Positions 1 through 64,000 of a stretch of 64,000 nucleotides of DNA are shown one piece after another; positions within the stretch are counted from its first letter, which is position 1; each line of letters begins with the position of its first letter. The DNA comes from Slackia sp. ZJ119 (GTDB taxonomy: Bacteria; Actinomycetota; Coriobacteriia; Coriobacteriales; Eggerthellaceae). The position numbers and the translations under genes were made by a program. Below the pieces are notes generated by a model that was given only the letters and a program-made list of their open reading frames with translations, had not been told where the DNA came from and ran no database searches. The stretch is from the NCBI RefSeq assembly GCF_011039175.1, contig NZ_JAAKEN010000001.1, forward strand, positions 124,001 to 188,000, read 5' to 3'.

Positions 1-1
1 T

Positions 2-3000
2 CTGGCTCGTGGCGCCGACCGTGCGTCCAACGACGCCGGCCTGACGGTCCCGGTGAAGCAGCCCATTGAAGGCACGCTGTTCAACGACGTGGACTATGAC
101 GGCAGGCTGGACATCGCGAACGGCCAAAACAACGCGACCGACAAACTGCTTGCCGGCAAGCGCGTCATCCTGAAGCAGTGGTACTGGGTGCCTGTGGACA
201 AGATCATTCCGGGCACCGAGACGATGAGCGACGGCAAGCCCGTTCCGGACACCGGAACGGTAAGCACCGGCCAGTGGGTGCAGTACGAGAACTTCGGCAA
301 CGACGCCTACACGTGGGCCGACCATATCTGGGAAGGCGACGCCTCCACCGGGTCCTATAAGGCACGTGGCGAAACGTCCTCCGACTACGACGGCGTCGTG
401 AAGCAGTTCGTCATCAAGAATTCGTACTACTACAACCCGGCCGAAGACGGCCTGACCGGCGATGCTGCAGATGCCGCCTCCGCCAAGGTGTTCGTCTACA
501 CCGACGAAAACGGACATTACAGCTTTACCGACCTGCCCACCCGCGTGGTCATCGAGCGCGGCGGCAAGGCTGACCAGGTGGCACAAGAGTACCTGGCCGG
601 CTACACGGTCGAAGTGCTGGGCGGCCCGGTGGCCGAGGGCGACGCGGACGCCGTGAACGGCCTGCCGGCGACGCCGCTGCAAGAAGGCTCGCTCGCTGCC
701 GACGACGTCAATTCCAAGGCGGTCAGCAACTTCGAGGCCAAGAATCTGCGCAGCGCCGAAACCGCGAACGTGAGCACCAACGTGTTCGGCCGCTATGACG
801 AGGGCAACTACCCGATCCTCTGGAACGAGCGCACGGTACAGCTTGGGTTCGGCGAGAACGGCACCCAGGCTCCGTTCAATGACAACGTGGAGACGGTGGG
901 CAACAAGGTTTCGAAGTCCACGTTCGACGGCATGATCGTGTTGGCGGGCCGCGGCACGCATGACGCCAACCAGGCGAGCGTTGCAACTGCCGGCACGGAG
1001 GTTTCGCGGGGCACGTCTTCGTGGTACCACGTGGCGGCGATCCGAAATGGCGCCGAGGCTCGCGGCCCCGTGGTGGCCGACGTCGAAGCGTTCAAGCCTG
1101 CGGAACCGACCGTCAACTACGCCAAACAGGACGTGCACTTCGACTGGTCGCTCGGCCTGGGCGGCACCGTGCCGTCGGAGAACAAGGGCGAGCTGCGCAT
1201 GAACGCCGGCTTCGGCGAGTTCGGCCTGTCCGACATCTCCGGCAAGGTGTGGCAAGACGGGAACTTCGACGGCGTCCTCAATCCGGGCGAGCTTGTCATG
1301 GCCGACGCCACGCTGTCCATCAGCCAGTGGTTCTTCGTGCCGGAAGGCACCAAGACCGCTGACGATCAGGACCTGATCACAAAGCTGAAGGCCGACACCT
1401 ACGTCAACGCTGCTGGCGACGCCGTCAAATCCTTCGAGTGGGATGACGTGGAGACTGCGAAGACTCCCGCAGACAACGAATACGCCAACGCCGCAGCGAC
1501 CAACGGCGGCAACGGCACATGGTTCCACGCCCTCAACGTCAAGCGCGTGCAGAAAACCAATCCCAACGAATTCGACGCTACCGTGAACGAGGCTGCCGAC
1601 ACGTACGAATGGCAGCTCGAAACGAACGCGAAGTCCACGTTCCTGCGCCAGGACGTGAAGCCGGCCACCAAGGGTGAGGCTCAAGAAGACAACACCAAGA
1701 CCGAAGGCGTCTACACGTTCACCGGCCTGCCGAGCTACGTCTACGTGGCCGACACGTCCGAACTGGCTGCGAGCGCGACCGAGGGCGGCACCACGCCGAC
1801 TGAAAACCCGGCTGAGCTTACGAGCGAGGACGACACCACGCCGACTGAGAAGGTCTACGACTTCCGCGTCATCCAGCCCAACGACGAGCCTGGCGCCGAA
1901 AAGCAGGCCAACCCGCTCACGTACGACCACATCTTCATGACGGGCTACCGCATCGAGATGGAAGAGGTCGCACCCAACTACGGCGTCACCTCGGTCCACG
2001 TGGGCGTGAACCTCGACAAGAAGTTCACGGGCAACGCGACGCTGTTTGACGTCTACAACAATGACGACGCGTCCAAGTGGGCCGACGTCGCGGGCAGCAA
2101 CCGTCCCGAAGACGCCGATTCCGACGCGGCGCATGAGGGCAACAAGATCCAGCTGACGCAGGAATTCTTCGACGGCTCGTTCAACGTGTCCGAAGACGGC
2201 AAGAGCCTGTCGATCAGCAAAGACACGCACCAGTCCACGAACAACAGCGATTGGCGCACCGACGGCTACGTCATCGTGGCCAAGCAGGGCGACGACGACC
2301 GTGACGACGTCCGCAACAACGACTTCCAGTACGAGCAGCTCTACAACGGCATTCTGTACGACTTCGCTCGTCCGGTCGCCGCGCAGCGCGGCGGCGACGT
2401 GGGCCTGGTTGACATTCCGCGCGGCGCCATTACCGGCGACGTGTGGGACGATACCGGCACGCGCAAGTGGGCCGACAGCACGAAGACCGGCTTCAGCGAC
2501 AAGTTCACCTACGACTTCTCGACCGGCTACAACGGCGTGTTCGACGCCGGCGAAGCGGGCATCCCGAACCAGACGCTGTACGTGACGCAGTGGTACTGGG
2601 TGCCGGCGCATACGGAACAGGTCGCCTCAACGAACAATGAAGGCGGGTCGACAACGACGATAAGCGACGTCCCTGGCAAGTGGGTGCGCAACACCGCCTT
2701 CGGCTCCGACCGCTACACGTCCGACCTGGTGGCGCGCAACTACAACGAGGCCGTTACCACGCCCTACGTCTACGACGGCAACCGCAACGCCGATGGCAAG
2801 CCGGCCGGCACGGCAACGACGAAGGTTCCTGCCTTCTCGACCATCCGCTATGCCGACAACGCCAAGAACCTGCTGCCGCTTGCGTACCACAGCAAGGCCA
2901 ACGGCGTGCTGCAAGTGCAGACGAACAGCGAAGGCAACTACCTCGTTGAAAACCTGCCGACCGTCTACGTCGACGACAACGACGTCTACTACCTGGCGGC

Positions 3001-6000
3001 GTATCGCGTCGAGCTGGCCGATCTTTACAGCGAGAAAGGCGGCAACGAGGTCGACGGCACCACCAACACGTGGGTGTTCTCGCGCTACCACAACACGAAG
3101 ACGTTCGCCGAGAACGAGAACCAGACGCATCGCTATAAGGCGAACCTGACCGCCGACAATGGCATGACTTCGGTCGTTGACGACTCCGACGTGGCCAACG
3201 GCGTGAAGACCGTCGCGATGAACGTGAACGGTGATGCCGCCGCGAAGGCCGAGCCGGGCATGGGCGGCTACGTGGTGAGCAGCCGCGTGAGCGCCACGTC
3301 GACCGGCGAGGCGTCCGACGGCAAGAACGGCAGCATAAAGACCACGCGCAACAACAACGGCCAGATCATCCTGGCGCAGAAGGTGACGCTGGCAGCCGAA
3401 GGTGCTGAGGCTGGCACGGTCGGCACTGTGAATGCAGAAAAGACGAAGGCTGGCGGCACTACGGCGACCGCGTCTACGTCCATCAACGCCAACGTCACGC
3501 TGCCCAAGGGCCAAGGCATGGGCCAGGAAGCTGAAACCTACGACTTCATGGCCGAGCCGTACGACGTGGTCGAGGCCGGCGACGTGGGCGAGGTCGAGCA
3601 GCCCAAGCAGTCCATCCGGGGCGTCATCTGGGAAGACCTCAATAACGATGGCTTGCAGACCAACCTGAACGGCACCGCCGCCGATGCTGAGCCGGGCGTG
3701 AAAGACATCGACGTCGTGCTCGAGCGTTACACGCTGACCGCCATTCGCCGCCAGGACGACGGCAGCTGGAAGGTTGCCGACGACGCCACCTGGCAGCGCG
3801 ACACGAGCGATTGGGCCAAGGCCGATGCGTGGTCTGCTTACGACAACGACCCGGCTTCCTACGAAGTTGGCGCTGACGCCAGCAATCCGCACGACCACAG
3901 GACGAGTCTTGCGACTGCCACCGTGCACCAGCAAGACGCGCGTCAGACCGTGACGGACGACAACGGCGCCTTCGCCTTCAACAACCTGCCGGCGTACCGC
4001 TACGTCCCGGCGAATGATGATCAGCCCGAAAAGGTCATCCTGTACGGCTACCGTGTGCGCGTCGTCTCGCTCGAATACTTCGACCGCGCATTCTCCGTGG
4101 CCAAGAAATTGCAGGGCGACGACTACACGGTCGATTCCAACCTGCAGTGGTCCGACGTCATGGCGGCCGACGGCTACCTGATGAGTACCGACTCGGAGGG
4201 CAACCCGGTCGAGATGGACGTGCTGCTCAACGTGGTCGAGGCCAACGACAACACCTACGAGTCGCCGAAGTCCAACCACCTGGTTGCGGTGAACCCGCGC
4301 AATATGAACCAAAACACCATTGACCGCTACGAGGCAGGGAAAGAAGCCAAGGATAGTGGCGCTACGTATAATCCGGTCATGCCGGAAGAAGTTATTGGTA
4401 CGGTAATAGTACCTGGTTCTGATGACGCTTCTACGAAGAAGACGATTGGCGTTGTCACTGAATGGAACAAGAAGACCGTTGACGGCAAAGAGGTCAACGA
4501 TACGCCGAAGACCGTGGACGCCAACGCCACTCTCACCTACGACCTGGGCCTGGGCGCCGACCGCGCCTCCAACGACGGCGGCATCCGCAAGCCGGCCTCG
4601 GCCGACATCGCCGGCATTGTGTTCAACGACGCCGACTACAACGGCCTGTACGAGCCTGGCGCCGACAAGGTCGACAAGCCGTTCGCTGGCAAGCGAGTCT
4701 ACCTGAAGCAGTGGCACTGGGCCGAGGTCGAAGGAAGCACTGCCGAGAAGCCCAAGTACGGCTGGGTCGAGTCCGAGAACTTCGGCAACGACTTCTACGC
4801 GCAGGCGTCGAAGGTCGCTTCCGGCCAGACAAAGCCTGCCAAGAGCGCGTGGGGTCTGGAAATCTACGGTGCCACGTTTGACGGCACCTACGGCGACGAC
4901 GGCAACACCGGCCGCGTCTACATCGACACGTTCACCGGCACCGACACGCTGAAGGATGCCAACGGCAACGCCGTCTTGGATGAGAACAACAACGCCATCA
5001 CGCCCGCCGCTGGCCAGTACCTGTTCACCAAGCTGCCGGCCCGCTATGTCGAGCGCTCCAAGCTGGACGCCAATGGCAAGCGTGTCGCCGGCAAGGAATT
5101 CCTCGCCGGCTACACGGTCGAGGTCGACGGCACCGCCGAGGGTGACACTTCGATGCACGGCCTGCCGGCCACCCGCAAGCAGGTCAACGCCAACGGCTTC
5201 GAGGCCAACGGCACGCAAATCCTCACCGAGCTGGCCTCCGTCAAAGACGACGTCAACTCCAACGCGTTCAAGACGTCCACGAACGACCCGGATTACACCA
5301 GCGGCAACTACCCGGTGCGCTGGAACGAATACACCGTGCAGTGGGGTGAGACCAAGAGGAACGCGAAGGACGAGAACGGCAACGACGTGAAGGTTTCGAT
5401 CGCTGCGAAGTCGACGCTTGACGGCCGTATCATCCTGGCCGCCAAGACCGCTACGGGCACCTATAGCGGTGCGACGCAGCCGCAGTACGTCCTTGAGACC
5501 ACGGGCAAGAAGATCAAGGGCGGCGAAGAGCCTCGCAGCGTCACGTTCGACTTTTCCGTCGGCCAAGACGAGAAGCGCATGAACGCCGGCTTCGGCCTGT
5601 TCGGCGCCACCACCGTCTCCGGCAAGGTGTGGCAAGACGAAGACTTCGACGGCATCTTCGAGCCGAACGCTGAGAACGATTCGGAGGCCGAAAAGGGAGT
5701 CAAGGGCCAGATCGTCCGCCTGGAGCAGTACTTCTGGGTGCCTGTGAAGAGCAACCTGCTGGAACTGCCGACTGGCATCACAAGGGAAAAATACACGATT
5801 CAGGACGTTTACCAGGGCGTTGCAGGAGCTGACAAGCCGAATGGCGACCTTAAGGGCGCTTGGGTGAAGGTGCCGGCTGCCGAATTCGTCGTGCCGGGTC
5901 AGAACAAGCCGAACCAGCAACTCGTTGAAAACAAGAGCCACTTCTGCGTCACGAACGACGACGGCGACTACGCCTTTGAAAACCTGCCCAGCTATGTCTA

Positions 6001-9000
6001 CGTCGAGAGCATTGACGGCAAGCCGCAGGTCATCCAGCCTGGCATGGTCGAGGGCACCTTTGACGCGATGCGCAACAGCACCGACGTGACCACCGACAAG
6101 CTGTACATGACGTCCTATCGCCTGACGCTTGACGAGGTCGCGCCCGACTACTCGCTGACGCGCCTGCATGTGGGCATCAACACCGAAACCACCACGGCCG
6201 AGGTAGATGCTTCTTCCAACAACGCCAAGATCGAGATCGGCAAGGAGATCCAGACGCGCCTGACTGAAAGCTACCAGGGCTTCTCTGACGAGGGCGTTGC
6301 CGATCCGAAGACCCCGACGTCTGTGTTCCGCCCGACCGAGGTCGGCCGGGAGCGCGTGGATGAAGGCACGAGCGACGACGCGAACGAAAAAGTCAAGGGC
6401 GACTCCGACGTGTCGCGCGACGATGCCGGCACGATCCACTTCAGCGAAGAGTTCTTCGACGGCGTGCTGAATGAAGCAGAAGCCACCAGCAACAGCCCCT
6501 GGCGCACCGACGGCTATGTGCTGACGTCCGACTACGCCGACGCCGGCGACGGCCATCAGTATCCGCAGAACTACGGATCTGGCGTTACCAAGACGGTCAC
6601 CTACGACGTGCCCGATCCGCTGATTGCGCAGTCCGGTGGCGACGCCGGCCTGTACAAGGTGCCGCGCGCTTCCATCGAAGGCCTTGTGTGGAACGACGGC
6701 AAGCATGGCTCCACTGATGACCGCACCTACAACGGCAAGCAGGACAACGGTGAGCCGGGCATTGGCGACGAAGTTGTGTATCTGACGCAGTGGTACTGGG
6801 ATCCCGAAGCTTCGGCTGTTGGAAATTCTGATACCGAACTTAATACTGAAGCCGCCAAGGGCGCCTGGGTGCAGAACCTCGAGTTCGGCAACGACCGCTA
6901 CACGGCGTCTCGCGAGGACAACGGCAAGACCATCCTGCCCGACGGCGCTTCGGGCCGCAAGCTGAAGTACGTCACCACTGATGGCCGTATGGTCGTGAAG
7001 ACCGTGAAGGGCGAGAACGGAAAGACCTATGCCCACGTTGTGAAATACGACCGCAACGGTGATCCGATTCGCAAGACTGACGGTTCCTTCGACACCGAGG
7101 AGATCGAAGTGACCGGTACTGCCAGTGCTGGCACCGTGGCCCTGAAGCCCGGCGTGCTGGCCGCCGTGACTGCCAATGCTGCGCAGGTGAAGGCAAGCGA
7201 GCAGGCTCATGCGGCGCAGTCGACCGAGCCGGTCAAGACGCTCGGCATGTACTACTTCAACGACCTGCCGACGGCCTACGTCACCGACAATGACGAGTAC
7301 TACTTGGCCGCCTATCGCGTGGAGCTGGCCGACGTGCAGCATACCGAAAGTCTCAACGGCGAAGACAACGAATGGCTGCTCACGCGCTACCACGCCGAGA
7401 CCGCGGTTGACGCCATCGACACCGAGAAGGTCATCACGTGCGCCGAGGACTCCGATGCCCAAGACGTCACCGAAACGGGCGTCGCCGGCGGCATCAAGGT
7501 CATGGGCTCCTACGGCATGAAGGGCCAGACGGCCAAGCAGGTTCGCGCCAACGACGGCCAGATCATCCTGGCGAAGGTGGTTGCGAACCGCGACAATCAC
7601 GCCACGAAGAACAACACCACCGACTACCAGAACGACGTGAAGTCCGTCCGGAGCGACGGTGTCCACTCCGATGCGGCGCACGTGGTCGTCCCGGCCGGCC
7701 AGGCCATGGACACCACGGGCGAGATCGTCTACGACTGGACGCGCGTCGACAACGACGTCAAGACCTTCAAGGGCGGCGACGTCGGCGAGGTGCAGGCGCC
7801 CATCCAGACCATCTCCGGCCAGGTGTGGTTCGACGACGACAACGACGGCCAGTATCCGGTGACTAAAGAGAACGACGAGCTGAAGATTTCCTTCGAGGAT
7901 GAGGGCAACAACCACACCGGCACGAAGGACCACCCGGCGGCGAACTACGAACTGACGATCGAGCGCTTCTACACGCTGCCCGACAGCACCAAGTGGATCA
8001 AGGATCCCGCTTGGGCCGACAAGCTCGTAAGCGACAACTCGAACACCACCGCCTGGGACGCCTACCTGCTCGACCCGACGCGCGGTCTGTTCGACGCCAA
8101 CACGGCGACGGATCCCGTTGCGGTTAAACCTACTGACGACAACCTCACCTATACCGAGTTCAACGAAGGCAGCACGACCAAGTACAAGGCCGAGGTGCTC
8201 CGCTCCACCAGGACCAACGACCAGGGCGAGTTCACCTTCCCGAACCTCATGTCGCAGGAATACCGCTACTTCAAGTTCACGAAGAGCGGCGACGACATTG
8301 TCGTCGACACCAATGCGTCGGCTATCTCCTATGACCAGCTGCTGGATCTTTCGGCCGATAAACAGGCGACGTACGTGAAGCAGCTCGTCATCTACGGCTA
8401 CAAGGTGCGCGTCACCGACGAGCGCTGGTGGAACCGCTACGACGGCACCGCGAAGTACCAAGTGGACAAGGACAAGGACGAATACGCCAACACCTACACG
8501 CACGACTCCGACCTCGTGTACGACAACGGCTACCTGATGGCCAAAGACGAGTACGATGTGCTGCTGCAGCAGGTCAACGGCGAATCGCCCATTTCGAACC
8601 GCCAGTGGGCGCTCGACTCCAACAACATGAACAGCGAAGCGAACAAGACGTTGGCAGGTGCTTACAAGCCTGCGGTCGCGGCAAAGGCGGCCACGCCCGC
8701 CATGGTCCTTTACGACCTGGCGCTCGGCAAGGACCGCAAGTCCAACGACGCTGGCCTGCGCGAGCAGGTGTTCAAGTCGATCAGCGGCATCGTCTGGCAG
8801 GATGCGGATGGTACGTTTAGCGAACTTAATTCTGAAACAGACTACAATGGCCTGCAGAACAAGCTGAACGAAGCGGACGGCGAGCAAGGCATCGCCGGCA
8901 AGCGCGTCGTCCTCAAGCAGTGGTACTACGTGCCGGGCGAAAACGGCGCGGCAGGCGTCTGGAAGCAGAACGAGAACTTCGGCAACGACCTGTACACGAA

Positions 9001-12000
9001 GGCCGCCGAAGGCTCCACTGCCGAGAATGTGCCCGATAGCATTCGGGCTATCGAGAACGCCACGCTCTACGGAAGCAACGCCGGCAAGGGCGTCTACACC
9101 GTCACGGCTGGCACCGACTTGGCCAGCAAGGTAGTGCTGGCCGACGGCACGACCCTCGCGCAGGGCCAGTACCTCTTCAACAACCTGCCGACCCGCTACA
9201 CCGAGCCTTATAAGCCCGGCACGGTGGCGGCCAACGGCGACAGGACCGAGCCGGCCATCGGCAAGGAATACCTGGCCGGCTACACGGTCGAGATCGAAGG
9301 CGGCAATGCGGACTACCAGATGCAGGGCCTGCCGGCCACGCAGCTGGAGCCCAGCGCGACCGCGGCCGACGAAGCCGTCAGCTCCAAGGCAACGAGCGCC
9401 CAGCGCACGCTTGGCACTGGCATCTACGGCGAGAACAACTACCCGGTGCGTTGGAAGGACGTCACCGCCCAGTACAACTACAACGAGACAACCGAAGGCG
9501 AAAAGACCATCGCCGACAGCAAGCACACGATGGACTCGATGATCGTGCTCGCCGGCAAGGCCGACGACGACAAGGCGACCCAGAGCTCCATCACGAACAC
9601 GACGGGCAAGACCAGCTACAACGACGCCGAAGCCAAGGCCATCTTCTTCGACTGGTCCCTCGGCGTCGACGCCCTCGACATGCACGCCGGCTTCGGCCAG
9701 TTCGGCACGGCCAGCATCAAGGGCTTCGTGTTCCAGGACAAGGACATCAACGGCTTCTACAACCCGACGATGAAGGAAGAGAACGGCGAACAGGTCCCGG
9801 TCTTTGAAGACGAGGGCGAAGGCGAAAACAAGATCGAAGCCAACGACAAGCCGCTTGCGGGCAAGACGCTGCAGATCCAGCAGTGGTTCTTCGTGCCGAA
9901 CGGCGCGAAGGCCGCTGACGGGACCACCGATCTCGTCCAGGCACTCGTGAATGCCGGCTACGTCAATTACTATAAGGGCGAAGGCGGCGTCGAGCTGAAG
10001 AGCACCATCCCGAAAGCCAATCCGGTCTCGAAGATCTCGAATGCCGACATCGACACGTCCGCTTCGGCTGACGGCGTGTGGGTGCGCTCGAAGAGCTTCA
10101 AGTACCAGAGCACTACCGGCAAGGGTGCTGACAGTGCTAACAACAAACTTGGTACGGGAACCGGATCCGATGAGAACGGCGAGTACCGCTTCAGCGACCT
10201 GCCCACGTTCGTCTACGTCGACGAGATCGTGACCGACGAGGCGAAAGAGACCAATGGCGCCAGCGCAGAAGCTAAACTCACCGACGTGCAGCCGTTCTAT
10301 CCGTCCGACCAGACCACGCCGAGCAAGGAAGAGGCCGAGCAGGTCACGGAAGACAAGCCGTATCTGGCTGCCTACCGCATTACCGTCGACCGCACCGAGC
10401 CGGCCTACGGCATCGCCTATCCGCACGAGGGCGAGGGCAACGGCATGGCGTCTACCGACAAGCCGGCCACCCGCACGAACGACTCCGACGCGCTGCGCGA
10501 GGCCGAGAACAGCTCGATCGTGAACCTGTTCGAAGAATTCGAGGGCGAAGCCACGGCCCACAACGAGGACGGCACTCCTAAGACCGACGAACGCGCCGAC
10601 CGCACCGACGGCTACGTCATCGTGTCCGCCGAGCTGAAGAACGTTGAAGGCAGCACCACCATCGCTGGCATCACGTACGACGCCAAGGACGGCAAGGAGA
10701 CCCCGGCTGCTAACAACGACGACCACGTCCAGACCCCGCTTGAGGGCGCCGCGATGGCAAACACGCTTGCCGGCGGCCAGTACCAGTTCGACGACAACGC
10801 GGCCGACCACACCTATCGTGCCGTGGCCTTCTACAACGGCAAGTACTACGACATCCCGCGCCCGGTCAAGAACGTCCGCGGCGGCGATCTGGGCCTCGTC
10901 GAGCTGAAGCATGCCACCATCGAAGGCACCATCTTCAACGATGCGAACTACGATGGCATCCAGGCCGACAACGAGCCCGGTATCAACGGCGAGCCCGGTA
11001 TCAACGGCGAGCGCGTCACGCTCACCCAGTGGTACTGGGTGCCGAAGGTCGTGGAGCAGCCGGTCAACGAGACGACAGGCGAAACCAAGCTCGTGACTAC
11101 CGGTGGTGAGTGGATCCAGAACAAGGACTTCGGCTACGACGTCTACACGGCCAACTGGGACGACGAGGCCGACCATGTGCTCGAGCCCACCGATTGGGAC
11201 TGGACCGAGTACGAAAACGGCGTCGTGTCCGTGACGACCGGCACCAAGACCGACCGCACCAAGGGCGACAAGAAGCTGGCAGACGGCCTCTACCAGTTCC
11301 GCAACCTGCCGACCATGGCAACGGTCGTCGTGCCTGGTGCGAACTACAGCACCGACAAGACCGACTGGACGTACGAGTACTACCTGGCCGCGTACCGCGT
11401 GTCGCTGCCCGACACGAAGACGACCACGTCGACCGACGTGAACGGCACGGTGCGCGAAGACCAGTGGCTGCTCACGCGCTACCAGGCGAACGGCGACGAC
11501 TACGCCGAGAACGCCAACAACTTCAATTCCGACATCGAAAGCGAAGAAGCCCGCACGTCGCTGACCAAGCCGCATACGGATGCGGTGACGCCGGACGGCA
11601 AGAATGCGGCCCTGGTTGCCAATGGCAACACGCTGGCTGCCTTCAATGCGATGGTCATCGCCGGCCATGCGAGCGTGACCGAGGTGCTTGCAGGCAGCCT
11701 CAAGGACGTCAGCGGCAAGAAGCGCGCCAAAGTAAAGGTCCGTCCGAACGAAGGCCAGATCATCCTGGCGCAGCAGAAGAAGGAAGGCGGCAATTCGAAC
11801 AACGTCGTGACCGTTGCTGGCGCCGCCAACACCGTTGACGGCTCCGAAGCCATCACCTACGACTGGATGGAGATCGACACGGTGGGCGAGGGCGCCGAGA
11901 AGAAGCCCAAGACGTTCTATGCCGGCAACGTCGGCGAGGTCAAGCCGAACCAGGGCAACATCATTACGGGTGTTGTCTGGGAGGACGTTGACGTTCGCAA

Positions 12001-15000
12001 CAACGGCATCCAGGATGCTGAGGAGTCCGATAGCAGTACTAAGTACGAAACTAAGGAGCACCCGGTCAAGGACCTGAAGGTGTCGCTCGAGCGCTACTAC
12101 ACCGTGGTGGAAGACACTACGGATACTCAGTGGGATCAGGCTGCCGTTCCGACGAACAAGAACGCCGAGACCACGAGCGAGGCTTCCGGTGCCACGTGGG
12201 TCTACGACACCGACTGGTCCGAGGACAACCGCATCAGCGACGCGAGCTTCGAAAACGGTGCTCTGAAGTCGGGCGTGGGCGACCAGTACAACAACAAGAC
12301 CAACTGGACCATTCTTGGCGTTGGCAAGACCGACGTCGCGGACCCCCAGGATGCCACCAAGCTGGTGTGGGGCGACAAGACCTACGCCAACACCACGACC
12401 GCAGACGACGGCACGTTCAAGTTCAGCGAGCTGCGCACGCACGACTACCGCTACGTCAAGAACGCCGACGACCTTGAAGTTCTGCCGGACGAGATCACAA
12501 AAGCCCAGTTCGACGGATACGTCAAGTTGGCAGACGGCACGTTCGCTACCGTGGCCGAATACGCCGCGATGACCGACGAGCAGAAGGAGGACTACCAGCA
12601 GGCTTCCGTCTGCTACGACGAGCAGCTCGTCATCTACGGCTACAAGGTGCGCGTCACCGACGTGCAGTTCCGCAGCCGCAACCTCGCGAGCACGGTCTAC
12701 AAGACGCGCATCAACGGCGCCACGTACGCGACCGATTCCGACCTGGTCCACCAGACCGGCTACCTCATGGGCAAGAACGAGTACGCCGTGCTGCTGAACA
12801 CGTCCGAGAGCACCGAATACGCCAACAAGTGGTTCACCGAGAAGGAAAACACCATCGTCAAGCAGCCGGTGCGGTCGCAGCAGAGCAACGTGAAGCTGGC
12901 GCTGGCCTCGCAGAACAAGAACCAAGACACTGAAGACACGTACGGCCGTACGCCGGCCGCCACCTACACCGCCGACGAAGCGAACGTCTACGCCACCTAC
13001 ACCGCCGACGAAGCGAACGTCTACGCCGACACACAGGCCACGACGAACGCCAAGCCTGCGAAGCTGTTCTACGACCTGGCGAAGCCGGCCAACCGCGCCC
13101 ACAACGACGCCGGCGTCATGCCCATCAAGACGCAGAAGATTTCCGGCTACGTCTGGCGCGACGCCGACTACGACGGCACGTTCTGGCCGAAGGGCGTTGA
13201 CAGTACTCAGTTCTCCGTCAACACCAATGACTCTGCGTTGAAGACCTTCCAGGAAGAAGGCCTCGTCGGCAAGACCGTCACGCTGAAGCAGTGGTACTAC
13301 GTGCCCGCTGCAGACGGCACGGGCGAGTGGATTCTCAATCCGACGCCGACCACCAAGGGAGACGTCGCCTACATCACCAACGGCATCGCCACCACGAAGA
13401 CGATCGAGAAGCAGACTGCTGACGGCACGGTCCTGAATGAGAAGGGCTATTACGAGTTCGCCGACCTGCCGGTGTACATCCCCGTGGGCGGTCACGAATA
13501 CCTGGCCGGCTACACGGTCGAGGTCGAGGGCGGCTCGATGGTCGGCGATTCCGACGCCATCAGCTACCCGGTCACGAAGAACGAGGCGACGAAGGGCCAG
13601 ACCGATTCCGAGGCGCGTGTCATCGGCACAACGCTGACGGCGAACAACTTCAAGCGCTTTGACGGGGACACCCTTGAGGATGCTCGCGTTCATGAGACGA
13701 CGAACTACCCGCTCATTTGGAACGCCACGACCGGCCAAGCCGCTGCGGAAGACGACGAAGCGCAGAGCATGGAGGCTGACTACCGTGTGGGCGGCACGAA
13801 CACGTCGAACAGCACGGTCGACGGCATGATCGTCCTGGCGGGCAACGCCACCAATGACGATGCCAAGACTAACAAGCAGCAGCTAACCGAGACGGCCTAC
13901 CGTCGCGACATCACGCGCGGCGCGACAAAGGTGTCCTTCGACCTGGCCACCGGCCGCGACGAAGACGCCCTGAACGCCGGCTACGGCTTCTTTGGCAGCA
14001 CCGCCATCGACGGCGTCGTCTGGCGCGACACCGACTTCGACGGCATCCTGAGCGGCGACGCGAAGGACGAGCGCATCGCCAACCAGCCGGTCCGCTTGAC
14101 TCAGTGGTACTACCTGCCGGGCAACGGTGCGGAAGATGTTGAAGAAACGAACGGCGTGACGGTGGGCAAGGGTACGTTCCACTTCACGTCCGCGCCGCAG
14201 TACCGCCACGAGGGCGACACCACGAACCTCTTGAAAGTCAAAGTCCTGCCGGCCATGACGTTCACCGGTCTGACGAACGAAGACATCGAGCTGGTCTACA
14301 GCGACGCCAACACCGTCAAGGGCGCCTGGATCCGCAACAAGAACTTCGGCAAGCCCATGACGTGGTACAAGCTTGGCGGCACGGTGTCCGCCGATGGAAC
14401 CACGTTCACGGTCGATGCGACGACGGCTGGCCTTGCGCTGACCGACAAGACGTTCGACGTGACCAACGACAGCAACAATGACATCGAACTGATCGTCAAC
14501 GAAGCCGATTCGACGAAACCGGTCGTCGCCGCTTGGGTCGCCAAGAGCGAGCTTAACGTCGATGAGGTCACCGCGCTTGCGAACACCAACGTTGAAACCA
14601 AGGCTCAGTGGCTCGGCTACCAGGAACTGACGACGAGCGACGAAGACGGCAAGAAGGGCACGTACTCCTTCACCGGCCTGCTGCCGTCCGTCCAGTTCCG
14701 CGCCAACGGTGATACGGCCACGCCGGTCCACCCGGCCGATGTCACGCCGCAGAACGACGTCGTGGCGCTGGCCGCCTATCGCGTCTCCCTGCCCACGATG
14801 CCCGAGAACCACGTGCTGACCGCGTACCACACGAGCGAGGAAGAGCCGTCGGCCGGCGCTACGAACGCCGACTCCGACGCCAAGCGCGACCTGCTGCGCG
14901 GCCCGCAAGACATGACGAGCGCGACGGCGTATCCGCAGTTCAAGGCTGAGGGCGAACAGGTCGACCACGACTACGCGCATGCCACCGGTTTCATCGTGGT

Positions 15001-18000
15001 GGCGAACAGCAACACCGAAAACAATACCAGCTCCTATCTCGGTACCACGACGGCCGACGGCCTGAACGCACGCTACGTCACCGGCGACAGCAAGGGCACG
15101 GTCCATACCGACAATGACAAGACGACCCTCGACTCGACCGCCTACGATGCCGTCTACCAGACCACCCGCCCGAACGTGAACCTGGGCCTGTACAAGGTGC
15201 CCACGAGCGCCATCAAGGGTTACATCTGGGACGACACCGTCTACGACGAGGAGAGGGCTTCCGACGGCATTCAGAACAAGCTGAATAAGGACGGCGAAGA
15301 GGGCGCCGAGCGCGGCCTGCCCAACCAGCCCGTGGCCGCCACCCAGTGGTACTACGTCCCGGCCGGCCATCCGTCCTTCGAAAATATCAAGGCCAGCGCG
15401 CCTGACGGCACCGTTGAGTATGTCTACGAAGGCGGCAAGCTGCCCGAGAAGTCCCTGGCCCAGCTGGTGACGGATCTTGACGACTTCGAGCTGGCTCAGC
15501 AGCAGAATCTTGTCAACCTGGGCGTTGCCGTCGACAATGCCAAGCTCGCCTTGCAGCAGGCCGACAGCGCCTTGACGCCGCTGAAGAACACGGTTGTCAT
15601 GGCGCAGGCCGCGGTCGACAAAGCCCAAGAAGAAGTCAAGCCGGTAACGGATGCGCGGACCACGCGCGACGAGAAGCAAACTGCGGTCGACAACGCCAAG
15701 AAGACGGTGAATGAATGCGAAACCGCGCTTGAGACGGCGAACAGCAACCTCAGCGAGCTGCGGACGGACTTGGCGAACGCACAAACCGAACTGGTCGGCT
15801 TGACGAGCGCGGCTGAACAGGCTACACAGAAGAAGAGCGACGCCAAGACGGCGATGGACGACGCCAAGACGGCGATGACCGCTGCCCAGAGCAAGCTTAC
15901 GGAGGAACAAGGCGAGCTCGCTCCGCTCACCCAGGCGAAGGAAAGCGCTCAGCAAGTCGTGACCAATGCTGGCGAAGGCGCGACGGAAGAGCAGAGGAGC
16001 GCCTTGGCAGCAGCTGAAGCGGCGGAAGCGGCCCAGCAGGCAATCATTGATGCAGCCCAGGATGACTTCGACGCAAAGAAGAGCGACTTCAATACCAAGA
16101 AGACTAACTACGAGGATGCTGACAAGGCAGCGAAAGAAGCCACATCTTCGGTTACGACGACGCAAGGCACCATCACAAACCTCCACACGCAAATCGCGAC
16201 GGCTGAGACGGCGCTCGAGAACGCGCAGACCAACCTGAACAAGGCGAAAGAAACCCTGGCTACCGTTCAGAATGAGCTGGCCGATGCCAAGACGAGCCTT
16301 GCCGATCTTGAAAGGACGTTCGGAGAAGCTCTCGAGCACCTTGCAAACGCGAGCAAGAGCCTTGAGGAAGCCACGGCCGCCCTGGTCGAGCCTGAGAACA
16401 CGCTGGACCAAGCGGAGCGGGCTCTTGAAAGCGCAGAAGATAACTTGGAGAATGCGCGCAGCGCCTTGGACGCCCAAATCAAGGACGCTGTCACGACGTG
16501 GGTCGGCACGGCTGACGTATCCGAGCTCGTCAAGGCGCGTGACACCGAAAACCCGGTCATCGACATCATCAATGCCGATCAAGGTACTGGTGGAACTACT
16601 AGTGAAACCTTGCGTGTCAAGCTCAACAATCGGATTGATGGACACCAGCCTTCCGGCGATGTCATCGGCGCTTGGGTGCAAAACGTCACGTTCGGCAGCG
16701 ACTTCATCACCACGACCGGCTTTGGCACCGGAAGCGTGAAACCGGTCGTCACGAACGGCGTGTCGAAGCAGGACAAGAACGCCAAGCAAAGCGTCATCGG
16801 CGTGAAGACTGCCGATGCCATCTACGAGATGGAGGGCGACAAGGTCAAACTCGACGAAAACAAGAACCCCGTTGTCGAAAACGCCAGCACGCGCGGCCGG
16901 TACACCTTCGACAACCTGCCGACGGCGGTTACGCGCACCAGCACTCTAACCGGCGAAGACGAGTACTTCTTGGCCGCCTACCGCGTCGAGCTGGAAGACG
17001 TGCATCAGGACGATGAGTTCGGTCCGTGGCACCTTACCTCGATGTATCAGGGCGCCAATGTCGGGATCGATTCCGATGCCTACAAGAACAACGAAGGCAT
17101 CGCCGGCAAGTACCAGATCGTGAACCGCTACAACAGCGGCAACATCGTCCGCAGCAACGACGGCCAGGTCATTTTGGCCGACACGGTTGATGCGAAAGAT
17201 GCGAACCTCATCGCGAAGAACTACTTCGGCCTGGCCAAGGTGCAGTCGCTCGATGCTGAAAGCGCCGAAGGCGACGTCACTTACCAGTGGACCAAGGCCC
17301 CCAGTGACAAGACCGCTGGCGACGTCGGCGAGATCAAGCCGGCCACCAGCTCCATCTCCGGCTACATCTGGTGCGACAACAACTATCGCGACGGCTTCTA
17401 CAACTACACGGGCAAGGCAAAGAACGAGCAAGACGACACGGAGCCGTACTGGGAGCCCGAGGAAGGCTACCACGGCGATACCATGGTGAAGGTCTTGCTG
17501 CGCCAGTGGTACTTCGTGCCCAAGTCCGACCCGGCGTTCGCTGGGCTGCTCAAAGAGTGCGAAAAGACGATCGGCGCAACGACGACGCATCCGTCGAAGC
17601 CTGGCAAGATCGAGTGGGTCACCACCGACGGCTCGTCCGTGACGGACGCAGAGACCGACACGAAGGTCACCGGCGCCTGGGTGCGCGTCGACGACTTCGG
17701 CGCGAACGACGAAGAGACCAATTGGTATCGGACGCAGGGCGGCGAAAACGAAATCGTAGACGACGTGAGCTTCCGCATCACGGGCACGAGGTCCAAGAAG
17801 CAGGACAGCGAGTTCGAGAACGGCTACTACGAGTTCAAGAATCTGCCGGTCCGCTATGTCGCCAACGATGACAGCAAGTACAACAACGCGGGCCGCGAAT
17901 ACCTGGCCGGCTACACGGTGTCCGTCTTGGGCAACCAGCGCCTGATGGTGACGGCCATCCAAAACGGTGCGGAAAGCACCATCGACCCGAGGCTTGTCGA

Positions 18001-21000
18001 CCCGAAGACCGGCGCCGTGCGGACTGACGTCGATCTGGACGAATGGAACTCCAATGCTCGCTCGATGGGCACGATGGGCACGAAGTACAACAACTCCAAC
18101 TTCCCGTTGGTGTGGAACAAGAGGTACTCCGACGACGGATCGAAGCACGTGCTCGACAAGGTGCTGGTGCTCGCGGGCCAAGCGGCTGGCGGCCAGTACA
18201 CGAGCGGCGCCGACTACAGCGAAATCATGACGGTTGAAGTCGAAGGTGCAGAAAAGAAAGTCACCCTCGAAAGCTCGGTGAAGTTCGACCTCACCCGCAG
18301 CAAGCGCGAATACCGCCTCAACGGCGGCTTCCAAGAGCCTCCGAGTGCCCCGATCACCGGCATGGTGTGGAACGACGAGAACTACAACGGCATTCGCGAC
18401 GAGGGCGAAGAGGGCATCCCTGGCGTGACGCTGCAGGTGAAGACGTATTACTGGGCGCCGAATCCGACTGAGCTTGATGCGGACGGCAATCCGATCTGGC
18501 AGTGGCATCCCTACGAGGTGCTTGGCGTCACGGAGAAGACGGTTACGTCCGACGGCTACACCACGCTGAAAACCGAGATGGGCGAGGGCGGCGCCCTGAA
18601 GCCGCCGCGCACCTTCGAGGCGAGCAAGGTCGGCGTGTACACCACCGATAGGATGCCGGTCAGCTGCACCGTCGACGGCGTTGAACGTCTGGCCGGCTAT
18701 CGCGTCGAAATGCTCGACGACGAGCAGCACAGGCTGCCGCTGGGTGCCACCTTGACGAAGGTCCACGAGGGCCGCACGTACAACGAGCTTGATTCTCTCA
18801 AGTACGAGTCCGACGCATACCGCACCGTCAACGCCGACGGCACGACGACGGTGTATCCGCTCATCAATCGCGCCGACGACAACGGAGCGGTGCGCGCCGA
18901 CGGTATGGTGATCACGGCCAAGCAGCTCGACACGGGCAAGAACGTTGAAGAGGACAAGCTTCAGGACTACAAGGGCATCACCTACGACATGTCCGACCAG
19001 AAGAACTCCGCCGACGGCGGCGACGCCGGCCTGGTCTTTGTGCCGCGTACGTCCATCGACGGCGTCATGTGGGACGACAGCTATCATCCCGAAGACGATG
19101 CCGTGAAGAACCGCGCCGCACGCAACCGCGCCTACAACGGCCTGCAGGACGAAGGCGAAGCCGGCCTGGCCGATCGCACGCTGCTGCTGACCCAGTGGCG
19201 CTACGTGCCCGCTGTCATGAACGAGAATCCGGACGGCTCCGTCACCGAGGTTGCCGCGAAGTGGGAGCAGGTCTCGGCGTTCAACACGCTGGCCGGCGAT
19301 CAGCTGGTGAAGGCGACGAAGCTTCTGAACAGCACGAAGGCTGCTGCGGTCGAGTCTGGCTCTGTCGACGATCAGGCCGAGGCCGACCTGCTTGCAAAGA
19401 CTGCGTTCGTCGAGAGGTGGATCGCCCATGCGACGATCGAAGAGCTGCAGGCCTTGGCCCGCGCCGAGGAAAACGGCGGCTACCAGGCCCTGAAGACGTT
19501 CATCGACGATTCCGATGAACTGAGCGCGATGGTCGCTGCTCGCTTGGCCGGCATTGACGTCGCCATGCTGAACGAAGAAGACGACGGTATGGAGGTTCTG
19601 CTTGAGTCTCAGGCGGCGAACGATCCCGAATTGGCCGTTCCCGCCAAGCAGGTAGAGGGTACCGCGAACATCGACAAGGGCAACGGCGTCGTTGCCACCA
19701 CGACGGGCGACTCGAGCGTTGAGAAGAACCTCGGCGTGTACTCCTTCAACGACCTGCCGAGCGCCGTGCAGAACTACGAATCGGCAGACGAGGAAATGGC
19801 GGACAACGGCATCGTTCCTGCCGTTGACGACATGCCGAAGCTCTACAACGACACCTATGCGCTCGCTTCCTACCAGCTTGAAGTCGCTGGTTTGGAAAGC
19901 GGCACCGCCGATGGCAACTACCTGCTGACCCGCTACCATGCGCCGCGCAAGAGCGTGAAGGAAACGACGGGCGCCGACGGCAAGACGGTCGCAGACGTCA
20001 CGTACGCCAACGACTTCGAGAACGATTCCGACACGAGGCTCATCGACCGCATCGGCGCAGCGAATGGCATGGTTGTGAGCGATCAGACGACCGTCGACCG
20101 CGTCCGCGTGAAGAACGACGCTGCCGAAAGCGAAGCCTCGCTGTCGAGTGCGCGTGCCGTCGTCACCGCGCCGACGTCTGACAGCTCCGCTCAAGGCGCC
20201 CTTATCGTGCTTGCCAGCGAGGGCGTCGACGACGAGGCGGCCGAGCAGAACGACAAGCTTGAGCGGACGAACCTCGCGTCCTTCAACGACTACGTGAAGG
20301 TGAAGGCCGACAATCTGCTGAACACCGAATACGTGAGCGACGTTTCCGGCCAGGTCGAATACGACTGGCTGACCATCGACGCCACGAAGCACCCCTACAA
20401 GAAGCTGTTGCCGGTGTTCGCGCAGACGCAGAAGAAGGACGAAGACGGCAATCCTGTGCTCGGTCCTGACAACGCCCCCGTCATGGTCGACACGAAGAAC
20501 GTGGCGCAGGACGAAGCAACCGGCGACTACCTGATGAAGAAGGTCGACGCTGAAAAGAAGCTGACCGTGAACGTCAACGGCGGCGACACCGGCGTGGTCA
20601 CTCAGACGAAGCAGAAGATCACCGGCATTCTGTGGAACGACAAGAACAACGACGGCCTGCAGAGCGCTGGCGAGACGGTGCGCGACGGCTACGACGTGGC
20701 CCTGGAGCGCTACATCTTCGTGCCGAATGCGGACGGCACGGGCGAATGGGTGCTCGACCGCGAGTTCACGCTGGCCATGAACGACGGCAAGACCGCTTAC
20801 ACGGACGCCTACAGCAACACGACCAAGACCGGCAAGATCACGCTCGGTCCGGCCACCGGCGCCGGCGCTCTGCTGGGCTTCGGCCAGGAACTGAGCGCCG
20901 ACAACCAGACCGTTCTGCAGAACGGCGCCTATGAGTTTGACAACTTGGATTCCGCAGGCCGCGTCGACCTGAACAAGGTGCGCTACGACGCCTACCTGCA

Positions 21001-24000
21001 GAAGAAGGCCGCGTACGACGCTGCTGAGGCTGCCGGCGAAACCGACATCTCTGCTCCCGCCGTGGTCAATGCTCCCGCTGAAGGCGACGTCCACATGCGG
21101 TGGGTCGTCTACGGCTACAAGGTGAAGGTCACCGACGATCGCGTCACAACGGGCCTGCAGCTCAAGTCCAAGTACCAGGTACGCGGACAGAACGGCACGT
21201 ACGAAAACGACTCCGACCTGGCCGACGACTGCTACCTGACCGCCAAAGACGAGTACATCGTCCTGCTCGACGTGGTCAACGCCGACGGTCGCACGGTCGA
21301 CGGCGAGCTGTCCAACCCCTCCAACATCGTCTTCGCTCCGGCGTCCAACAATGCCGACCAGCCGGCCGCCTACGTGGCGCCCGGCCAGACCGCACCTGCG
21401 CCCATGACGAACGAGCATGGTTATGTGGCCTACGACCTGGCCTTCGCCAGCGATCGCGACTCCAACGACGGCGGCATCATCGAACTGCCCACCTACAAGA
21501 TCGACGGTTACGTCTGGCAAGACTACGACTACAATGGCCTGTATGACGCCGAGGAGCGCTTCGTCTTCAACTACGTGCGCGACATCGCCGGCGACTTCGT
21601 CCGCTGCGACAAGGAAGGCAACTACTCCTTCATCGAGGGCATCGAAAACGGCGAGCCGGTCACGACGACTGGCACGGCGCTGGTTCCCACGCTCAAAGAC
21701 GACCTTGAAAAGTGGGCTGCCGAGAAAGCCACCGAAGACAACCCGCTCTATGTCCGCAACGCCGACAACGGCTATCTCATGGTTTCCGAGCTGGCCCATG
21801 AAGACGGCTACAACGGCAAACAGATCATCCTGAAGAAGTGGTACTTCGATCCGGAGGTCGTGCACCAGGAGGCCGTGAAGGAAACGGTCACGGCCGAAGA
21901 CGGCAGCACCTACGAGGTCACCAAGCGCGACGAGGAAACCGGCAAGATCCTGTATCGGGACGTCGCTGGCACCTGGCTGCTGTGGGAGAACGACTACGTG
22001 CCGGCCAACTCCACGGTTGCGGCTCCGACCGAGGCTGACGCCGACGCGACGAAGACCACCGACTACGGCGACTGGGCGACGCCTGAGCAGGAGACGGTCG
22101 ACGGCGTCACCGGCAACGAGATGCGCGACATCAACAAGATGCTGACGAGCCAACTGACGAAGCAGCAGACCGGCACCGACGAGCATGGCGAACCGCTGTA
22201 TGTCAGCGCCACCGACAAGGACGGCACCCCGCTGTACATCGGCACGTTCGGCGAGCAGACCACGGCTCCGGTTGCGGCCATCGGCACCACGCTCACTCAC
22301 ACGGATTCCCTGGATGGCTTCACGGACGAAGACGACAACACGAATCCTGAAGACGACGGCGAAATGGTGCTGCATCGCGACGGCTGCATCGGCGCCAAGG
22401 AAGGCTACTACTCCTTCGAAAACCTGCCGACGGCCTACGCGAAGCTGACGACCGATGCCGAGGGCAACGTTACCGGGTACGACTACTACCTGGCCGGCTA
22501 TACCGTGGAAGTGGACGGCTCCAATACCAACCAAGGCATGTTCTCGCTGCTGACCACCACCTACGAGTGGCAGACCACCGCCGACGACGCGATCAACTCC
22601 AACGCCGAGCCCATGGTGATCGCCGAGGACCACGCCATCGACGCCTCGCTCTCCAACGACGTGCTGTTCTATGAGAGCTACGGCGAGGGCAACTACCCGG
22701 TGCACCTGGGCAAGGAAAACATCCAGACCGTCACTGCCGTCGATGACGACAAGGGATCGATGAAGTACGAGAAGGGCGAAGGCATCACGAAGAACACCAT
22801 GGACGGCATGATCGTGCTTGCCGGCAAGGCGGAATATGAGACGGTTCCGAAACTTGATACGAATAACGAACCTGAGCTTGACGAGGACGGCAAGCCGGTT
22901 TACACGACGGGCGACAAGCTCCTGACCAACGACGAGTACTACCAGCAGTCGCGCACCTATCAGGTGGCCGAGTACGGCACCTCGACCGACGCCGACGGCA
23001 AGGTGACCGAGACGAAGAAGGACGTTCCCACCACGTCCGAGTTCGACTTCGCCATCGGCCAAGACCAGCAGCACCTCAACGCCGGCTTCGCGCCGCCGGA
23101 CCATACGTTGCTGAAGGGCTTCGTGTGGGAGGACAACGACAACGACGGCTACATGAGCACCGAAGACGACGAAGCGACCGGCGATGTCGCTGCCGACGAC
23201 GTTCCGATCGAAGAGGCCATCGTGTCGCTGTCGCAGTACTACTTCGTGCCCGATTACGACCGAGAAGGCCACCAGCTGGTAGAAGACGCCGACGGCAACA
23301 TCTTCTACTATGACGAAGACACTCCGGTGACGATCTACAATCCGTCCAAGGCGGACGAGGACGCCGGCAAGGTCACGGACAACAGGATGACCGAAGGCAA
23401 GCTGCGGCTGTCCAGCTCGGCGACGCTCGACGGCCATAAGCCGAGCAACATCATCGTGTCCACCGACGGCACCATCTATTACATCAGCGGCGGCCGTGCC
23501 TATGAGTACCAGCAAGACCGCGAGCGCATGGGCAAGCTCGTCGACTCCGGCACGTGGGTCCTGAACCGCAACTTCGACGGCTTCAACGCCACCGATGCGG
23601 CCGAGCCCGAGGGCTACGAGGCGGTGCGTGACATGGGCATCGAGTTCGCGAACTTGGCCGGCGAGAAGAACGCCGACGAAACGGCGAAGTACACCGAAGC
23701 CGACCTCGAAGCATACTTGATGACTTGGATCAACGATCCGAAGCGCACCTTGGCCGAGCTGCTGTTCCTCAACTTCGCCGAAGACGGCGCCGACTGCTTC
23801 GCCGCCCACAACTTCATCTTCGGCGTCGAGAAGACCGTCCGCGACGACGAAGGCAACGTTTCGACCGAGCTGCAAGGCGCTCACCCGGCCGTTGAAGAGG
23901 CGCTAGAGGCCGTCATCAATGGCATGGTCGAGGCTTGGATCAACGATCCTGCCCGCACCATCGCCGACCTTGAGACGGCGGTCCAGCAGCCGACGCAGAG

Positions 24001-27000
24001 CGACACGCAGCTGTACCAGCTGCACCAGTACCTGTACGGCACGCCGACGCCGGTCGTTGGCGAAGACGGCGAGCCGGTCTACGAAGCCGACGGCACGCAG
24101 AAGACCGAACTGGTCGGCGGCCATGACGAGCTGAAGACCAAGCTGGAAGGCCGCTTGAACGCTCTGAAGGCCGATGAAGAGGCAAAGGCCCAGCATGAAG
24201 CAGCCGTCAAGGCTGAGCTTGGCAAGCTGTGGAGCGATGTCGAGGCCATCGCCAAGACGAAGAAGGAACAACAGCAAAAGGTCGACGAGCAGGACAACCC
24301 GGTCGTTGACGAAAGCGGCAATCCGGTCATGGTCGAAGTCGAGGTCGCCGACGAAGAAGCCACGGCGCAGGCCAAGATCGCCGTTGTGGAGGCCTGGATC
24401 CGCGCTGCTGCCGCCGACGCTCTCGACACGCTGCAGGCGGCCATGCCGACTGACGACTACTACGGCCTGCACACGTTCGTGTACGGCGACGGCGCTGACG
24501 CGCCCGCGAACGACACGCTGCAGCAGGCCATCAAAGATCGCCGCGACGCCTTGACGGCGCTGGCGGCCGAGCCCGAAACGCCTAAGCCTGAGCCCAAGGC
24601 GTCCGAGCCTGAGCCCGAGACATCGGAAGAGCTCGTTCAGACTACGTTCGCTCGCCGCTTCGCCGCGCTCTTCGCGCTCGATTCGCTGAACGCCGAGGCG
24701 CAAAACGATGAAACCGACAAGTCGGTTGACGAGCTGGCGATCGCCGAGCTGCTGGCGAAGTTCGATGAAGGCATGGCCGCCATCGACGCTGCCGCAAGCG
24801 ACGAAGAGGCCAAGGCGGCCGCCATCGCCGATCAGGAGAAGCTGCTCGTCGACTGGATCAACGGGAAGGACCGCACGCTGAACGAGCTGAAGGCCCTCGA
24901 AAGCGAAGGCAACGGCAAGGCGTACCAATTCATCACCGAGACCGCGATGCGCAACAAGCTTGGCGAGGACGGCAAGCCGATCCAGCGGAACGATGCGAAC
25001 GGCAATCCGATGTTCGACGAAAACAAAAACCCGGTTTACGAGGTCGAGTCCGTCAACGTCCACGACGCCCTGGCCCAGGCTTACGCCAACGCGGTCAATG
25101 CGCTCACGCCTGATGAAGACATGAAGAAGGAGTCGCCGCTGACTGCGACCGAAGCCACGCGCCAGCCCTACGAGACCTGGATCCAGACCACGGCCGACGG
25201 CGCCTACCGCTTCTACGACCTGCCGGCCTATGTCCTGCTCGATGTGAGGGAAGACGACCCCATCGCTCCCAGCCCTGAATACATCCATCAGCCCACGAGC
25301 AAGAACACCAAGGCGATGCTGCACGGCGCGTCTGCCTCTGTCGCCACGCACGACAACGTGACCACCGGAGACGAGACCGAGCTGACCGGCGGCACGGTCG
25401 AGCTTGAAAACGATTTCGAGAACGCCACGCCGTACCTGGCCGGTTACGTCATCCATGTCATCAACGCGACCGACTCCAGCTACGTGGCCACGAAGTACTG
25501 CCCGCAGGCCGATCCCAGCCAGGTCGCCAACGACCTGCGCACCTACGTCGACAAGACGAAGAACACGCTTTCCGGCAACCTCAACGGCAACGACGCCAAC
25601 GAATCGGTGGCCGTGGTGGCGGTCGATGACCAGAAGGAAGGCGCCACGCTGTTCGATCGCTATACGGTGTCTTACAAGGCGAAGGAGTACGACCTGGCCA
25701 ACCGCCTGTCCGAGAAGAACGCTCCGAACGCCGGCCTCACCAAGCAGGCGCCGGTGCTTGTTTCCGGCCGCGTGTGGAACGACGACGGCAACGGCGTCGA
25801 AGATGCGGGCGAGACCGGCGTCGCCGACGCGCTCGTGAAGCTGACGCGTTACTGGTTCGACGTCGAAGGCATCGGTGTGGTCGAGGAAAAGAGCGACGCG
25901 GCCGTCATGGATCCGTCCATCACCCGCGAGCTGACCGACATCGCCAAGGAGCACGACTACATGAGCACGTCGCAGGCTCCGCAAGGCACCACAGAGGAAG
26001 CGAAGCAACAGAGCATCGAGGCGTACGGTTTGTACGAGGACCTCTACAACTGGATCACGGAACACGAGGAAGACTACTGGGCGCTGTACGCGTTGCAAAA
26101 CGCGCCTGAGGACTACCTCTACAGCGACCTGAAGAAGTACATCTACGGCTACAGCTACCAGAAGAACGGCGAAAGCGTGCTCGTGCCGCCGCAAGAGCAT
26201 CTGGGCAAGAACGGCGAGACGCCGGAGAACCAGACGAGTCTGAGGATGTATCTGGAAGAGTGCTTGTCGAAAGCCAACGTCGGCGAGATCACCGAAGCTG
26301 ACAAGGGCGTGTGGCGCCTCGACCGCACGTTCACGCAGGATGACGTGTACACGCTGACCGAGAACGTGGTCGAAGGCGTGACGCCCGACGCCGCCAAGCC
26401 GCTGACCGACGACGAAATGCTCCAGGGCGTCACCGACGAATTCGACCTGGAAGCCTGGAAGGACTACCTTGAGCTTGATCCCGACACGGGCGCCACGAAG
26501 CAGGCCGCATACGCGTCGTCCATCTCCACGGGCGACTGGGCCTTCACGGTGCCCGCTACCGGCGAGCACGAGGTCATGGGCATCAGGCCCAACGTCCTGT
26601 ACGGCTATCGCGTCGAAGTCGTGCATTATCCCGCTTCCGCCGACGAAGCGGCTGCCGAGGGCGGCTCGCACGGCTACGACTACTACAAAGAATCGTTCTA
26701 CGTGCCGTCGACCCAGCATGTGGGCGTTTCGACTGCCGAAGACGTGGCCGCCGGCAAGATCAGCGAGATGGACCCGGTGAACTCCGACATGAACGTGAAT
26801 CCGGAAACCGGCCAGCTCATCCAGGTGAAGACCGACGCCGGCATCAGCGAATCCGCGATGCTCGCGCCCAATGAAATCGACGTTACCTTCGCCGGTCCGG
26901 TCTCTGAGGCGGGCGTGGCCAACACGGGCGACGAGGCGTACGCCAGCTTGCTCAGCCCCGACCTCATCACGCTGGCCAACTTGGTCGAACCGGGCGACAA

Positions 27001-29422
27001 CGACGCCTATGTGGGCGGTCCGTATGCCCTCATGGACGACGTCAACCGCAAGCGCGAGGCGGCCGGTTTGTCCGTCAGCGCCGACCAAACCACCGGCGAC
27101 GTGGTTCCTGGCACGACCGAGCAGGAGACCGCGGGCGACGACGAGGCTGCGGCCGAGACTCCGACCACGGGCGCCGAGACCGAGATCCCGGCCGACATGC
27201 AGCAGAAGAGCCGCTTCTCCAGCCAGGCCCGCCTGTCCAACGCCAACGACGGGATCATGCTGCTGGCCGCCGACGAGACGACCGATCCGAACGAGCCGGC
27301 CAACCTGGTCGCGTGGGCGAACGAGTTCGCCGGCATGAGCGACAAGCTCAGCAAGTACGACTTCGTGGCGAACGTCATCGGAGTGAAAGCGTCGCTTGAA
27401 GAGCTGCAGTACCTCGCCGGCACGCATGACAACGCTGCTTGCCAGAACATCATCGACTTCATCAATGCCGACGAGAACTTGCCGCTGGCTTTGAGCCAGC
27501 GCATCGCCGAGATCGAAGCCGGCGGACTTGAAGACAACGATGATCGCGTCCTTGACGAGAATGGCAAGGTGAAGAAAGAATTCATCGAGACCGCTTCGCG
27601 CGAAGACCTGCAGATGCTGGCCAGCACGCTCGAATACGCCGGTCAGATCTTTGGCCGCGTGAGCAGCTATGACCGCGATTCCGAGACGGGCTATGTCGTG
27701 CCGGTGTACAAGCGCGATCCGGGCGAGACCAATGAATTGGCCGTTGCCTACGAGAAGCGCTTGGCGCACTGGGATTCCGTCGGCTCGATGAACTGGTCGC
27801 TGCGCAACTGGTTCCACTCGACCGACCACAACGCCGGCCTCACGATGCCCGACCGGGCTGCCATCCGCGGCACGGTGTGGGAAGACGAGCGAGACGGCAA
27901 CTACGAGGTCGACGGCATCCTGTCCGATTCCGAGGCCAACCGCTTCGCCGACCTGCCGGTGACGCTTGAGCGCTACTGGTACGACGTTGAAAGCAGCACG
28001 TGGAAGCCGCTCGGCTGGACCGACGGCAAGGCTGACGAGACTCAGGCGCTGTTCGCCGAGACGACCACCGACAGCCAGGGCAACTACGAGTTCGACAACC
28101 TCTACGCGGGCGGCACGGTCGAGGTCGAAGGCAAGAAGCGCACCGTCCTCTTCGGCTACCAGGTGAAACTGGAAGAGATTGAAAAGGGCTACGCGGTCAC
28201 GAAGATGAACGCCGAAGAAGGATCCAAGGCCGAAAGCGATTCCGACCTTGACGAGATGACGAAGATCATCGAGCCTGCCGAGCCGGTCGAGGCGGGCGGC
28301 CTGGAAGACGCCGAAGGTCTAATCGTGCTGGCGGGCCAGGGCGCCGAAGCCGCCGAAGGCAAGGGCACGCTGGTTCTGGCTGGTCCGGGCAGCACTACGT
28401 GGAACATCCGCTCGGGCGCCGATTCCGAGCACAACGACGCCGGCCTGGTGGCGTACGCCAAGGCCGAGATCGCCGGCATGATCTGGGACGACTATCCGGA
28501 GGGCGACGGCCTGAAGGGCGAAGCCCCGGTTGGCGTCGCCGGTTGCACGGTGGTGCTGGAGCGCTCCGTGGTGTCTGCCGCCGAGGACATTGAAGGTCTC
28601 AACGGCGCGAACTACGCCGAAGTGGCAGATCTCGCCAAGACCGAGGCCGGCATCGAAACGCACCATGCGTGGGAGCAGGTCGGCGAGCAAGAGGTCGACG
28701 AGGGCGGCACCTACCGCTTCACCGACCTTGACGTGGTCGCCGAAGACGAAACCGCCTACGTCTATCGCGTGCGGACGACGCTGCCCGACGGCTCGACGTT
28801 CGTGCCGATCGACGTGGCGAACCCGGCCAGCGGCGTGAACGAGGACTTCGACGACTCCGACTTCACGAACGCAGCCGGCTCCGACATGGAGGCCGTCACC
28901 GTGGCTCACGTGGTGCTCGGCGCCGAGATCGACGAGGACGAGACCGAAGCCCGCAAAGAGAACGCCTACGGTCAGAAGTACAACCTGGTGATGCCTTACA
29001 ACTGGACGCCTGAGGTTGAACGCCCGGTCGACATGGGCATTCTGGTGGAAGACGGCGAGCACGGCTTTGGCATCGACGGCTACGACCCGAGCACCGATGC
29101 TCCGCCCAAGTACCTGGACGAGGCGTTCGAGGGCAGCACGCCGGGCGGCACCACCACGGCCGAGTACGTGCTCGACCCGGTGACGGGCCGCTGGGTGCCG
29201 GTGAACCCGGGCGGCGTCGGCGCCGTGCCGGTGAACCCGCTTGGCGGCAACGGCGGTCCGAGCTTCCTCGACCGCATCATTGCCCTGCCGCAGACGAGCG
29301 ACCCGCTGCAAGTGGCGTGGCTGTTCGGCACCGCGATCGTGGCCGCCGGCCTGGTCATCGTGCTGCTGCGCCGCCGCCGCGACGAAGAGGACGAAGAAGA
29401 CGAAACGGCTGTGACCGTCTAG
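2..29422 (+). CDS. Giant LPXTG-anchored modular surface protein, 3' part
   Basis: The frame is open at the left edge, so this is the C-terminal 9,806 residues of a larger protein. The apparent GTG near position 53 is internal, because the preceding codons match the end of a repeat module. At least 24 modules of about 300-500 residues follow. Each begins with a hydrophobic-x-G-x-V-W-x-D start and an acidic loop such as DYDG or NNDG, then a QWYWVP-like strand, a G-x-Y-x-F-x-N-L-P strand and a closing GYxVE-like strand. This is the pattern of SdrD-B-type calcium-binding prealbumin-like domains. The last 45 residues are a sorting signal: LPQTS, a hydrophobic span, RRRR, then an unusual acidic tail. 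The protein is therefore expected to be secreted, sortase-linked to the wall, and to act as a very long adhesin or stalk. Its ligand is unknown. The signal peptide and any N-terminal adhesion domain lie outside the window. Confidence 0.93.
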   Translation: MARGADRASNDAGLTVPVKQPIEGTLFNDVDYDGRLDIANGQNNATDKLLAGKRVILKQWYWVPVDKIIPGTETMSDGKPVPDTGTVSTGQWVQYENFGNDAYTWADHIWEGDASTGSYKARGETSSDYDGVVKQFVIKNSYYYNPAEDGLTGDAADAASAKVFVYTDENGHYSFTDLPTRVVIERGGKADQVAQEYLAGYTVEVLGGPVAEGDADAVNGLPATPLQEGSLAADDVNSKAVSNFEAKNLRSAETANVSTNVFGRYDEGNYPILWNERTVQLGFGENGTQAPFNDNVETVGNKVSKSTFDGMIVLAGRGTHDANQASVATAGTEVSRGTSSWYHVAAIRNGAEARGPVVADVEAFKPAEPTVNYAKQDVHFDWSLGLGGTVPSENKGELRMNAGFGEFGLSDISGKVWQDGNFDGVLNPGELVMADATLSISQWFFVPEGTKTADDQDLITKLKADTYVNAAGDAVKSFEWDDVETAKTPADNEYANAAATNGGNGTWFHALNVKRVQKTNPNEFDATVNEAADTYEWQLETNAKSTFLRQDVKPATKGEAQEDNTKTEGVYTFTGLPSYVYVADTSELAASATEGGTTPTENPAELTSEDDTTPTEKVYDFRVIQPNDEPGAEKQANPLTYDHIFMTGYRIEMEEVAPNYGVTSVHVGVNLDKKFTGNATLFDVYNNDDASKWADVAGSNRPEDADSDAAHEGNKIQLTQEFFDGSFNVSEDGKSLSISKDTHQSTNNSDWRTDGYVIVAKQGDDDRDDVRNNDFQYEQLYNGILYDFARPVAAQRGGDVGLVDIPRGAITGDVWDDTGTRKWADSTKTGFSDKFTYDFSTGYNGVFDAGEAGIPNQTLYVTQWYWVPAHTEQVASTNNEGGSTTTISDVPGKWVRNTAFGSDRYTSDLVARNYNEAVTTPYVYDGNRNADGKPAGTATTKVPAFSTIRYADNAKNLLPLAYHSKANGVLQVQTNSEGNYLVENLPTVYVDDNDVYYLAAYRVELADLYSEKGGNEVDGTTNTWVFSRYHNTKTFAENENQTHRYKANLTADNGMTSVVDDSDVANGVKTVAMNVNGDAAAKAEPGMGGYVVSSRVSATSTGEASDGKNGSIKTTRNNNGQIILAQKVTLAAEGAEAGTVGTVNAEKTKAGGTTATASTSINANVTLPKGQGMGQEAETYDFMAEPYDVVEAGDVGEVEQPKQSIRGVIWEDLNNDGLQTNLNGTAADAEPGVKDIDVVLERYTLTAIRRQDDGSWKVADDATWQRDTSDWAKADAWSAYDNDPASYEVGADASNPHDHRTSLATATVHQQDARQTVTDDNGAFAFNNLPAYRYVPANDDQPEKVILYGYRVRVVSLEYFDRAFSVAKKLQGDDYTVDSNLQWSDVMAADGYLMSTDSEGNPVEMDVLLNVVEANDNTYESPKSNHLVAVNPRNMNQNTIDRYEAGKEAKDSGATYNPVMPEEVIGTVIVPGSDDASTKKTIGVVTEWNKKTVDGKEVNDTPKTVDANATLTYDLGLGADRASNDGGIRKPASADIAGIVFNDADYNGLYEPGADKVDKPFAGKRVYLKQWHWAEVEGSTAEKPKYGWVESENFGNDFYAQASKVASGQTKPAKSAWGLEIYGATFDGTYGDDGNTGRVYIDTFTGTDTLKDANGNAVLDENNNAITPAAGQYLFTKLPARYVERSKLDANGKRVAGKEFLAGYTVEVDGTAEGDTSMHGLPATRKQVNANGFEANGTQILTELASVKDDVNSNAFKTSTNDPDYTSGNYPVRWNEYTVQWGETKRNAKDENGNDVKVSIAAKSTLDGRIILAAKTATGTYSGATQPQYVLETTGKKIKGGEEPRSVTFDFSVGQDEKRMNAGFGLFGATTVSGKVWQDEDFDGIFEPNAENDSEAEKGVKGQIVRLEQYFWVPVKSNLLELPTGITREKYTIQDVYQGVAGADKPNGDLKGAWVKVPAAEFVVPGQNKPNQQLVENKSHFCVTNDDGDYAFENLPSYVYVESIDGKPQVIQPGMVEGTFDAMRNSTDVTTDKLYMTSYRLTLDEVAPDYSLTRLHVGINTETTTAEVDASSNNAKIEIGKEIQTRLTESYQGFSDEGVADPKTPTSVFRPTEVGRERVDEGTSDDANEKVKGDSDVSRDDAGTIHFSEEFFDGVLNEAEATSNSPWRTDGYVLTSDYADAGDGHQYPQNYGSGVTKTVTYDVPDPLIAQSGGDAGLYKVPRASIEGLVWNDGKHGSTDDRTYNGKQDNGEPGIGDEVVYLTQWYWDPEASAVGNSDTELNTEAAKGAWVQNLEFGNDRYTASREDNGKTILPDGASGRKLKYVTTDGRMVVKTVKGENGKTYAHVVKYDRNGDPIRKTDGSFDTEEIEVTGTASAGTVALKPGVLAAVTANAAQVKASEQAHAAQSTEPVKTLGMYYFNDLPTAYVTDNDEYYLAAYRVELADVQHTESLNGEDNEWLLTRYHAETAVDAIDTEKVITCAEDSDAQDVTETGVAGGIKVMGSYGMKGQTAKQVRANDGQIILAKVVANRDNHATKNNTTDYQNDVKSVRSDGVHSDAAHVVVPAGQAMDTTGEIVYDWTRVDNDVKTFKGGDVGEVQAPIQTISGQVWFDDDNDGQYPVTKENDELKISFEDEGNNHTGTKDHPAANYELTIERFYTLPDSTKWIKDPAWADKLVSDNSNTTAWDAYLLDPTRGLFDANTATDPVAVKPTDDNLTYTEFNEGSTTKYKAEVLRSTRTNDQGEFTFPNLMSQEYRYFKFTKSGDDIVVDTNASAISYDQLLDLSADKQATYVKQLVIYGYKVRVTDERWWNRYDGTAKYQVDKDKDEYANTYTHDSDLVYDNGYLMAKDEYDVLLQQVNGESPISNRQWALDSNNMNSEANKTLAGAYKPAVAAKAATPAMVLYDLALGKDRKSNDAGLREQVFKSISGIVWQDADGTFSELNSETDYNGLQNKLNEADGEQGIAGKRVVLKQWYYVPGENGAAGVWKQNENFGNDLYTKAAEGSTAENVPDSIRAIENATLYGSNAGKGVYTVTAGTDLASKVVLADGTTLAQGQYLFNNLPTRYTEPYKPGTVAANGDRTEPAIGKEYLAGYTVEIEGGNADYQMQGLPATQLEPSATAADEAVSSKATSAQRTLGTGIYGENNYPVRWKDVTAQYNYNETTEGEKTIADSKHTMDSMIVLAGKADDDKATQSSITNTTGKTSYNDAEAKAIFFDWSLGVDALDMHAGFGQFGTASIKGFVFQDKDINGFYNPTMKEENGEQVPVFEDEGEGENKIEANDKPLAGKTLQIQQWFFVPNGAKAADGTTDLVQALVNAGYVNYYKGEGGVELKSTIPKANPVSKISNADIDTSASADGVWVRSKSFKYQSTTGKGADSANNKLGTGTGSDENGEYRFSDLPTFVYVDEIVTDEAKETNGASAEAKLTDVQPFYPSDQTTPSKEEAEQVTEDKPYLAAYRITVDRTEPAYGIAYPHEGEGNGMASTDKPATRTNDSDALREAENSSIVNLFEEFEGEATAHNEDGTPKTDERADRTDGYVIVSAELKNVEGSTTIAGITYDAKDGKETPAANNDDHVQTPLEGAAMANTLAGGQYQFDDNAADHTYRAVAFYNGKYYDIPRPVKNVRGGDLGLVELKHATIEGTIFNDANYDGIQADNEPGINGEPGINGERVTLTQWYWVPKVVEQPVNETTGETKLVTTGGEWIQNKDFGYDVYTANWDDEADHVLEPTDWDWTEYENGVVSVTTGTKTDRTKGDKKLADGLYQFRNLPTMATVVVPGANYSTDKTDWTYEYYLAAYRVSLPDTKTTTSTDVNGTVREDQWLLTRYQANGDDYAENANNFNSDIESEEARTSLTKPHTDAVTPDGKNAALVANGNTLAAFNAMVIAGHASVTEVLAGSLKDVSGKKRAKVKVRPNEGQIILAQQKKEGGNSNNVVTVAGAANTVDGSEAITYDWMEIDTVGEGAEKKPKTFYAGNVGEVKPNQGNIITGVVWEDVDVRNNGIQDAEESDSSTKYETKEHPVKDLKVSLERYYTVVEDTTDTQWDQAAVPTNKNAETTSEASGATWVYDTDWSEDNRISDASFENGALKSGVGDQYNNKTNWTILGVGKTDVADPQDATKLVWGDKTYANTTTADDGTFKFSELRTHDYRYVKNADDLEVLPDEITKAQFDGYVKLADGTFATVAEYAAMTDEQKEDYQQASVCYDEQLVIYGYKVRVTDVQFRSRNLASTVYKTRINGATYATDSDLVHQTGYLMGKNEYAVLLNTSESTEYANKWFTEKENTIVKQPVRSQQSNVKLALASQNKNQDTEDTYGRTPAATYTADEANVYATYTADEANVYADTQATTNAKPAKLFYDLAKPANRAHNDAGVMPIKTQKISGYVWRDADYDGTFWPKGVDSTQFSVNTNDSALKTFQEEGLVGKTVTLKQWYYVPAADGTGEWILNPTPTTKGDVAYITNGIATTKTIEKQTADGTVLNEKGYYEFADLPVYIPVGGHEYLAGYTVEVEGGSMVGDSDAISYPVTKNEATKGQTDSEARVIGTTLTANNFKRFDGDTLEDARVHETTNYPLIWNATTGQAAAEDDEAQSMEADYRVGGTNTSNSTVDGMIVLAGNATNDDAKTNKQQLTETAYRRDITRGATKVSFDLATGRDEDALNAGYGFFGSTAIDGVVWRDTDFDGILSGDAKDERIANQPVRLTQWYYLPGNGAEDVEETNGVTVGKGTFHFTSAPQYRHEGDTTNLLKVKVLPAMTFTGLTNEDIELVYSDANTVKGAWIRNKNFGKPMTWYKLGGTVSADGTTFTVDATTAGLALTDKTFDVTNDSNNDIELIVNEADSTKPVVAAWVAKSELNVDEVTALANTNVETKAQWLGYQELTTSDEDGKKGTYSFTGLLPSVQFRANGDTATPVHPADVTPQNDVVALAAYRVSLPTMPENHVLTAYHTSEEEPSAGATNADSDAKRDLLRGPQDMTSATAYPQFKAEGEQVDHDYAHATGFIVVANSNTENNTSSYLGTTTADGLNARYVTGDSKGTVHTDNDKTTLDSTAYDAVYQTTRPNVNLGLYKVPTSAIKGYIWDDTVYDEERASDGIQNKLNKDGEEGAERGLPNQPVAATQWYYVPAGHPSFENIKASAPDGTVEYVYEGGKLPEKSLAQLVTDLDDFELAQQQNLVNLGVAVDNAKLALQQADSALTPLKNTVVMAQAAVDKAQEEVKPVTDARTTRDEKQTAVDNAKKTVNECETALETANSNLSELRTDLANAQTELVGLTSAAEQATQKKSDAKTAMDDAKTAMTAAQSKLTEEQGELAPLTQAKESAQQVVTNAGEGATEEQRSALAAAEAAEAAQQAIIDAAQDDFDAKKSDFNTKKTNYEDADKAAKEATSSVTTTQGTITNLHTQIATAETALENAQTNLNKAKETLATVQNELADAKTSLADLERTFGEALEHLANASKSLEEATAALVEPENTLDQAERALESAEDNLENARSALDAQIKDAVTTWVGTADVSELVKARDTENPVIDIINADQGTGGTTSETLRVKLNNRIDGHQPSGDVIGAWVQNVTFGSDFITTTGFGTGSVKPVVTNGVSKQDKNAKQSVIGVKTADAIYEMEGDKVKLDENKNPVVENASTRGRYTFDNLPTAVTRTSTLTGEDEYFLAAYRVELEDVHQDDEFGPWHLTSMYQGANVGIDSDAYKNNEGIAGKYQIVNRYNSGNIVRSNDGQVILADTVDAKDANLIAKNYFGLAKVQSLDAESAEGDVTYQWTKAPSDKTAGDVGEIKPATSSISGYIWCDNNYRDGFYNYTGKAKNEQDDTEPYWEPEEGYHGDTMVKVLLRQWYFVPKSDPAFAGLLKECEKTIGATTTHPSKPGKIEWVTTDGSSVTDAETDTKVTGAWVRVDDFGANDEETNWYRTQGGENEIVDDVSFRITGTRSKKQDSEFENGYYEFKNLPVRYVANDDSKYNNAGREYLAGYTVSVLGNQRLMVTAIQNGAESTIDPRLVDPKTGAVRTDVDLDEWNSNARSMGTMGTKYNNSNFPLVWNKRYSDDGSKHVLDKVLVLAGQAAGGQYTSGADYSEIMTVEVEGAEKKVTLESSVKFDLTRSKREYRLNGGFQEPPSAPITGMVWNDENYNGIRDEGEEGIPGVTLQVKTYYWAPNPTELDADGNPIWQWHPYEVLGVTEKTVTSDGYTTLKTEMGEGGALKPPRTFEASKVGVYTTDRMPVSCTVDGVERLAGYRVEMLDDEQHRLPLGATLTKVHEGRTYNELDSLKYESDAYRTVNADGTTTVYPLINRADDNGAVRADGMVITAKQLDTGKNVEEDKLQDYKGITYDMSDQKNSADGGDAGLVFVPRTSIDGVMWDDSYHPEDDAVKNRAARNRAYNGLQDEGEAGLADRTLLLTQWRYVPAVMNENPDGSVTEVAAKWEQVSAFNTLAGDQLVKATKLLNSTKAAAVESGSVDDQAEADLLAKTAFVERWIAHATIEELQALARAEENGGYQALKTFIDDSDELSAMVAARLAGIDVAMLNEEDDGMEVLLESQAANDPELAVPAKQVEGTANIDKGNGVVATTTGDSSVEKNLGVYSFNDLPSAVQNYESADEEMADNGIVPAVDDMPKLYNDTYALASYQLEVAGLESGTADGNYLLTRYHAPRKSVKETTGADGKTVADVTYANDFENDSDTRLIDRIGAANGMVVSDQTTVDRVRVKNDAAESEASLSSARAVVTAPTSDSSAQGALIVLASEGVDDEAAEQNDKLERTNLASFNDYVKVKADNLLNTEYVSDVSGQVEYDWLTIDATKHPYKKLLPVFAQTQKKDEDGNPVLGPDNAPVMVDTKNVAQDEATGDYLMKKVDAEKKLTVNVNGGDTGVVTQTKQKITGILWNDKNNDGLQSAGETVRDGYDVALERYIFVPNADGTGEWVLDREFTLAMNDGKTAYTDAYSNTTKTGKITLGPATGAGALLGFGQELSADNQTVLQNGAYEFDNLDSAGRVDLNKVRYDAYLQKKAAYDAAEAAGETDISAPAVVNAPAEGDVHMRWVVYGYKVKVTDDRVTTGLQLKSKYQVRGQNGTYENDSDLADDCYLTAKDEYIVLLDVVNADGRTVDGELSNPSNIVFAPASNNADQPAAYVAPGQTAPAPMTNEHGYVAYDLAFASDRDSNDGGIIELPTYKIDGYVWQDYDYNGLYDAEERFVFNYVRDIAGDFVRCDKEGNYSFIEGIENGEPVTTTGTALVPTLKDDLEKWAAEKATEDNPLYVRNADNGYLMVSELAHEDGYNGKQIILKKWYFDPEVVHQEAVKETVTAEDGSTYEVTKRDEETGKILYRDVAGTWLLWENDYVPANSTVAAPTEADADATKTTDYGDWATPEQETVDGVTGNEMRDINKMLTSQLTKQQTGTDEHGEPLYVSATDKDGTPLYIGTFGEQTTAPVAAIGTTLTHTDSLDGFTDEDDNTNPEDDGEMVLHRDGCIGAKEGYYSFENLPTAYAKLTTDAEGNVTGYDYYLAGYTVEVDGSNTNQGMFSLLTTTYEWQTTADDAINSNAEPMVIAEDHAIDASLSNDVLFYESYGEGNYPVHLGKENIQTVTAVDDDKGSMKYEKGEGITKNTMDGMIVLAGKAEYETVPKLDTNNEPELDEDGKPVYTTGDKLLTNDEYYQQSRTYQVAEYGTSTDADGKVTETKKDVPTTSEFDFAIGQDQQHLNAGFAPPDHTLLKGFVWEDNDNDGYMSTEDDEATGDVAADDVPIEEAIVSLSQYYFVPDYDREGHQLVEDADGNIFYYDEDTPVTIYNPSKADEDAGKVTDNRMTEGKLRLSSSATLDGHKPSNIIVSTDGTIYYISGGRAYEYQQDRERMGKLVDSGTWVLNRNFDGFNATDAAEPEGYEAVRDMGIEFANLAGEKNADETAKYTEADLEAYLMTWINDPKRTLAELLFLNFAEDGADCFAAHNFIFGVEKTVRDDEGNVSTELQGAHPAVEEALEAVINGMVEAWINDPARTIADLETAVQQPTQSDTQLYQLHQYLYGTPTPVVGEDGEPVYEADGTQKTELVGGHDELKTKLEGRLNALKADEEAKAQHEAAVKAELGKLWSDVEAIAKTKKEQQQKVDEQDNPVVDESGNPVMVEVEVADEEATAQAKIAVVEAWIRAAAADALDTLQAAMPTDDYYGLHTFVYGDGADAPANDTLQQAIKDRRDALTALAAEPETPKPEPKASEPEPETSEELVQTTFARRFAALFALDSLNAEAQNDETDKSVDELAIAELLAKFDEGMAAIDAAASDEEAKAAAIADQEKLLVDWINGKDRTLNELKALESEGNGKAYQFITETAMRNKLGEDGKPIQRNDANGNPMFDENKNPVYEVESVNVHDALAQAYANAVNALTPDEDMKKESPLTATEATRQPYETWIQTTADGAYRFYDLPAYVLLDVREDDPIAPSPEYIHQPTSKNTKAMLHGASASVATHDNVTTGDETELTGGTVELENDFENATPYLAGYVIHVINATDSSYVATKYCPQADPSQVANDLRTYVDKTKNTLSGNLNGNDANESVAVVAVDDQKEGATLFDRYTVSYKAKEYDLANRLSEKNAPNAGLTKQAPVLVSGRVWNDDGNGVEDAGETGVADALVKLTRYWFDVEGIGVVEEKSDAAVMDPSITRELTDIAKEHDYMSTSQAPQGTTEEAKQQSIEAYGLYEDLYNWITEHEEDYWALYALQNAPEDYLYSDLKKYIYGYSYQKNGESVLVPPQEHLGKNGETPENQTSLRMYLEECLSKANVGEITEADKGVWRLDRTFTQDDVYTLTENVVEGVTPDAAKPLTDDEMLQGVTDEFDLEAWKDYLELDPDTGATKQAAYASSISTGDWAFTVPATGEHEVMGIRPNVLYGYRVEVVHYPASADEAAAEGGSHGYDYYKESFYVPSTQHVGVSTAEDVAAGKISEMDPVNSDMNVNPETGQLIQVKTDAGISESAMLAPNEIDVTFAGPVSEAGVANTGDEAYASLLSPDLITLANLVEPGDNDAYVGGPYALMDDVNRKREAAGLSVSADQTTGDVVPGTTEQETAGDDEAAAETPTTGAETEIPADMQQKSRFSSQARLSNANDGIMLLAADETTDPNEPANLVAWANEFAGMSDKLSKYDFVANVIGVKASLEELQYLAGTHDNAACQNIIDFINADENLPLALSQRIAEIEAGGLEDNDDRVLDENGKVKKEFIETASREDLQMLASTLEYAGQIFGRVSSYDRDSETGYVVPVYKRDPGETNELAVAYEKRLAHWDSVGSMNWSLRNWFHSTDHNAGLTMPDRAAIRGTVWEDERDGNYEVDGILSDSEANRFADLPVTLERYWYDVESSTWKPLGWTDGKADETQALFAETTTDSQGNYEFDNLYAGGTVEVEGKKRTVLFGYQVKLEEIEKGYAVTKMNAEEGSKAESDSDLDEMTKIIEPAEPVEAGGLEDAEGLIVLAGQGAEAAEGKGTLVLAGPGSTTWNIRSGADSEHNDAGLVAYAKAEIAGMIWDDYPEGDGLKGEAPVGVAGCTVVLERSVVSAAEDIEGLNGANYAEVADLAKTEAGIETHHAWEQVGEQEVDEGGTYRFTDLDVVAEDETAYVYRVRTTLPDGSTFVPIDVANPASGVNEDFDDSDFTNAAGSDMEAVTVAHVVLGAEIDEDETEARKENAYGQKYNLVMPYNWTPEVERPVDMGILVEDGEHGFGIDGYDPSTDAPPKYLDEAFEGSTPGGTTTAEYVLDPVTGRWVPVNPGGVGAVPVNPLGGNGGPSFLDRIIALPQTSDPLQVAWLFGTAIVAAGLVIVLLRRRRDEEDEEDETAVTV
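62..4600 (+). repeat. Surface-protein block 1: modules A-B-C-D
   Basis: Four modules begin near 62, 1232, 2426 and 3611. Type A has a KQW strand, LAGYTVE and DGMIVLAG, and ends with MNAGFG. Type B has a Q/S-QWFFVP-like strand, GYRIEM...APNYG and RTDGYVIVA, and ends with GGDVGL. Type C has TQWYWVP, LAAYRVELAD, a SRYH/TRYH motif and NGQIILAQ, and ends with GDVGEV. Type D has LERY, YGYRVRV and GYLM, and ends with a YDLGLGADRASNDGG-like linker. The bases before 62 are the end of a D module, so the array continues to the left. Confidence 0.85.
4603..8770 (+). repeat. Surface-protein block 2: modules A-B-C-D
   Basis: Modules begin near 4603 (A: KQWHW, LAGYTVEVDG), 5611 (B: EQYFWVP, SYRLTLDEVAPDYS, RTDGYVL), 6671 (C: TQWYWDP, LAAYRVELADV, LTRYHAE, NDGQIILA) and 7808 (D: IERFYTLP, YGYKVRVTD, NGYLMAKDEYDVLL). 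Type-specific linkers match those of block 1, which supports duplication of the whole four-module block. Confidence 0.85.
8777..13130 (+). repeat. Surface-protein block 3: modules A-B-C-D
   Basis: Modules begin near 8777 (A: KQWYYVP, LAGYTVEIEGG), 9713 (B: QQWFFVP, AAYRITVDRTEPAYG), 10916 (C: TQWYWVP, LAAYRVSLPD, LTRYQA, NEGQIILAQ) and 11957 (D: LERYYTV, YGYKVRVTD, GYLMGKNEYAVLL). The C module contains an exact 18-bp tandem duplication (10973-11008). The end of D contains an exact 33-bp tandem duplication (12962-13027). Confidence 0.85.
13136..17345 (+). repeat. Surface-protein block 4: modules A-B-C, no D
   Basis: Modules begin near 13136 (A: KQWYYVP, LAGYTVEVEGG), 14003 (B-like: TQWYYLP, LAAYRVSLPTMPEN) and 15208 (C: TQWYYVP, LAAYRVELEDV, NDGQVILA, ending GDVGEI). 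The next module is again type A, so the D module is missing here. The C module is greatly enlarged by a coiled-coil insertion, so the block is still about 4.2 kb long. Confidence 0.82.
15455..16504 (+). other. Coiled-coil insertion inside module 15
   Basis: About 350 residues, rich in Ala, Lys, Glu, Asp and Gln with almost no Gly or Pro, are inserted between the QWYYVP strand and the GAWVQNVTFG strand of a type C module. Heptad-like spacing of A/L/V is obvious throughout (for example AVDKAQEEV, ALETANSNLSEL, ALENAQTNL). A short Gly-containing break near the middle (NAGEGATEEQ, about 15970) suggests a helical hairpin that leaves and re-enters the beta domain. An internal 21-bp tandem duplication lies at 15839-15880. 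Confidence 0.85.
17351..21490 (+). repeat. Surface-protein block 5: modules A-B-C-D
   Basis: Modules begin near 17351 (A: RQWYFVP, LAGYTVSVLG), 18349 (B: VKTYYWAP, LAGYRVEML, RADGMVITA, ending GGDAGL), 19053 (C: TQWRYVP, LTRYHAP, ending GGDTGVV) and 20614 (D: LERYIFVP, YGYKVKVTDD, CYLTAKDEYIVLL, ending ASDRDSNDGG). The C module contains the first copy of the helical W-I unit, near 19387-19557. Confidence 0.82.
21497..28985 (+). repeat. Surface-protein C-terminal modules 20-24
   Basis: Modules begin near 21497 (A: KKWYFDPE, LAGYTVEVDG, DGMIVLAG), 23109 (B: SQYYFVP, LAGYVIHV), 25761 (LTRYWFDVEG, YGYRVEVVHYP), 27859 (LERYWYD, FGYQVKLEEI, two LIVLAG/LVLAG strings) and 28468 (LERSVV, YVYRVRT). 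The last three diverge from the A-D types and are shorter or interrupted by helical units, as expected for the old, wall-proximal end of a duplicating array. Confidence 0.8.
23690..25110 (+). repeat. Four tandem helical 'W-I' units within module 21
   Basis: A degenerate helical unit recurs with Trp codons at 23726, 23936, 24395 and 24854. The core reads WINDPKRTLAEL, WINDPARTIADL, WIRAAAADALDTL and WINGKDRTLNEL. Each core is followed 10-20 residues later by an aromatic-rich segment (for example LHQYLYG, GLHTFVYG, AYQFITE) and an Ala/Leu-rich helix ending in LNAL or LTAL. Further copies lie in module 18 (Trp at 19418), module 22 (Trp at 26051) and after module 22 (27314-27530). I do not recognise the family. 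Confidence 0.7.
29285..29419 (+). other. Sortase sorting signal of the giant surface protein
   Basis: LPQTS at 29285-29299 is followed by about 20 hydrophobic residues, four arginines and then an acidic tail (DEEDEEDETAVTV). LPXTG-like signals normally end a few residues after the basic cluster, so the acidic extension is uncommon. LPQTS has Ser at the fifth position instead of Gly, a variant tolerated by some actinobacterial sortases. Confidence 0.88.
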
Positions 29423-29444
29423 TCTGCTGACCGTCCGAAGCGCC

Positions 29445-29473
29445 AGGAAGGCCCCGCATCGCGGGGCCTTCCT
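29445..29473 (+). terminator. Intrinsic-type terminator of the surface-protein gene
   Basis: A 13-bp perfect stem (AGGAAGGCCCCGC with its complement) and a 3-nt loop begin 22 bases after the stop codon. There is no long T-run, as is common in GC-rich genomes. Confidence 0.8.
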
Positions 29474-29480
29474 GCGTCTG

Positions 29481-29556
29481 GGAGCTGACAGAGGGACGGG
29501 GTATTCGTCAGCTCGGCTCGCCGAGCTGACGAATACCCCGTCCCTCTGTCAGCTCC
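29481..29556. repeat. 76-bp perfect palindrome, copy 1
   Basis: Two 37-bp arms are perfectly complementary around a 2-base centre (TC at 29518-29519). The outer 30 bases of each arm are identical to copy 2 at 32627-32702. The inner bases differ, but in a way that keeps pairing. It sits directly after the terminator of the surface-protein gene. It resembles REP-like or other palindromic mobile repeats rather than a simple terminator. Confidence 0.9.
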
Positions 29557-29644
29557 AAATATGGCCGCTTGGCGTATTCTGGCGTATTCGCGTGATTTCA
29601 CCGCCCGACGTTCTGGCATCTTGACGGCAGGTGTGGTACCATCT

Positions 29645-29780
29645 GAATCAAGCGGTGCCCCGGGTCACGGCCGGGCGGCATCCAGTATGTCAGCAGGGCT
29701 CGGTAGGTCGACCAACGCACCGGGCCTTGCATTTACAAAGGATGCAGTTCGTTATCACCTCCCTTCAGCCGTCCCTTCAA
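29645..29780. other. Structured non-coding stretch, possible RNA
   Basis: Two helices can be drawn here. One pairs GGTGCC with GGCATC around an inner CCGG/CCGG pair (about 29655-29684). The other pairs GGCTCGGT with ACCGGGCC (about 29698-29728). A small TGCAT/ATGCA hairpin follows. On the minus strand this is the 3' region of the putative toxin transcript, and it also holds a consensus-like GGAGGTGAT with no start codon after it. I do not recognise an RNA family. Confidence 0.35.
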
Positions 29781-29781
29781 G

Positions 29782-29862
29782 CTACTTGAGCCTGGAGAGA
29801 CGAATCATGGCCAAAACAACCGAGAATATGGCGCAGAGCGCAATAACCGTTTGAGTGTCCAT
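29782..29862 (-). CDS. Putative 26-residue hydrophobic type I toxin
   Basis: This is a very short reading frame on the minus strand with an excellent ribosome-binding site (AGAGGAGG, 8 bases before ATG). The peptide begins MDTQTVIALC, has a hydrophobic core of about 17 residues (TVIALCAIFSVVLAMI) and ends in a basic tail (RLSRLK). Length, single membrane-spanning segment and charged end resemble Fst/Ldr-type toxins of type I toxin-antitoxin systems, whose antitoxin is an antisense RNA. It lies alone between hypE and the surface-protein gene. The downstream region is rich in potential RNA structure. A possible promoter lies at 29923-29952. No antitoxin RNA promoter could be assigned with confidence. 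It could instead be a fortuitous frame or another small membrane peptide. Confidence 0.42.
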   Translation of the reverse strand: MDTQTVIALCAIFSVVLAMIRLSRLK

Positions 29863-29922
29863 GACGAGCACCTCCTCTCGGAGATGCCACCCGGGCGTGG
29901 CGACGAAGCACCGCTCCCTCAT

Positions 29923-29952
29923 ACTACCGCAAACGTATCAAAAAGGTAAAGG
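29923..29952 (-). promoter_or_regulatory. Possible promoter for the putative toxin
   Basis: On the minus strand, TTTACC and TAGTAT are spaced 18 bases apart. They lie about 60 bases upstream of the 26-residue frame and downstream of the hypE terminator. The -35 match is only moderate. Confidence 0.35.
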
Positions 29953-29988
29953 GAAACGCTGGCGCGTGCGCAACCCTTCTGTTGCAAA

Positions 29989-30022
29989 ACGAGGCCGGAC
30001 ACGAATTCGTGCCCGGCCTCGT
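29989..30022 (-). terminator. Terminator of hypE
   Basis: A near-perfect 34-base palindrome (ACGAGGCCGG arms, with CACGAA/TTCGTG inside) begins 28 bases after the hypE stop codon. On the minus strand it is followed by TTTTG. Confidence 0.75.
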
Positions 30023-30050
30023 GGCGTCTGGCTTTGTTTCGGCTTGCCTG

Positions 30051-31073
30051 CTAGCAGATGCGCGGCAGCTGTTCGCCGACGAGCATGTCCAAGAAGCGCG
30101 TGCTGCCGAGCGCCGTGCGCAGCATCACTTTCGGGCCGCGGTCGGCTCGGGCGGCGCTCACCTCTCCGATCAGGGCCGCGTCGCGTCCGTAGGGGTTCGC
30201 ACGCATGGCGGCCAGCGCTGCTTCGGCCTGGTCGGCGGCCACGACGCACACCATCTTCCCCTCGTTGGCCACCTGCAGCACGTCGTAGCCCAGCATGTCG
30301 CAGGCGCCCTGCACGGCCGGTTTCACGGGCACGTCGGTCTCTTCCACCGTGATGTCGACGCCCGCCTGTTCGGCCAGCTCGTTGAGCGTGGACGCCAGCC
30401 CCCCGCGCGTGGGGTCGCGGAAGCAGCGCACGTTCGGCGCCGCGGCCAGCACGTCGGCGATCAGGCGGTTCAGCGGCGCTGCGTCTGATTCCAAGGGGGA
30501 CGTGAACGACAACGACTCGCGGCAGCTCATGATGGTGATGCCGTGGTCGCCCAACGTGCCGCTGACCAGCACTTTGTCGCCCGGTTGGATGAACTGCCCG
30601 CCCAGGCGCACGCCGGGGGGCACCACGCCTGCTCCCGAGGTGTTGATGAACACGCCGTCGCCGTGCCCGCGGTTCACCACCTTCGTGTCGCCCGTGACGA
30701 TCCTGACGCCCGCCTCATTCGCCGCTTCGGCCATCGACGTGCAGATGCGGCGCAGGTCGTCCATGGGAAAGCCCTCTTCCAGGATGAAGCCGCAGCTCAG
30801 GTACTGGGGGACGGCACCGCTGGTGGCGACGTCGTTCACGGTGCCGCACACGGCCAGCCGCCCGATGTCGCCGCCGGGGAAGAAGTGCGGCGTCACGACG
30901 AAGCTGTCGGTCGAAAACGCGAGCGACCCGCCGCCCGCGTCCAGCGGCAGCACGGCGGCGTCGTTGCCTTCGCGCAGCTCGTCGCCGCCGTACGCGTCGA
31001 AAAACACCTCATCGATGATGCGTTTCATCATCGATCCGCCCGACCCGTGTCCGAGCATCACCGTTTCATCCAT
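30051..31073 (-). CDS. hypE: Hydrogenase expression/formation protein HypE
   Basis: 340 residues. HypE accepts a carbamoyl group from HypF on its C-terminal cysteine and dehydrates it with ATP to a thiocyanate, the donor of the cyanide ligands of NiFe hydrogenases. The N-terminal HGSGG motif, the EGNDAAVL and FSTDSFVVTP segments, GDTKVV and the invariant C-terminal PRIC are all present, so the protein looks complete and active. ATG at 31073 is preceded by AAAGGA at good spacing. An in-frame start 45 bases upstream exists but lacks comparable support. nikR lies upstream on the same strand, separated by 277 bases of degenerate repeat, which links the gene to nickel metabolism. The other hyp genes and the hydrogenase are not in the window. 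Confidence 0.95.
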   Translation of the reverse strand: MDETVMLGHGSGGSMMKRIIDEVFFDAYGGDELREGNDAAVLPLDAGGGSLAFSTDSFVVTPHFFPGGDIGRLAVCGTVNDVATSGAVPQYLSCGFILEEGFPMDDLRRICTSMAEAANEAGVRIVTGDTKVVNRGHGDGVFINTSGAGVVPPGVRLGGQFIQPGDKVLVSGTLGDHGITIMSCRESLSFTSPLESDAAPLNRLIADVLAAAPNVRCFRDPTRGGLASTLNELAEQAGVDITVEETDVPVKPAVQGACDMLGYDVLQVANEGKMVCVVAADQAEAALAAMRANPYGRDAALIGEVSAARADRGPKVMLRTALGSTRFLDMLVGEQLPRIC

Positions 31074-31138
31074 AGAGGTTCCTTTCGTTGCATGTCGATC
31101 CTGCGAACGGGGGTGCACCGTCCGGCGGTTCGCCCGAT

Positions 31139-31310
31139 GGAGGCGCTGGCCGCCGTTTGACTCCAGTCGCCGCGCTTCTGCCGGAGGCGTTGGCCGAAAC
31201 GCCGCTCGACCCTGCTTGCGCTGCGATTTCTGCGCGCCGCCCGCTTCGGCCGGAGGTGCTGGCCGCTCCGCCGCTGGACTCCGGCCGACGGAAGTGCTGC
31301 CGCGGCTCGA
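31139..31310. repeat. Degenerate GC-rich direct repeats between nikR and hypE
   Basis: Four imperfect copies of a GGAGGYGYTGGCCG core, each followed by a CGCCGCT-GACYCC-like end, start near 31139, 31183, 31252 and 31290. No gene is seen in this 277-base gap. Confidence 0.5.
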
Positions 31311-31350
31311 CCCCGGCCGTGCAGGGCGTCCTGTCTCCGCGCAGCGCTGC

Positions 31351-31773
31351 TTAGATGCTCACGCCGGTCGTCGTCACGACCAAGCGGCCGTTCTTCACGC
31401 CCTTCGTTCCCAGTATCAGGTTCGCAATCAGTTGCACCGTTTCCGTGTCGCCGCGCAGCACGATCACTTCCAAGCAGGCGTGCGCGTCGACATGCACGTG
31501 CATCGTCGACACGATGTTTTCGAAGTAGTCGTGCTGGATGGAGTGCAGCTTTTCCTGCAAGTCGCTCGCGTGGTGGTCGTACACGATGGTCAGCGTGCCC
31601 ATCACCTCGGCGCCGGGCTGTGCGCACTCGTCTTCGACCAGCGCCTCGCGCACCAGGTCGCGCACGACTTCGCTGCGGTTTTTCGCCAGCCCGCGCCGCG
31701 CGACCAGCTGGTCGAACCGAATCAGCAGGTCTTCGGGCATGGCGACCGAAAACCGCATGAGGCTGTTCTTCAT
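31351..31773 (-). CDS. nikR: Nickel-responsive transcriptional regulator NikR
   Basis: 140 residues. The N-terminal ribbon-helix-helix DNA-binding domain (RFSVAMPEDLLIRFDQLV, then NRSEVVRDLVREAL) is followed by an ACT-like nickel-binding domain. The high-affinity nickel ligands known from E. coli NikR are recognisable: His in the SIQHDY segment, two His in MHVHVD and Cys in HACLEV. The protein should repress nickel uptake or nickel-enzyme genes when nickel is abundant. It lies 18 bases after a small unknown gene and upstream of hypE on the same strand, so it may regulate this group. Confidence 0.95.
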   Translation of the reverse strand: MKNSLMRFSVAMPEDLLIRFDQLVARRGLAKNRSEVVRDLVREALVEDECAQPGAEVMGTLTIVYDHHASDLQEKLHSIQHDYFENIVSTMHVHVDAHACLEVIVLRGDTETVQLIANLILGTKGVKNGRLVVTTTGVSI

Positions 31774-31791
31774 GCTGCGGTCCGCCTTGTG

Positions 31792-32046
31792 CTAGACGAG
31801 GTTGACCGTGACGGCGCTCGCCTCGCGCGCGTCGTCTTCCAGCGCGTCTTTCGCCTCGTCGAGCAGGGCTCGCACGTCGTCGAGCAGGGCCTGGGCCGCA
31901 TGCAGCTTCTCGCACACGGTGGGGAATCCCGCGTCGCCTGCCTGATGTCCCAGCGTGTGGGCCCAGCGACGCTCGAGTTTCACGTGATCGTCGATCTGTT
32001 CGATCATCGTTTCAAACTGGCCGGTGTTGATGCCGTTGGTGCACAT
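31792..32046 (-). CDS. Small helical protein encoded ahead of nikR
   Basis: 84 residues, not recognised. The start MCTNGINTGQ is chosen because AAAGGA lies 7 bases upstream; longer in-frame starts lack this. The protein is predicted almost fully helical: an acidic C-terminal helix rich in Ala, Asp and Glu (LLDDVRALLDEAKDALEDDA) follows a central segment with several His residues (DDHVKLERRWAHTLGHQ) and a Cys in PTVCEKLH. A second Cys is residue 2. Such residues could bind a metal, but no known motif is complete. It ends 18 bases before nikR and is probably cotranscribed with it, so a role in nickel handling is a reasonable guess only. Confidence 0.7.
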   Translation of the reverse strand: MCTNGINTGQFETMIEQIDDHVKLERRWAHTLGHQAGDAGFPTVCEKLHAAQALLDDVRALLDEAKDALEDDAREASAVTVNLV

Positions 32047-32145
32047 GGGCTGTCCTTTCGCTGTTGGCCGATCCGCGCCGCGTTTCTCGCGATCATTCGA
32101 TACCATTGGTTATAAGGCGGCATCCGACCATTTGCAAGAGAGCGT

Positions 32146-32619
32146 GTGAAAAAAGCGATGAGTGGTAACATGTACAGCGTGCCTCTCGACGAGGCGTGGA
32201 AAACGTTCGCGGCGCACCTCGACGGGGCGCGTGCGGGCGTGTTTTTGGTGGTCAGCAAGGCGGCGGCAGGCGACGGCGTGCGTGCGGCGCTGACGGCGAC
32301 GGCGCGGTCGCTCGACTACGGCGACGCCGGCGCGACGTTTGTGCGCATAGAGGCCGAAGACGGCGCAAAGCTGGACGCGAAGGCGCTGTTTTCCCTGGTG
32401 GAAGGCATCGATCCGCTCGTCGTCGTCGCGGCGGACGGCGCAAGCGCGGCGCTTCTGGGAAAGACGTACCGCACCGACGTCGTGCTCGAGCGCTCCGGCC
32501 GCCTGTTCGGCCGTCCGCTGGCCGCTTTCGCCGATTTCGAGGCCTGCCTCGCAGACCAGGCCGCCAAGCAGCGGGCCTGGCACGTGCTGAAATCGCTGCC
32601 GAAGTACACCGGGAAGTAG
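32146..32619 (+). CDS. Hypothetical protein, divergent from the nikR group
   Basis: 157 residues if the GTG at 32146 is used; an ATG at 32158 (MSGNMYSV) is an alternative and the choice is uncertain. I do not recognise a family. The protein has alternating beta and alpha character (VFLVVSKAA, ATFVRIEAEDG, DPLVVVAADG), no membrane segment and no signal peptide, so it is probably a soluble cytoplasmic alpha/beta protein. It is transcribed away from the nikR-hypE group with about 100 bases between. A 76-bp palindrome begins 8 bases after its stop codon and may serve as its terminator. Confidence 0.72.
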   Translation: MKKAMSGNMYSVPLDEAWKTFAAHLDGARAGVFLVVSKAAAGDGVRAALTATARSLDYGDAGATFVRIEAEDGAKLDAKALFSLVEGIDPLVVVAADGASAALLGKTYRTDVVLERSGRLFGRPLAAFADFEACLADQAAKQRAWHVLKSLPKYTGK

Positions 32620-32626
32620 GGGCGGG

Positions 32627-32702
32627 GGAGCTGACAGAGGGACGGGGTATTCGTCAGGCCGGCGAGCCGGCCTGACGAATACCCCGTCCCTCTGTCAGCT
32701 CC
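32627..32702. repeat. 76-bp perfect palindrome, copy 2
   Basis: Two 37-bp arms are perfectly complementary around GA at 32664-32665. The outer 30 bases match copy 1 at 29481-29556. Compared with copy 1, two inner positions changed in both arms together, so base pairing is kept. A partial copy of the right end (CTCTGTCAGCTCC) follows at 32705-32717. Confidence 0.9.
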
Positions 32703-32816
32703 CTCTCTGTCAGCTCCCGCCCCCGTCCGGCGTGCGACCTGCGCCGCCTTGCCTTCGCTCCACCCGCTGCGCTTACTGACGTTTTCCGCCGTCCCTTGGA
32801 AAAACGCGTACAGCCC

Positions 32817-32844
32817 TTGCATAACCACCAAAGTTTGGTATCTT
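32817..32844 (+). promoter_or_regulatory. Promoter of the ferredoxin gene
   Basis: TTGCAT and TATCTT are separated by 16 bases and lie about 65 bases upstream of the ferredoxin start codon. Confidence 0.6.
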
Positions 32845-32909
32845 GCCCACAGAAGGTTACGGAGTTGCCAACCTGCCAAGTAAGAGTTGCTATCGAGAAG
32901 GAGCTGACC

Positions 32910-33098
32910 ATGTCCCATCCCGTAATTGAAACTGACGAGTGCATCGGCTGCGGCATCTGCGTGGACGCTTGCCCGCAAGAGGTCCTCGAGGTCGTCGGCG
33001 GCGTGGCGGACGTCGTGAACGAGGACAGCTGCATCGCGTGTGGCGACTGCGTCGAGGAATGCCCCATGGGCGCCATTCCGGAAGTCGTCGAAGAGTAA
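32910..33098 (+). CDS. 2[4Fe-4S] ferredoxin
   Basis: 62 residues, the usual length of clostridial-type ferredoxins. Two CxxCxxCxxxCP motifs (CIGCGICVDACP and CIACGDCVEECP) each bind a [4Fe-4S] cluster by the standard cross-over arrangement. The protein carries low-potential electrons in the cytoplasm, for example for hydrogenase, 2-oxoacid oxidoreductases or 2-hydroxyacyl-CoA dehydratase activases; the last two dehydratase-related families are encoded further right. The ATG is preceded by GAAGGAG. The frame is open further upstream, but that extension has no ferredoxin character. A promoter lies upstream and a terminator directly downstream, so it is monocistronic. Confidence 0.97.
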   Translation: MSHPVIETDECIGCGICVDACPQEVLEVVGGVADVVNEDSCIACGDCVEECPMGAIPEVVEE

Positions 33099-33125
33099 CG
33101 TTCCCCACCTTTATAAAGGTACGCG

Positions 33126-33162
33126 AAAGCGGCACCAGGCCCAGCGCCCGGCGCCGCTTTTT
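33126..33162 (+). terminator. Terminator of the ferredoxin gene
   Basis: The arms AAAGCGGC and GCCGCTTT are followed by TT, 28 bases after the stop codon. Confidence 0.75.
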
Positions 33163-33233
33163 CATGTCCAAAGACGTGCGAGCGGGGAAGCGGCAGGGGA
33201 GCGGGAAGGCAGGGTCGGGCGGGGAAGCGGCGA

Positions 33234-33316
33234 GCTGCCCGGGCGAGCTGCCCGGCCCGACGTGCCGCTTGGCCCGGGCCGGCTGCCCGGGCGAGCTGCC
33301 CGGTCCGACGTGCCGC
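33234..33316. repeat. Two 35-bp direct repeats, period 48
   Basis: Copies at 33234-33268 and 33282-33316 differ at a single base. They lie in the gap between the convergent ferredoxin and permease genes, where no gene is seen. Confidence 0.8.
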
Positions 33317-33331
33317 CGCGCCTTGCCGGCC

Positions 33332-34741
33332 CTACAAAAGGCACGCCATCAGTTGGCAGAAGGCAACGAGCGCTCCGAAGAAAGCGGCGTTCATGAGGGC
33401 GAACAGGCGCAGGAAGCGGCCCATGGAGCAGCTGGGGTCCGCCTGCAGCGCACGCGTCTTGTGGGCCACGGCGTAGCAGCGAATGGCGATGAGGCTTGCG
33501 AGCGACCCCACGAACGTGCCGGCCCCGCCGACGTTCACGCCGACAAGCAGCGGCGCCCAGTCGCTGGTGAAGTGCGAAAGCAGCACGGCCGCAGGAACGT
33601 TGCTGATCACCTGGCTCGTGCCGGCGGACACGAGCAGCCCCCAGTCGTCCATGAGCGGCCCGAGGGCCTGCCCCAAGGCCGGCACGCGGGCCATGTTGCC
33701 CGCGAACACGAAGAAGCACAGAAACGTCGCGAGCAGTCCCCAGTCGACGCTTGCCAGGGCCCGCCGATCGAGGCACGCCAAAACGGCCGCCACGCCCAGA
33801 GCCGCCGCCCCCGCCGGCACGATGCGAAACACTGCCAGCAGCGCAAGCGCGAACAGCCCGCAGCACGCCGCCAGCCGGCGCCGGTCCAGGGGCGCACGCG
33901 CCGGGGCGGCCGTAGCGGCGCGTGCGGGGCTCTCGCCTTCCGCCCCGCCTTCCGCCCCGGTGCGCGGCTTTTGCGCCGCCGCCCAGGTCACCGCCACAAT
34001 CCCTCCCGTGGCAAGCAGAAACGGCGGCAGCATGGTGCGGACGAATTCGCCGACCCCGAGGTGAAAGTACGTGAACAGGTACAGGTTTTGCGGGTTGCCG
34101 AACGGCGTGATCATGCCGCACAAGTTGGCCGCCAAGGCCTGCAGCGCGAACACGGGGGGCACCAGGCGCGTCTGCCGTGCTCCCACAAGCGTCGTCGCCG
34201 CGAGCGGCAGCATGATGATGAGCGCCACGTCGTTGGTGAACAGCATGGAAAAAGCGGCCGTGACCAGCACGAGCATAAGCGCGAGAGAACGCGGTCCGGC
34301 CACGTGTCCGATGATGGCGCGGGCGGCCCGGTCGATGGCTCCCATGCGGCGCAAGGCGTTGGTGACGGCCAGGACGCAGAACAGGCATCCGATGGTCTTC
34401 CAGTCGAAATAACCCAGGTAGGCGGCGTCCGGGGGCACTGCCGCCATGGAAGCGAGCGCCGCCAGAAGCGCCGCCGCCGTCAGCCAATGCTCGCGTACCG
34501 CGCGTGCCGCCCAGCGCATCGGCGAGTGCAGCCCCGCCTGCGAGGCGCCCCCGCTCCTGCCGCCGTCGCATGCTGCCGGGTTCGTGTTCCTGCCGCCGCG
34601 CGAGCCGCTGCCGGCCGCCGGCTCCCTGCTCCTGCCGCCGTGCGAGCTTCGAGCGGCGCTCTCGCCCCTGCCATCGTGCGAGGCCGGGCCTGCGTCCCTG
34701 CTGCTGCGTCGGTCGGTTGTGTTCCATGCGTCGTGTGCCAT
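33332..34741 (-). CDS. SLC13/ArsB-like anion permease with disordered N-terminus
   Basis: 469 residues. About eleven hydrophobic segments follow an N-terminal tail of about 75 residues rich in Ser, Arg and Gly. The two signature loops of the ion-transporter superfamily are visible in inverted-repeat positions: FTNDVALIIMLPLA in the first half and QVISNVPAAVLLSHF in the second. A GMITPFGNPQNLY segment also matches SLC13/ArsB/NhaD-type carriers. The substrate (arsenite, dicarboxylate, sodium/proton or other) cannot be set from sequence. The start at 34741 is supported by TACAAT placed six bases before the ATG, which would give a leaderless transcript. The N-terminal tail is encoded by degenerate tandem repeats, so the true start could be as late as 34519 (MRWAARAV). 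Confidence 0.75.
   Translation of the reverse strand: MAHDAWNTTDRRSSRDAGPASHDGRGESAARSSHGGRSREPAAGSGSRGGRNTNPAACDGGRSGGASQAGLHSPMRWAARAVREHWLTAAALLAALASMAAVPPDAAYLGYFDWKTIGCLFCVLAVTNALRRMGAIDRAARAIIGHVAGPRSLALMLVLVTAAFSMLFTNDVALIIMLPLAATTLVGARQTRLVPPVFALQALAANLCGMITPFGNPQNLYLFTYFHLGVGEFVRTMLPPFLLATGGIVAVTWAAAQKPRTGAEGGAEGESPARAATAAPARAPLDRRRLAACCGLFALALLAVFRIVPAGAAALGVAAVLACLDRRALASVDWGLLATFLCFFVFAGNMARVPALGQALGPLMDDWGLLVSAGTSQVISNVPAAVLLSHFTSDWAPLLVGVNVGGAGTFVGSLASLIAIRCYAVAHKTRALQADPSCSMGRFLRLFALMNAAFFGALVAFCQLMACLL
34535..34735. repeat. Degenerate ~36-bp repeats in the permease N-terminal coding region
   Basis: About five imperfect copies of a CTCCTGCCGCCGYGCGAG core lie in tandem and encode the Ser/Arg/Gly-rich tail of the permease. 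Confidence 0.5.
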
Positions 34742-34853
34742 GCGGGCATTGTACCCCGTCGCGCAGAAGTCCGCCCGGCGCGATTCGCTGCGGCGCTTCG
34801 GGCGACCGCGCAGCGGCAAACTCCATGTGCTGCGTTCGTCCTTCCACCTGCTT

Positions 34854-34869
34854 TAGAACATTCGTTCTA
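34854..34869. promoter_or_regulatory. Perfect dyad resembling a LexA/DinR box
   Basis: TAGAAC-N4-GTTCTA contains GAAC-N4-GTTC, the core of Gram-positive SOS boxes. It lies in the 362-base gap between the divergent permease and dnaK genes. Apart from this and the dnaK control region, nothing else is seen in that gap. Confidence 0.35.
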
Positions 34870-35022
34870 CACAAATCCTCCACATGCCCGCCCGCGGCGA
34901 CGCGGGAACCCCCGAGACAGAAACGGGCCTTTGACCAGCGCGTAACGCTTCTTGCATCCTCGCGCCACCCCTCCTTTTGGTTGATACAGTAGTGACTGCT
35001 CAGAATTTTTAAGCATGGATCG

Positions 35023-35060
35023 CTATATAACTTGACAATACCTGACTCAGGTTATATAGT
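35023..35060 (+). promoter_or_regulatory. dnaK promoter with overlapping HAIR operator for HspR
   Basis: A near-consensus promoter, TTGACA (35032-35037), 17 bases, TATAGT (35055-35060), overlaps CTTGACA-N7-ACTCAGG (35031-35051). The latter is a close match to the HAIR consensus CTTGAGT-N7-ACTCAAG bound by HspR. The HAIR is itself flanked by CTATATAAC and GTTATATAG, giving a 37-bp dyad. hspR is the fourth gene of this operon, so negative autoregulation is expected. Confidence 0.88.
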
Positions 35061-35088
35061 GCACCCAAGCAAATGAGACCTGCAATGA

Positions 35089-37008
<1,920 letters not shown>

Positions 37009-37013
37009 CGCCC

Positions 37014-37700
37014 ATGACGCCGAGCAAGCCCACCCAGGAACGCACGGCATCCGGCGCGTCTTCCGCCGACGAAGCGCAGCAGGCTGGCGCCGCCCAGCCT
37101 GCGGGCGCAGACGCAGCCGACGCGACCGCCGAAGCCGTCGTGATCGACGCCGAGCCGAGCGAAGCCGAAGAGGCCGACGCCGAGCCTTCGGCCGAAGAGG
37201 CCGCCGCGAAAGCGATCGAGGACCTTCGCGCTGAAAAGCAGGCTTGGGAAGACCGCTACCTGCGGCTTCATGCGGAATGGGACACCTACCGCCGCCGCAC
37301 CGCCGAGCAGCGCGAAGCCGAAAAGGCCCGCGCCACCGAAAAGCTCGTGACCGACCTCATCCCGGTCATCGACGACTTCGAGCGCACGATCGCCTATGCC
37401 GACGAGCACGGCGAACAAGGCCTGCTCGACGGCGTGAAGGCCGTGTACTCGAAGCTGGGAAGCGTGCTGGAGCGCAGCGGCGTCGTGGTGCTGAACCCCG
37501 TGAACGAGCCGTTCAACGCGCTGGACGCCCAGGCCGTCGCCACGGTGGAAGACAGTTCCGCCTACGACGAGACCGTCCGCGACGTGTACCAAAAAGGGTA
37601 CAAGATGGGCATGAAGGTGCTCAGGCCCGCCATGGTCACCGTGACCTGCGGCGGTCCGAAGCGCGAGCCAGCGCCCGCCGAAGACGCAGACCAAAAATAG
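37014..37700 (+). CDS. grpE: Nucleotide exchange factor GrpE
   Basis: 228 residues. A disordered Ala/Glu-rich N-terminal tail of about 70 residues precedes the long coiled-coil dimerisation helix and the C-terminal beta wing. The conserved core is clear: DRYLRLHAEWDTYRRRT, then LIPVIDDFERTI, NPVNEPFNALDAQAV and GYKMGMKVLRPAMVTV. GrpE releases ADP from DnaK. It starts 5 bases after dnaK. A strong hairpin (37711-37741) follows its stop codon and may lower expression of the downstream dnaJ, hspR and clpB genes. Confidence 0.97.
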   Translation: MTPSKPTQERTASGASSADEAQQAGAAQPAGADAADATAEAVVIDAEPSEAEEADAEPSAEEAAAKAIEDLRAEKQAWEDRYLRLHAEWDTYRRRTAEQREAEKARATEKLVTDLIPVIDDFERTIAYADEHGEQGLLDGVKAVYSKLGSVLERSGVVVLNPVNEPFNALDAQAVATVEDSSAYDETVRDVYQKGYKMGMKVLRPAMVTVTCGGPKREPAPAEDADQK

Positions 37701-37710
37701 CATGACGCGA

Positions 37711-37741
37711 CAAAGGCGGGCTGGCAAAAGGCCCGCCTTTG
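37711..37741 (+). terminator. Hairpin between grpE and dnaJ, possible attenuator
   Basis: Perfect 11-bp arms (CAAAGGCGGGC with its complement) enclose a 9-base loop. It is placed within the operon, 10 bases after the grpE stop. No T-run follows, so partial termination or RNA processing is more likely than a full stop. Confidence 0.6.
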
Positions 37742-37795
37742 TCTCACAAGCCTGACCAAACACATCATCATTAAAAGCAAGGAGGTGGAGCGTCC

Positions 37796-38737
37796 ATGGC
37801 CGCTACCCCGGACTATTACAAGATCCTAGGCGTTCCACGGACGGCAACGCAGGCAGACATCAAAAAGGCGTTCCGCAAGCTCGCGCGCACCCATCATCCC
37901 GACGCCGGCGGCGACGAGGCGAAGTTCAAGGAAATCAACGAAGCCTACGAGGTGCTGTCCGACGAAAAGAAGCGCAACCTGTACGACCAGTACGGCACCG
38001 CGAACGAAACCCAGATCCCCCAGGGCTGGGGCGGCGGTGGCACGGTCGACTTCAGCGACATCTTCGGCGGCGGCAGCTGGGCCGACATCTTGGAATCGCT
38101 GCGCCACGGCGAAGGGGCGTTCGGCGGATCAAGCGGATTCGGCGGCAGCTGGGACTTCGGCGGTTCGCGCAGCCCGCGTCCTGTCAAGGGCCAAGACATG
38201 AACGTCACGCTCAACGTCACGTTCGAAGAGGCGTTCAACGGCGCCGAAAAGCGCGTGACCGTGCGCGTGCCGGGCCGCTCAGAAGCCGAAACGCTCACCG
38301 TGAAGATCCCGGCCGGCGCTGTCGACGGCGGCCGCGTGCGCTTCAAGAAGAAGGGCGCCCCGGGAGAGGCCGGCGGGGAAGACGGCGACTTGCTCGTCAC
38401 CACCAAGATCGGCGAGCACGAGCTCTACCGCCGCCAAAAGGCCGACGTGCTCATGGACGTGCCCATCACGTTTCCCGAAGCCGTGCTGGGGGCATCCATC
38501 GTGGTGCCCACGCCCGACGGCAAGAAGGTGCGCGTGAAGGTGCCCGCCGGCACGCAGGACGAAACGGTGCTGACGGTGCGCGGCAAAGGCGCTCCGCAGG
38601 TGAAGGGCAGCGGACACGGCGACTTGAAGCTCACGCTGAAAGTGGTCGTCCCCGCCCAGGTCAACGACGAGCAGAAGCGGGCGCTTGAGGCGTTTGCCGC
38701 CGCGTCGGAACAACCCGTGAGGTCGTGGGAGCAATGA
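37796..38737 (+). CDS. dnaJ: Class B J-domain co-chaperone (DnaJ/CbpA type)
   Basis: 313 residues. The J domain (about 1-70) has the HPD motif (THHPDAGG). A Gly-rich, Phe-containing linker follows (about 80-130, with GWGGGG and FGGSSGFGG). Two C-terminal beta domains come next (about 135-300: [36 protein letters not shown]). The CxxCxGxG zinc-finger repeats of class A DnaJ are absent, so this is the CbpA/DnaJ2-like class. It stimulates DnaK ATP hydrolysis. AGGAGGTGG precedes the ATG. The stop codon overlaps the hspR start (ATGA), so the two are translationally coupled. Confidence 0.95.
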
Positions 38738-39141
38738 GCGCATCGCACACCGACCGCGACCGTCCGCTGTACATGATCTCGGTGGCGGCGCAGCTCGCGG
38801 GGGTCCATCCCCAAACGCTGCGCGCGTACGAGCAAAAGGGCCTGGTCACGCCCCAGCGTACGAGCGGCAACACCCGCATGTATTCCCAGGCCGACATCGA
38901 CCGTCTGGAACTCATCAACGAACTGACCAGCGAAGGCATCAATTTGGCGGGCGTCATCCGCATCCTCGATCTGGAAGGCCGCCTCGACGAGCGCGACGCC
39001 GAGATCGACGACTTGCACAAGCGGGTGCGCCGCTTGGCCGACCGCGTCCACGAGCTGGAAACGCGGGAAAGCGTCACCGCGCTCGTGCGCGTGGCCGACC
39101 TGCCGGCGGCGACCCACCGCCTGCCGGGCATCCATCCGTAG
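38734..39141 (+). CDS. hspR: Heat-shock repressor HspR (MerR family)
   Basis: 135 residues. The N-terminal winged helix of the MerR type ([44 protein letters not shown]) is followed by a coiled-coil helix (about 80-118, [20 protein letters not shown]) and a short tail. HspR binds HAIR sites together with DnaK and represses the heat-shock operon at normal temperature. A HAIR site overlaps the dnaK promoter in this window. The ATG overlaps the dnaJ stop codon; an upstream in-frame GTG at 38725 is less likely. Confidence 0.95.
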
Positions 39142-39155
39142 GATCGCGACCGCTT

Positions 39156-39199
39156 CGAAGCCTGCGGCCGCAGCGCGTCCGCGGCGCCTGCAGGCTTCG
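39156..39199 (+). other. Hairpin between hspR and clpB
   Basis: 10-bp arms (CGAAGCCTGC with its complement) enclose a GC-rich 24-base loop. It lies inside the operon, 15 bases after the hspR stop codon. Confidence 0.5.
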
Positions 39200-39270
39200 G
39201 CGGCTTCCGCTTGCGCACCGGTCTGGCCTGCATCAACCAACGCAACAACAAAGACAAGGAGGCCCCGTCC

Positions 39271-42021
<2,751 letters not shown>

Positions 42022-42078
42022 GCTTTTGCCCGTGCGGCGGGCGGCGTGACTCGAACGATTCTTTCCGTTCTCTCCTTT

Positions 42079-42118
42079 CGCAGCGGCGCCTCGGTCTTTC
42101 GGCTGGGGCGCCGCTGCG
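42079..42118 (+). terminator. Terminator of the heat-shock operon
   Basis: 12-bp perfect arms (CGCAGCGGCGCC with its complement) enclose a 16-base loop, 57 bases after the clpB stop codon. The remaining intergenic bases up to xpt hold only the xpt promoter and leader. Confidence 0.65.
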
Positions 42119-42244
42119 TCTGTCCGCGGCAGGGACGGGGCCGGGGCGGCCTGCGCCGCCAGACGGGCCTGCCGAAGCCGCCGCCCGCTTCCCGGGCCGT
42201 CGCCGAACGCCGGCGCGACTCGACTCCTGATTCGCCGCTCCTGC

Positions 42245-42250
42245 TATAAT
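42245..42250 (+). promoter_or_regulatory. -10 box of xpt
   Basis: A perfect TATAAT lies about 65 bases before the xpt start codon. No good -35 box is seen at the usual distance. Confidence 0.55.
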
Positions 42251-42261
42251 GCTGCGATCTT

Positions 42262-42285
42262 GCATGCCTCGGGTTTTGGGCATGC
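42262..42285 (+). promoter_or_regulatory. 5' leader hairpin of xpt
   Basis: The arms GCATGCC and GGCATGC enclose a 10-base loop and begin about five bases after the expected transcription start. A competing TGCG/CGCA pairing lies just downstream. It could stabilise or attenuate the transcript. It does not fit the purine riboswitch consensus as far as I can see. Confidence 0.45.
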
Positions 42286-42315
42286 GACACGTCCGCACAT
42301 GCGCTAGGAGTCTGT

Positions 42316-42897
42316 ATGCAGCTGCTCGAAGACCGCATCGCCCGCGACGGCGTCGTGAAGTCCGGCAACGTTTTGAAAGTCGACAGCTTTCTGAACCACC
42401 AGATAGACATCGACCTGCTTGACGCCTTGGGCGCTGAATGGGCCCGCCTGTTTCAGGACAAGCCCGTCACGAAGATCCTTACCATCGAGGCGAGCGGCAT
42501 CGGCATCGCGTGCATGGCGGCGCTCCATTTCGACGTGCCGGTCGTGTTTGCGAAAAAGACCCAGTCCATCAACCTCGACGGTGAGATGCTCTGCACAAAA
42601 ATAGAGTCGTTCACGCACAAAAAGACGTTTGACGTCATCGTTGCCAAGCGCTTCATCGACCCCGATGACCACATTCTCATTATCGATGACTTCCTCGCGA
42701 ACGGGTGTGCCGTGCGCGGCCTCATCGAACTGGTCGAGCAGGCGGGCGCGGTGGTCGAAGGCGTCGGCGTCGCGGTGGAAAAGGGCTTTCAGGGCGGCGG
42801 CGACGATCTGCGGGCGCGGGGCTATCACGTCGAGAGCCTTGCCATCATCGAATCCATGGACGCCGAAGCCGGGACGGTCTGCTTCCGCACGGCATAG
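42316..42897 (+). CDS. xpt: Xanthine phosphoribosyltransferase
   Basis: 193 residues, the normal length of Xpt. It converts xanthine and PRPP to XMP in purine salvage. The PRPP-binding loop is [13 protein letters not shown], an Asp-Asp type-I phosphoribosyltransferase motif. The N-terminus ([27 protein letters not shown]) and [14 protein letters not shown] are typical of the Xpt rather than the Hpt or Apt family. TAGGAG precedes the ATG. An NCS2 purine permease follows 219 bases downstream, so uptake and salvage of xanthine are encoded side by side. Confidence 0.94.
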
Positions 42898-43116
42898 GCG
42901 CGGGGCCTCAAGTGCCCGGGCTTTGTTGTGCAGCTGCTCAACGTGAGAGCTCTTCGTTTCTGCGTGTCTCGGCGCCTGACGTTCGGGCGACGTGTCGCGT
43001 TCGCAGCAAGAGCCGATGGACGCGCTGACAAAAAGGAAAGAAAACAGCGGAAAATCCGTCCCGCGCCCGTGGTATTCTTCCAACATTACGCGACAGGCGC
43101 ACAGAAAGGGCTTCCG

Positions 43117-44691
43117 ATGGGCATGGACCGTTCGACCTCTTCAGAAACACGCGAAGGCGCACAGAAAGAGGCTGCGCCGAAGGAAGCGGCAGGCGACGCT
43201 ACGTCTGGCAAGGGCCGCAGGAAAGGGTTTGACCGGCAGGCTTTGTTCGAACTGGACGGGGCCATTCCGCCTCAACGCGCGGTGCCGTACGGCTTGCAGC
43301 ACATCCTGGCGATGTTCGTGGCGAACTTGGCACCCATTTACATCGTTGCCGCAGCGGCAAGCCTCGACCAGGCCATGACGTCGACGCTTATCCAAAACGC
43401 CATGCTCATCGCCGGTATCGGCACGCTCATCCAGCTGTTTCCGGTGTGGCGGGTCGGCAGCGGGCTGCCCATCGTGATGGGCATCAGCTTCACGTTCGTC
43501 AGCGTGCTGTGCGGCATCGTGGCGGCCTATGGGTATGGCGCGGCCATCGGCGCGGTGCTCGTCGGCGGCGTCGTGGAAGGGGTGCTGGGCCTGTTCGCGT
43601 GGTATTGGCGGCGCTTCATCAGCCCCATCGTGGCGGCAGTGGTGGTTACGGCCATCGGGTTTTCCCTGCTCGGCGTCGGGGCCGCCAGCTTCGGCGGCGG
43701 TTCGGGCGCACCGGATTTCGGCAGTGCGCAAAACCTGCTGCTCGGGTCGGTGTCGCTTGTCAGCTGTCTGGTGTTCCAGGTGGTCGCCAAAGGGTTCGCC
43801 AAGCAGCTGTCGGTGCTGTTCGGCCTGATCATCGGGTATGCGGTGGCGCTTTGCCTGGGGGCTGTCGACCTGTCGGGCTTTCAGTCGCTTTCGCTGTTCG
43901 CGCTGCCGCAGGTCATGCCGGTCGTGCCGGAATTCCGTCTCGAGGCCATCGTGCCGCTCGTGCTCATCTTTTTGGTGTCGGCCACCGAAACCATCGGCGA
44001 CACGTCGGCGCTTGCCATGGTGGGTCTCGACCGCGAGGTGCGCGACCGCGAGCTGTCCGGCTCGATCGCCTGCGACGGCTTCACGTCGTCGCTCTCGGGC
44101 CTGTTCGGCTGCTTGCCCATCACGTCGTTTTCGCAGAACGTCGGCCTGATCGCCATGACGAAGGTCGTGAACCGGCGGGCCATTGCGTCGGGCGCCGTCA
44201 TCATGGTCGCCGCCGCGTTCGTGCCGCTCATCTCGGTGGTGTTCAGCTCGCTGCCTGAAGCGGTGTTGGGCGGGTGCACCATCATGATGTTCGGCAACAT
44301 CATCGTGTCGGGCTTCCAGATGATCGCACGGGCCGGCTTCACGCAGCGCAACATCATCATTGCGGCGCTGTCGCTGGCGGTGGGTCTGGGCTTTACCCAG
44401 GCGGGGGACTTGTTCGCCATCTTCCCGCAGATCGTGCAGGAGGTGTTTGCGCAGAACTGCGTGGCGACGGTGTTTTTGGTGGCGCTCGTCACCAACCTCG
44501 CGCTGCCGAAAGAGGCCCACGTGAAGCTGGACGAGCAGTACGACGGCAGCCACGTGCCGCGCACGCCCACGCCCGAAGAGGTCGCCGAAGCGCGAGCGAC
44601 GCTGGCTGCGGCCGGCGCAAGCCTCGCGGCGGACGCAGGCGAGCACGGATGCAATCCGGCCGCCGAAGCGCAAGTCCGAGCCGAGGCATAG
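43117..44691 (+). CDS. NCS2-family xanthine/uracil permease (PbuX/UapA-like)
   Basis: 524 residues. A cytoplasmic N-terminal tail of about 45 residues is followed by about 12-14 membrane segments. The NCS2 features are present: QHILAMFVANLAPI in the first segments, the ATETIGDTSALAMVG signature with its conserved acidic residue, and the GLFGCLPITSFSQNVGLIAMTKV motif. It should import purine bases by cation symport. Proximity to xpt points to xanthine. The start at 43117 (MGMDRSTSS) has AGAAAGGG upstream; longer in-frame starts have no support. The C-terminal tail of about 60 residues is hydrophilic and Ala/Glu-rich. Confidence 0.9.
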   Translation: MGMDRSTSSETREGAQKEAAPKEAAGDATSGKGRRKGFDRQALFELDGAIPPQRAVPYGLQHILAMFVANLAPIYIVAAAASLDQAMTSTLIQNAMLIAGIGTLIQLFPVWRVGSGLPIVMGISFTFVSVLCGIVAAYGYGAAIGAVLVGGVVEGVLGLFAWYWRRFISPIVAAVVVTAIGFSLLGVGAASFGGGSGAPDFGSAQNLLLGSVSLVSCLVFQVVAKGFAKQLSVLFGLIIGYAVALCLGAVDLSGFQSLSLFALPQVMPVVPEFRLEAIVPLVLIFLVSATETIGDTSALAMVGLDREVRDRELSGSIACDGFTSSLSGLFGCLPITSFSQNVGLIAMTKVVNRRAIASGAVIMVAAAFVPLISVVFSSLPEAVLGGCTIMMFGNIIVSGFQMIARAGFTQRNIIIAALSLAVGLGFTQAGDLFAIFPQIVQEVFAQNCVATVFLVALVTNLALPKEAHVKLDEQYDGSHVPRTPTPEEVAEARATLAAAGASLAADAGEHGCNPAAEAQVRAEA

Positions 44692-44733
44692 CAAAGCGCC
44701 CGTCAGAAGGGCCGCCCGCCTTTCGGAACCCCT

Positions 44734-44778
44734 TTGCAAAAGTTGCAAAAGATGCAAAAATTGCAAAAGATGCAAAAC
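44734..44778 (+). repeat. Five tandem copies of a 9-bp repeat
   Basis: Five units of (T/A)TGCAAAA(G/A/C) lie in perfect register just upstream of the AAA ATPase start codon. They are in frame with that gene and would encode Leu/Met-Gln-Lys triplets if translated. Confidence 0.95.
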
Positions 44779-44796
44779 GAAACAGAAGGTGATCGC

Positions 44797-45909
44797 ATGC
44801 CAGCCAACCCCTTTACGCCGACGTTCGGCATTGTTCCCGCTTATATGGCGGGTCGAGAAGACGTCATCGGCGAGCTGCTGCGCGCCCTCGACAACGGCAT
44901 CGGAGACCCCAATCTCGTCACCATCGTCTCCGGTGCGCGAGGCACGGGCAAGACGGCCCTTCTTTCCTATGTTGCCGACGAAGCCGCAGCTCATGGTTGG
45001 ATAGCCGTCAACGTCTCCGCATTGCCCGGCATGTTGGACGAAATCATACAGCAGACGAAAAGGCGTGCCGGGCACCTCGTCGAGCCCGCCGGTACGGCAA
45101 GAATCTCAAGCATCCGCTTCGGAAACATGGCCGAGGTCAAGCTTCAGGAGACGGAATCCGAGGCGGCCACCTGGCGAATCCGCATGGAAGACCTGTTGGA
45201 CGAGCTTGCCGAAACGAACACCGGGCTGCTGCTCACTGTCGACGAGGTGAGGGAAGACCTCGACGAGATGATTCAGGTTGCCTCGGCGATGCAGCACTTC
45301 TTGCGCGAACGTCGCAACATCGCGCTGCTCATGGCGGGTTTGCCAACTCATGTGAGCGCTCTTCTGCAGAACAAGTCCGTGTCGTTTCTTCGCCGCGCCA
45401 ACTACCACGATCTTGGGACGGTGGAAGATTTTGAGGTGGCTCAGGCGATGACGAAGACCATTGAAGGCGCAGGGCGCTCCATCGGCGACGAGGCTCTTGA
45501 GAAGGCCGTGGCGTCGATCAGCGGCTTCCCCTACATGCTGCAGCTTGTGGGCTATCGGGCGTGGGAGGCGTCGCCCGACAGTCCGTGCCTTTCGGTTGCC
45601 GACATCGACGTCGGCGTTTCCCATGCCCGCATCGACATGCGCCGCAAGATATTCGACACGACCTTCAAGGAGCTTTCGAAGGGCGATGTGCGGTTTCTGG
45701 CTGCCATGTTGGAAGACGAAGGCGCAAGCGAGCTTGCCGACATCGCGCGGCGCATGGGCAAGAAAAGCAATTACGCGTCGGAATACAAGCGCCGTCTCAT
45801 CGAGCAGGGCGTCATCGCCGACCGAGGCCAGGGCCGTTTGAGGATTGAGATTCCGCTGTTCAAAGAATACCTGAAAGAGCGCTTGGGCAGCGACATGCCA
45901 GAGGGGTGA
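44797..45909 (+). CDS. AAA ATPase with C-terminal winged helix
   Basis: 370 residues. An archaeal-type/Orc1-Cdc6-like ATPase domain carries the Walker A loop GARGTGKT and the Walker B LLLTVDEV. A lid region and a C-terminal winged-helix segment follow (about 300-365: RFLAAMLEDEG, IARRMGKKSNYASEYKRRL). The ATP-binding plus DNA-binding layout suggests a regulatory or genome-defence-like role, but the function is unknown. The ATG at 44797 is chosen because AGAAGGTGATCGC precedes it. The frame stays open upstream through the 9-bp repeat, so a longer form with an N-terminal (L/M)QK repeat is possible. There are no close partners; both neighbours are unrelated. Confidence 0.8.
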   Translation: MPANPFTPTFGIVPAYMAGREDVIGELLRALDNGIGDPNLVTIVSGARGTGKTALLSYVADEAAAHGWIAVNVSALPGMLDEIIQQTKRRAGHLVEPAGTARISSIRFGNMAEVKLQETESEAATWRIRMEDLLDELAETNTGLLLTVDEVREDLDEMIQVASAMQHFLRERRNIALLMAGLPTHVSALLQNKSVSFLRRANYHDLGTVEDFEVAQAMTKTIEGAGRSIGDEALEKAVASISGFPYMLQLVGYRAWEASPDSPCLSVADIDVGVSHARIDMRRKIFDTTFKELSKGDVRFLAAMLEDEGASELADIARRMGKKSNYASEYKRRLIEQGVIADRGQGRLRIEIPLFKEYLKERLGSDMPEG

Positions 45910-45965
45910 GGGTGCTGGCATAGGGGTCCTCTGCCTTGGTCGAGGGCATTCGCGAAAGCGTGCAG

Positions 45966-45971
45966 TATAAT
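45966..45971 (+). promoter_or_regulatory. -10 box of the DUF697 gene
   Basis: TATAAT lies 35 bases before the start codon. The -35 region is weak. Confidence 0.5.
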
Positions 45972-46006
45972 GAAACCGTTGTTCGCGCACGACGAAGGGC
46001 GGCGCC

Positions 46007-47380
46007 ATGGAAGATGACCTGAAGAGTCAGAATTGCTTCGAAGGACGGACGGCTGCGCAAGCGTCAGACGAAAGCGGTGTCCGGCGGCGCGAGCCCGGCT
46101 CGTCTGCGAGCTCTTCTGCCGGCGGCGCCTGCGCCGGCCCCGATGATTCCGCCGCATCCTCTGCGGCGCTTGCGCGAACCGACCGGCCCGCTTTGCCTGC
46201 GCACGTCGTCGTGCCGGCGGCGGCTCTGGCCGTGTTCGTGCTGCTGGCGCTCATCGGATCGATCGCGTCGCTCGGCAGCCAGCTCATGGGCGTGTCGCCG
46301 GTGCTCGGCGGCGCCTATTACGTGCTGGTCGCGGCGTGCGTCGTGGCGGGCATCGGGTATCCGGCGGTGCGCACGTTCCGCTATCCGGTATTCGGCATTT
46401 CACGTTTGACCAGCGGAAACGAACGCGAGCGCAACAAGTATGCCCGTCGGGTGGCCGACAACGTCATCGACCGCGCCAGCCTTCCCGGCATCGATAGGAA
46501 AGAGCTTTTGCAGGTGCGCGACTGGAAGCCCGACCGTCTGGCGGCCGTGTACGCGAGCGTGCTGGAGCCCGTGGTGGACGAGCGCATCAAGACCGCGGCC
46601 AAGGCGTCGTTCGTGACGACGGCCGTCTCGCAAACGCCCGCCTTCGACATGCTGTCGATTCTGGCGGTCGACTTGCGCATGATTCGCGGCATCGTGGCCG
46701 ACTGCGGCTTCCGCCCGAGCGCCCTGGGCGTGGGCAGCCTGTATGTGCGCTCGCTCAAGGCGACGCTTTTGGCGGGCGGTTTGGAAGAGCTCGACTACGC
46801 CGAGATGGTCAGCCTCATGGGCGGCAGCGCGGCGCTTGAGGCGGGCGGCGTGTTGGTGTCGTCGGCCGGCCAGGGCATGGCGAACGCGTTTTTCACCGTG
46901 CGCGTGGGCGTCATCGCAAAAGCCCTGCTGTTGGACGCGAATCCGCCCGACATGCGCACGCTGCGGCGCCAGTCGTACCGGCAGGCCCTCACGTTTCTGA
47001 AGACGTGCGGCCTTGCCGAAGACGTGCGCGACGCGGCGGCGGAAGCGGCGAAGGCGGCGGTCAAAACGGCGGCGAAAAAGGCCGGCCAGGCGAAGGACGC
47101 GGCCATCGAGAAGGCGGCGTGCGCACGAGACCAGGCAGGAATCGCGGCGCGGTCGGCGGCGAGTCGGATGGGCGAAGGCGCCGAGACGCTGGCGCACCGC
47201 ACGCGCGACGCGTTCGCGCGGGGAGCAAGGGCCACGGCTGAAAAGGCGTCGTCGCTGGCGGCGGGCGTGTCGGCGAAGGCCTTGAATCGGGGCGACCGCG
47301 CGGGGCGGGGCCGTCGGTTTGACCCCAGGCTTCCCGAGGGTGACGATGACGGGTGCGATTCGGCGTCCGGTGAGCTATAA
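46007..47380 (+). CDS. DUF697/YcjF-like membrane protein with helical Ala/Lys tail
   Basis: 457 residues. An N-terminal hydrophilic stretch of about 60 residues is followed by two membrane segments (VVVPAAALAVFVLLALIGSI and YYVLVAACVVAGIGYPA). The DUF697 domain comes next (about 195-320: TTAVSQTPAFDMLSILAVDL, RMIRGIVADCGFRPSALGVG, GGLEELDYAEM). No GTPase domain is fused. The last 120 residues are a long amphipathic Ala/Lys/Arg repeat (AAAEAAKAAVKTAAKKAGQA and similar) like LEA-type helices. Function is unknown; YcjF-like proteins are inner-membrane and linked to envelope stress in some bacteria. AAGGGCGG precedes the ATG. It ends 38 bases before the response-regulator gene but has a separate promoter. 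Confidence 0.8.
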   Translation: MEDDLKSQNCFEGRTAAQASDESGVRRREPGSSASSSAGGACAGPDDSAASSAALARTDRPALPAHVVVPAAALAVFVLLALIGSIASLGSQLMGVSPVLGGAYYVLVAACVVAGIGYPAVRTFRYPVFGISRLTSGNERERNKYARRVADNVIDRASLPGIDRKELLQVRDWKPDRLAAVYASVLEPVVDERIKTAAKASFVTTAVSQTPAFDMLSILAVDLRMIRGIVADCGFRPSALGVGSLYVRSLKATLLAGGLEELDYAEMVSLMGGSAALEAGGVLVSSAGQGMANAFFTVRVGVIAKALLLDANPPDMRTLRRQSYRQALTFLKTCGLAEDVRDAAAEAAKAAVKTAAKKAGQAKDAAIEKAACARDQAGIAARSAASRMGEGAETLAHRTRDAFARGARATAEKASSLAAGVSAKALNRGDRAGRGRRFDPRLPEGDDDGCDSASGEL

Positions 47381-47381
47381 T
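47376..47381 (+). promoter_or_regulatory. -10 box of the response regulator gene
   Basis: TATAAT overlaps the end of the preceding gene and lies 37 bases before the GTG start. No convincing -35 box is seen. Confidence 0.4.
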
Positions 47382-47418
47382 TCTTGCAGCAATAACTGCG
47401 TCAATAAGGAGCAGGCTT

Positions 47419-48147
47419 GTGGCATCTGTGCTCATCATTGAAGACGACGCCGATCTCAACGATGTCATGGCCGTGCGTCTCGGCCGCGAAGGCCATGCGT
47501 GCGTGCAGGCGTGGTCGGGCACCGAGGCGCTGCTGCGGCTTGATCGGGAGCGCTTCGACCTCATCGTGTGCGACCTCATGCTGCCCGGATCGCCCGGCGA
47601 AACCATCGTTGAAGCCCTGCGCGCCAGGGCCGACGCCACGCCGGTGCTGGTCGTGTCTGCCCGCATGGCGCCGATGGACAAGGTGACGCTGCTCAAGCTC
47701 GGCGCCGACGACTACCTGGCAAAACCCTTCGACCTGGACGAGCTGGCCGCCCGCGTCGCCGTGCAGCTGCGTCACGCCGAGCGGCTTCAGGCCGCCTCCG
47801 TTGCGGGTTCGCCCGCCGCGGCTTTCGCCTCTGCATCGTCTGCGCCCCCGCTTGCGTTCGGCCGCTGGACCCTTGACGCGGACGCCTTCTCCTTCTGCGT
47901 CGACGGCGAGCCCGTTTCGCTCACGCCCATGGAGTTTGCCCTGATGGAAACGATGATGCGCCAACCGAGCAAGGCGTTCACGAAACAAGAGCTCTTCGAA
48001 GCCGCCTCAGGCGAGCCCTACATGGTCGAGGACAACACCTTGAACGTCCACGTTTCGCACATCCGCGCGAAGCTCAAGCCCAGCGGCACCGACGCCTGCC
48101 TCGTCACCGTCTGGGGCGTCGGCTTCAAGCTGGTCGAGCGATCCTAA
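47419..48147 (+). CDS. OmpR/PhoB-family response regulator
   Basis: 242 residues. The receiver domain (1-120) has the acidic pair ED/D at 8-10, phospho-acceptor Asp52 (VCDLMLPG), Ser80 and Lys102 (LAKPFD). A linker of about 20 Ala/Ser residues leads to a winged-helix DNA-binding domain (about 145-242: FGRWTLDADAFSF, LTPMEFALMETMMRQPSKAF, NTLNVHVSHIRAKL, TVWGVGFKL). The GTG start follows AAGGAG. The partner is the histidine kinase encoded three genes downstream, and the likely target is the ABC transporter operon that starts 164 bases after it. A CTTAA-N7-TTAAG dyad lies in that gap. Confidence 0.93.
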   Translation: MASVLIIEDDADLNDVMAVRLGREGHACVQAWSGTEALLRLDRERFDLIVCDLMLPGSPGETIVEALRARADATPVLVVSARMAPMDKVTLLKLGADDYLAKPFDLDELAARVAVQLRHAERLQAASVAGSPAAAFASASSAPPLAFGRWTLDADAFSFCVDGEPVSLTPMEFALMETMMRQPSKAFTKQELFEAASGEPYMVEDNTLNVHVSHIRAKLKPSGTDACLVTVWGVGFKLVERS

Positions 48148-48160
48148 CCTTCATGAAATC

Positions 48161-48177
48161 TTAACCCTCAATTAAGT
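48161..48177 (+). promoter_or_regulatory. Possible operator upstream of the ABC transporter
   Basis: CTTAA-N7-TTAAG is an AT-rich dyad in a GC-rich gap, directly after the response regulator gene and before the transporter it probably controls. Assignment as the regulator's site is an inference. Confidence 0.4.
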
Positions 48178-48311
48178 CTTTTGTGCGTGTGCTTCGCTAC
48201 AGTGGTCGTGCGTCGAGCGGCGCGATGCGGCTTTGCTCGACGTTGCCGGCATGCGCACATTCGGCGACGCGGCGTGGCGCAGCCGCTCGCAAGCAACGAG
48301 AAGGGGGATTC

Positions 48312-49217
48312 ATGCCTGTCATAGAAACACGGCAGCTCACGAAGACGTTCGGCCGCATTCGCGCGGTTGACGGCGTGAGCCTGGCCGTCAACCAAGGTGA
48401 CATCTACGGCTTCGTCGGAAAAAACGGCGCCGGCAAGTCGACGCTCATGAAGATGGTGTGCGGGCTGGTGACGCCCACGGCGGGCGAGGTGCGGCTGTTC
48501 GACTGCCCGCCGTGCGGCGGCAACCCGCGCATCGGCGTGCTCATCGAGGAGGCAGGCCTTCTGCCCAATGCGTCCGCAATGGAAAACGTCATGGCGAAAT
48601 CGCTGGTCATCGGCTTGTCAGACGCAAAGAAGCGCTGCGAAGACACGCTTGCGGCCGTCGGGCTCGACCCGGCGAGCCGCCTTGCGACCAAACGCTTCTC
48701 GCTTGGCATGCGCCGTCGCCTGGGCATTGCGCTCGCGCTGGTGGGCAGCCCTGATGCGCTCGTGCTCGACGAGCCGTTCAACGGGCTGGACCCGGAAGGC
48801 ACCCGCGCCATGCGCCAGCTGATCATGCACTTGAACGAGGCGTCCGGCGTGACCGTTTTCATCAGCTCGCACGTGATCGACCAGCTTGACCGCATGGCGA
48901 CCCGCTACGGCGTCATCGCCGAAGGCCGCCTGACGGCCGAGGTGACCGCCGAAGACGTGCAGGAGGCGTGCGCGGACAGCCTTCGCGTGCGCACCGACGA
49001 CCTGGCGCGGACGACGGCGCTGCTGCAAGACCGCCTGCCCGACGTGCGCATGCGGGTCGGCGCCGACGGCGCCATCGTCATGCCGGGCTTGACCGATTCC
49101 GCGCCGGTGGCGACCGTGCTGCGCGACGCCGGCCTGCTCGTGTACGAAATGACGGTGCAGCGCCGCGACGTGGAGGACTATTTCGTGTCGCTCATGGAAG
49201 GGGGACGTCATGCTTAA
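48312..49217 (+). CDS. ABC transporter ATP-binding protein (antimicrobial-peptide type)
   Basis: 301 residues. Walker A is GKNGAGKST, the Q-loop region lies near EEAGLLPNASAMENV, the signature is a degenerate FSLGMRRRLGIALAL, Walker B is DALVLDEPFNGLDP, and the H-loop is ISSHVID. The family is that of LanF/BcrA-type efflux systems. The start at 48312 follows AAGGGGG. The last codons overlap the permease gene by 8 bases, so the two are coupled. With the flanking regulator and kinase genes it forms a typical sense-and-export set against peptide antibiotics. The exact substrate is unknown. Confidence 0.92.
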   Translation: MPVIETRQLTKTFGRIRAVDGVSLAVNQGDIYGFVGKNGAGKSTLMKMVCGLVTPTAGEVRLFDCPPCGGNPRIGVLIEEAGLLPNASAMENVMAKSLVIGLSDAKKRCEDTLAAVGLDPASRLATKRFSLGMRRRLGIALALVGSPDALVLDEPFNGLDPEGTRAMRQLIMHLNEASGVTVFISSHVIDQLDRMATRYGVIAEGRLTAEVTAEDVQEACADSLRVRTDDLARTTALLQDRLPDVRMRVGADGAIVMPGLTDSAPVATVLRDAGLLVYEMTVQRRDVEDYFVSLMEGGRHA

Positions 49218-50097
49218 CCTGCTGAAATCCGACGTCTATCGCCTGGTGCACGGCAAAATGCTGTGGATCGGCGCGGCCATCGTCGTCGTGGTGGCGCTTG
49301 CGGCCGCCGGCATGGCGTGGTGGATCACGACGCCGCAGTTCGCCGACATGGTGAACGCCAGCATCGGGCAGCCCGACGGCGCGGGCATGACGGTTTCCGG
49401 AGGCGAGCCGCCCGCTCCGCTCAATCAAGCGGTCATGGACAACTTCACCCACACGGTCGACCAGGTCCTTGTCGGCAGCGGCGCTCTGACCGTGCTCGTG
49501 TCGGTGCTGGCGGGGCGGGTCGCCCTTGACGATTTTTCGACCCGCTTCGTCCAGTCCGTCTTCACGGTGCGGCGCAGCCGGTGGGACTATTACGCCGAAA
49601 AGCTCCTGCTTGCCGCCATGCTCGCCGCCGCATTTGTGCTGCTCGCCGACGCAGCGGTGGCGGCGGCGTTTGCCCTCTTCGGTTTTTCGTACGATGTTGT
49701 GCAGCCGATCGGTGAAATTGCGCTGTGGACGGTGCTCGTCTGGCTCGTGACCACGGCGTTCACATGGCTGAGCTGCGTCGTTGCATGGCTGAGCCGCTCA
49801 AAGGGCGCCCTTGACGCATGGGCGGTCCTGGTGTCGACGACGTTTTTGGGCTCGATGGTGCAGTTTTTGTGCACGACGTTCGGCGTCGGCGTGCCGCTGC
49901 TCGAAATCCTGCCGAACTTCCTGCTGTCGAATTGCGTCGTCGTGCTGTCGACCCAGGGGCTGGGGCTTGTGGACTCGTGTCCCCTGCTTTTGGCGCCGGA
50001 CGTGGGCATTGCCGGCTGGGTGAGCATCGTGTCTGCGTTGTGGCTGGTCGCAGCCGCGGCAGTGACGTTTGTGGCATGTCGGCGCAAGGACGCGTAA
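49210..50097 (+). CDS. ABC transporter permease, ABC-2 type
   Basis: 295 residues with six predicted membrane segments: one near residues 17-40, an extracellular loop of about 70 residues, then five in the remainder. This is the layout of LanE/LanG- and BcrB-like permeases. It forms the membrane channel for the ATPase encoded by the overlapping upstream gene. Only one permease gene is present, so it probably works as a homodimer. The ATG lies within the end of the ATPase gene (8-base overlap). The kinase gene follows 73 bases later. Confidence 0.85.
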   Translation: MLNLLKSDVYRLVHGKMLWIGAAIVVVVALAAAGMAWWITTPQFADMVNASIGQPDGAGMTVSGGEPPAPLNQAVMDNFTHTVDQVLVGSGALTVLVSVLAGRVALDDFSTRFVQSVFTVRRSRWDYYAEKLLLAAMLAAAFVLLADAAVAAAFALFGFSYDVVQPIGEIALWTVLVWLVTTAFTWLSCVVAWLSRSKGALDAWAVLVSTTFLGSMVQFLCTTFGVGVPLLEILPNFLLSNCVVVLSTQGLGLVDSCPLLLAPDVGIAGWVSIVSALWLVAAAAVTFVACRRKDA

Positions 50098-50170
50098 GCG
50101 CGGCGGCACCTCGGCGGAGCGCACGGCCGCGTTGCGAGGCGCGGGTGCTGCAAGCGGGAAAGGGGCGGAG

Positions 50171-51166
50171 ATGGAATTGATCGCGTGCATCATCGGCATT
50201 GCGGCAGGCGCGTGCGCCGCAGCGTTTCTGTACGAACGCGAGCTGACGCGCATGGCGCGGTTCGTGCGGCAGCGCGACCGGCTGAGCAACCAGCCGCTTG
50301 CGGTCAGCCTGCCGGGGCCGGGCGTTGCACGGGTGGCCGACGCCGTGAACGCCGAGATGGACGCGGCACGCGTCGAGCGGCAGGCGGCGCGGCAGGAACA
50401 GCAGGCGTTCCAGCGCGGCCTGGCCGGGTTTGCGCACGACATCCGCACGCCGCTGGCCGGCGCCCGCGGTTTTGTGCAGCTGGCCTGCGACGACCTGGCT
50501 GCGGCGGGCGCGGCGACGGCTGTGGCGGCGGATGCAGGCACAGCGACGGGCGCAGCGACGGCGGGCATTGGTGCCGCGGGCGTTGGTGCGGCTGTGGGCG
50601 TAGGCGCCCCTGACGCTCGGGACGCTTCCGTCCGTCGCTACCTGGCTGCGGCCACCCGGCGGCTCGACGACATGAACGGCCTGCTCGACGCGCTGTACGT
50701 CTACACGCAGGCGATCGACCCCGACCGCACGCTGCATCCGGAGCCGATCGCCCTCCAACCTGCGCTCGCCAAAGCGCTTGTGGACCGCTTCGCCGATTTC
50801 GAGGCCCAGGGCCGCGCCGTTCGTCTCGACTTCGAAGACCAGTCTGCGGAAATCGTCGCCGACCGCGAAGCCCTCGCACGCATCTTGTCCAACGTGGTGG
50901 AAAACGCCTTGCGCCATGGCCAGGGCGACGTGGACATCGACCAGCGCGGCCGCTCGCTGTGGTTTTCCAACGCCGTCGATCCGGCTGTCGCGCCTGCCAT
51001 CGACGTCGACCGCCTGTTCGAGCGCTTTTACCGTGCCGACCCGTCGCGCACCACGCCCGGCGCGGGCCTGGGCCTGGCCAGCGCCAAAAGCCTCGCCGAT
51101 TCCCTGGGCCTTGACCTTGCTGCCAGCGTCGAGTCCGACCGCTTCACGATCACCCTTGCTTGGTAG
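50171..51166 (+). CDS. Sensor histidine kinase with a short membrane anchor
   Basis: 331 residues. A single N-terminal membrane segment (about 3-20) is followed by a dimerisation helix with phospho-acceptor His89 (FAHDIRTPLAG), the N box ILSNVVENALRHG, and the F/G2 boxes (LFERFYRAD, TPGAGLGLASAKSLADSL). The classical G1 DxGxG box is absent: the matching stretch reads WFSNAVDPAVAP, as in other kinases of this immunity type. There is no extracellular sensor domain, so it may sense through the transporter. An Ala/Gly-rich insertion of about 40 residues (110-150) splits the two dimerisation helices. It is the last gene of the regulator-transporter set, and the next gene is convergent. Confidence 0.88.
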   Translation: MELIACIIGIAAGACAAAFLYERELTRMARFVRQRDRLSNQPLAVSLPGPGVARVADAVNAEMDAARVERQAARQEQQAFQRGLAGFAHDIRTPLAGARGFVQLACDDLAAAGAATAVAADAGTATGAATAGIGAAGVGAAVGVGAPDARDASVRRYLAAATRRLDDMNGLLDALYVYTQAIDPDRTLHPEPIALQPALAKALVDRFADFEAQGRAVRLDFEDQSAEIVADREALARILSNVVENALRHGQGDVDIDQRGRSLWFSNAVDPAVAPAIDVDRLFERFYRADPSRTTPGAGLGLASAKSLADSLGLDLAASVESDRFTITLAW

Positions 51167-51173
51167 CGTCTGG

Positions 51174-51815
51174 CTAACGCCCTTTCGCCGCCGGGTCGCT
51201 CAGATGGGGCAGTGCGCTGCCGGCGACCGCCCACAAGTACAGCGACGCGACGGAGCCGTAGGGGCTGAAGCGACGGCGGTAGCGCTCGAACCGCTCGTGA
51301 GGCATGTCCCTATGTCGGTACACCATGCGCAATCCGCGCTGGATGGCCAGGTCGTCTTCGGCAAAGATGTCGGGGCGCTGCAGGCTGAACAGCAGGATCA
51401 TCTCGGCGGTCCACCGGCCGATGCCGCGCAGCTTCGTCAGGGCGGCGATGGCCTGCTCGTCGTCCATCGCGGCGACGGCTTCCAGGTCGAAGGAGCCTTC
51501 GCACACGCGCACGGCGAAGTCGCGCACGTATTCCGCCTTCCGAAACGTCGTCCCGCACGATTGCAGCTCTTCGACGCTCGCGGCCGCCACGCGTTTCGGC
51601 TCGACCTCGCCGAGCGTCGTGCGCAAGCGCTCCCACACGGTTTCCAGCGCCTTCGCCGAGATTTGCTGGCCGATGATGTTGTAGACGACCGCGGTGAACA
51701 AATCGGGCACAACCTCGCGTTGCACTGGCCCGATCGCTTCGATGACCTGGGCCATTCGCTTGTCGCGCTTTGAAAGCCAAGCGGTTGCTTCATCGCCGTA
51801 CGCAAAATATGCCAT
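51174..51815 (-). CDS. DNA-3-methyladenine glycosylase, AlkA/HhH-GPD family
   Basis: 213 residues. It is an HhH-GPD base-excision glycosylase for alkylated bases. The helix-hairpin-helix is LRGIGRWTAE (129-138), and the catalytic Asp is in the following FAEDDLAIQRG segment (Asp154 or Asp155). The N-terminal helical part has VYNIIGQQISAKAL, characteristic of AlkA-type enzymes. It lacks the iron-sulfur cluster Cys motif of EndoIII/MutY. It is shorter than E. coli AlkA because the N-terminal mixed beta domain is absent. It is convergent with the kinase gene (8 bases apart). Confidence 0.92.
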   Translation of the reverse strand: MAYFAYGDEATAWLSKRDKRMAQVIEAIGPVQREVVPDLFTAVVYNIIGQQISAKALETVWERLRTTLGEVEPKRVAAASVEELQSCGTTFRKAEYVRDFAVRVCEGSFDLEAVAAMDDEQAIAALTKLRGIGRWTAEMILLFSLQRPDIFAEDDLAIQRGLRMVYRHRDMPHERFERYRRRFSPYGSVASLYLWAVAGSALPHLSDPAAKGR

Positions 51816-51892
51816 TGCCGCCTCCTTGTTGCTGCGTGTGGCCGGGCCTGAGGCGCGGGCAGCGCCCTGTCCGGCTCGGCCGCTTTCCGCTC

Positions 51893-52789
51893 TCAGTTCT
51901 CATCGGGCCAGGCCATGCGCTTGACCGCGTCCAGATAGGCCTGCGCGGCCCTTGACGGCTTCGCGCCCTTCTTCCACACCAGGTGCATGTTTTGGCGCAG
52001 CGTCGGCGAAAACGGGCGGAATGCGAAGCCGGACGCACCGTCGGCCGCCACGATGCCATCGAGGCAGACGGCGTATCCCAGCCCGGCCTTCACCATGAGA
52101 GAGGCGTTGTACAGCAGGTTGTAGGTGCCTACGATGTTGCAAGAGGCCAGGTCACGGCCGAGCCATGTCGAAAGCACGCCCCCGCCGGACGTCTGGCGCG
52201 ACACGATGAGCGGCAGCCCCTCGACGTCCGCCGGGCGCACGAGGCGCTTGTCGGCCAGCGGGTCGTCGGCGCACATGAGCAGCCCCCAAATGTCGAACGC
52301 GGGAAGCGACATTCGCTCGTAGCGGTCGGGCCCTTCGGTGCCCAGCAGCAGCCCGAAGTCGACCAGGCCGGCGTCCAGCTTCGCGCAGGTGTCCTCGGCG
52401 TTGCCGCTGACCACGTCAAGCGTCACGTCCGGGTGGTCGCGCCGCAGCTCGGCGGCAGCATTCGCCAGAAGCAGCATCCCGCGCGTCTCGCCTCCGCCGA
52501 CCGACACGGTGCCGTGCACGGGGTCGGTCTCGCTCCGAAATTCGCTTTCCGTGCGGTCGGCCAAAAGGCAGATCTCCTCGGCGCGTCGACGCAGCAGCTC
52601 GCCGTCTTCGGTCAGCGCCAGCCGCTTCCCGCGCTTGCCGCGCTCGAACAGCACGACGCCCAGCTCGCGCTCCAAATCGGCGATCTGGCGCGAAAGCGTG
52701 GGCTGGGTCACGTGCAGCCGCTCGGACGCGGCGCTGTATCCCCGCGCCTCGGCCACGGCCAGAAAGTATCGCAAGACGCGAAGCTCCAT
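51893..52789 (-). CDS. LysR-family transcriptional regulator
   Basis: 298 residues. The N-terminal winged helix is typical (MELRVLRYFLAVAEARGYSA, LHVTQPTLSRQIADLERELG, LFERG), followed by the two-lobed effector-binding domain. Another common LysR landmark, the ALTEDGELL-like turn, is present. The start at 52789 has AAAGGAG upstream. LysR proteins often control a divergent gene; here that is the tyrosine phosphatase gene 288 bases away. The closest downstream gene on the same strand is the AlkA-type glycosylase. Targets and effector are unknown. Confidence 0.94.
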   Translation of the reverse strand: MELRVLRYFLAVAEARGYSAASERLHVTQPTLSRQIADLERELGVVLFERGKRGKRLALTEDGELLRRRAEEICLLADRTESEFRSETDPVHGTVSVGGGETRGMLLLANAAAELRRDHPDVTLDVVSGNAEDTCAKLDAGLVDFGLLLGTEGPDRYERMSLPAFDIWGLLMCADDPLADKRLVRPADVEGLPLIVSRQTSGGGVLSTWLGRDLASCNIVGTYNLLYNASLMVKAGLGYAVCLDGIVAADGASGFAFRPFSPTLRQNMHLVWKKGAKPSRAAQAYLDAVKRMAWPDEN

Positions 52790-53077
52790 GGGCGTCTCCT
52801 TTACATGCCTTGCAAGCATCAATACCCTTAGTATATAGCAAAGCCGCAGCATCGTGCGGCAGCTTCGCACGGGGAGGGGGAGGCTGCGGAGGCCGAGTTT
52901 TCTGCGAGAGCGGCCTTGCGTCTGTCCGGGGAAGCGCTGGCAACGACCGGCTCGTCCGCGCAGGGCTGGCGGAATCGGTCGGCGTTTCCTTGGGCACAGC
53001 AGGAAGTTGGCGCGATCTTGGCGGCAGTGTGCTAGAGTGGCCGAAGCCGATTGCGAAGATCGCGAAGGAGGCAAGCA

Positions 53078-53575
53078 ATGCGCAACGCGCAGCCCGAAAA
53101 CGAGAAGCCCACGTCCATCCTGTTCGTGTGCCACGGCAACATCTGCCGCTCTCCCATGGCGGAGTTCATCATGAAATACCTGGTCGAAGAGGCGGGACTG
53201 GCCGACCGTTTCCATATCGAGTCGGCGGCTACCAGCACCGAAGAGATCGGGAACCCGGTGTATCCTGGCACGCAGGCAGTGCTTGCCCGGCTGGGCATCG
53301 ACAGTTCGGCCAAGCGGGCCCGGCAGGTGACGCCGCAGGACTACCAGGACTTTGACCTGGTCATCGGCATGGACAACGCCAACGTGAAAAACCTGCGCCG
53401 CCTGTTTCGCTACGACCCGGACCACAAGGTCAGCCTGCTGCTGTCGTTTGCCGGCGAGGACCGCTCCATCGCCGACCCCTGGTACACTGACGACTTCGAG
53501 GTGACCTATCGCGACGTCCGCCGCGGCTGTGAAGCCCTGCTGGCGACGCTTGCGGGCGAGAGAAACGCTGGCTGA
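53078..53575 (+). CDS. Low-molecular-weight protein-tyrosine phosphatase
   Basis: 165 residues. The N-terminal P-loop VCHGNICRSPMAE holds nucleophile Cys18 and Arg24 (CX5R-S). The general acid is the Asp in the ADPWYTDDFEVTY segment near residue 135. This is the standard LMW-PTPase fold and length. It may dephosphorylate protein tyrosine or, in some relatives, arginine phosphate. The ATG is preceded by AAGGAGGCAAGCA. It is probably monocistronic, since the following 830 bases hold no recognisable gene. Confidence 0.94.
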   Translation: MRNAQPENEKPTSILFVCHGNICRSPMAEFIMKYLVEEAGLADRFHIESAATSTEEIGNPVYPGTQAVLARLGIDSSAKRARQVTPQDYQDFDLVIGMDNANVKNLRRLFRYDPDHKVSLLLSFAGEDRSIADPWYTDDFEVTYRDVRRGCEALLATLAGERNAG

Positions 53576-53619
53576 TCGGCATTTCCCCAGCGGCCGGGAA
53601 GCGCACGGCTTTTGCCCTG

Positions 53620-53890
53620 CTTGTTGCGGCCTCGCGCACAGCTCGGCCTGCTGGCCGCAGCCCCGTAGGCACGTTTGCCTCGGTTGCTGCAGCCTCGGGC
53701 GCAGCTCGCTCCGCCCGCTGCGGCCTTGTGCGCCATGCTGCCCAGCTTGCGGTTTCATGGCCAATTCGCCCTGCCGGCTGCAGTTTCACAGGCCGTTTGC
53801 TCGGTCTGCCGCCGTCCAGTGCGCAGTTTCGCCCTCGTGTTGCAGTTTTATGCGCGATTCTGCTCTACGTGCCGCAGCTTCATGTGAAGA
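53620..53890. repeat. Degenerate ~30-bp tandem array
   Basis: About nine imperfect units of 26-36 bases, each starting with a TGCRGYYT-like core (for example TGCAGTTTCA, TGCGGTTTCA, TGCAGTTTTA). Spacers and repeats are not distinct, so it is not a CRISPR array. No coding signal is seen in 53576-54406. Confidence 0.5.
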
Positions 53891-53916
53891 ATTTGTGTGT
53901 TGGAAATTTTTGGGGC

Positions 53917-54102
53917 GAATTTTTGGGCTCCGCGCATCATTTCGCCTCTCTTTGCCCGTGCGGTCGCTTAAAAAAGCCGTATATATACCGCAGTTTTGCT
54001 CTTCGGCAGTGCTCGGAGTGCCCAAAAAGGGGCGTTTCAAGCCGATTTTTGGGCTGCTTGCTTTGAATTTTTGCCAAAATGATGCGCGAGGGCTGAAAAT
54101 TC
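53917..54102. mobile_element. MITE-like element with 26-bp terminal inverted repeats
   Basis: The ends at 53917-53942 and 54077-54102 match in inverted orientation at 21 of 26 positions (GAATTTT at the outside, GCGCATCATTT at the inside). The 186-bp body is clearly richer in A+T than its surroundings and contains GTATATATAC. No transposase or clear target duplication is seen. A bidirectional terminator or regulatory dyad is the alternative. Confidence 0.4.
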
Positions 54103-54164
54103 ATGCCTCGCATCTCCACTACACAATTTCTTCATATGACGTCAGGCCATCTCGAGTGAAACGC

Positions 54165-54400
54165 CCGCCAGGCACCGCCCGCGCTCCAGCTCAACACCCG
54201 CCAGGGCCGCCCGTATTCCGGCTTTACGCCTGCCGTCGCCACGTCCTGCTGCCTTGCCGCGCCTAGCTGCGCGTCCTGCCGTCCCGTCGCGCCCGCGCTC
54301 CAGCCTTGCGCCGCTGCCAGCACCGCCTGCGTTCCAGCTTTGCTCCCGGTGCTGCGTCCTGTCGCGCCTCCTGACCCTAGCGCAACACCCGCCGTGCCGC
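54165..54400. repeat. Second degenerate GC-rich array
   Basis: Imperfect units of about 24-36 bases with cores such as CGCGCTCCAGC, CGTTCCAGC and CGTCCTGC follow the MITE-like element. No gene is seen. Confidence 0.4.
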
Positions 54401-54406
54401 CAACCC

Positions 54407-54706
54407 TTACTTCATCGTCGCCAGCTTGTTGTCGATGTCGCGGATCTCGAGGGTCGCACGGCGGTAGTTGCGCGACCCGTAGCCGGCGACGCCTGCCAAG
54501 ACGACTGCGCCGACAAAAAACGCTGCATTCACAAAGCTGCTGGTCGCCCATGCGGCGCCACTTGCTTCACCTGCTGTTTTGATGGATGCAGCCACAACGA
54601 AACCAACGATGGGGGCGATCACGCAGACAAATCCGCGGCGACGCTTGCTTTTCAGCTCGGCCTTCCGCTCGAGAAGGCGCTTCTTTTTGGTTGACGAATG
54701 ACCCAC
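54407..54706 (-). CDS. Small membrane protein with two transmembrane segments
   Basis: 99 residues, not recognised. A basic N-terminus (KKKRLLERKAELKSKRRR) is followed by two hydrophobic segments (GFVCVIAPIVGFVVAASI and FVNAAFFVGAVVLAGVAGYG) joined by a short loop, then a polar C-terminal helix (ATLEIRDIDNKLATM). Both ends are predicted cytoplasmic. The GTG start at 54706 is preceded by GAAAGGACATCC. A 19-bp inverted repeat lies just upstream (54749-54814). Function unknown; gene-like by start signal and composition. Confidence 0.65.
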   Translation of the reverse strand: MGHSSTKKKRLLERKAELKSKRRRGFVCVIAPIVGFVVAASIKTAGEASGAAWATSSFVNAAFFVGAVVLAGVAGYGSRNYRRATLEIRDIDNKLATMK

Positions 54707-54748
54707 GGATGTCCTTTCAACAGCAAGAGCGCCGCTTCGTGCCCAAGG

Positions 54749-54814
54749 CTCTCGGGAAACGCTGACTCATTCTGTCAGCTTTAAGGCTGTTCGCCAGTCA
54801 GCGTTTCCCGAGAG
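54749..54814. repeat. 19-bp perfect inverted repeat around a 28-base loop
   Basis: The arms CTCTCGGGAAACGCTGACT and complement lie between two minus-strand genes. They may terminate transcription of the SpoVA-like gene, although they lie 150 bases beyond its stop codon. The loop contains CTGTCAGCTT, similar to the ends of the 76-bp palindromes. Confidence 0.6.
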
Positions 54815-54966
54815 AGGCGTCGGCCGATTCCGCCAGCCCTGGCCTTGCGCGGCTCCGTCAGGAACTCGCAAGCCTTGCGCACCCACGTCAGCGTGTGCGT
54901 TCGGCTTGCGGGCTCCCGCCCGGCGCCAAGCAAAGCCAGGACAAAACGGTTCGAACCGACACCTTC

Positions 54967-55890
54967 CTAGTGCGCTCCCTTGAATTCCAAATCGCCGTCA
55001 AGCGCAGGCGTTTTCTGCGCGTGCTTCGGAGCCGCCTCGGTTTCGCTCAATTCCTCGACCGAAGCCTGCGCCTGCTGCAGGTGGACCTGCTTGAGCGGCG
55101 TGCGTCCGAACTTGGAATTGTAAATCACAAACGTCATGAGACCGCAGACAAACAGGCCAAGAACCGCAAGAAGGAACGAACCGAGGTGAATGAGGCCCTC
55201 CGCCATCTCGCCAGCGGCGAAGGCCATGCCGACGTTGAACATGTTGTAGCCGCCGATGGGGATCATGACGGCAAAGCCCTGGCCGAACATGTTCACCAGC
55301 GAGCCAGACACCCCGACCGGGGCGAGCAGGGCGCCGACCATCCACGCCGTCATCAGGATCCAGACCGGCTTGCACTTCGGCGTGATGGCGCTGACGGCCA
55401 AATACACGACTTGGAACACGGCGCACAGGATGCCGCCCATAAGGAAGGCGCCGGGGAAGATGAGGCTCGAGGTCGTCTTTGCGGCGACGACCGGCGCCAC
55501 GCCCATGATGCCGCACAGGTAGCCGAACGCGATGCAGACGATGGCGCCGACCGCGTTAAACCAGATGACCAGCCACAGACCTGGCCAGATCGTGTCTTTC
55601 ATGTTCGCGCCTTTTGTCCACGGCACGACCATCTTCATGCCGACCGCCATGGAAAAGCCCGAGAACGGGAGCAGTGCGCCGAACGTCGCCCATTCCTCGA
55701 ACCGCTGATAGACCGCAAAGCCCGCGAGCACGAATCCGAGCACGCCCATGCTCACCAGCGTTGCGCCGCCCATGAAAAACTCCAGGGGAGTGCCGGGCAA
55801 AACCGTTGTCCAGACGGCGGCGATTGCCTGCGCGATAAGCGCCAGCAGGCCTCCGAGGAAGAAACTGTAGATGACCGATTTCAGCTTCAT
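54967..55890 (-). CDS. SpoVAC/SpoVAE-like membrane protein with two homologous halves
   Basis: 307 residues with about eight membrane segments. Two halves share the same order: FFLGGLLALIAQ (10-21) with GALLPFSGFSMAVG (71-84), and FLMGGILCAVFQ (149-160) with GFAVMIPIGGYNMFNVG (205-221). The 'FLxGGLxxxxxQ ... PxxGFxN' pattern is that of SpoVAC/SpoVAE-type proteins, which in Bacillus form part of the spore dipicolinate channel. A single chain with both halves looks like an internal duplication or fusion. The C-terminal 55 residues are cytoplasmic and hydrophilic. AGGAGACGC precedes the ATG. No other spore gene is nearby, so the role here is probably vegetative transport. Family assignment is by pattern only. 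Confidence 0.6.
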   Translation of the reverse strand: MKLKSVIYSFFLGGLLALIAQAIAAVWTTVLPGTPLEFFMGGATLVSMGVLGFVLAGFAVYQRFEEWATFGALLPFSGFSMAVGMKMVVPWTKGANMKDTIWPGLWLVIWFNAVGAIVCIAFGYLCGIMGVAPVVAAKTTSSLIFPGAFLMGGILCAVFQVVYLAVSAITPKCKPVWILMTAWMVGALLAPVGVSGSLVNMFGQGFAVMIPIGGYNMFNVGMAFAAGEMAEGLIHLGSFLLAVLGLFVCGLMTFVIYNSKFGRTPLKQVHLQQAQASVEELSETEAAPKHAQKTPALDGDLEFKGAH

Positions 55891-56209
55891 ATGCGTCTCC
55901 TAGATCTCGCGTCTTTTCCATACGTGGCTTGATGCGCACGTCTCTCCGAATGATAATCTTACCGAAAAGAGGCCGTCGGGCATCGGACCACCGAGACGAG
56001 TGCGATGGGTCGAGAGGGCTGAATTCTGGTATCATTTTTCAAAGAAATACCTGTTCATGCCCTCGTATCATCTAGTGGGTACGATGGCGGGCGCCGCGGC
56101 GGACCGAGCCCGATCGCGGGGGCGTTACCCCGTGGCGCGTCTCCGCCGCCTCGTTCGGCGCATTCCTGATACACTTGTGCGCGGGGTTTTTGAGGCAAGG
56201 AAGGCATTC

Positions 56210-56485
56210 ATGGACGAAGTTCTCAGAAAACGCTTTGTGGGGCAGGCGCGTCTCGTCAGGCTGCTGCTTTGGCGCATCGGCAGCTCGACGGATTTGGAGA
56301 CGTGCTTGTGCGCCGCCAAGCAAGGCGGCATGTTGGGCGACGACGACGTGCGCTTGCTGCGCGAGCTGCTTGACGCCGAGGAAGCCTGCCGCGCGAACGG
56401 CGCCGTGCCGATCGAGGTCGACGAAGCCCTCGTCGCAAAGCTGCAGCGCTACGCCGACAAGCTCAATCGCGCGGATTCTGCTTGA
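56210..56485 (+). CDS. Small helical hypothetical protein
   Basis: 91 residues, not recognised. It is predicted all-helical and soluble: MDEVLRKRFVGQARLVRLLL, then ETCLCAAKQGGML, DDVRLLRELLDAEEACR and EALVAKLQRYADKLN. Two Cys in CLC and one in EACR are notable. The start at 56210 is chosen because AAGGAAGG precedes it by 7 bases. The frame is open to 56000 and could encode a longer basic N-terminus, but that part has no good start signal. A TACACT -10-like box lies about 40 bases upstream. It is divergent from the SpoVA-like gene and convergent with the activase gene. Confidence 0.62.
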   Translation: MDEVLRKRFVGQARLVRLLLWRIGSSTDLETCLCAAKQGGMLGDDDVRLLRELLDAEEACRANGAVPIEVDEALVAKLQRYADKLNRADSA

Positions 56486-56551
56486 AGCCAGGCGGGCAAG
56501 GCCGCGGCACGGGCGAAACGTCGGCCCGCCGGTCGGCCGCCCCGCTACAGG

Positions 56552-56645
56552 CAACACCGCCCCTCGGCGGCCTGGCTCCGCAGGTGCTGCTCTCCTCGCA
56601 AGCTGCACCGCCCGCTGGGCATTGCCCTCCCCGCAGGTAGCGCTT
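56552..56645. repeat. Two degenerate ~51-bp direct repeats
   Basis: Imperfect copies starting near 56552 and 56602 share a CACCGCCC core and a CCGCAGGT end. They lie between convergent genes. No gene is seen in the gap. Confidence 0.4.
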
Positions 56646-56652
56646 TCGGCCG

Positions 56653-57699
56653 CTACTTCGCCTTGATCTCGCCTTTTTCGCAGCGATTGCCCCACGAGTC
56701 TATCAGGTCGCCGTCGCGGTACACGCAGATGATCTCGCAGTGGTTCGAACACTTCTGGCACTCCACCTCGCGCGTGGCGAACTCGAACGCGCCCAGCTCG
56801 TCGAAGTTGAACGTCGGACGCCCGGTCTCGTCTGGCGAGAACGCCCCGCGGCGGCCGGCTTCGGTCGCCGCCGATTCCACGCCCATGCCGCGGCCTCGCC
56901 CGCTCGGCCGTTCTGCGTCATCGGCGGCCAAAAGCGCCACGCCGAACGCTCCCATCAGGTGCCCGTCCGCGTCCACGGTCACCGGCATGCCCAGCTCGTC
57001 CTCGAACGCCTTCACGACGCCTGCGTTTTTCGACACGCCGCCCTGAAACACCACCGGCGCGGCGATCGCCTTGCCTTTTCCGACGTTGTTCAGGTAGTTC
57101 GTCGCCACCGCGCGGCACAGTCCCGCAATGATGTCCTCGCGGGCGTAACCCACCTGGATCTTGTGCACCAGGTCGGATTCAGCGAACACCGTGCACCGCG
57201 CCGCAATGTTCGCCGGCTTGCGTGACGACAGCGCGATTTCGCCGAACTCTTCCACCGCGACGCCGAGCCGATGCGCCTGGCTCGACAGGAAAGCCCCGGT
57301 CCCGGCGGCGCACAGCGTGTTCATCGCGTAGTCGACCGCAACGCCGTTTTCCACGCAGATGATCTTCGAGTCCTGTCCGCCGATTTCCAAGATCGTCCGC
57401 ACGTCGGGATGCAGGTACGTCGTGCCCACCGCATGCGCCGTGATCTCGTTTTTGATCATCGTCGCGCCCGTCATCGCGCCCACGAGCCGCCGTGCGCTGC
57501 CCGTGGTGCCGACCGCCCGCACGCGCACCTCGTCGCGGTCGATCTGCGACGCCAGCTCGGCCGCGACGCGTCGCGCGGCTTCGGCGGGGCTGCCTTCCGT
57601 CCACAGGTACGCCCGCGCCACAATGGTGCGATTCTCGTCGATGATCACGCCTTTCGTCGAAATGGACCCGATGTCGATTCCCAAATACGCATCCGTCAT
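56653..57699 (-). CDS. Acyl-CoA dehydratase activase (HgdC/BadF family, COG1924)
   Basis: 348 residues. It is an ASKHA-type ATPase that uses ATP to drive one electron from a [4Fe-4S] cluster onto a 2-hydroxyacyl-CoA dehydratase. Phosphate-1 (YLGIDIGSISTKGVI), the LEIGGQDSK loop, and the two cluster-binding cysteines in NTLCAAGTGAFL and AARCTVFAESDLVHK are all present, as is VVFQGGVSKNAGVV. The C-terminal extension carries CQKCSNHCEIIC and a later NRCEKG, a possible second cluster or zinc site seen in long HgdC relatives. The start at 57699 gives MTDAYLGID; longer in-frame starts have no support. It follows the dehydratase-like genes on the same strand. Confidence 0.88.
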   Translation of the reverse strand: MTDAYLGIDIGSISTKGVIIDENRTIVARAYLWTEGSPAEAARRVAAELASQIDRDEVRVRAVGTTGSARRLVGAMTGATMIKNEITAHAVGTTYLHPDVRTILEIGGQDSKIICVENGVAVDYAMNTLCAAGTGAFLSSQAHRLGVAVEEFGEIALSSRKPANIAARCTVFAESDLVHKIQVGYAREDIIAGLCRAVATNYLNNVGKGKAIAAPVVFQGGVSKNAGVVKAFEDELGMPVTVDADGHLMGAFGVALLAADDAERPSGRGRGMGVESAATEAGRRGAFSPDETGRPTFNFDELGAFEFATREVECQKCSNHCEIICVYRDGDLIDSWGNRCEKGEIKAK

Positions 57700-57873
57700 G
57701 GCAGGTTCCTCTTTCCCGCGGGCGGCTTGGCGCCCCGTGTGTCGCTTCTTGCTCAAACGTTCGTGCACCCTGTGGCCTCCCCGGCGCACAGTCGCTTGTT
57801 TTCCCTGTTCAGGCGCTTCCTCGCGCAGGCAGCGCCGTCTGGTTTTCCGGCCTTTCCGGACGGAGCGTCTGCG

Positions 57874-59304
57874 CTACCCGCGCTCCTTCTTCATGGCGAG
57901 CATGTCGTAAAACGCTTCCAGCCGCGTGTCCAGCCCCGTGTCGCTTGTCTGCGAATCGTAGGACAGATACAGCACGGGCATGCGATAGTCGCTCGCGATG
58001 CGTGCGAGCACCGTCATGCAGTCGATCTCCGGCGTGCAGCCCGACGACTTCACATGCACGACGCCGTCGAAGTCCTCCTGCGCGTACTTGAGCGCGGCGG
58101 CCAGCGTGAGGCTCGAGGTCGGACCCATGTCATAGGTCACGTAATCGCTGACCGACGCGCGAAGGTTCTTCTCGTTGTAGTGCAGGGCGCGGTTCGTGAG
58201 GCTCACGGTGCGGTGCACCTCGACGCCCATGTCGAGCAGCTTGCGCTCCAGCTGTAGGTTGGAATGCTCGTCGGGGGCTGTGAAGAACTCGCCGACGATG
58301 CCGACGCGCAGCGGATGCGCAGGCTTGTCAACGGGAAGGTTGCGGAATTCGTCCAGAAACGCGTTGCGGGTTTCGACGATGTCGCGCTCGCACGTGCAGG
58401 AGCGCATGGCGTCGAAGAAGCGGTCGCGCGTGCGCACAAAAGAACCAGGTTCGCATTCGAAACCTGCGTTGGCCAGATAGAAGTCGTTCACTTCGTCGAG
58501 CGCTTCGATCATCTTGAACGTGGCGAGCAGCTGGCGGGCCCCGTGCGGAACGGAGACGTTCGGGTTCACCTTCGCCCGGCAGATCTTGATGTAGTCGACC
58601 GCGGGCTTGCCGGTGACGGTTGAAAAGTTAAGCATGTCAAACTCGTAGCCCAGATCGCGCAGGATCGACTGCTGCAGCTCGCCGTAGTACCCCAGACGGC
58701 ACGGGCCGGCGAACTGCACGAGCACGTCGGCGCCCAGTTCGAGCGCTTCGATGTAGTCGCCCAAAATGTGCTTGAACGGGGCGCAGACCGAATCGCTCGA
58801 ATAGCGCGATCCCAGGTCAAAGGTTCGTTTGGTTGCGGGCGGCAGGGCGACGAAGTCCGCGTCGAGCACCTGTTCGACGAAGTACTTGAAGGCGGCGTCG
58901 TAATGCGAGAAGCGGAAGAACGCCACCCGCGTGCGTGCGTGGCGCTTGTCGCGGCGGGCCTTTTTGCGCTGTCGGGCCTGCTTGGGGTCGAACAGCGAGA
59001 ACGCCCGCCCCGCTTCTCCGACGACGACGCGGGCGCCGCGGACGCCGTCGCCGAACGTGGAGACCACCGTGTCGAGCGGGGAGAAGCCTGAGCGCCTGAA
59101 GCCGCGCACGCGGATGGCGGCTGCGTCGTCGCGGGCATCGGCCGCGCCCACAGCCTCTGCGTCCGCATCCGCGTCCTCGGCGGCGCTTCCCGCCTCGGCC
59201 GTGCCGCCGCGCGTCTCTTCGGCGGCCTCTTCCGCGGTTTTTGTGCACTTGATCAACGTGCCGTTCTCGTCGAACGAGACGTAGCCTTCGTTATGCTTTG
59301 CCAT
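57874..59304 (-). CDS. 2-hydroxyacyl-CoA dehydratase-like protein (COG3581 type)
   Basis: 476 residues. An N-terminal disordered Ala/Asp/Glu-rich part of about 60 residues precedes a core with FRFSHYDAAFKYFVEQVL, SSDSVCAPFKHILGDYIEAL, VLVQFAGPCRLGYYGELQ and VKSSGCTPEIDCMTVL. Cys in SDSVCAPF, GPCRLGYYG and SGCTPEIDC are the expected iron-sulfur ligands of HgdB-related subunits. Such COG3581 proteins occur with COG3580 and COG1924 proteins and in many clostridia are fused into one chain. The substrate is unknown. The ATG at 59304 lies inside the end of the upstream gene (14-base overlap), so the two are coupled. Confidence 0.82.
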   Translation of the reverse strand: MAKHNEGYVSFDENGTLIKCTKTAEEAAEETRGGTAEAGSAAEDADADAEAVGAADARDDAAAIRVRGFRRSGFSPLDTVVSTFGDGVRGARVVVGEAGRAFSLFDPKQARQRKKARRDKRHARTRVAFFRFSHYDAAFKYFVEQVLDADFVALPPATKRTFDLGSRYSSDSVCAPFKHILGDYIEALELGADVLVQFAGPCRLGYYGELQQSILRDLGYEFDMLNFSTVTGKPAVDYIKICRAKVNPNVSVPHGARQLLATFKMIEALDEVNDFYLANAGFECEPGSFVRTRDRFFDAMRSCTCERDIVETRNAFLDEFRNLPVDKPAHPLRVGIVGEFFTAPDEHSNLQLERKLLDMGVEVHRTVSLTNRALHYNEKNLRASVSDYVTYDMGPTSSLTLAAALKYAQEDFDGVVHVKSSGCTPEIDCMTVLARIASDYRMPVLYLSYDSQTSDTGLDTRLEAFYDMLAMKKERG

Positions 59305-60289
59305 GGATGTAGCCCCCTCGCTTCTGGTAGCGCAAAATGTCGACAAAGCTTTCGACGCGCGTCTCAAGTCCCGCCGTGCCGCTTTGCGCGTCCACCGTCA
59401 GGTTCAAAATCGGCTTGCCCTGGATGCAGCGCACGATGGCGTCGTCGGTCATGGAGTCCGGCCCGCACGGAAACGCGCTGACCAGCACGATGCCGTCGAC
59501 GGCGTCGTGCAGAAGCGTGATGGCCCCGATGATCTCGCGGTTTACGACCCACGGCATGGTCTCGGAGAAGTCGAAGCTGGCGGCAAGCGTCTTTTTGCGG
59601 TCGTTTTCGCAGGCCAGCACGACGCTTGCGCCCAAGCCGCGCAGCATGTCTGCAATGGTGCCGCCGATGGAGGGGTCGTAGGACAAATACGGATGCGCCG
59701 CCAGCAGGATGGTCAGCGGCGCCTCGCCGGCCTCTTCGGCGCGACGGACCGCGTCGAACGTGGCCTTCGTGCGGGCGCACGCCGCCTTCTCGGCTTCTTG
59801 CTGGGCGCACGCCGCCGCCCTCCATGCGCGTTTCGCCTGCTTCGGCATGGCGCCCAGCTTCATCGCGAGCGACAAAAACGCCTGGCGGGCGTCTTGCTTG
59901 TCGGCGGTTTCGCTCACCAGGCACGACAGCACGCGCAGGGGCGGGTCGCAAAACGTGTTGGCGACGACGTCGGGCGCGGCTTGGAACTTCGTGCAGAACG
60001 CGCGGCGGGCTCCTTCGTTGTTGTAGCAGGGAACGAACACGGCGTCGCAGCGTTTTCGCAGCTCATCGACGTGCCCGAGGAAGATCTTGCTCGCCAGGCA
60101 GCTTTCGTCGGTCGACAGCGCCGTGCCGGCCGCGATGGTGTCTTTCGTGGTCGGCTCCGATATGACGACGCTGCGCCCGAGCGCTTCGAAAAACGTTGTC
60201 CACAGTGCGCCGTAGCGATGGAACAGCAGCGCCCGCGGGATGCCGACGACGCGCACGTCGGCATAGGGGGCGGAAAAGAAGTTCGGCAC
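59291..60289 (-). CDS. Acyl-CoA dehydratase activase-related protein (COG3580/DUF2229 type)
   Basis: 332 residues. The family signature is near the N-terminus: VGIPRALLFHRYGALWTTFF, then a SVVISEPTTKDTI segment, STDESCLASKIFLGHV and AVFVPCYNN. A later LLAAHPYLSYDPSIGGTIAD and FPCGPDSMTDD are also typical. The Cys in DESCLASK, VPCYN and FPCGPD are candidate iron-sulfur ligands. The GTG at 60289 is chosen because AAAGGACGCCTT precedes it; an ATG at 60310 is the main alternative. Its 3' end overlaps the next gene by 14 bases. It is the first gene of the three-gene group; its biochemical role is not established in any relative I know. Confidence 0.8.
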   Translation of the reverse strand: MPNFFSAPYADVRVVGIPRALLFHRYGALWTTFFEALGRSVVISEPTTKDTIAAGTALSTDESCLASKIFLGHVDELRKRCDAVFVPCYNNEGARRAFCTKFQAAPDVVANTFCDPPLRVLSCLVSETADKQDARQAFLSLAMKLGAMPKQAKRAWRAAACAQQEAEKAACARTKATFDAVRRAEEAGEAPLTILLAAHPYLSYDPSIGGTIADMLRGLGASVVLACENDRKKTLAASFDFSETMPWVVNREIIGAITLLHDAVDGIVLVSAFPCGPDSMTDDAIVRCIQGKPILNLTVDAQSGTAGLETRVESFVDILRYQKRGGYIHGKA

Positions 60290-60340
60290 AAGGCGTCCTT
60301 TCGTGAGCATCCGGCGGGTTTGCATGCGAATCGCTCCATT

Positions 60341-60460
60341 CTACTGCCTGCGCCGCGTCGCCTTTCTGCGCCCTGGAAGTCGGCGGCAAACCTTCATGCG
60401 CCGGGGCGGGGCGGGCGAGGGGCCTTCTGCGCCCCGGCGCCTCGAAACCCCGGCAACGGT
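60341..60460. repeat. Degenerate ~31-bp repeats upstream of the stress-protein gene
   Basis: Imperfect units with a CCTTYNTGCGCC core start near 60361, 60391 and 60423, in the 250-base gap between divergent genes. Confidence 0.4.
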
Positions 60461-60496
60461 GCGCCTTCAAGTGTGGCCGACCTGCGGCGCAAAGGC

Positions 60497-60502
60497 TATA
60501 CT
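60497..60502 (+). promoter_or_regulatory. -10 box of the universal stress protein gene
   Basis: TATACT lies 37 bases before the start codon; the -35 region is weak. Confidence 0.45.
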
Positions 60503-60539
60503 GGCAAGAAGACCGGCCCCGCGTTCGATAGGAGACCCC

Positions 60540-60974
60540 ATGGCTGTCAATCACATTCTTGTCGCATACGACGAATCCGAGGGAGCCGACCGTGCGCTCG
60601 CCATGGCCGCCGACTTGGCGACGGTCGATGCGAACCTGCGCGTCGACGTGGTCTATGTGGTGCCCATTCCCCTGCTTGACCAGCGGCAACAAGAAGGCTT
60701 CCGCGACATTTTGGACATGATGATCTCCGACGGCGAAAGCCTGCTGACCGACGCCATCGACAAGCTGGGCGCCGACGTGGCGCCGCAGTTCGACTCGCTG
60801 CTGTTGACGGGCACGAGCCCCGCGACCGAAATCCTCAAGCTTTTGCAGCAACGCAACGATTACGACATGGTCGTCGTGGGCAACCGCGGGCTGTCGGGCC
60901 TGAAAGAGTACACGGGCAGCGTCAGCCTGAAAATCCTGAACGGCGCACAGATTCCCGTGCTCATCGTGAAGTAG
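60540..60974 (+). CDS. Universal stress protein (UspA family)
   Basis: 144 residues, normal single-domain length. The N-terminus (MAVNHILVAYDESEGADRAL) is typical. The ATP-binding loop G-x2-G-x9-G-(S/T) is visible in VVGNRGLSGLKEYTGSVS, so it belongs to the ATP-binding subfamily. It is cytoplasmic, with a role in stress survival; the specific signal is unknown. GATAGGAGACCCC precedes the ATG. The RNA methyltransferase gene starts 60 bases downstream on the same strand and may be cotranscribed. Confidence 0.93.
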   Translation: MAVNHILVAYDESEGADRALAMAADLATVDANLRVDVVYVVPIPLLDQRQQEGFRDILDMMISDGESLLTDAIDKLGADVAPQFDSLLLTGTSPATEILKLLQQRNDYDMVVVGNRGLSGLKEYTGSVSLKILNGAQIPVLIVK

Positions 60975-61034
60975 CGGCGCGGGCGAAGCGTTTGGAAGGT
61001 TCGGAAAGTTCAGAGGATTCAGAAGGGGAAGCGT

Positions 61035-61901
61035 GTGATCGAAGCGGCGGATTCGCTTGACGACGAGCGCCTGGACGCGTACGCGCGGCTGACCGACACG
61101 CAGCTGCGAAATAGGCTGGAGCCGGAGAAAGGCCTGTTCATCGCTGAGTCGGCGAAGGTGATCGAGCGGGCGCTGGCGGCGGGGTGCGAGCCGCTGTCGC
61201 TTTTGATGGAGGGCAAGTGGCTGGATCCTTTGGCCGACCTGCTGGCAGACGTCGAGCGTCGCTGGCCCAAGACGCCGGTGTTCGTGCTGCCGCACGACGA
61301 GCTTGAGCGCCTCACCGGCTTCGAGGTGACGCGCGGGGCGTTGGGCGCGTTTCGGCGTCCGGCGCTGCCGCCGGCCGAAGAGCTGCTGCGCGACGCCCGC
61401 CTGGTCGCGGTGCTTGAAGACGTCACGAACCCTACGAACGTTGGGGCCATCTTCCGCTCGGCCGCGGCGCTGGGGGTGGACGCCGTGCTGGTGACGCCCG
61501 GGTGCTACGATCCGCTGTACCGCCGCGCGGTGCGCGTGTCGATGGGCACGGTGTTTCAGGTGCCGTGGTGCCGCATCGGCGACGACGTGGCGGGCAAGGG
61601 GGCGCACGGCAACGTCGAGCGGGCGGGCGGTTGGGCGAAAACGGGCCTGCCGCTCTTGCATGACCTGGGGTTTTCGGTGGCTGCGATGGCGCTGACCGAT
61701 CGGTCGGTCCCGCTGGACGACCCGGCGCTTGCCCAATGCGGGCGCCTGGCCGTGGTGCTGGGCACCGAGGGGGAGGGCCTGGCCGAATCCACCATCGCGC
61801 AGGCCGATTTCACCGTGCGCATCCCCATGGCAAACGGCGTCGATTCCTTGAACGTTGCCGCTGCCAGCGCGGTCGCCTTCTGGCAGCTGCGCCGCTCGTA
61901 G
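61035..61901 (+). CDS. SpoU/TrmH-family RNA 2'-O-methyltransferase
   Basis: 288 residues. The N-terminal substrate-binding domain (about 15-105) has RNRLEPEKGLFIAESAKVIE. The SPOUT catalytic domain follows with motif 1 NPTNVGAIFRSAAALG, motif 2 VVLGTEGEGL and motif 3 RIPMANGVDSLNVAAASAVA, which form the trefoil-knot SAM site. Domain layout resembles RlmB/TsnR-type rRNA methyltransferases, but the target base cannot be read from sequence. The GTG at 61035 is preceded by GAAGGGGAAGC. Confidence 0.93.
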   Translation: MIEAADSLDDERLDAYARLTDTQLRNRLEPEKGLFIAESAKVIERALAAGCEPLSLLMEGKWLDPLADLLADVERRWPKTPVFVLPHDELERLTGFEVTRGALGAFRRPALPPAEELLRDARLVAVLEDVTNPTNVGAIFRSAAALGVDAVLVTPGCYDPLYRRAVRVSMGTVFQVPWCRIGDDVAGKGAHGNVERAGGWAKTGLPLLHDLGFSVAAMALTDRSVPLDDPALAQCGRLAVVLGTEGEGLAESTIAQADFTVRIPMANGVDSLNVAAASAVAFWQLRRS

Positions 61902-61983
61902 CGGGCGTCTGCCGCATTGCACAAGAATCCGGGTGCGTCGGATGCGGCGCACGGGGCGTACGATACGAAACAAGGCGGTGTTC

Positions 61984-62952
61984 ATGGGCGCGACCAGGAA
62001 GTTTTCGATTGTGGGGGATTCTATCAGCACGCTTCGGGGGCACAACCCGGAAGGCTGGCGGGTGTACTACGAAGGCACGCAAGCCGACGCGGCGGGCGTG
62101 CATGCGCCAAAAGACACCTGGTGGGATGCGGTGATCAGGCATTTTGACGGCGTTCTCGTTGCGAACGCGTCGTATTCGGGCAGCATGGCGGAAGGCGCGG
62201 GCTTTCCGGCGGGGTGCAGCCCCGAACGCGCCGCGGCGGCGGCCCCGGAAGGCGAGGCGCCGGACGACGTGGTGGTGCTTCTCGGCATCAACGACTACGG
62301 ATGGGGAAGCGCCGCCGCCCAAGCGCTCGGCGCGAGCGCCGCCGCTCCGGCAGACCAAGCCGCTGAACTGGGTTTTTCCACATACGGCCGCCCGGCGCGA
62401 CCCCGCTTGGACGACGCGGCGCAGGTCGCCCGGCGCGAAGCGCTCGCACGTGGGCTGCAGGCCCAGGCCGCTGCATCGCCCGAGGCGCGGCTCGCCCGGT
62501 TCGCCGCCGCCTACGACGCCATGGTCGCCCGTCTGCAAGCGGCCTGCCCGACCGCCCGCATCTGGTGCTGCACGCTCGTGCCCGGCCGGGTGGCGGGACA
62601 GGCGGCGTCCACCCATGCCTACGCCCTGCGCGGCATCCCCTTCGACGCATACAACGACGCCATTCGCGCCGCCGCTGCCCGCCACGGCGTCCGCACGGCC
62701 GACATCCGCGCCTTTGGGCAGGACTACGAGGCGACCGACGGCACGCATCCCACCAAGCGCGGCATGGCCCAGCTGGCGGCCATGGTCGTCTCCGCCATGG
62801 AAGGCCGCCCCTATGCAGGCGATCCGCCTCTGACCTCGCTAAACGCCTGCCCCCTTGGCCGCGGCACCTGCGAAGGCTGCCGCTGCGCCGACGTCGAGCC
62901 CGCCCGCTGGTCCTGCGTCTGCACCGCGCTCATGCCCGTCGAGCAAGCATAA
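61984..62952 (+). CDS. SGNH/GDSL-family hydrolase with Cys-rich C-terminus
   Basis: 322 residues. Block I (FSIVGDSIST, nucleophile Ser13), block III (LGINDYGWG) and block V (DGTHPTKRG, Asp and His) of the SGNH family are in order, so it should be an active esterase or lipase-like hydrolase. There is no signal peptide, which suggests a cytoplasmic enzyme. The last 40 residues carry six Cys (NACPLGRGTCEGCRC, WSCVCTA), like a small metal or iron-sulfur site, which is unusual for the family. An Ala-rich insertion (about 100-140) follows block III. AAGGCGGTGTTC precedes the ATG. A hairpin follows the stop codon. Confidence 0.85.
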   Translation: MGATRKFSIVGDSISTLRGHNPEGWRVYYEGTQADAAGVHAPKDTWWDAVIRHFDGVLVANASYSGSMAEGAGFPAGCSPERAAAAAPEGEAPDDVVVLLGINDYGWGSAAAQALGASAAAPADQAAELGFSTYGRPARPRLDDAAQVARREALARGLQAQAAASPEARLARFAAAYDAMVARLQAACPTARIWCCTLVPGRVAGQAASTHAYALRGIPFDAYNDAIRAAAARHGVRTADIRAFGQDYEATDGTHPTKRGMAQLAAMVVSAMEGRPYAGDPPLTSLNACPLGRGTCEGCRCADVEPARWSCVCTALMPVEQA

Positions 62953-62982
62953 GGGCGGGCGTCTTTCGCGGGTCGCGCCCTT
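62951..62982 (+). terminator. Terminator after the SGNH hydrolase gene
   Basis: The arms AAGGGCG and CGCCCTT are followed by TCT; the hairpin starts at the stop codon. Confidence 0.5.
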
Positions 62983-63003
62983 CTAAAGGGACCGTGAAAT
63001 TCG

Positions 63004-63031
63004 TTGACAGACAATCTTGAATTACTACAAT
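63004..63031 (+). promoter_or_regulatory. htpG promoter
   Basis: TTGACA, 16 bases, TACAAT. The expected transcription start lies at the first bases of the CIRCE element. A second possible promoter, TTGGCA (63038-63043), 18 bases, TAAAAT (63062-63067), lies within the element itself. Confidence 0.75.
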
Positions 63032-63037
63032 CGCTTA

Positions 63038-63064
63038 TTGGCACTCTCGATGCCAGACTGCTAA
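63038..63064 (+). promoter_or_regulatory. CIRCE operator (HrcA site) in the htpG leader
   Basis: TTGGCACTC-N9-GACTGCTAA differs from the CIRCE consensus TTAGCACTC-N9-GAGTGCTAA at one base per half-site and keeps the exact 9-base spacer. It starts about 7 bases after the -10 box, the classical location. HrcA repression of htpG is therefore likely; hrcA itself is outside the window. Confidence 0.85.
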
Positions 63065-63124
63065 AATCGCTCGTCCGTGCCGACACGTGTCCGCCCCCGA
63101 CCCATTCGAAAGGACCAATCGCTC

Positions 63125-64000
63125 GTGAAAAAATTCAAAACCGAAAGCCAAAAGCTGCTTGATCTCATGATCAACTCCATCTATACGAACCGCGAGATCT
63201 TCCTGCGCGAGCTCATCTCGAACGCCTCGGATGCGGTCGACAAGCTCTACTTCGCCAGCCTCACCGACTCCGATATTCAGCTCAACCGCGCTGACCTGCG
63301 CATTCTCGTCAGCTTCGACGCCGATGAGCGGACCGTCACCGTCAGCGACAACGGCATCGGCATGACGCAGGACCAGCTCGACAAGAACCTCGGCACCATC
63401 GCGCATTCCGACTCGATGGCGTTCAAGGCCGACAACGCCGAGCGCCAAGGCGACGACGTCGACATCATCGGCCAGTTCGGCGTCGGCTTCTATTCTGCGT
63501 TCATGGTCGCCAAGAAGGTCCGCGTCGTGTCCCGCGCGTTCGGGTCCGACGAGGCCTGGGCCTGGGAATCCAACGGCATCGACGGCTACACCGTCGAGCC
63601 CGCCGCCCGCGACGAGCACGGCACCGACGTCGTCCTCACGCTGAAAGACAACACCGACGACGAAAGCTTCGACGAATTCCTCACTGAATACGGCTTGAAA
63701 AACCTCGTCAAGCGTTACAGCAACTACGTGCGCTACCCCATCCAAATGGAGGTCACCAAGACGCGTGAGGTGCTGAAACCCGAGGTCATCGACGAAGAAG
63801 GCGACACAAAAGACGCACCCGCCGAGCCGTCTGAGCCCGCAAGCCCCGAATACGAGACCTATACCGAGCTTGACACCATCAACTCGATGATCCCCATTTG
63901 GAAGCGCCAGAAATCCGAGGTCACGTCGGAAGAGTACGCCGAGTTCTACAAGGCCGACTTCCACGACTTCGTCGATCCCGCCGCCACGTTCTCCATCCAC
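63125..64000 (+). CDS. htpG: Chaperone protein HtpG (Hsp90), 5' part
   Basis: The first 292 residues; the gene runs off the right edge. The GHKL ATPase domain is complete: [37 protein letters not shown] and [17 protein letters not shown]. The start of the middle domain follows ([18 protein letters not shown] and [12 protein letters not shown]). A charged insertion (about 215-250, rich in Glu, Asp and Pro) links the two. HtpG is an ATP-dependent cytoplasmic chaperone that works with DnaK. The GTG start is preceded by AAAGGA, with a CIRCE operator further upstream. It is not part of the dnaK operon and appears to be separately regulated. Confidence 0.97.

Follow-up and report, generated by a model that had tools for sequence, protein, structure and literature searches.

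Four alternating module types in a conserved order along the C-terminal third of giant LPXTG-type proteins

Genes for putative giant LPXTG surface proteins are already known in Adlercreutzia, where AEQU_0093 and AEQU_1251 of Adlercreutzia equolifaciens DSM 19450 measure 74.8 and 74.2 kb (PMC3778203). These genes come from the same bacterial family as the genome studied here, and several of the homologues that we compared are of similar size (22-25 thousand codons). However, the available part of that account deals with length, composition and LPXTG, and not with domain architecture, a super-repeat or a comparison across genera; we found no published description of the A-B-C-D architecture reported below. 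The Mobiluncus mulieris adhesin is likewise giant, with tandem Ig-like domains and a cell-wall anchor: it has 7651 residues and 51 Ig-like domains with ester and isopeptide cross-links (PMC10619420). It is about four times shorter than our protein and is stabilised by its cross-links, and no four-type super-repeat is described in the part of that report available to us. At the level of the single domain, the closest systems are the B domains of staphylococcal SdrD, SdrG and UafA. SdrG has two of them, B1 and B2, which are 45% identical, and in B1 the Asp residues of the opening and closing strands hold the calcium ion Ca3 (PMC6232131). Our modules resemble these domains in the fold of the B module, in the sequence signature at start and end and in belonging to a sortase-anchored protein, but they are about 200-980 aa long with long inserts, there are 26 of them and they alternate among four types. 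Periscope proteins such as SasG, Rib and Sgo_0707 are also wall-attached stalks of tandem domains that project an N-terminal part (PMC8201768). Their repeats are nearly identical, with an identity of at least about 80%, and strains differ in how many of them they have, whereas here same-type copies are only about 30-50% identical, at most 53% on core columns, and the number is fixed save for two losses, in a comparison of proteins rather than of strains of one species. Finally, the titin A-band super-repeat consists of -AC-ABC units of FnIII with Ig, with types in fixed order, multi-domain blocks, segmental duplication and positional conservation (PMC10665226). Here too a multi-domain unit of fixed order has been repeated through segmental duplication, as an analogy only, since the proteins and folds are unrelated and the titin copies match the myosin lattice.

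The window, the 64,000-nucleotide stretch of DNA that was analysed, carries the C-terminal third of a putative LPXTG-type surface protein of 30,394 residues from an Eggerthellaceae genome, within a single open frame that spans positions 2-29422 on the forward strand (Table 1). The same genome encodes two paralogues with open frames of 34,927 and 22,174 codons, and the three giant genes make up about 9% of it. Assignment to the sortase-anchored class rests on an N-terminal hydrophobic segment in the frame (the signal peptide being judged by eye), on LPQTS followed by a hydrophobic segment and a basic tail, and on sortase genes in the genome (PF04203 matches). An assembly artefact or a chance open frame is ruled out, since within the same genus a genome that forms a single contig has an open homologue of 30,639 codons, and other genera have colinear frames that stay open for 22-27 thousand codons. 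Because about 20,000 codons of the frame stay open and colinear from one genus to another, we take it to be a real gene under selection; dN/dS is about 0.5, a value that does not point to strong constraint. At the DNA level, modules of the same type are only 50-60% identical, and a search for exact repeats of at least 60 bp across the giant gene found none, so there are no recent DNA-level repeats. The gene lies upstream of a chaperone operon (dnaK, grpE, dnaJ, clpB), which we rejected as a functional partner: this neighbourhood recurs only in the close relative G136 and is absent from the other flanks examined, so the adjacency is taken as chance.

Table 1. Position of the giant gene, its modules and its sorting signal (window coordinates unless stated otherwise)
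Feature	Coordinates	Strand	Remarks
Whole giant frame	G000:C12:62031-153422		30,394-aa protein
Start ATG	about codon 70 of giant frame		3' of GAAGGAGG site
Array start, upstream of window: modules C and D	-2989 and -1267
Module 3, type A (block 1)	65..1234	+
Module 4, type B	1235..2428	+
Module 5, type C	2429..3613	+
Module 6, type D	3614..4606	+
Block 2: 7A-8B-9C-10D	4607..8779	+	boundaries 4607, 5615, 6674, 7811
Block 3: 11A-12B-13C-14D	8780..13138	+	boundaries 8780, 9716, 10919, 11963
Block 4: 15A-16B-17C, without D	13139..17353	+	boundaries 13139, 14006, 15212
Heptad-like, coiled-coil-like insert in module 17C	15452..16460	+	coiled coil judged by eye
Block 5: 18A-19B-20C-21D	17354..21499	+	boundaries 17354, 18353, 19055, 20618
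Block 6: 22A and 23 (divergent, B-like)	21500..25759	+	boundary 23111; large helical-looking inserts in 23
Cap modules 24X, 25Y, 26Z and linker	25760..29284	+	boundaries 25760, 27863, 28469
Sorting signal LPQTS, hydrophobic segment, basic tail RRRR	29285..29422	+	Gram_pos_anchor below cut-off

The C-terminal third consists of exactly 26 SdrD_B-type modules in the order CD-ABCD-ABCD-ABCD-ABC-(no D)-ABCD-AB-XYZ. The Pfam family SdrD_B (PF17210, cut-off 29.7 bits) is matched with 40.1 bits over window positions 25001-29422 and with 37.8 bits by the module that precedes the array. Taken one at a time, the modules of the array reach 14-28 bits or are unlisted, so that the family cut-off is reached by the protein and not by each module; that most single modules stay below it is probably due to their long inserts. 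A search of solved structures by sequence gave only weak matches to UafA. In structural alignment, B module 8 has the B-domain fold (Z 12.0 to UafA and 11.4 to SdrD B1; rmsd 2.0 over about 115 residues), at 24-25% identity to the UafA and SdrD B domains. SdrD and UafA also rank first for a C-D-A model (Z 10.2 with rmsd 12.3, and Z 9.4 with rmsd 3.0); the structure models are of low confidence, the C-D-A model included. The opening strand retains its Asp in 298 of 300 modules, and the closing strand does so in all 60 D modules, 59 of 72 C modules and 47 of 72 B modules; in type A the closing position is mostly Asn (50/72). Equated by strand position rather than by residue-level alignment, these conserved Asp residues would correspond to the Ca3 ligands of SdrG B1, and Ca3 may be missing in type A modules, given the Asn at their closing position.

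The periodicity of the array is clear. In the uninterrupted run of 17 modules, BLAST similarity averages 74 bits at lag 4 and 16 bits at lag 1, with further peaks at lags 8 and 12, and none of 10,000 order shuffles reached the lag-4 value. The paralogues show the same pattern. In a tree of 78 modules, types A (support 100), C (98) and D (94) each fall on one side of a branch, as does B (92) except for module 23; a tree that places this module with B as well is not rejected (AU p = 0.40). These results bear out the sequence-only reading that four types recur in order: module n groups with n+4, and the clustering of adjacent modules, named beforehand as the outcome that would speak against it, does not appear in the tree. 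Simple tandem duplication of single modules, in which adjacent modules should be closest, is ruled out by the tree and the lag similarities. The counts and limits of that reading have to be revised, however. Instead of 24 modules in six blocks of four, there are 21 between positions 62 and 25760, in blocks of 4, 4, 4, 3, 4 and 2; block 4 appears four modules long only on account of the coiled-coil-like insert in its C module, which is absent from the third paralogue, where module 17C is short (328 aa). The block start at 17354 is indeed of type A, but the closing strand before it is that of a C module and not of a D. The array itself begins upstream with C and D and finishes with the caps X, Y and Z, and the supposed terminal linkers (NAGFG and others) are the closing beta-strand of each SdrD_B domain. 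Nor is a block length of 4.2-4.5 kb constant, since successive A modules lie 915-1292 aa apart in one paralogue but 1718-2169 aa apart in the other.

The first 12 proteins that we compared, from four genera, share one order of modules, each with exactly 26 of them; several of the compared genomes are drafts. Best hits between proteins fall on the same position number in 3363 of 3432 cases (98%), compared with about 4% expected by chance. Sampling 398 genomes of the class and 396 of the phylum gave no match outside family f1. In two further proteins the array has 22 modules: one in-phase A-B-C-D unit, exactly modules 7-10, is missing, and D6 and A11 meet at a clean junction, both true to type up to it. 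This loss supports a heritable unit of four domains, a proposal that is also backed by the grouping of n with n+4 and by the closeness of blocks 1 and 2, which resemble each other more than any other two blocks do in types A, B and C and are almost level with the best pair in type D. Whether the two 22-module arrays go back to two independent losses or to one loss that spread by interspecies recombination can be weighed. Both arrays lack the identical four modules at the same boundary, and exchange between giant genes does happen, as dS between the giant gene of the window and that of a close relative is 0.2 at the C-terminus and 1.1 near the N-terminus, a mosaic divergence. However, the tree of the 21 other modules separates the two proteins, which are not sisters (AU p = 0.005). 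We consider a single spread loss quite possible, though somewhat short of an even chance.

We think it likely that these results reflect ancient amplification of a four-module cassette, followed by freezing of the array, in the part of a giant sortase-anchored surface protein that would form its wall-proximal stalk. The ancestral cycle would have comprised four already distinct domains, C-D-A-B, a single copy of which is present in short paralogues (10-13 thousand codons) as a minimal cycle between the same caps, pre-C-D-A-B-Y-Z. This cycle would have been amplified as a cassette before the compared genera and paralogues diverged, and one D would have been lost early. The copies may then have diverged until recombination among them became rare and the array froze, after which each position would have had its own identity, inherited vertically. 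The frozen array would give a stalk of nearly fixed domain number in which neighbouring domains are always dissimilar. Probably stiffened by Ca2+ at the strand-closing Asp pair in most B, C and D modules, such a stalk of 26 SdrD_B-type modules would keep the N-terminal part, of 19,000 residues, at a distance from the cell wall.

An alternative, which the sequence-only reading favoured, is that the order is kept since each type packs on specific neighbours, the four-domain block being a structural repeat. It would agree with the conservation of order and number in all long arrays save for the loss of a whole unit, and with the retention of phase in both losses, so that the remaining junction is still D-A. 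However, neighbours evidently can change, because the C-A junction 17C-18A in block 4 is kept in 15 of 15 long arrays and C-C-C-D-A-B, among other orders, occurs among the short paralogues; these tolerated neighbours argue against a strict need for particular ones. Domain sizes and inserts also differ about twofold between paralogues, and two AlphaFold2 models from 10-row alignments are too weak for interfaces (mean pLDDT 57 and 51, pTM 0.55 and 0.48). Segmental duplication alone yields a repeating order, and we regard packing as unlikely. A somewhat better case, although still a doubtful one, can be made for selection that keeps adjacent domains dissimilar and so limits misfolding, with contacts not being the reason. 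Neighbours are indeed the least similar modules over the 12 proteins (19 bits at lag 1 and 88 at lag 4), and long arrays never place modules of the same type side by side. This also fits the identity of less than 50% that is usual between neighbours in large multidomain proteins and has been proposed to limit misfolding (PMC8201768). On the other hand, runs of C-C-C exist in short paralogues, and duplication of a mixed cassette gives dissimilar neighbours even without selection.

It is also conceivable, but we think improbable, that each position has its own partner or place, so that functional selection, and not ancestry alone, would maintain its identity. Paralogues and genera do share position identity, and in titin A-band super-repeats positional conservation is tied to thick-filament partners (PMC10665226). 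Yet vertical descent without turnover would look no different, four modules have been lost from two proteins, and a dN/dS of about 0.5 is not strong constraint. We give equally little credence to an extension of this idea, in which 26 individually addressed, titin-like positions would be built from blocks of three Ca2+-clamped modules and a weaker type A module acting as a periodic mechanical fuse, with selection for binding partners or for a stalk of defined length.

Repeats in bacterial surface proteins often act as fast-changing length dials. What is new here is that the A-B-C-D order and the identity of each position are conserved across genera. On the reading that we prefer, cassette amplification and freezing, this very large bacterial protein family would be one in which a super-repeat arose, froze and was inherited position by position, with rare changes that involve whole four-domain units. 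The family offers a natural system for studying the control of stalk length, the role of neighbour dissimilarity in folding, and the possible use, outside staphylococci, of ordered mixtures of B domains with high mechanical strength.

The last third of the window's giant surface protein is an array of modules, each with an opening strand of the form I-x-G-x-[VIL]-W-x-D, often followed by D-x-D-G, and a closing strand of the form [DN]-[AVG]-G-[LFE]. A profile of the junction between closing and opening strands matches 27 times in each of the three giant paralogues of this genome, marking one divergent module and then 26, of which modules 3-26 lie inside the window. Their order is C D, (A B C D) x3, A B C, A B C D, A B, X Y Z, the last three being cap modules. 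Compared over 222 core columns, a module usually has its nearest neighbour within its own protein among modules of the same type, and in the paralogues nearly always at the same position number. In a tree of 78 modules, a single branch sets type A apart from all others (support 100), as holds for C (98), for D (94) and, module 23 excepted, for B (92). Similarity in the uninterrupted 17-module run reaches 74 bits at lag 4, 71 at lag 8 and 57 at lag 12, with 12-30 bits at the other lags, and none of 10,000 shuffles attains the lag-4 value. The type clades and the lag-4 peak thus bear out the sequence-only reading that four module types recur in order. That reading counted 24 modules between 62 and 25760, where there are 21, because block 4 has no D and block 6 consists of A-B only, and its terminal linkers are in fact the closing strands of the modules. 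Modules 17C, 20C and 23, which are far shorter in the third paralogue, carry large inserts that look helical, with a stretch resembling a coiled coil and a recurring WI..T..EL..L-like motif among their features.

Features of the giant genes, their surroundings and their relatives
Feature	Location	Strand
Giant gene, part inside the window	window 2-29422	+
Complete frame of the window's giant	C12:62031-153422	
Part with almost no Pfam match	C12:62031 to about 120800	
Insert of module 17C	window 15452-16460	
Insert of module 20C	window 19055-20617	
Insert of module 23	window 23111-25759	
Antisense open frames	window 2627-13738	-
dnaK, grpE, dnaJ, probable hspR, clpB, downstream of the giant	window 35104-42021	
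13-G run in the second paralogue, just past its signal-peptide region	C39:10143-10155	
Giant gene of the closest relative	G136:C1:102353-194272	
Relative with short modules	G088:C25:8000-42184	

With the C-terminus as query, relatives were detected in 20 of 138 Eggerthellaceae genomes and 5 of the family's 48 genera, many of them in frames of 20-30 thousand codons, and none in samples of the class and phylum outside the family. Nine further arrays from eight further genomes were added to the three paralogues, and these 12 first arrays, which span four genera (g1, g2, g24 and g33), all have exactly 26 modules. Best matches between proteins fall on the same position number in 3363 of 3432 cases and on the same type in 67 more. 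A thirteenth 26-module array (G079) was a later addition. In a fifth genus (g38), represented by one protein, the array is shorter and irregular. The relative in genome G088 is about 10,000 codons long and contains 16 short modules, each of about 200 aa, arranged irregularly and rich in A-B; these may come from a separate amplification.

Two arrays reveal the unit of change. One is in the second giant of an A. equolifaciens strain (G002b), the other in the main giant of a different species of that genus (G003); each has 22 modules up to the same end and lacks exactly 7A-8B-9C-10D. By sliding comparison, the module before the junction resembles 6D up to its end, and the one that follows resembles 11A from its start. 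A tree of the 21 shared modules (6,109 columns) places these two arrays apart, and a topology that joins them is rejected (AU p = 0.005; indicative, the pair having been named after the arrays were seen), which therefore argues for two losses, or for one loss moved by recombination. Among short giants of about 10-13 thousand codons, G135 and the second gene of G078 read pre-C-D-A-B-Y-Z, and the second genes of G134 and G003 read C-C-C-D-A-B-Y-Z, with types taken from BLAST scores that are modest. Most simply, a C-D-A-B cycle would have been amplified between ends that stayed fixed. DNA identity between module copies is low (50-60%), which would explain why module number now changes little.

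Why the order persists can be read in three ways. It may be accounted for by history alone, by avoidance of similar neighbours, or by type-specific packing. Avoidance matches the low lag-1 similarity and agrees with a rule discussed in PMC8201768. The conserved C-A junction after the D-less block 4 and the existence of C-C-C runs speak against packing as a strict need.

The frame of the giant crosses the left edge of the window, which covers C12:124001-188000, and with upstream sequence it has 30,463 codons without a stop. Its start is likely the ATG following GAAGGAGG, giving a protein of 30,394 aa and 3.3 MDa with a hydrophobic segment at the N-terminus and LPQTS, a hydrophobic stretch and RRRR at the C-terminal end. 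The paralogues have open frames of 34,927 (C39) and 22,174 codons (C2); all three are colinear over their full length and together make up about 9% of the genome (2.84 Mb, 40 contigs). Pfam has almost no match over the first approximately 19,000 residues, a part that is still colinear with homologues from other genera; within residues 2500-4400 the protein repeats a stretch of about 300-400 aa. In this assembly the signal-peptide frame of the C39 giant is out of phase with its long frame across the G run, which looks like either a slipped-strand phase-variation switch or a sequencing error in a homopolymer; no comparable run is present in the window's giant. Opposite the window's giant are open frames, the longest of 3,703 aa, taken as a putative by-product of its composition. 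The dnaK-to-clpB order beside it is matched, among the flanks examined, at the closest homologue only. Against the closest relative, identity is 91% at the C-terminus and about 36-77% elsewhere, and dS changes about fivefold, being 0.2 at the C-terminal end and 1.1 near the N-terminal one, which points to recombination between giant genes. Overall dN is 0.37 and dS 0.65 (ratio about 0.57, limited by saturation and alignment choice); these values indicate purifying selection of moderate strength together with a mosaic history.

New here are the ordered four-type array and its conservation between genera, of which we found no description in the open-licence literature; B domains are well known, as are giant LPXTG genes and super-repeats. 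Giant LPXTG genes of 74-75 kb are reported from A. equolifaciens DSM 19450 in PMC3778203, multi-domain super-repeats are known from titin (PMC10665226), and there are bigger bacterial proteins than these, with 39,678 aa in Omnitrophota (PMC10066038).

Residues 332-686 of the predicted model, a B module, align with the B domains of UafA and SdrD (Z 12.0 and 11.4). SdrG B1 owes unfolding forces of more than 2 nN to three Ca2+ ions, the key one being bound by Asp residues of the first and last strands (PMC6232131). With equivalence to these ligands set by strand position, the opening strand has its Asp in 298 of 300 modules and the closing strand in 60/60 D, 59/72 C and 47/72 B modules, while the closing position of type A is Asn in 50 of 72 and Asp in 5. 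From this we infer that the array would form a stalk stiffened by Ca2+, with type A perhaps its weaker link.
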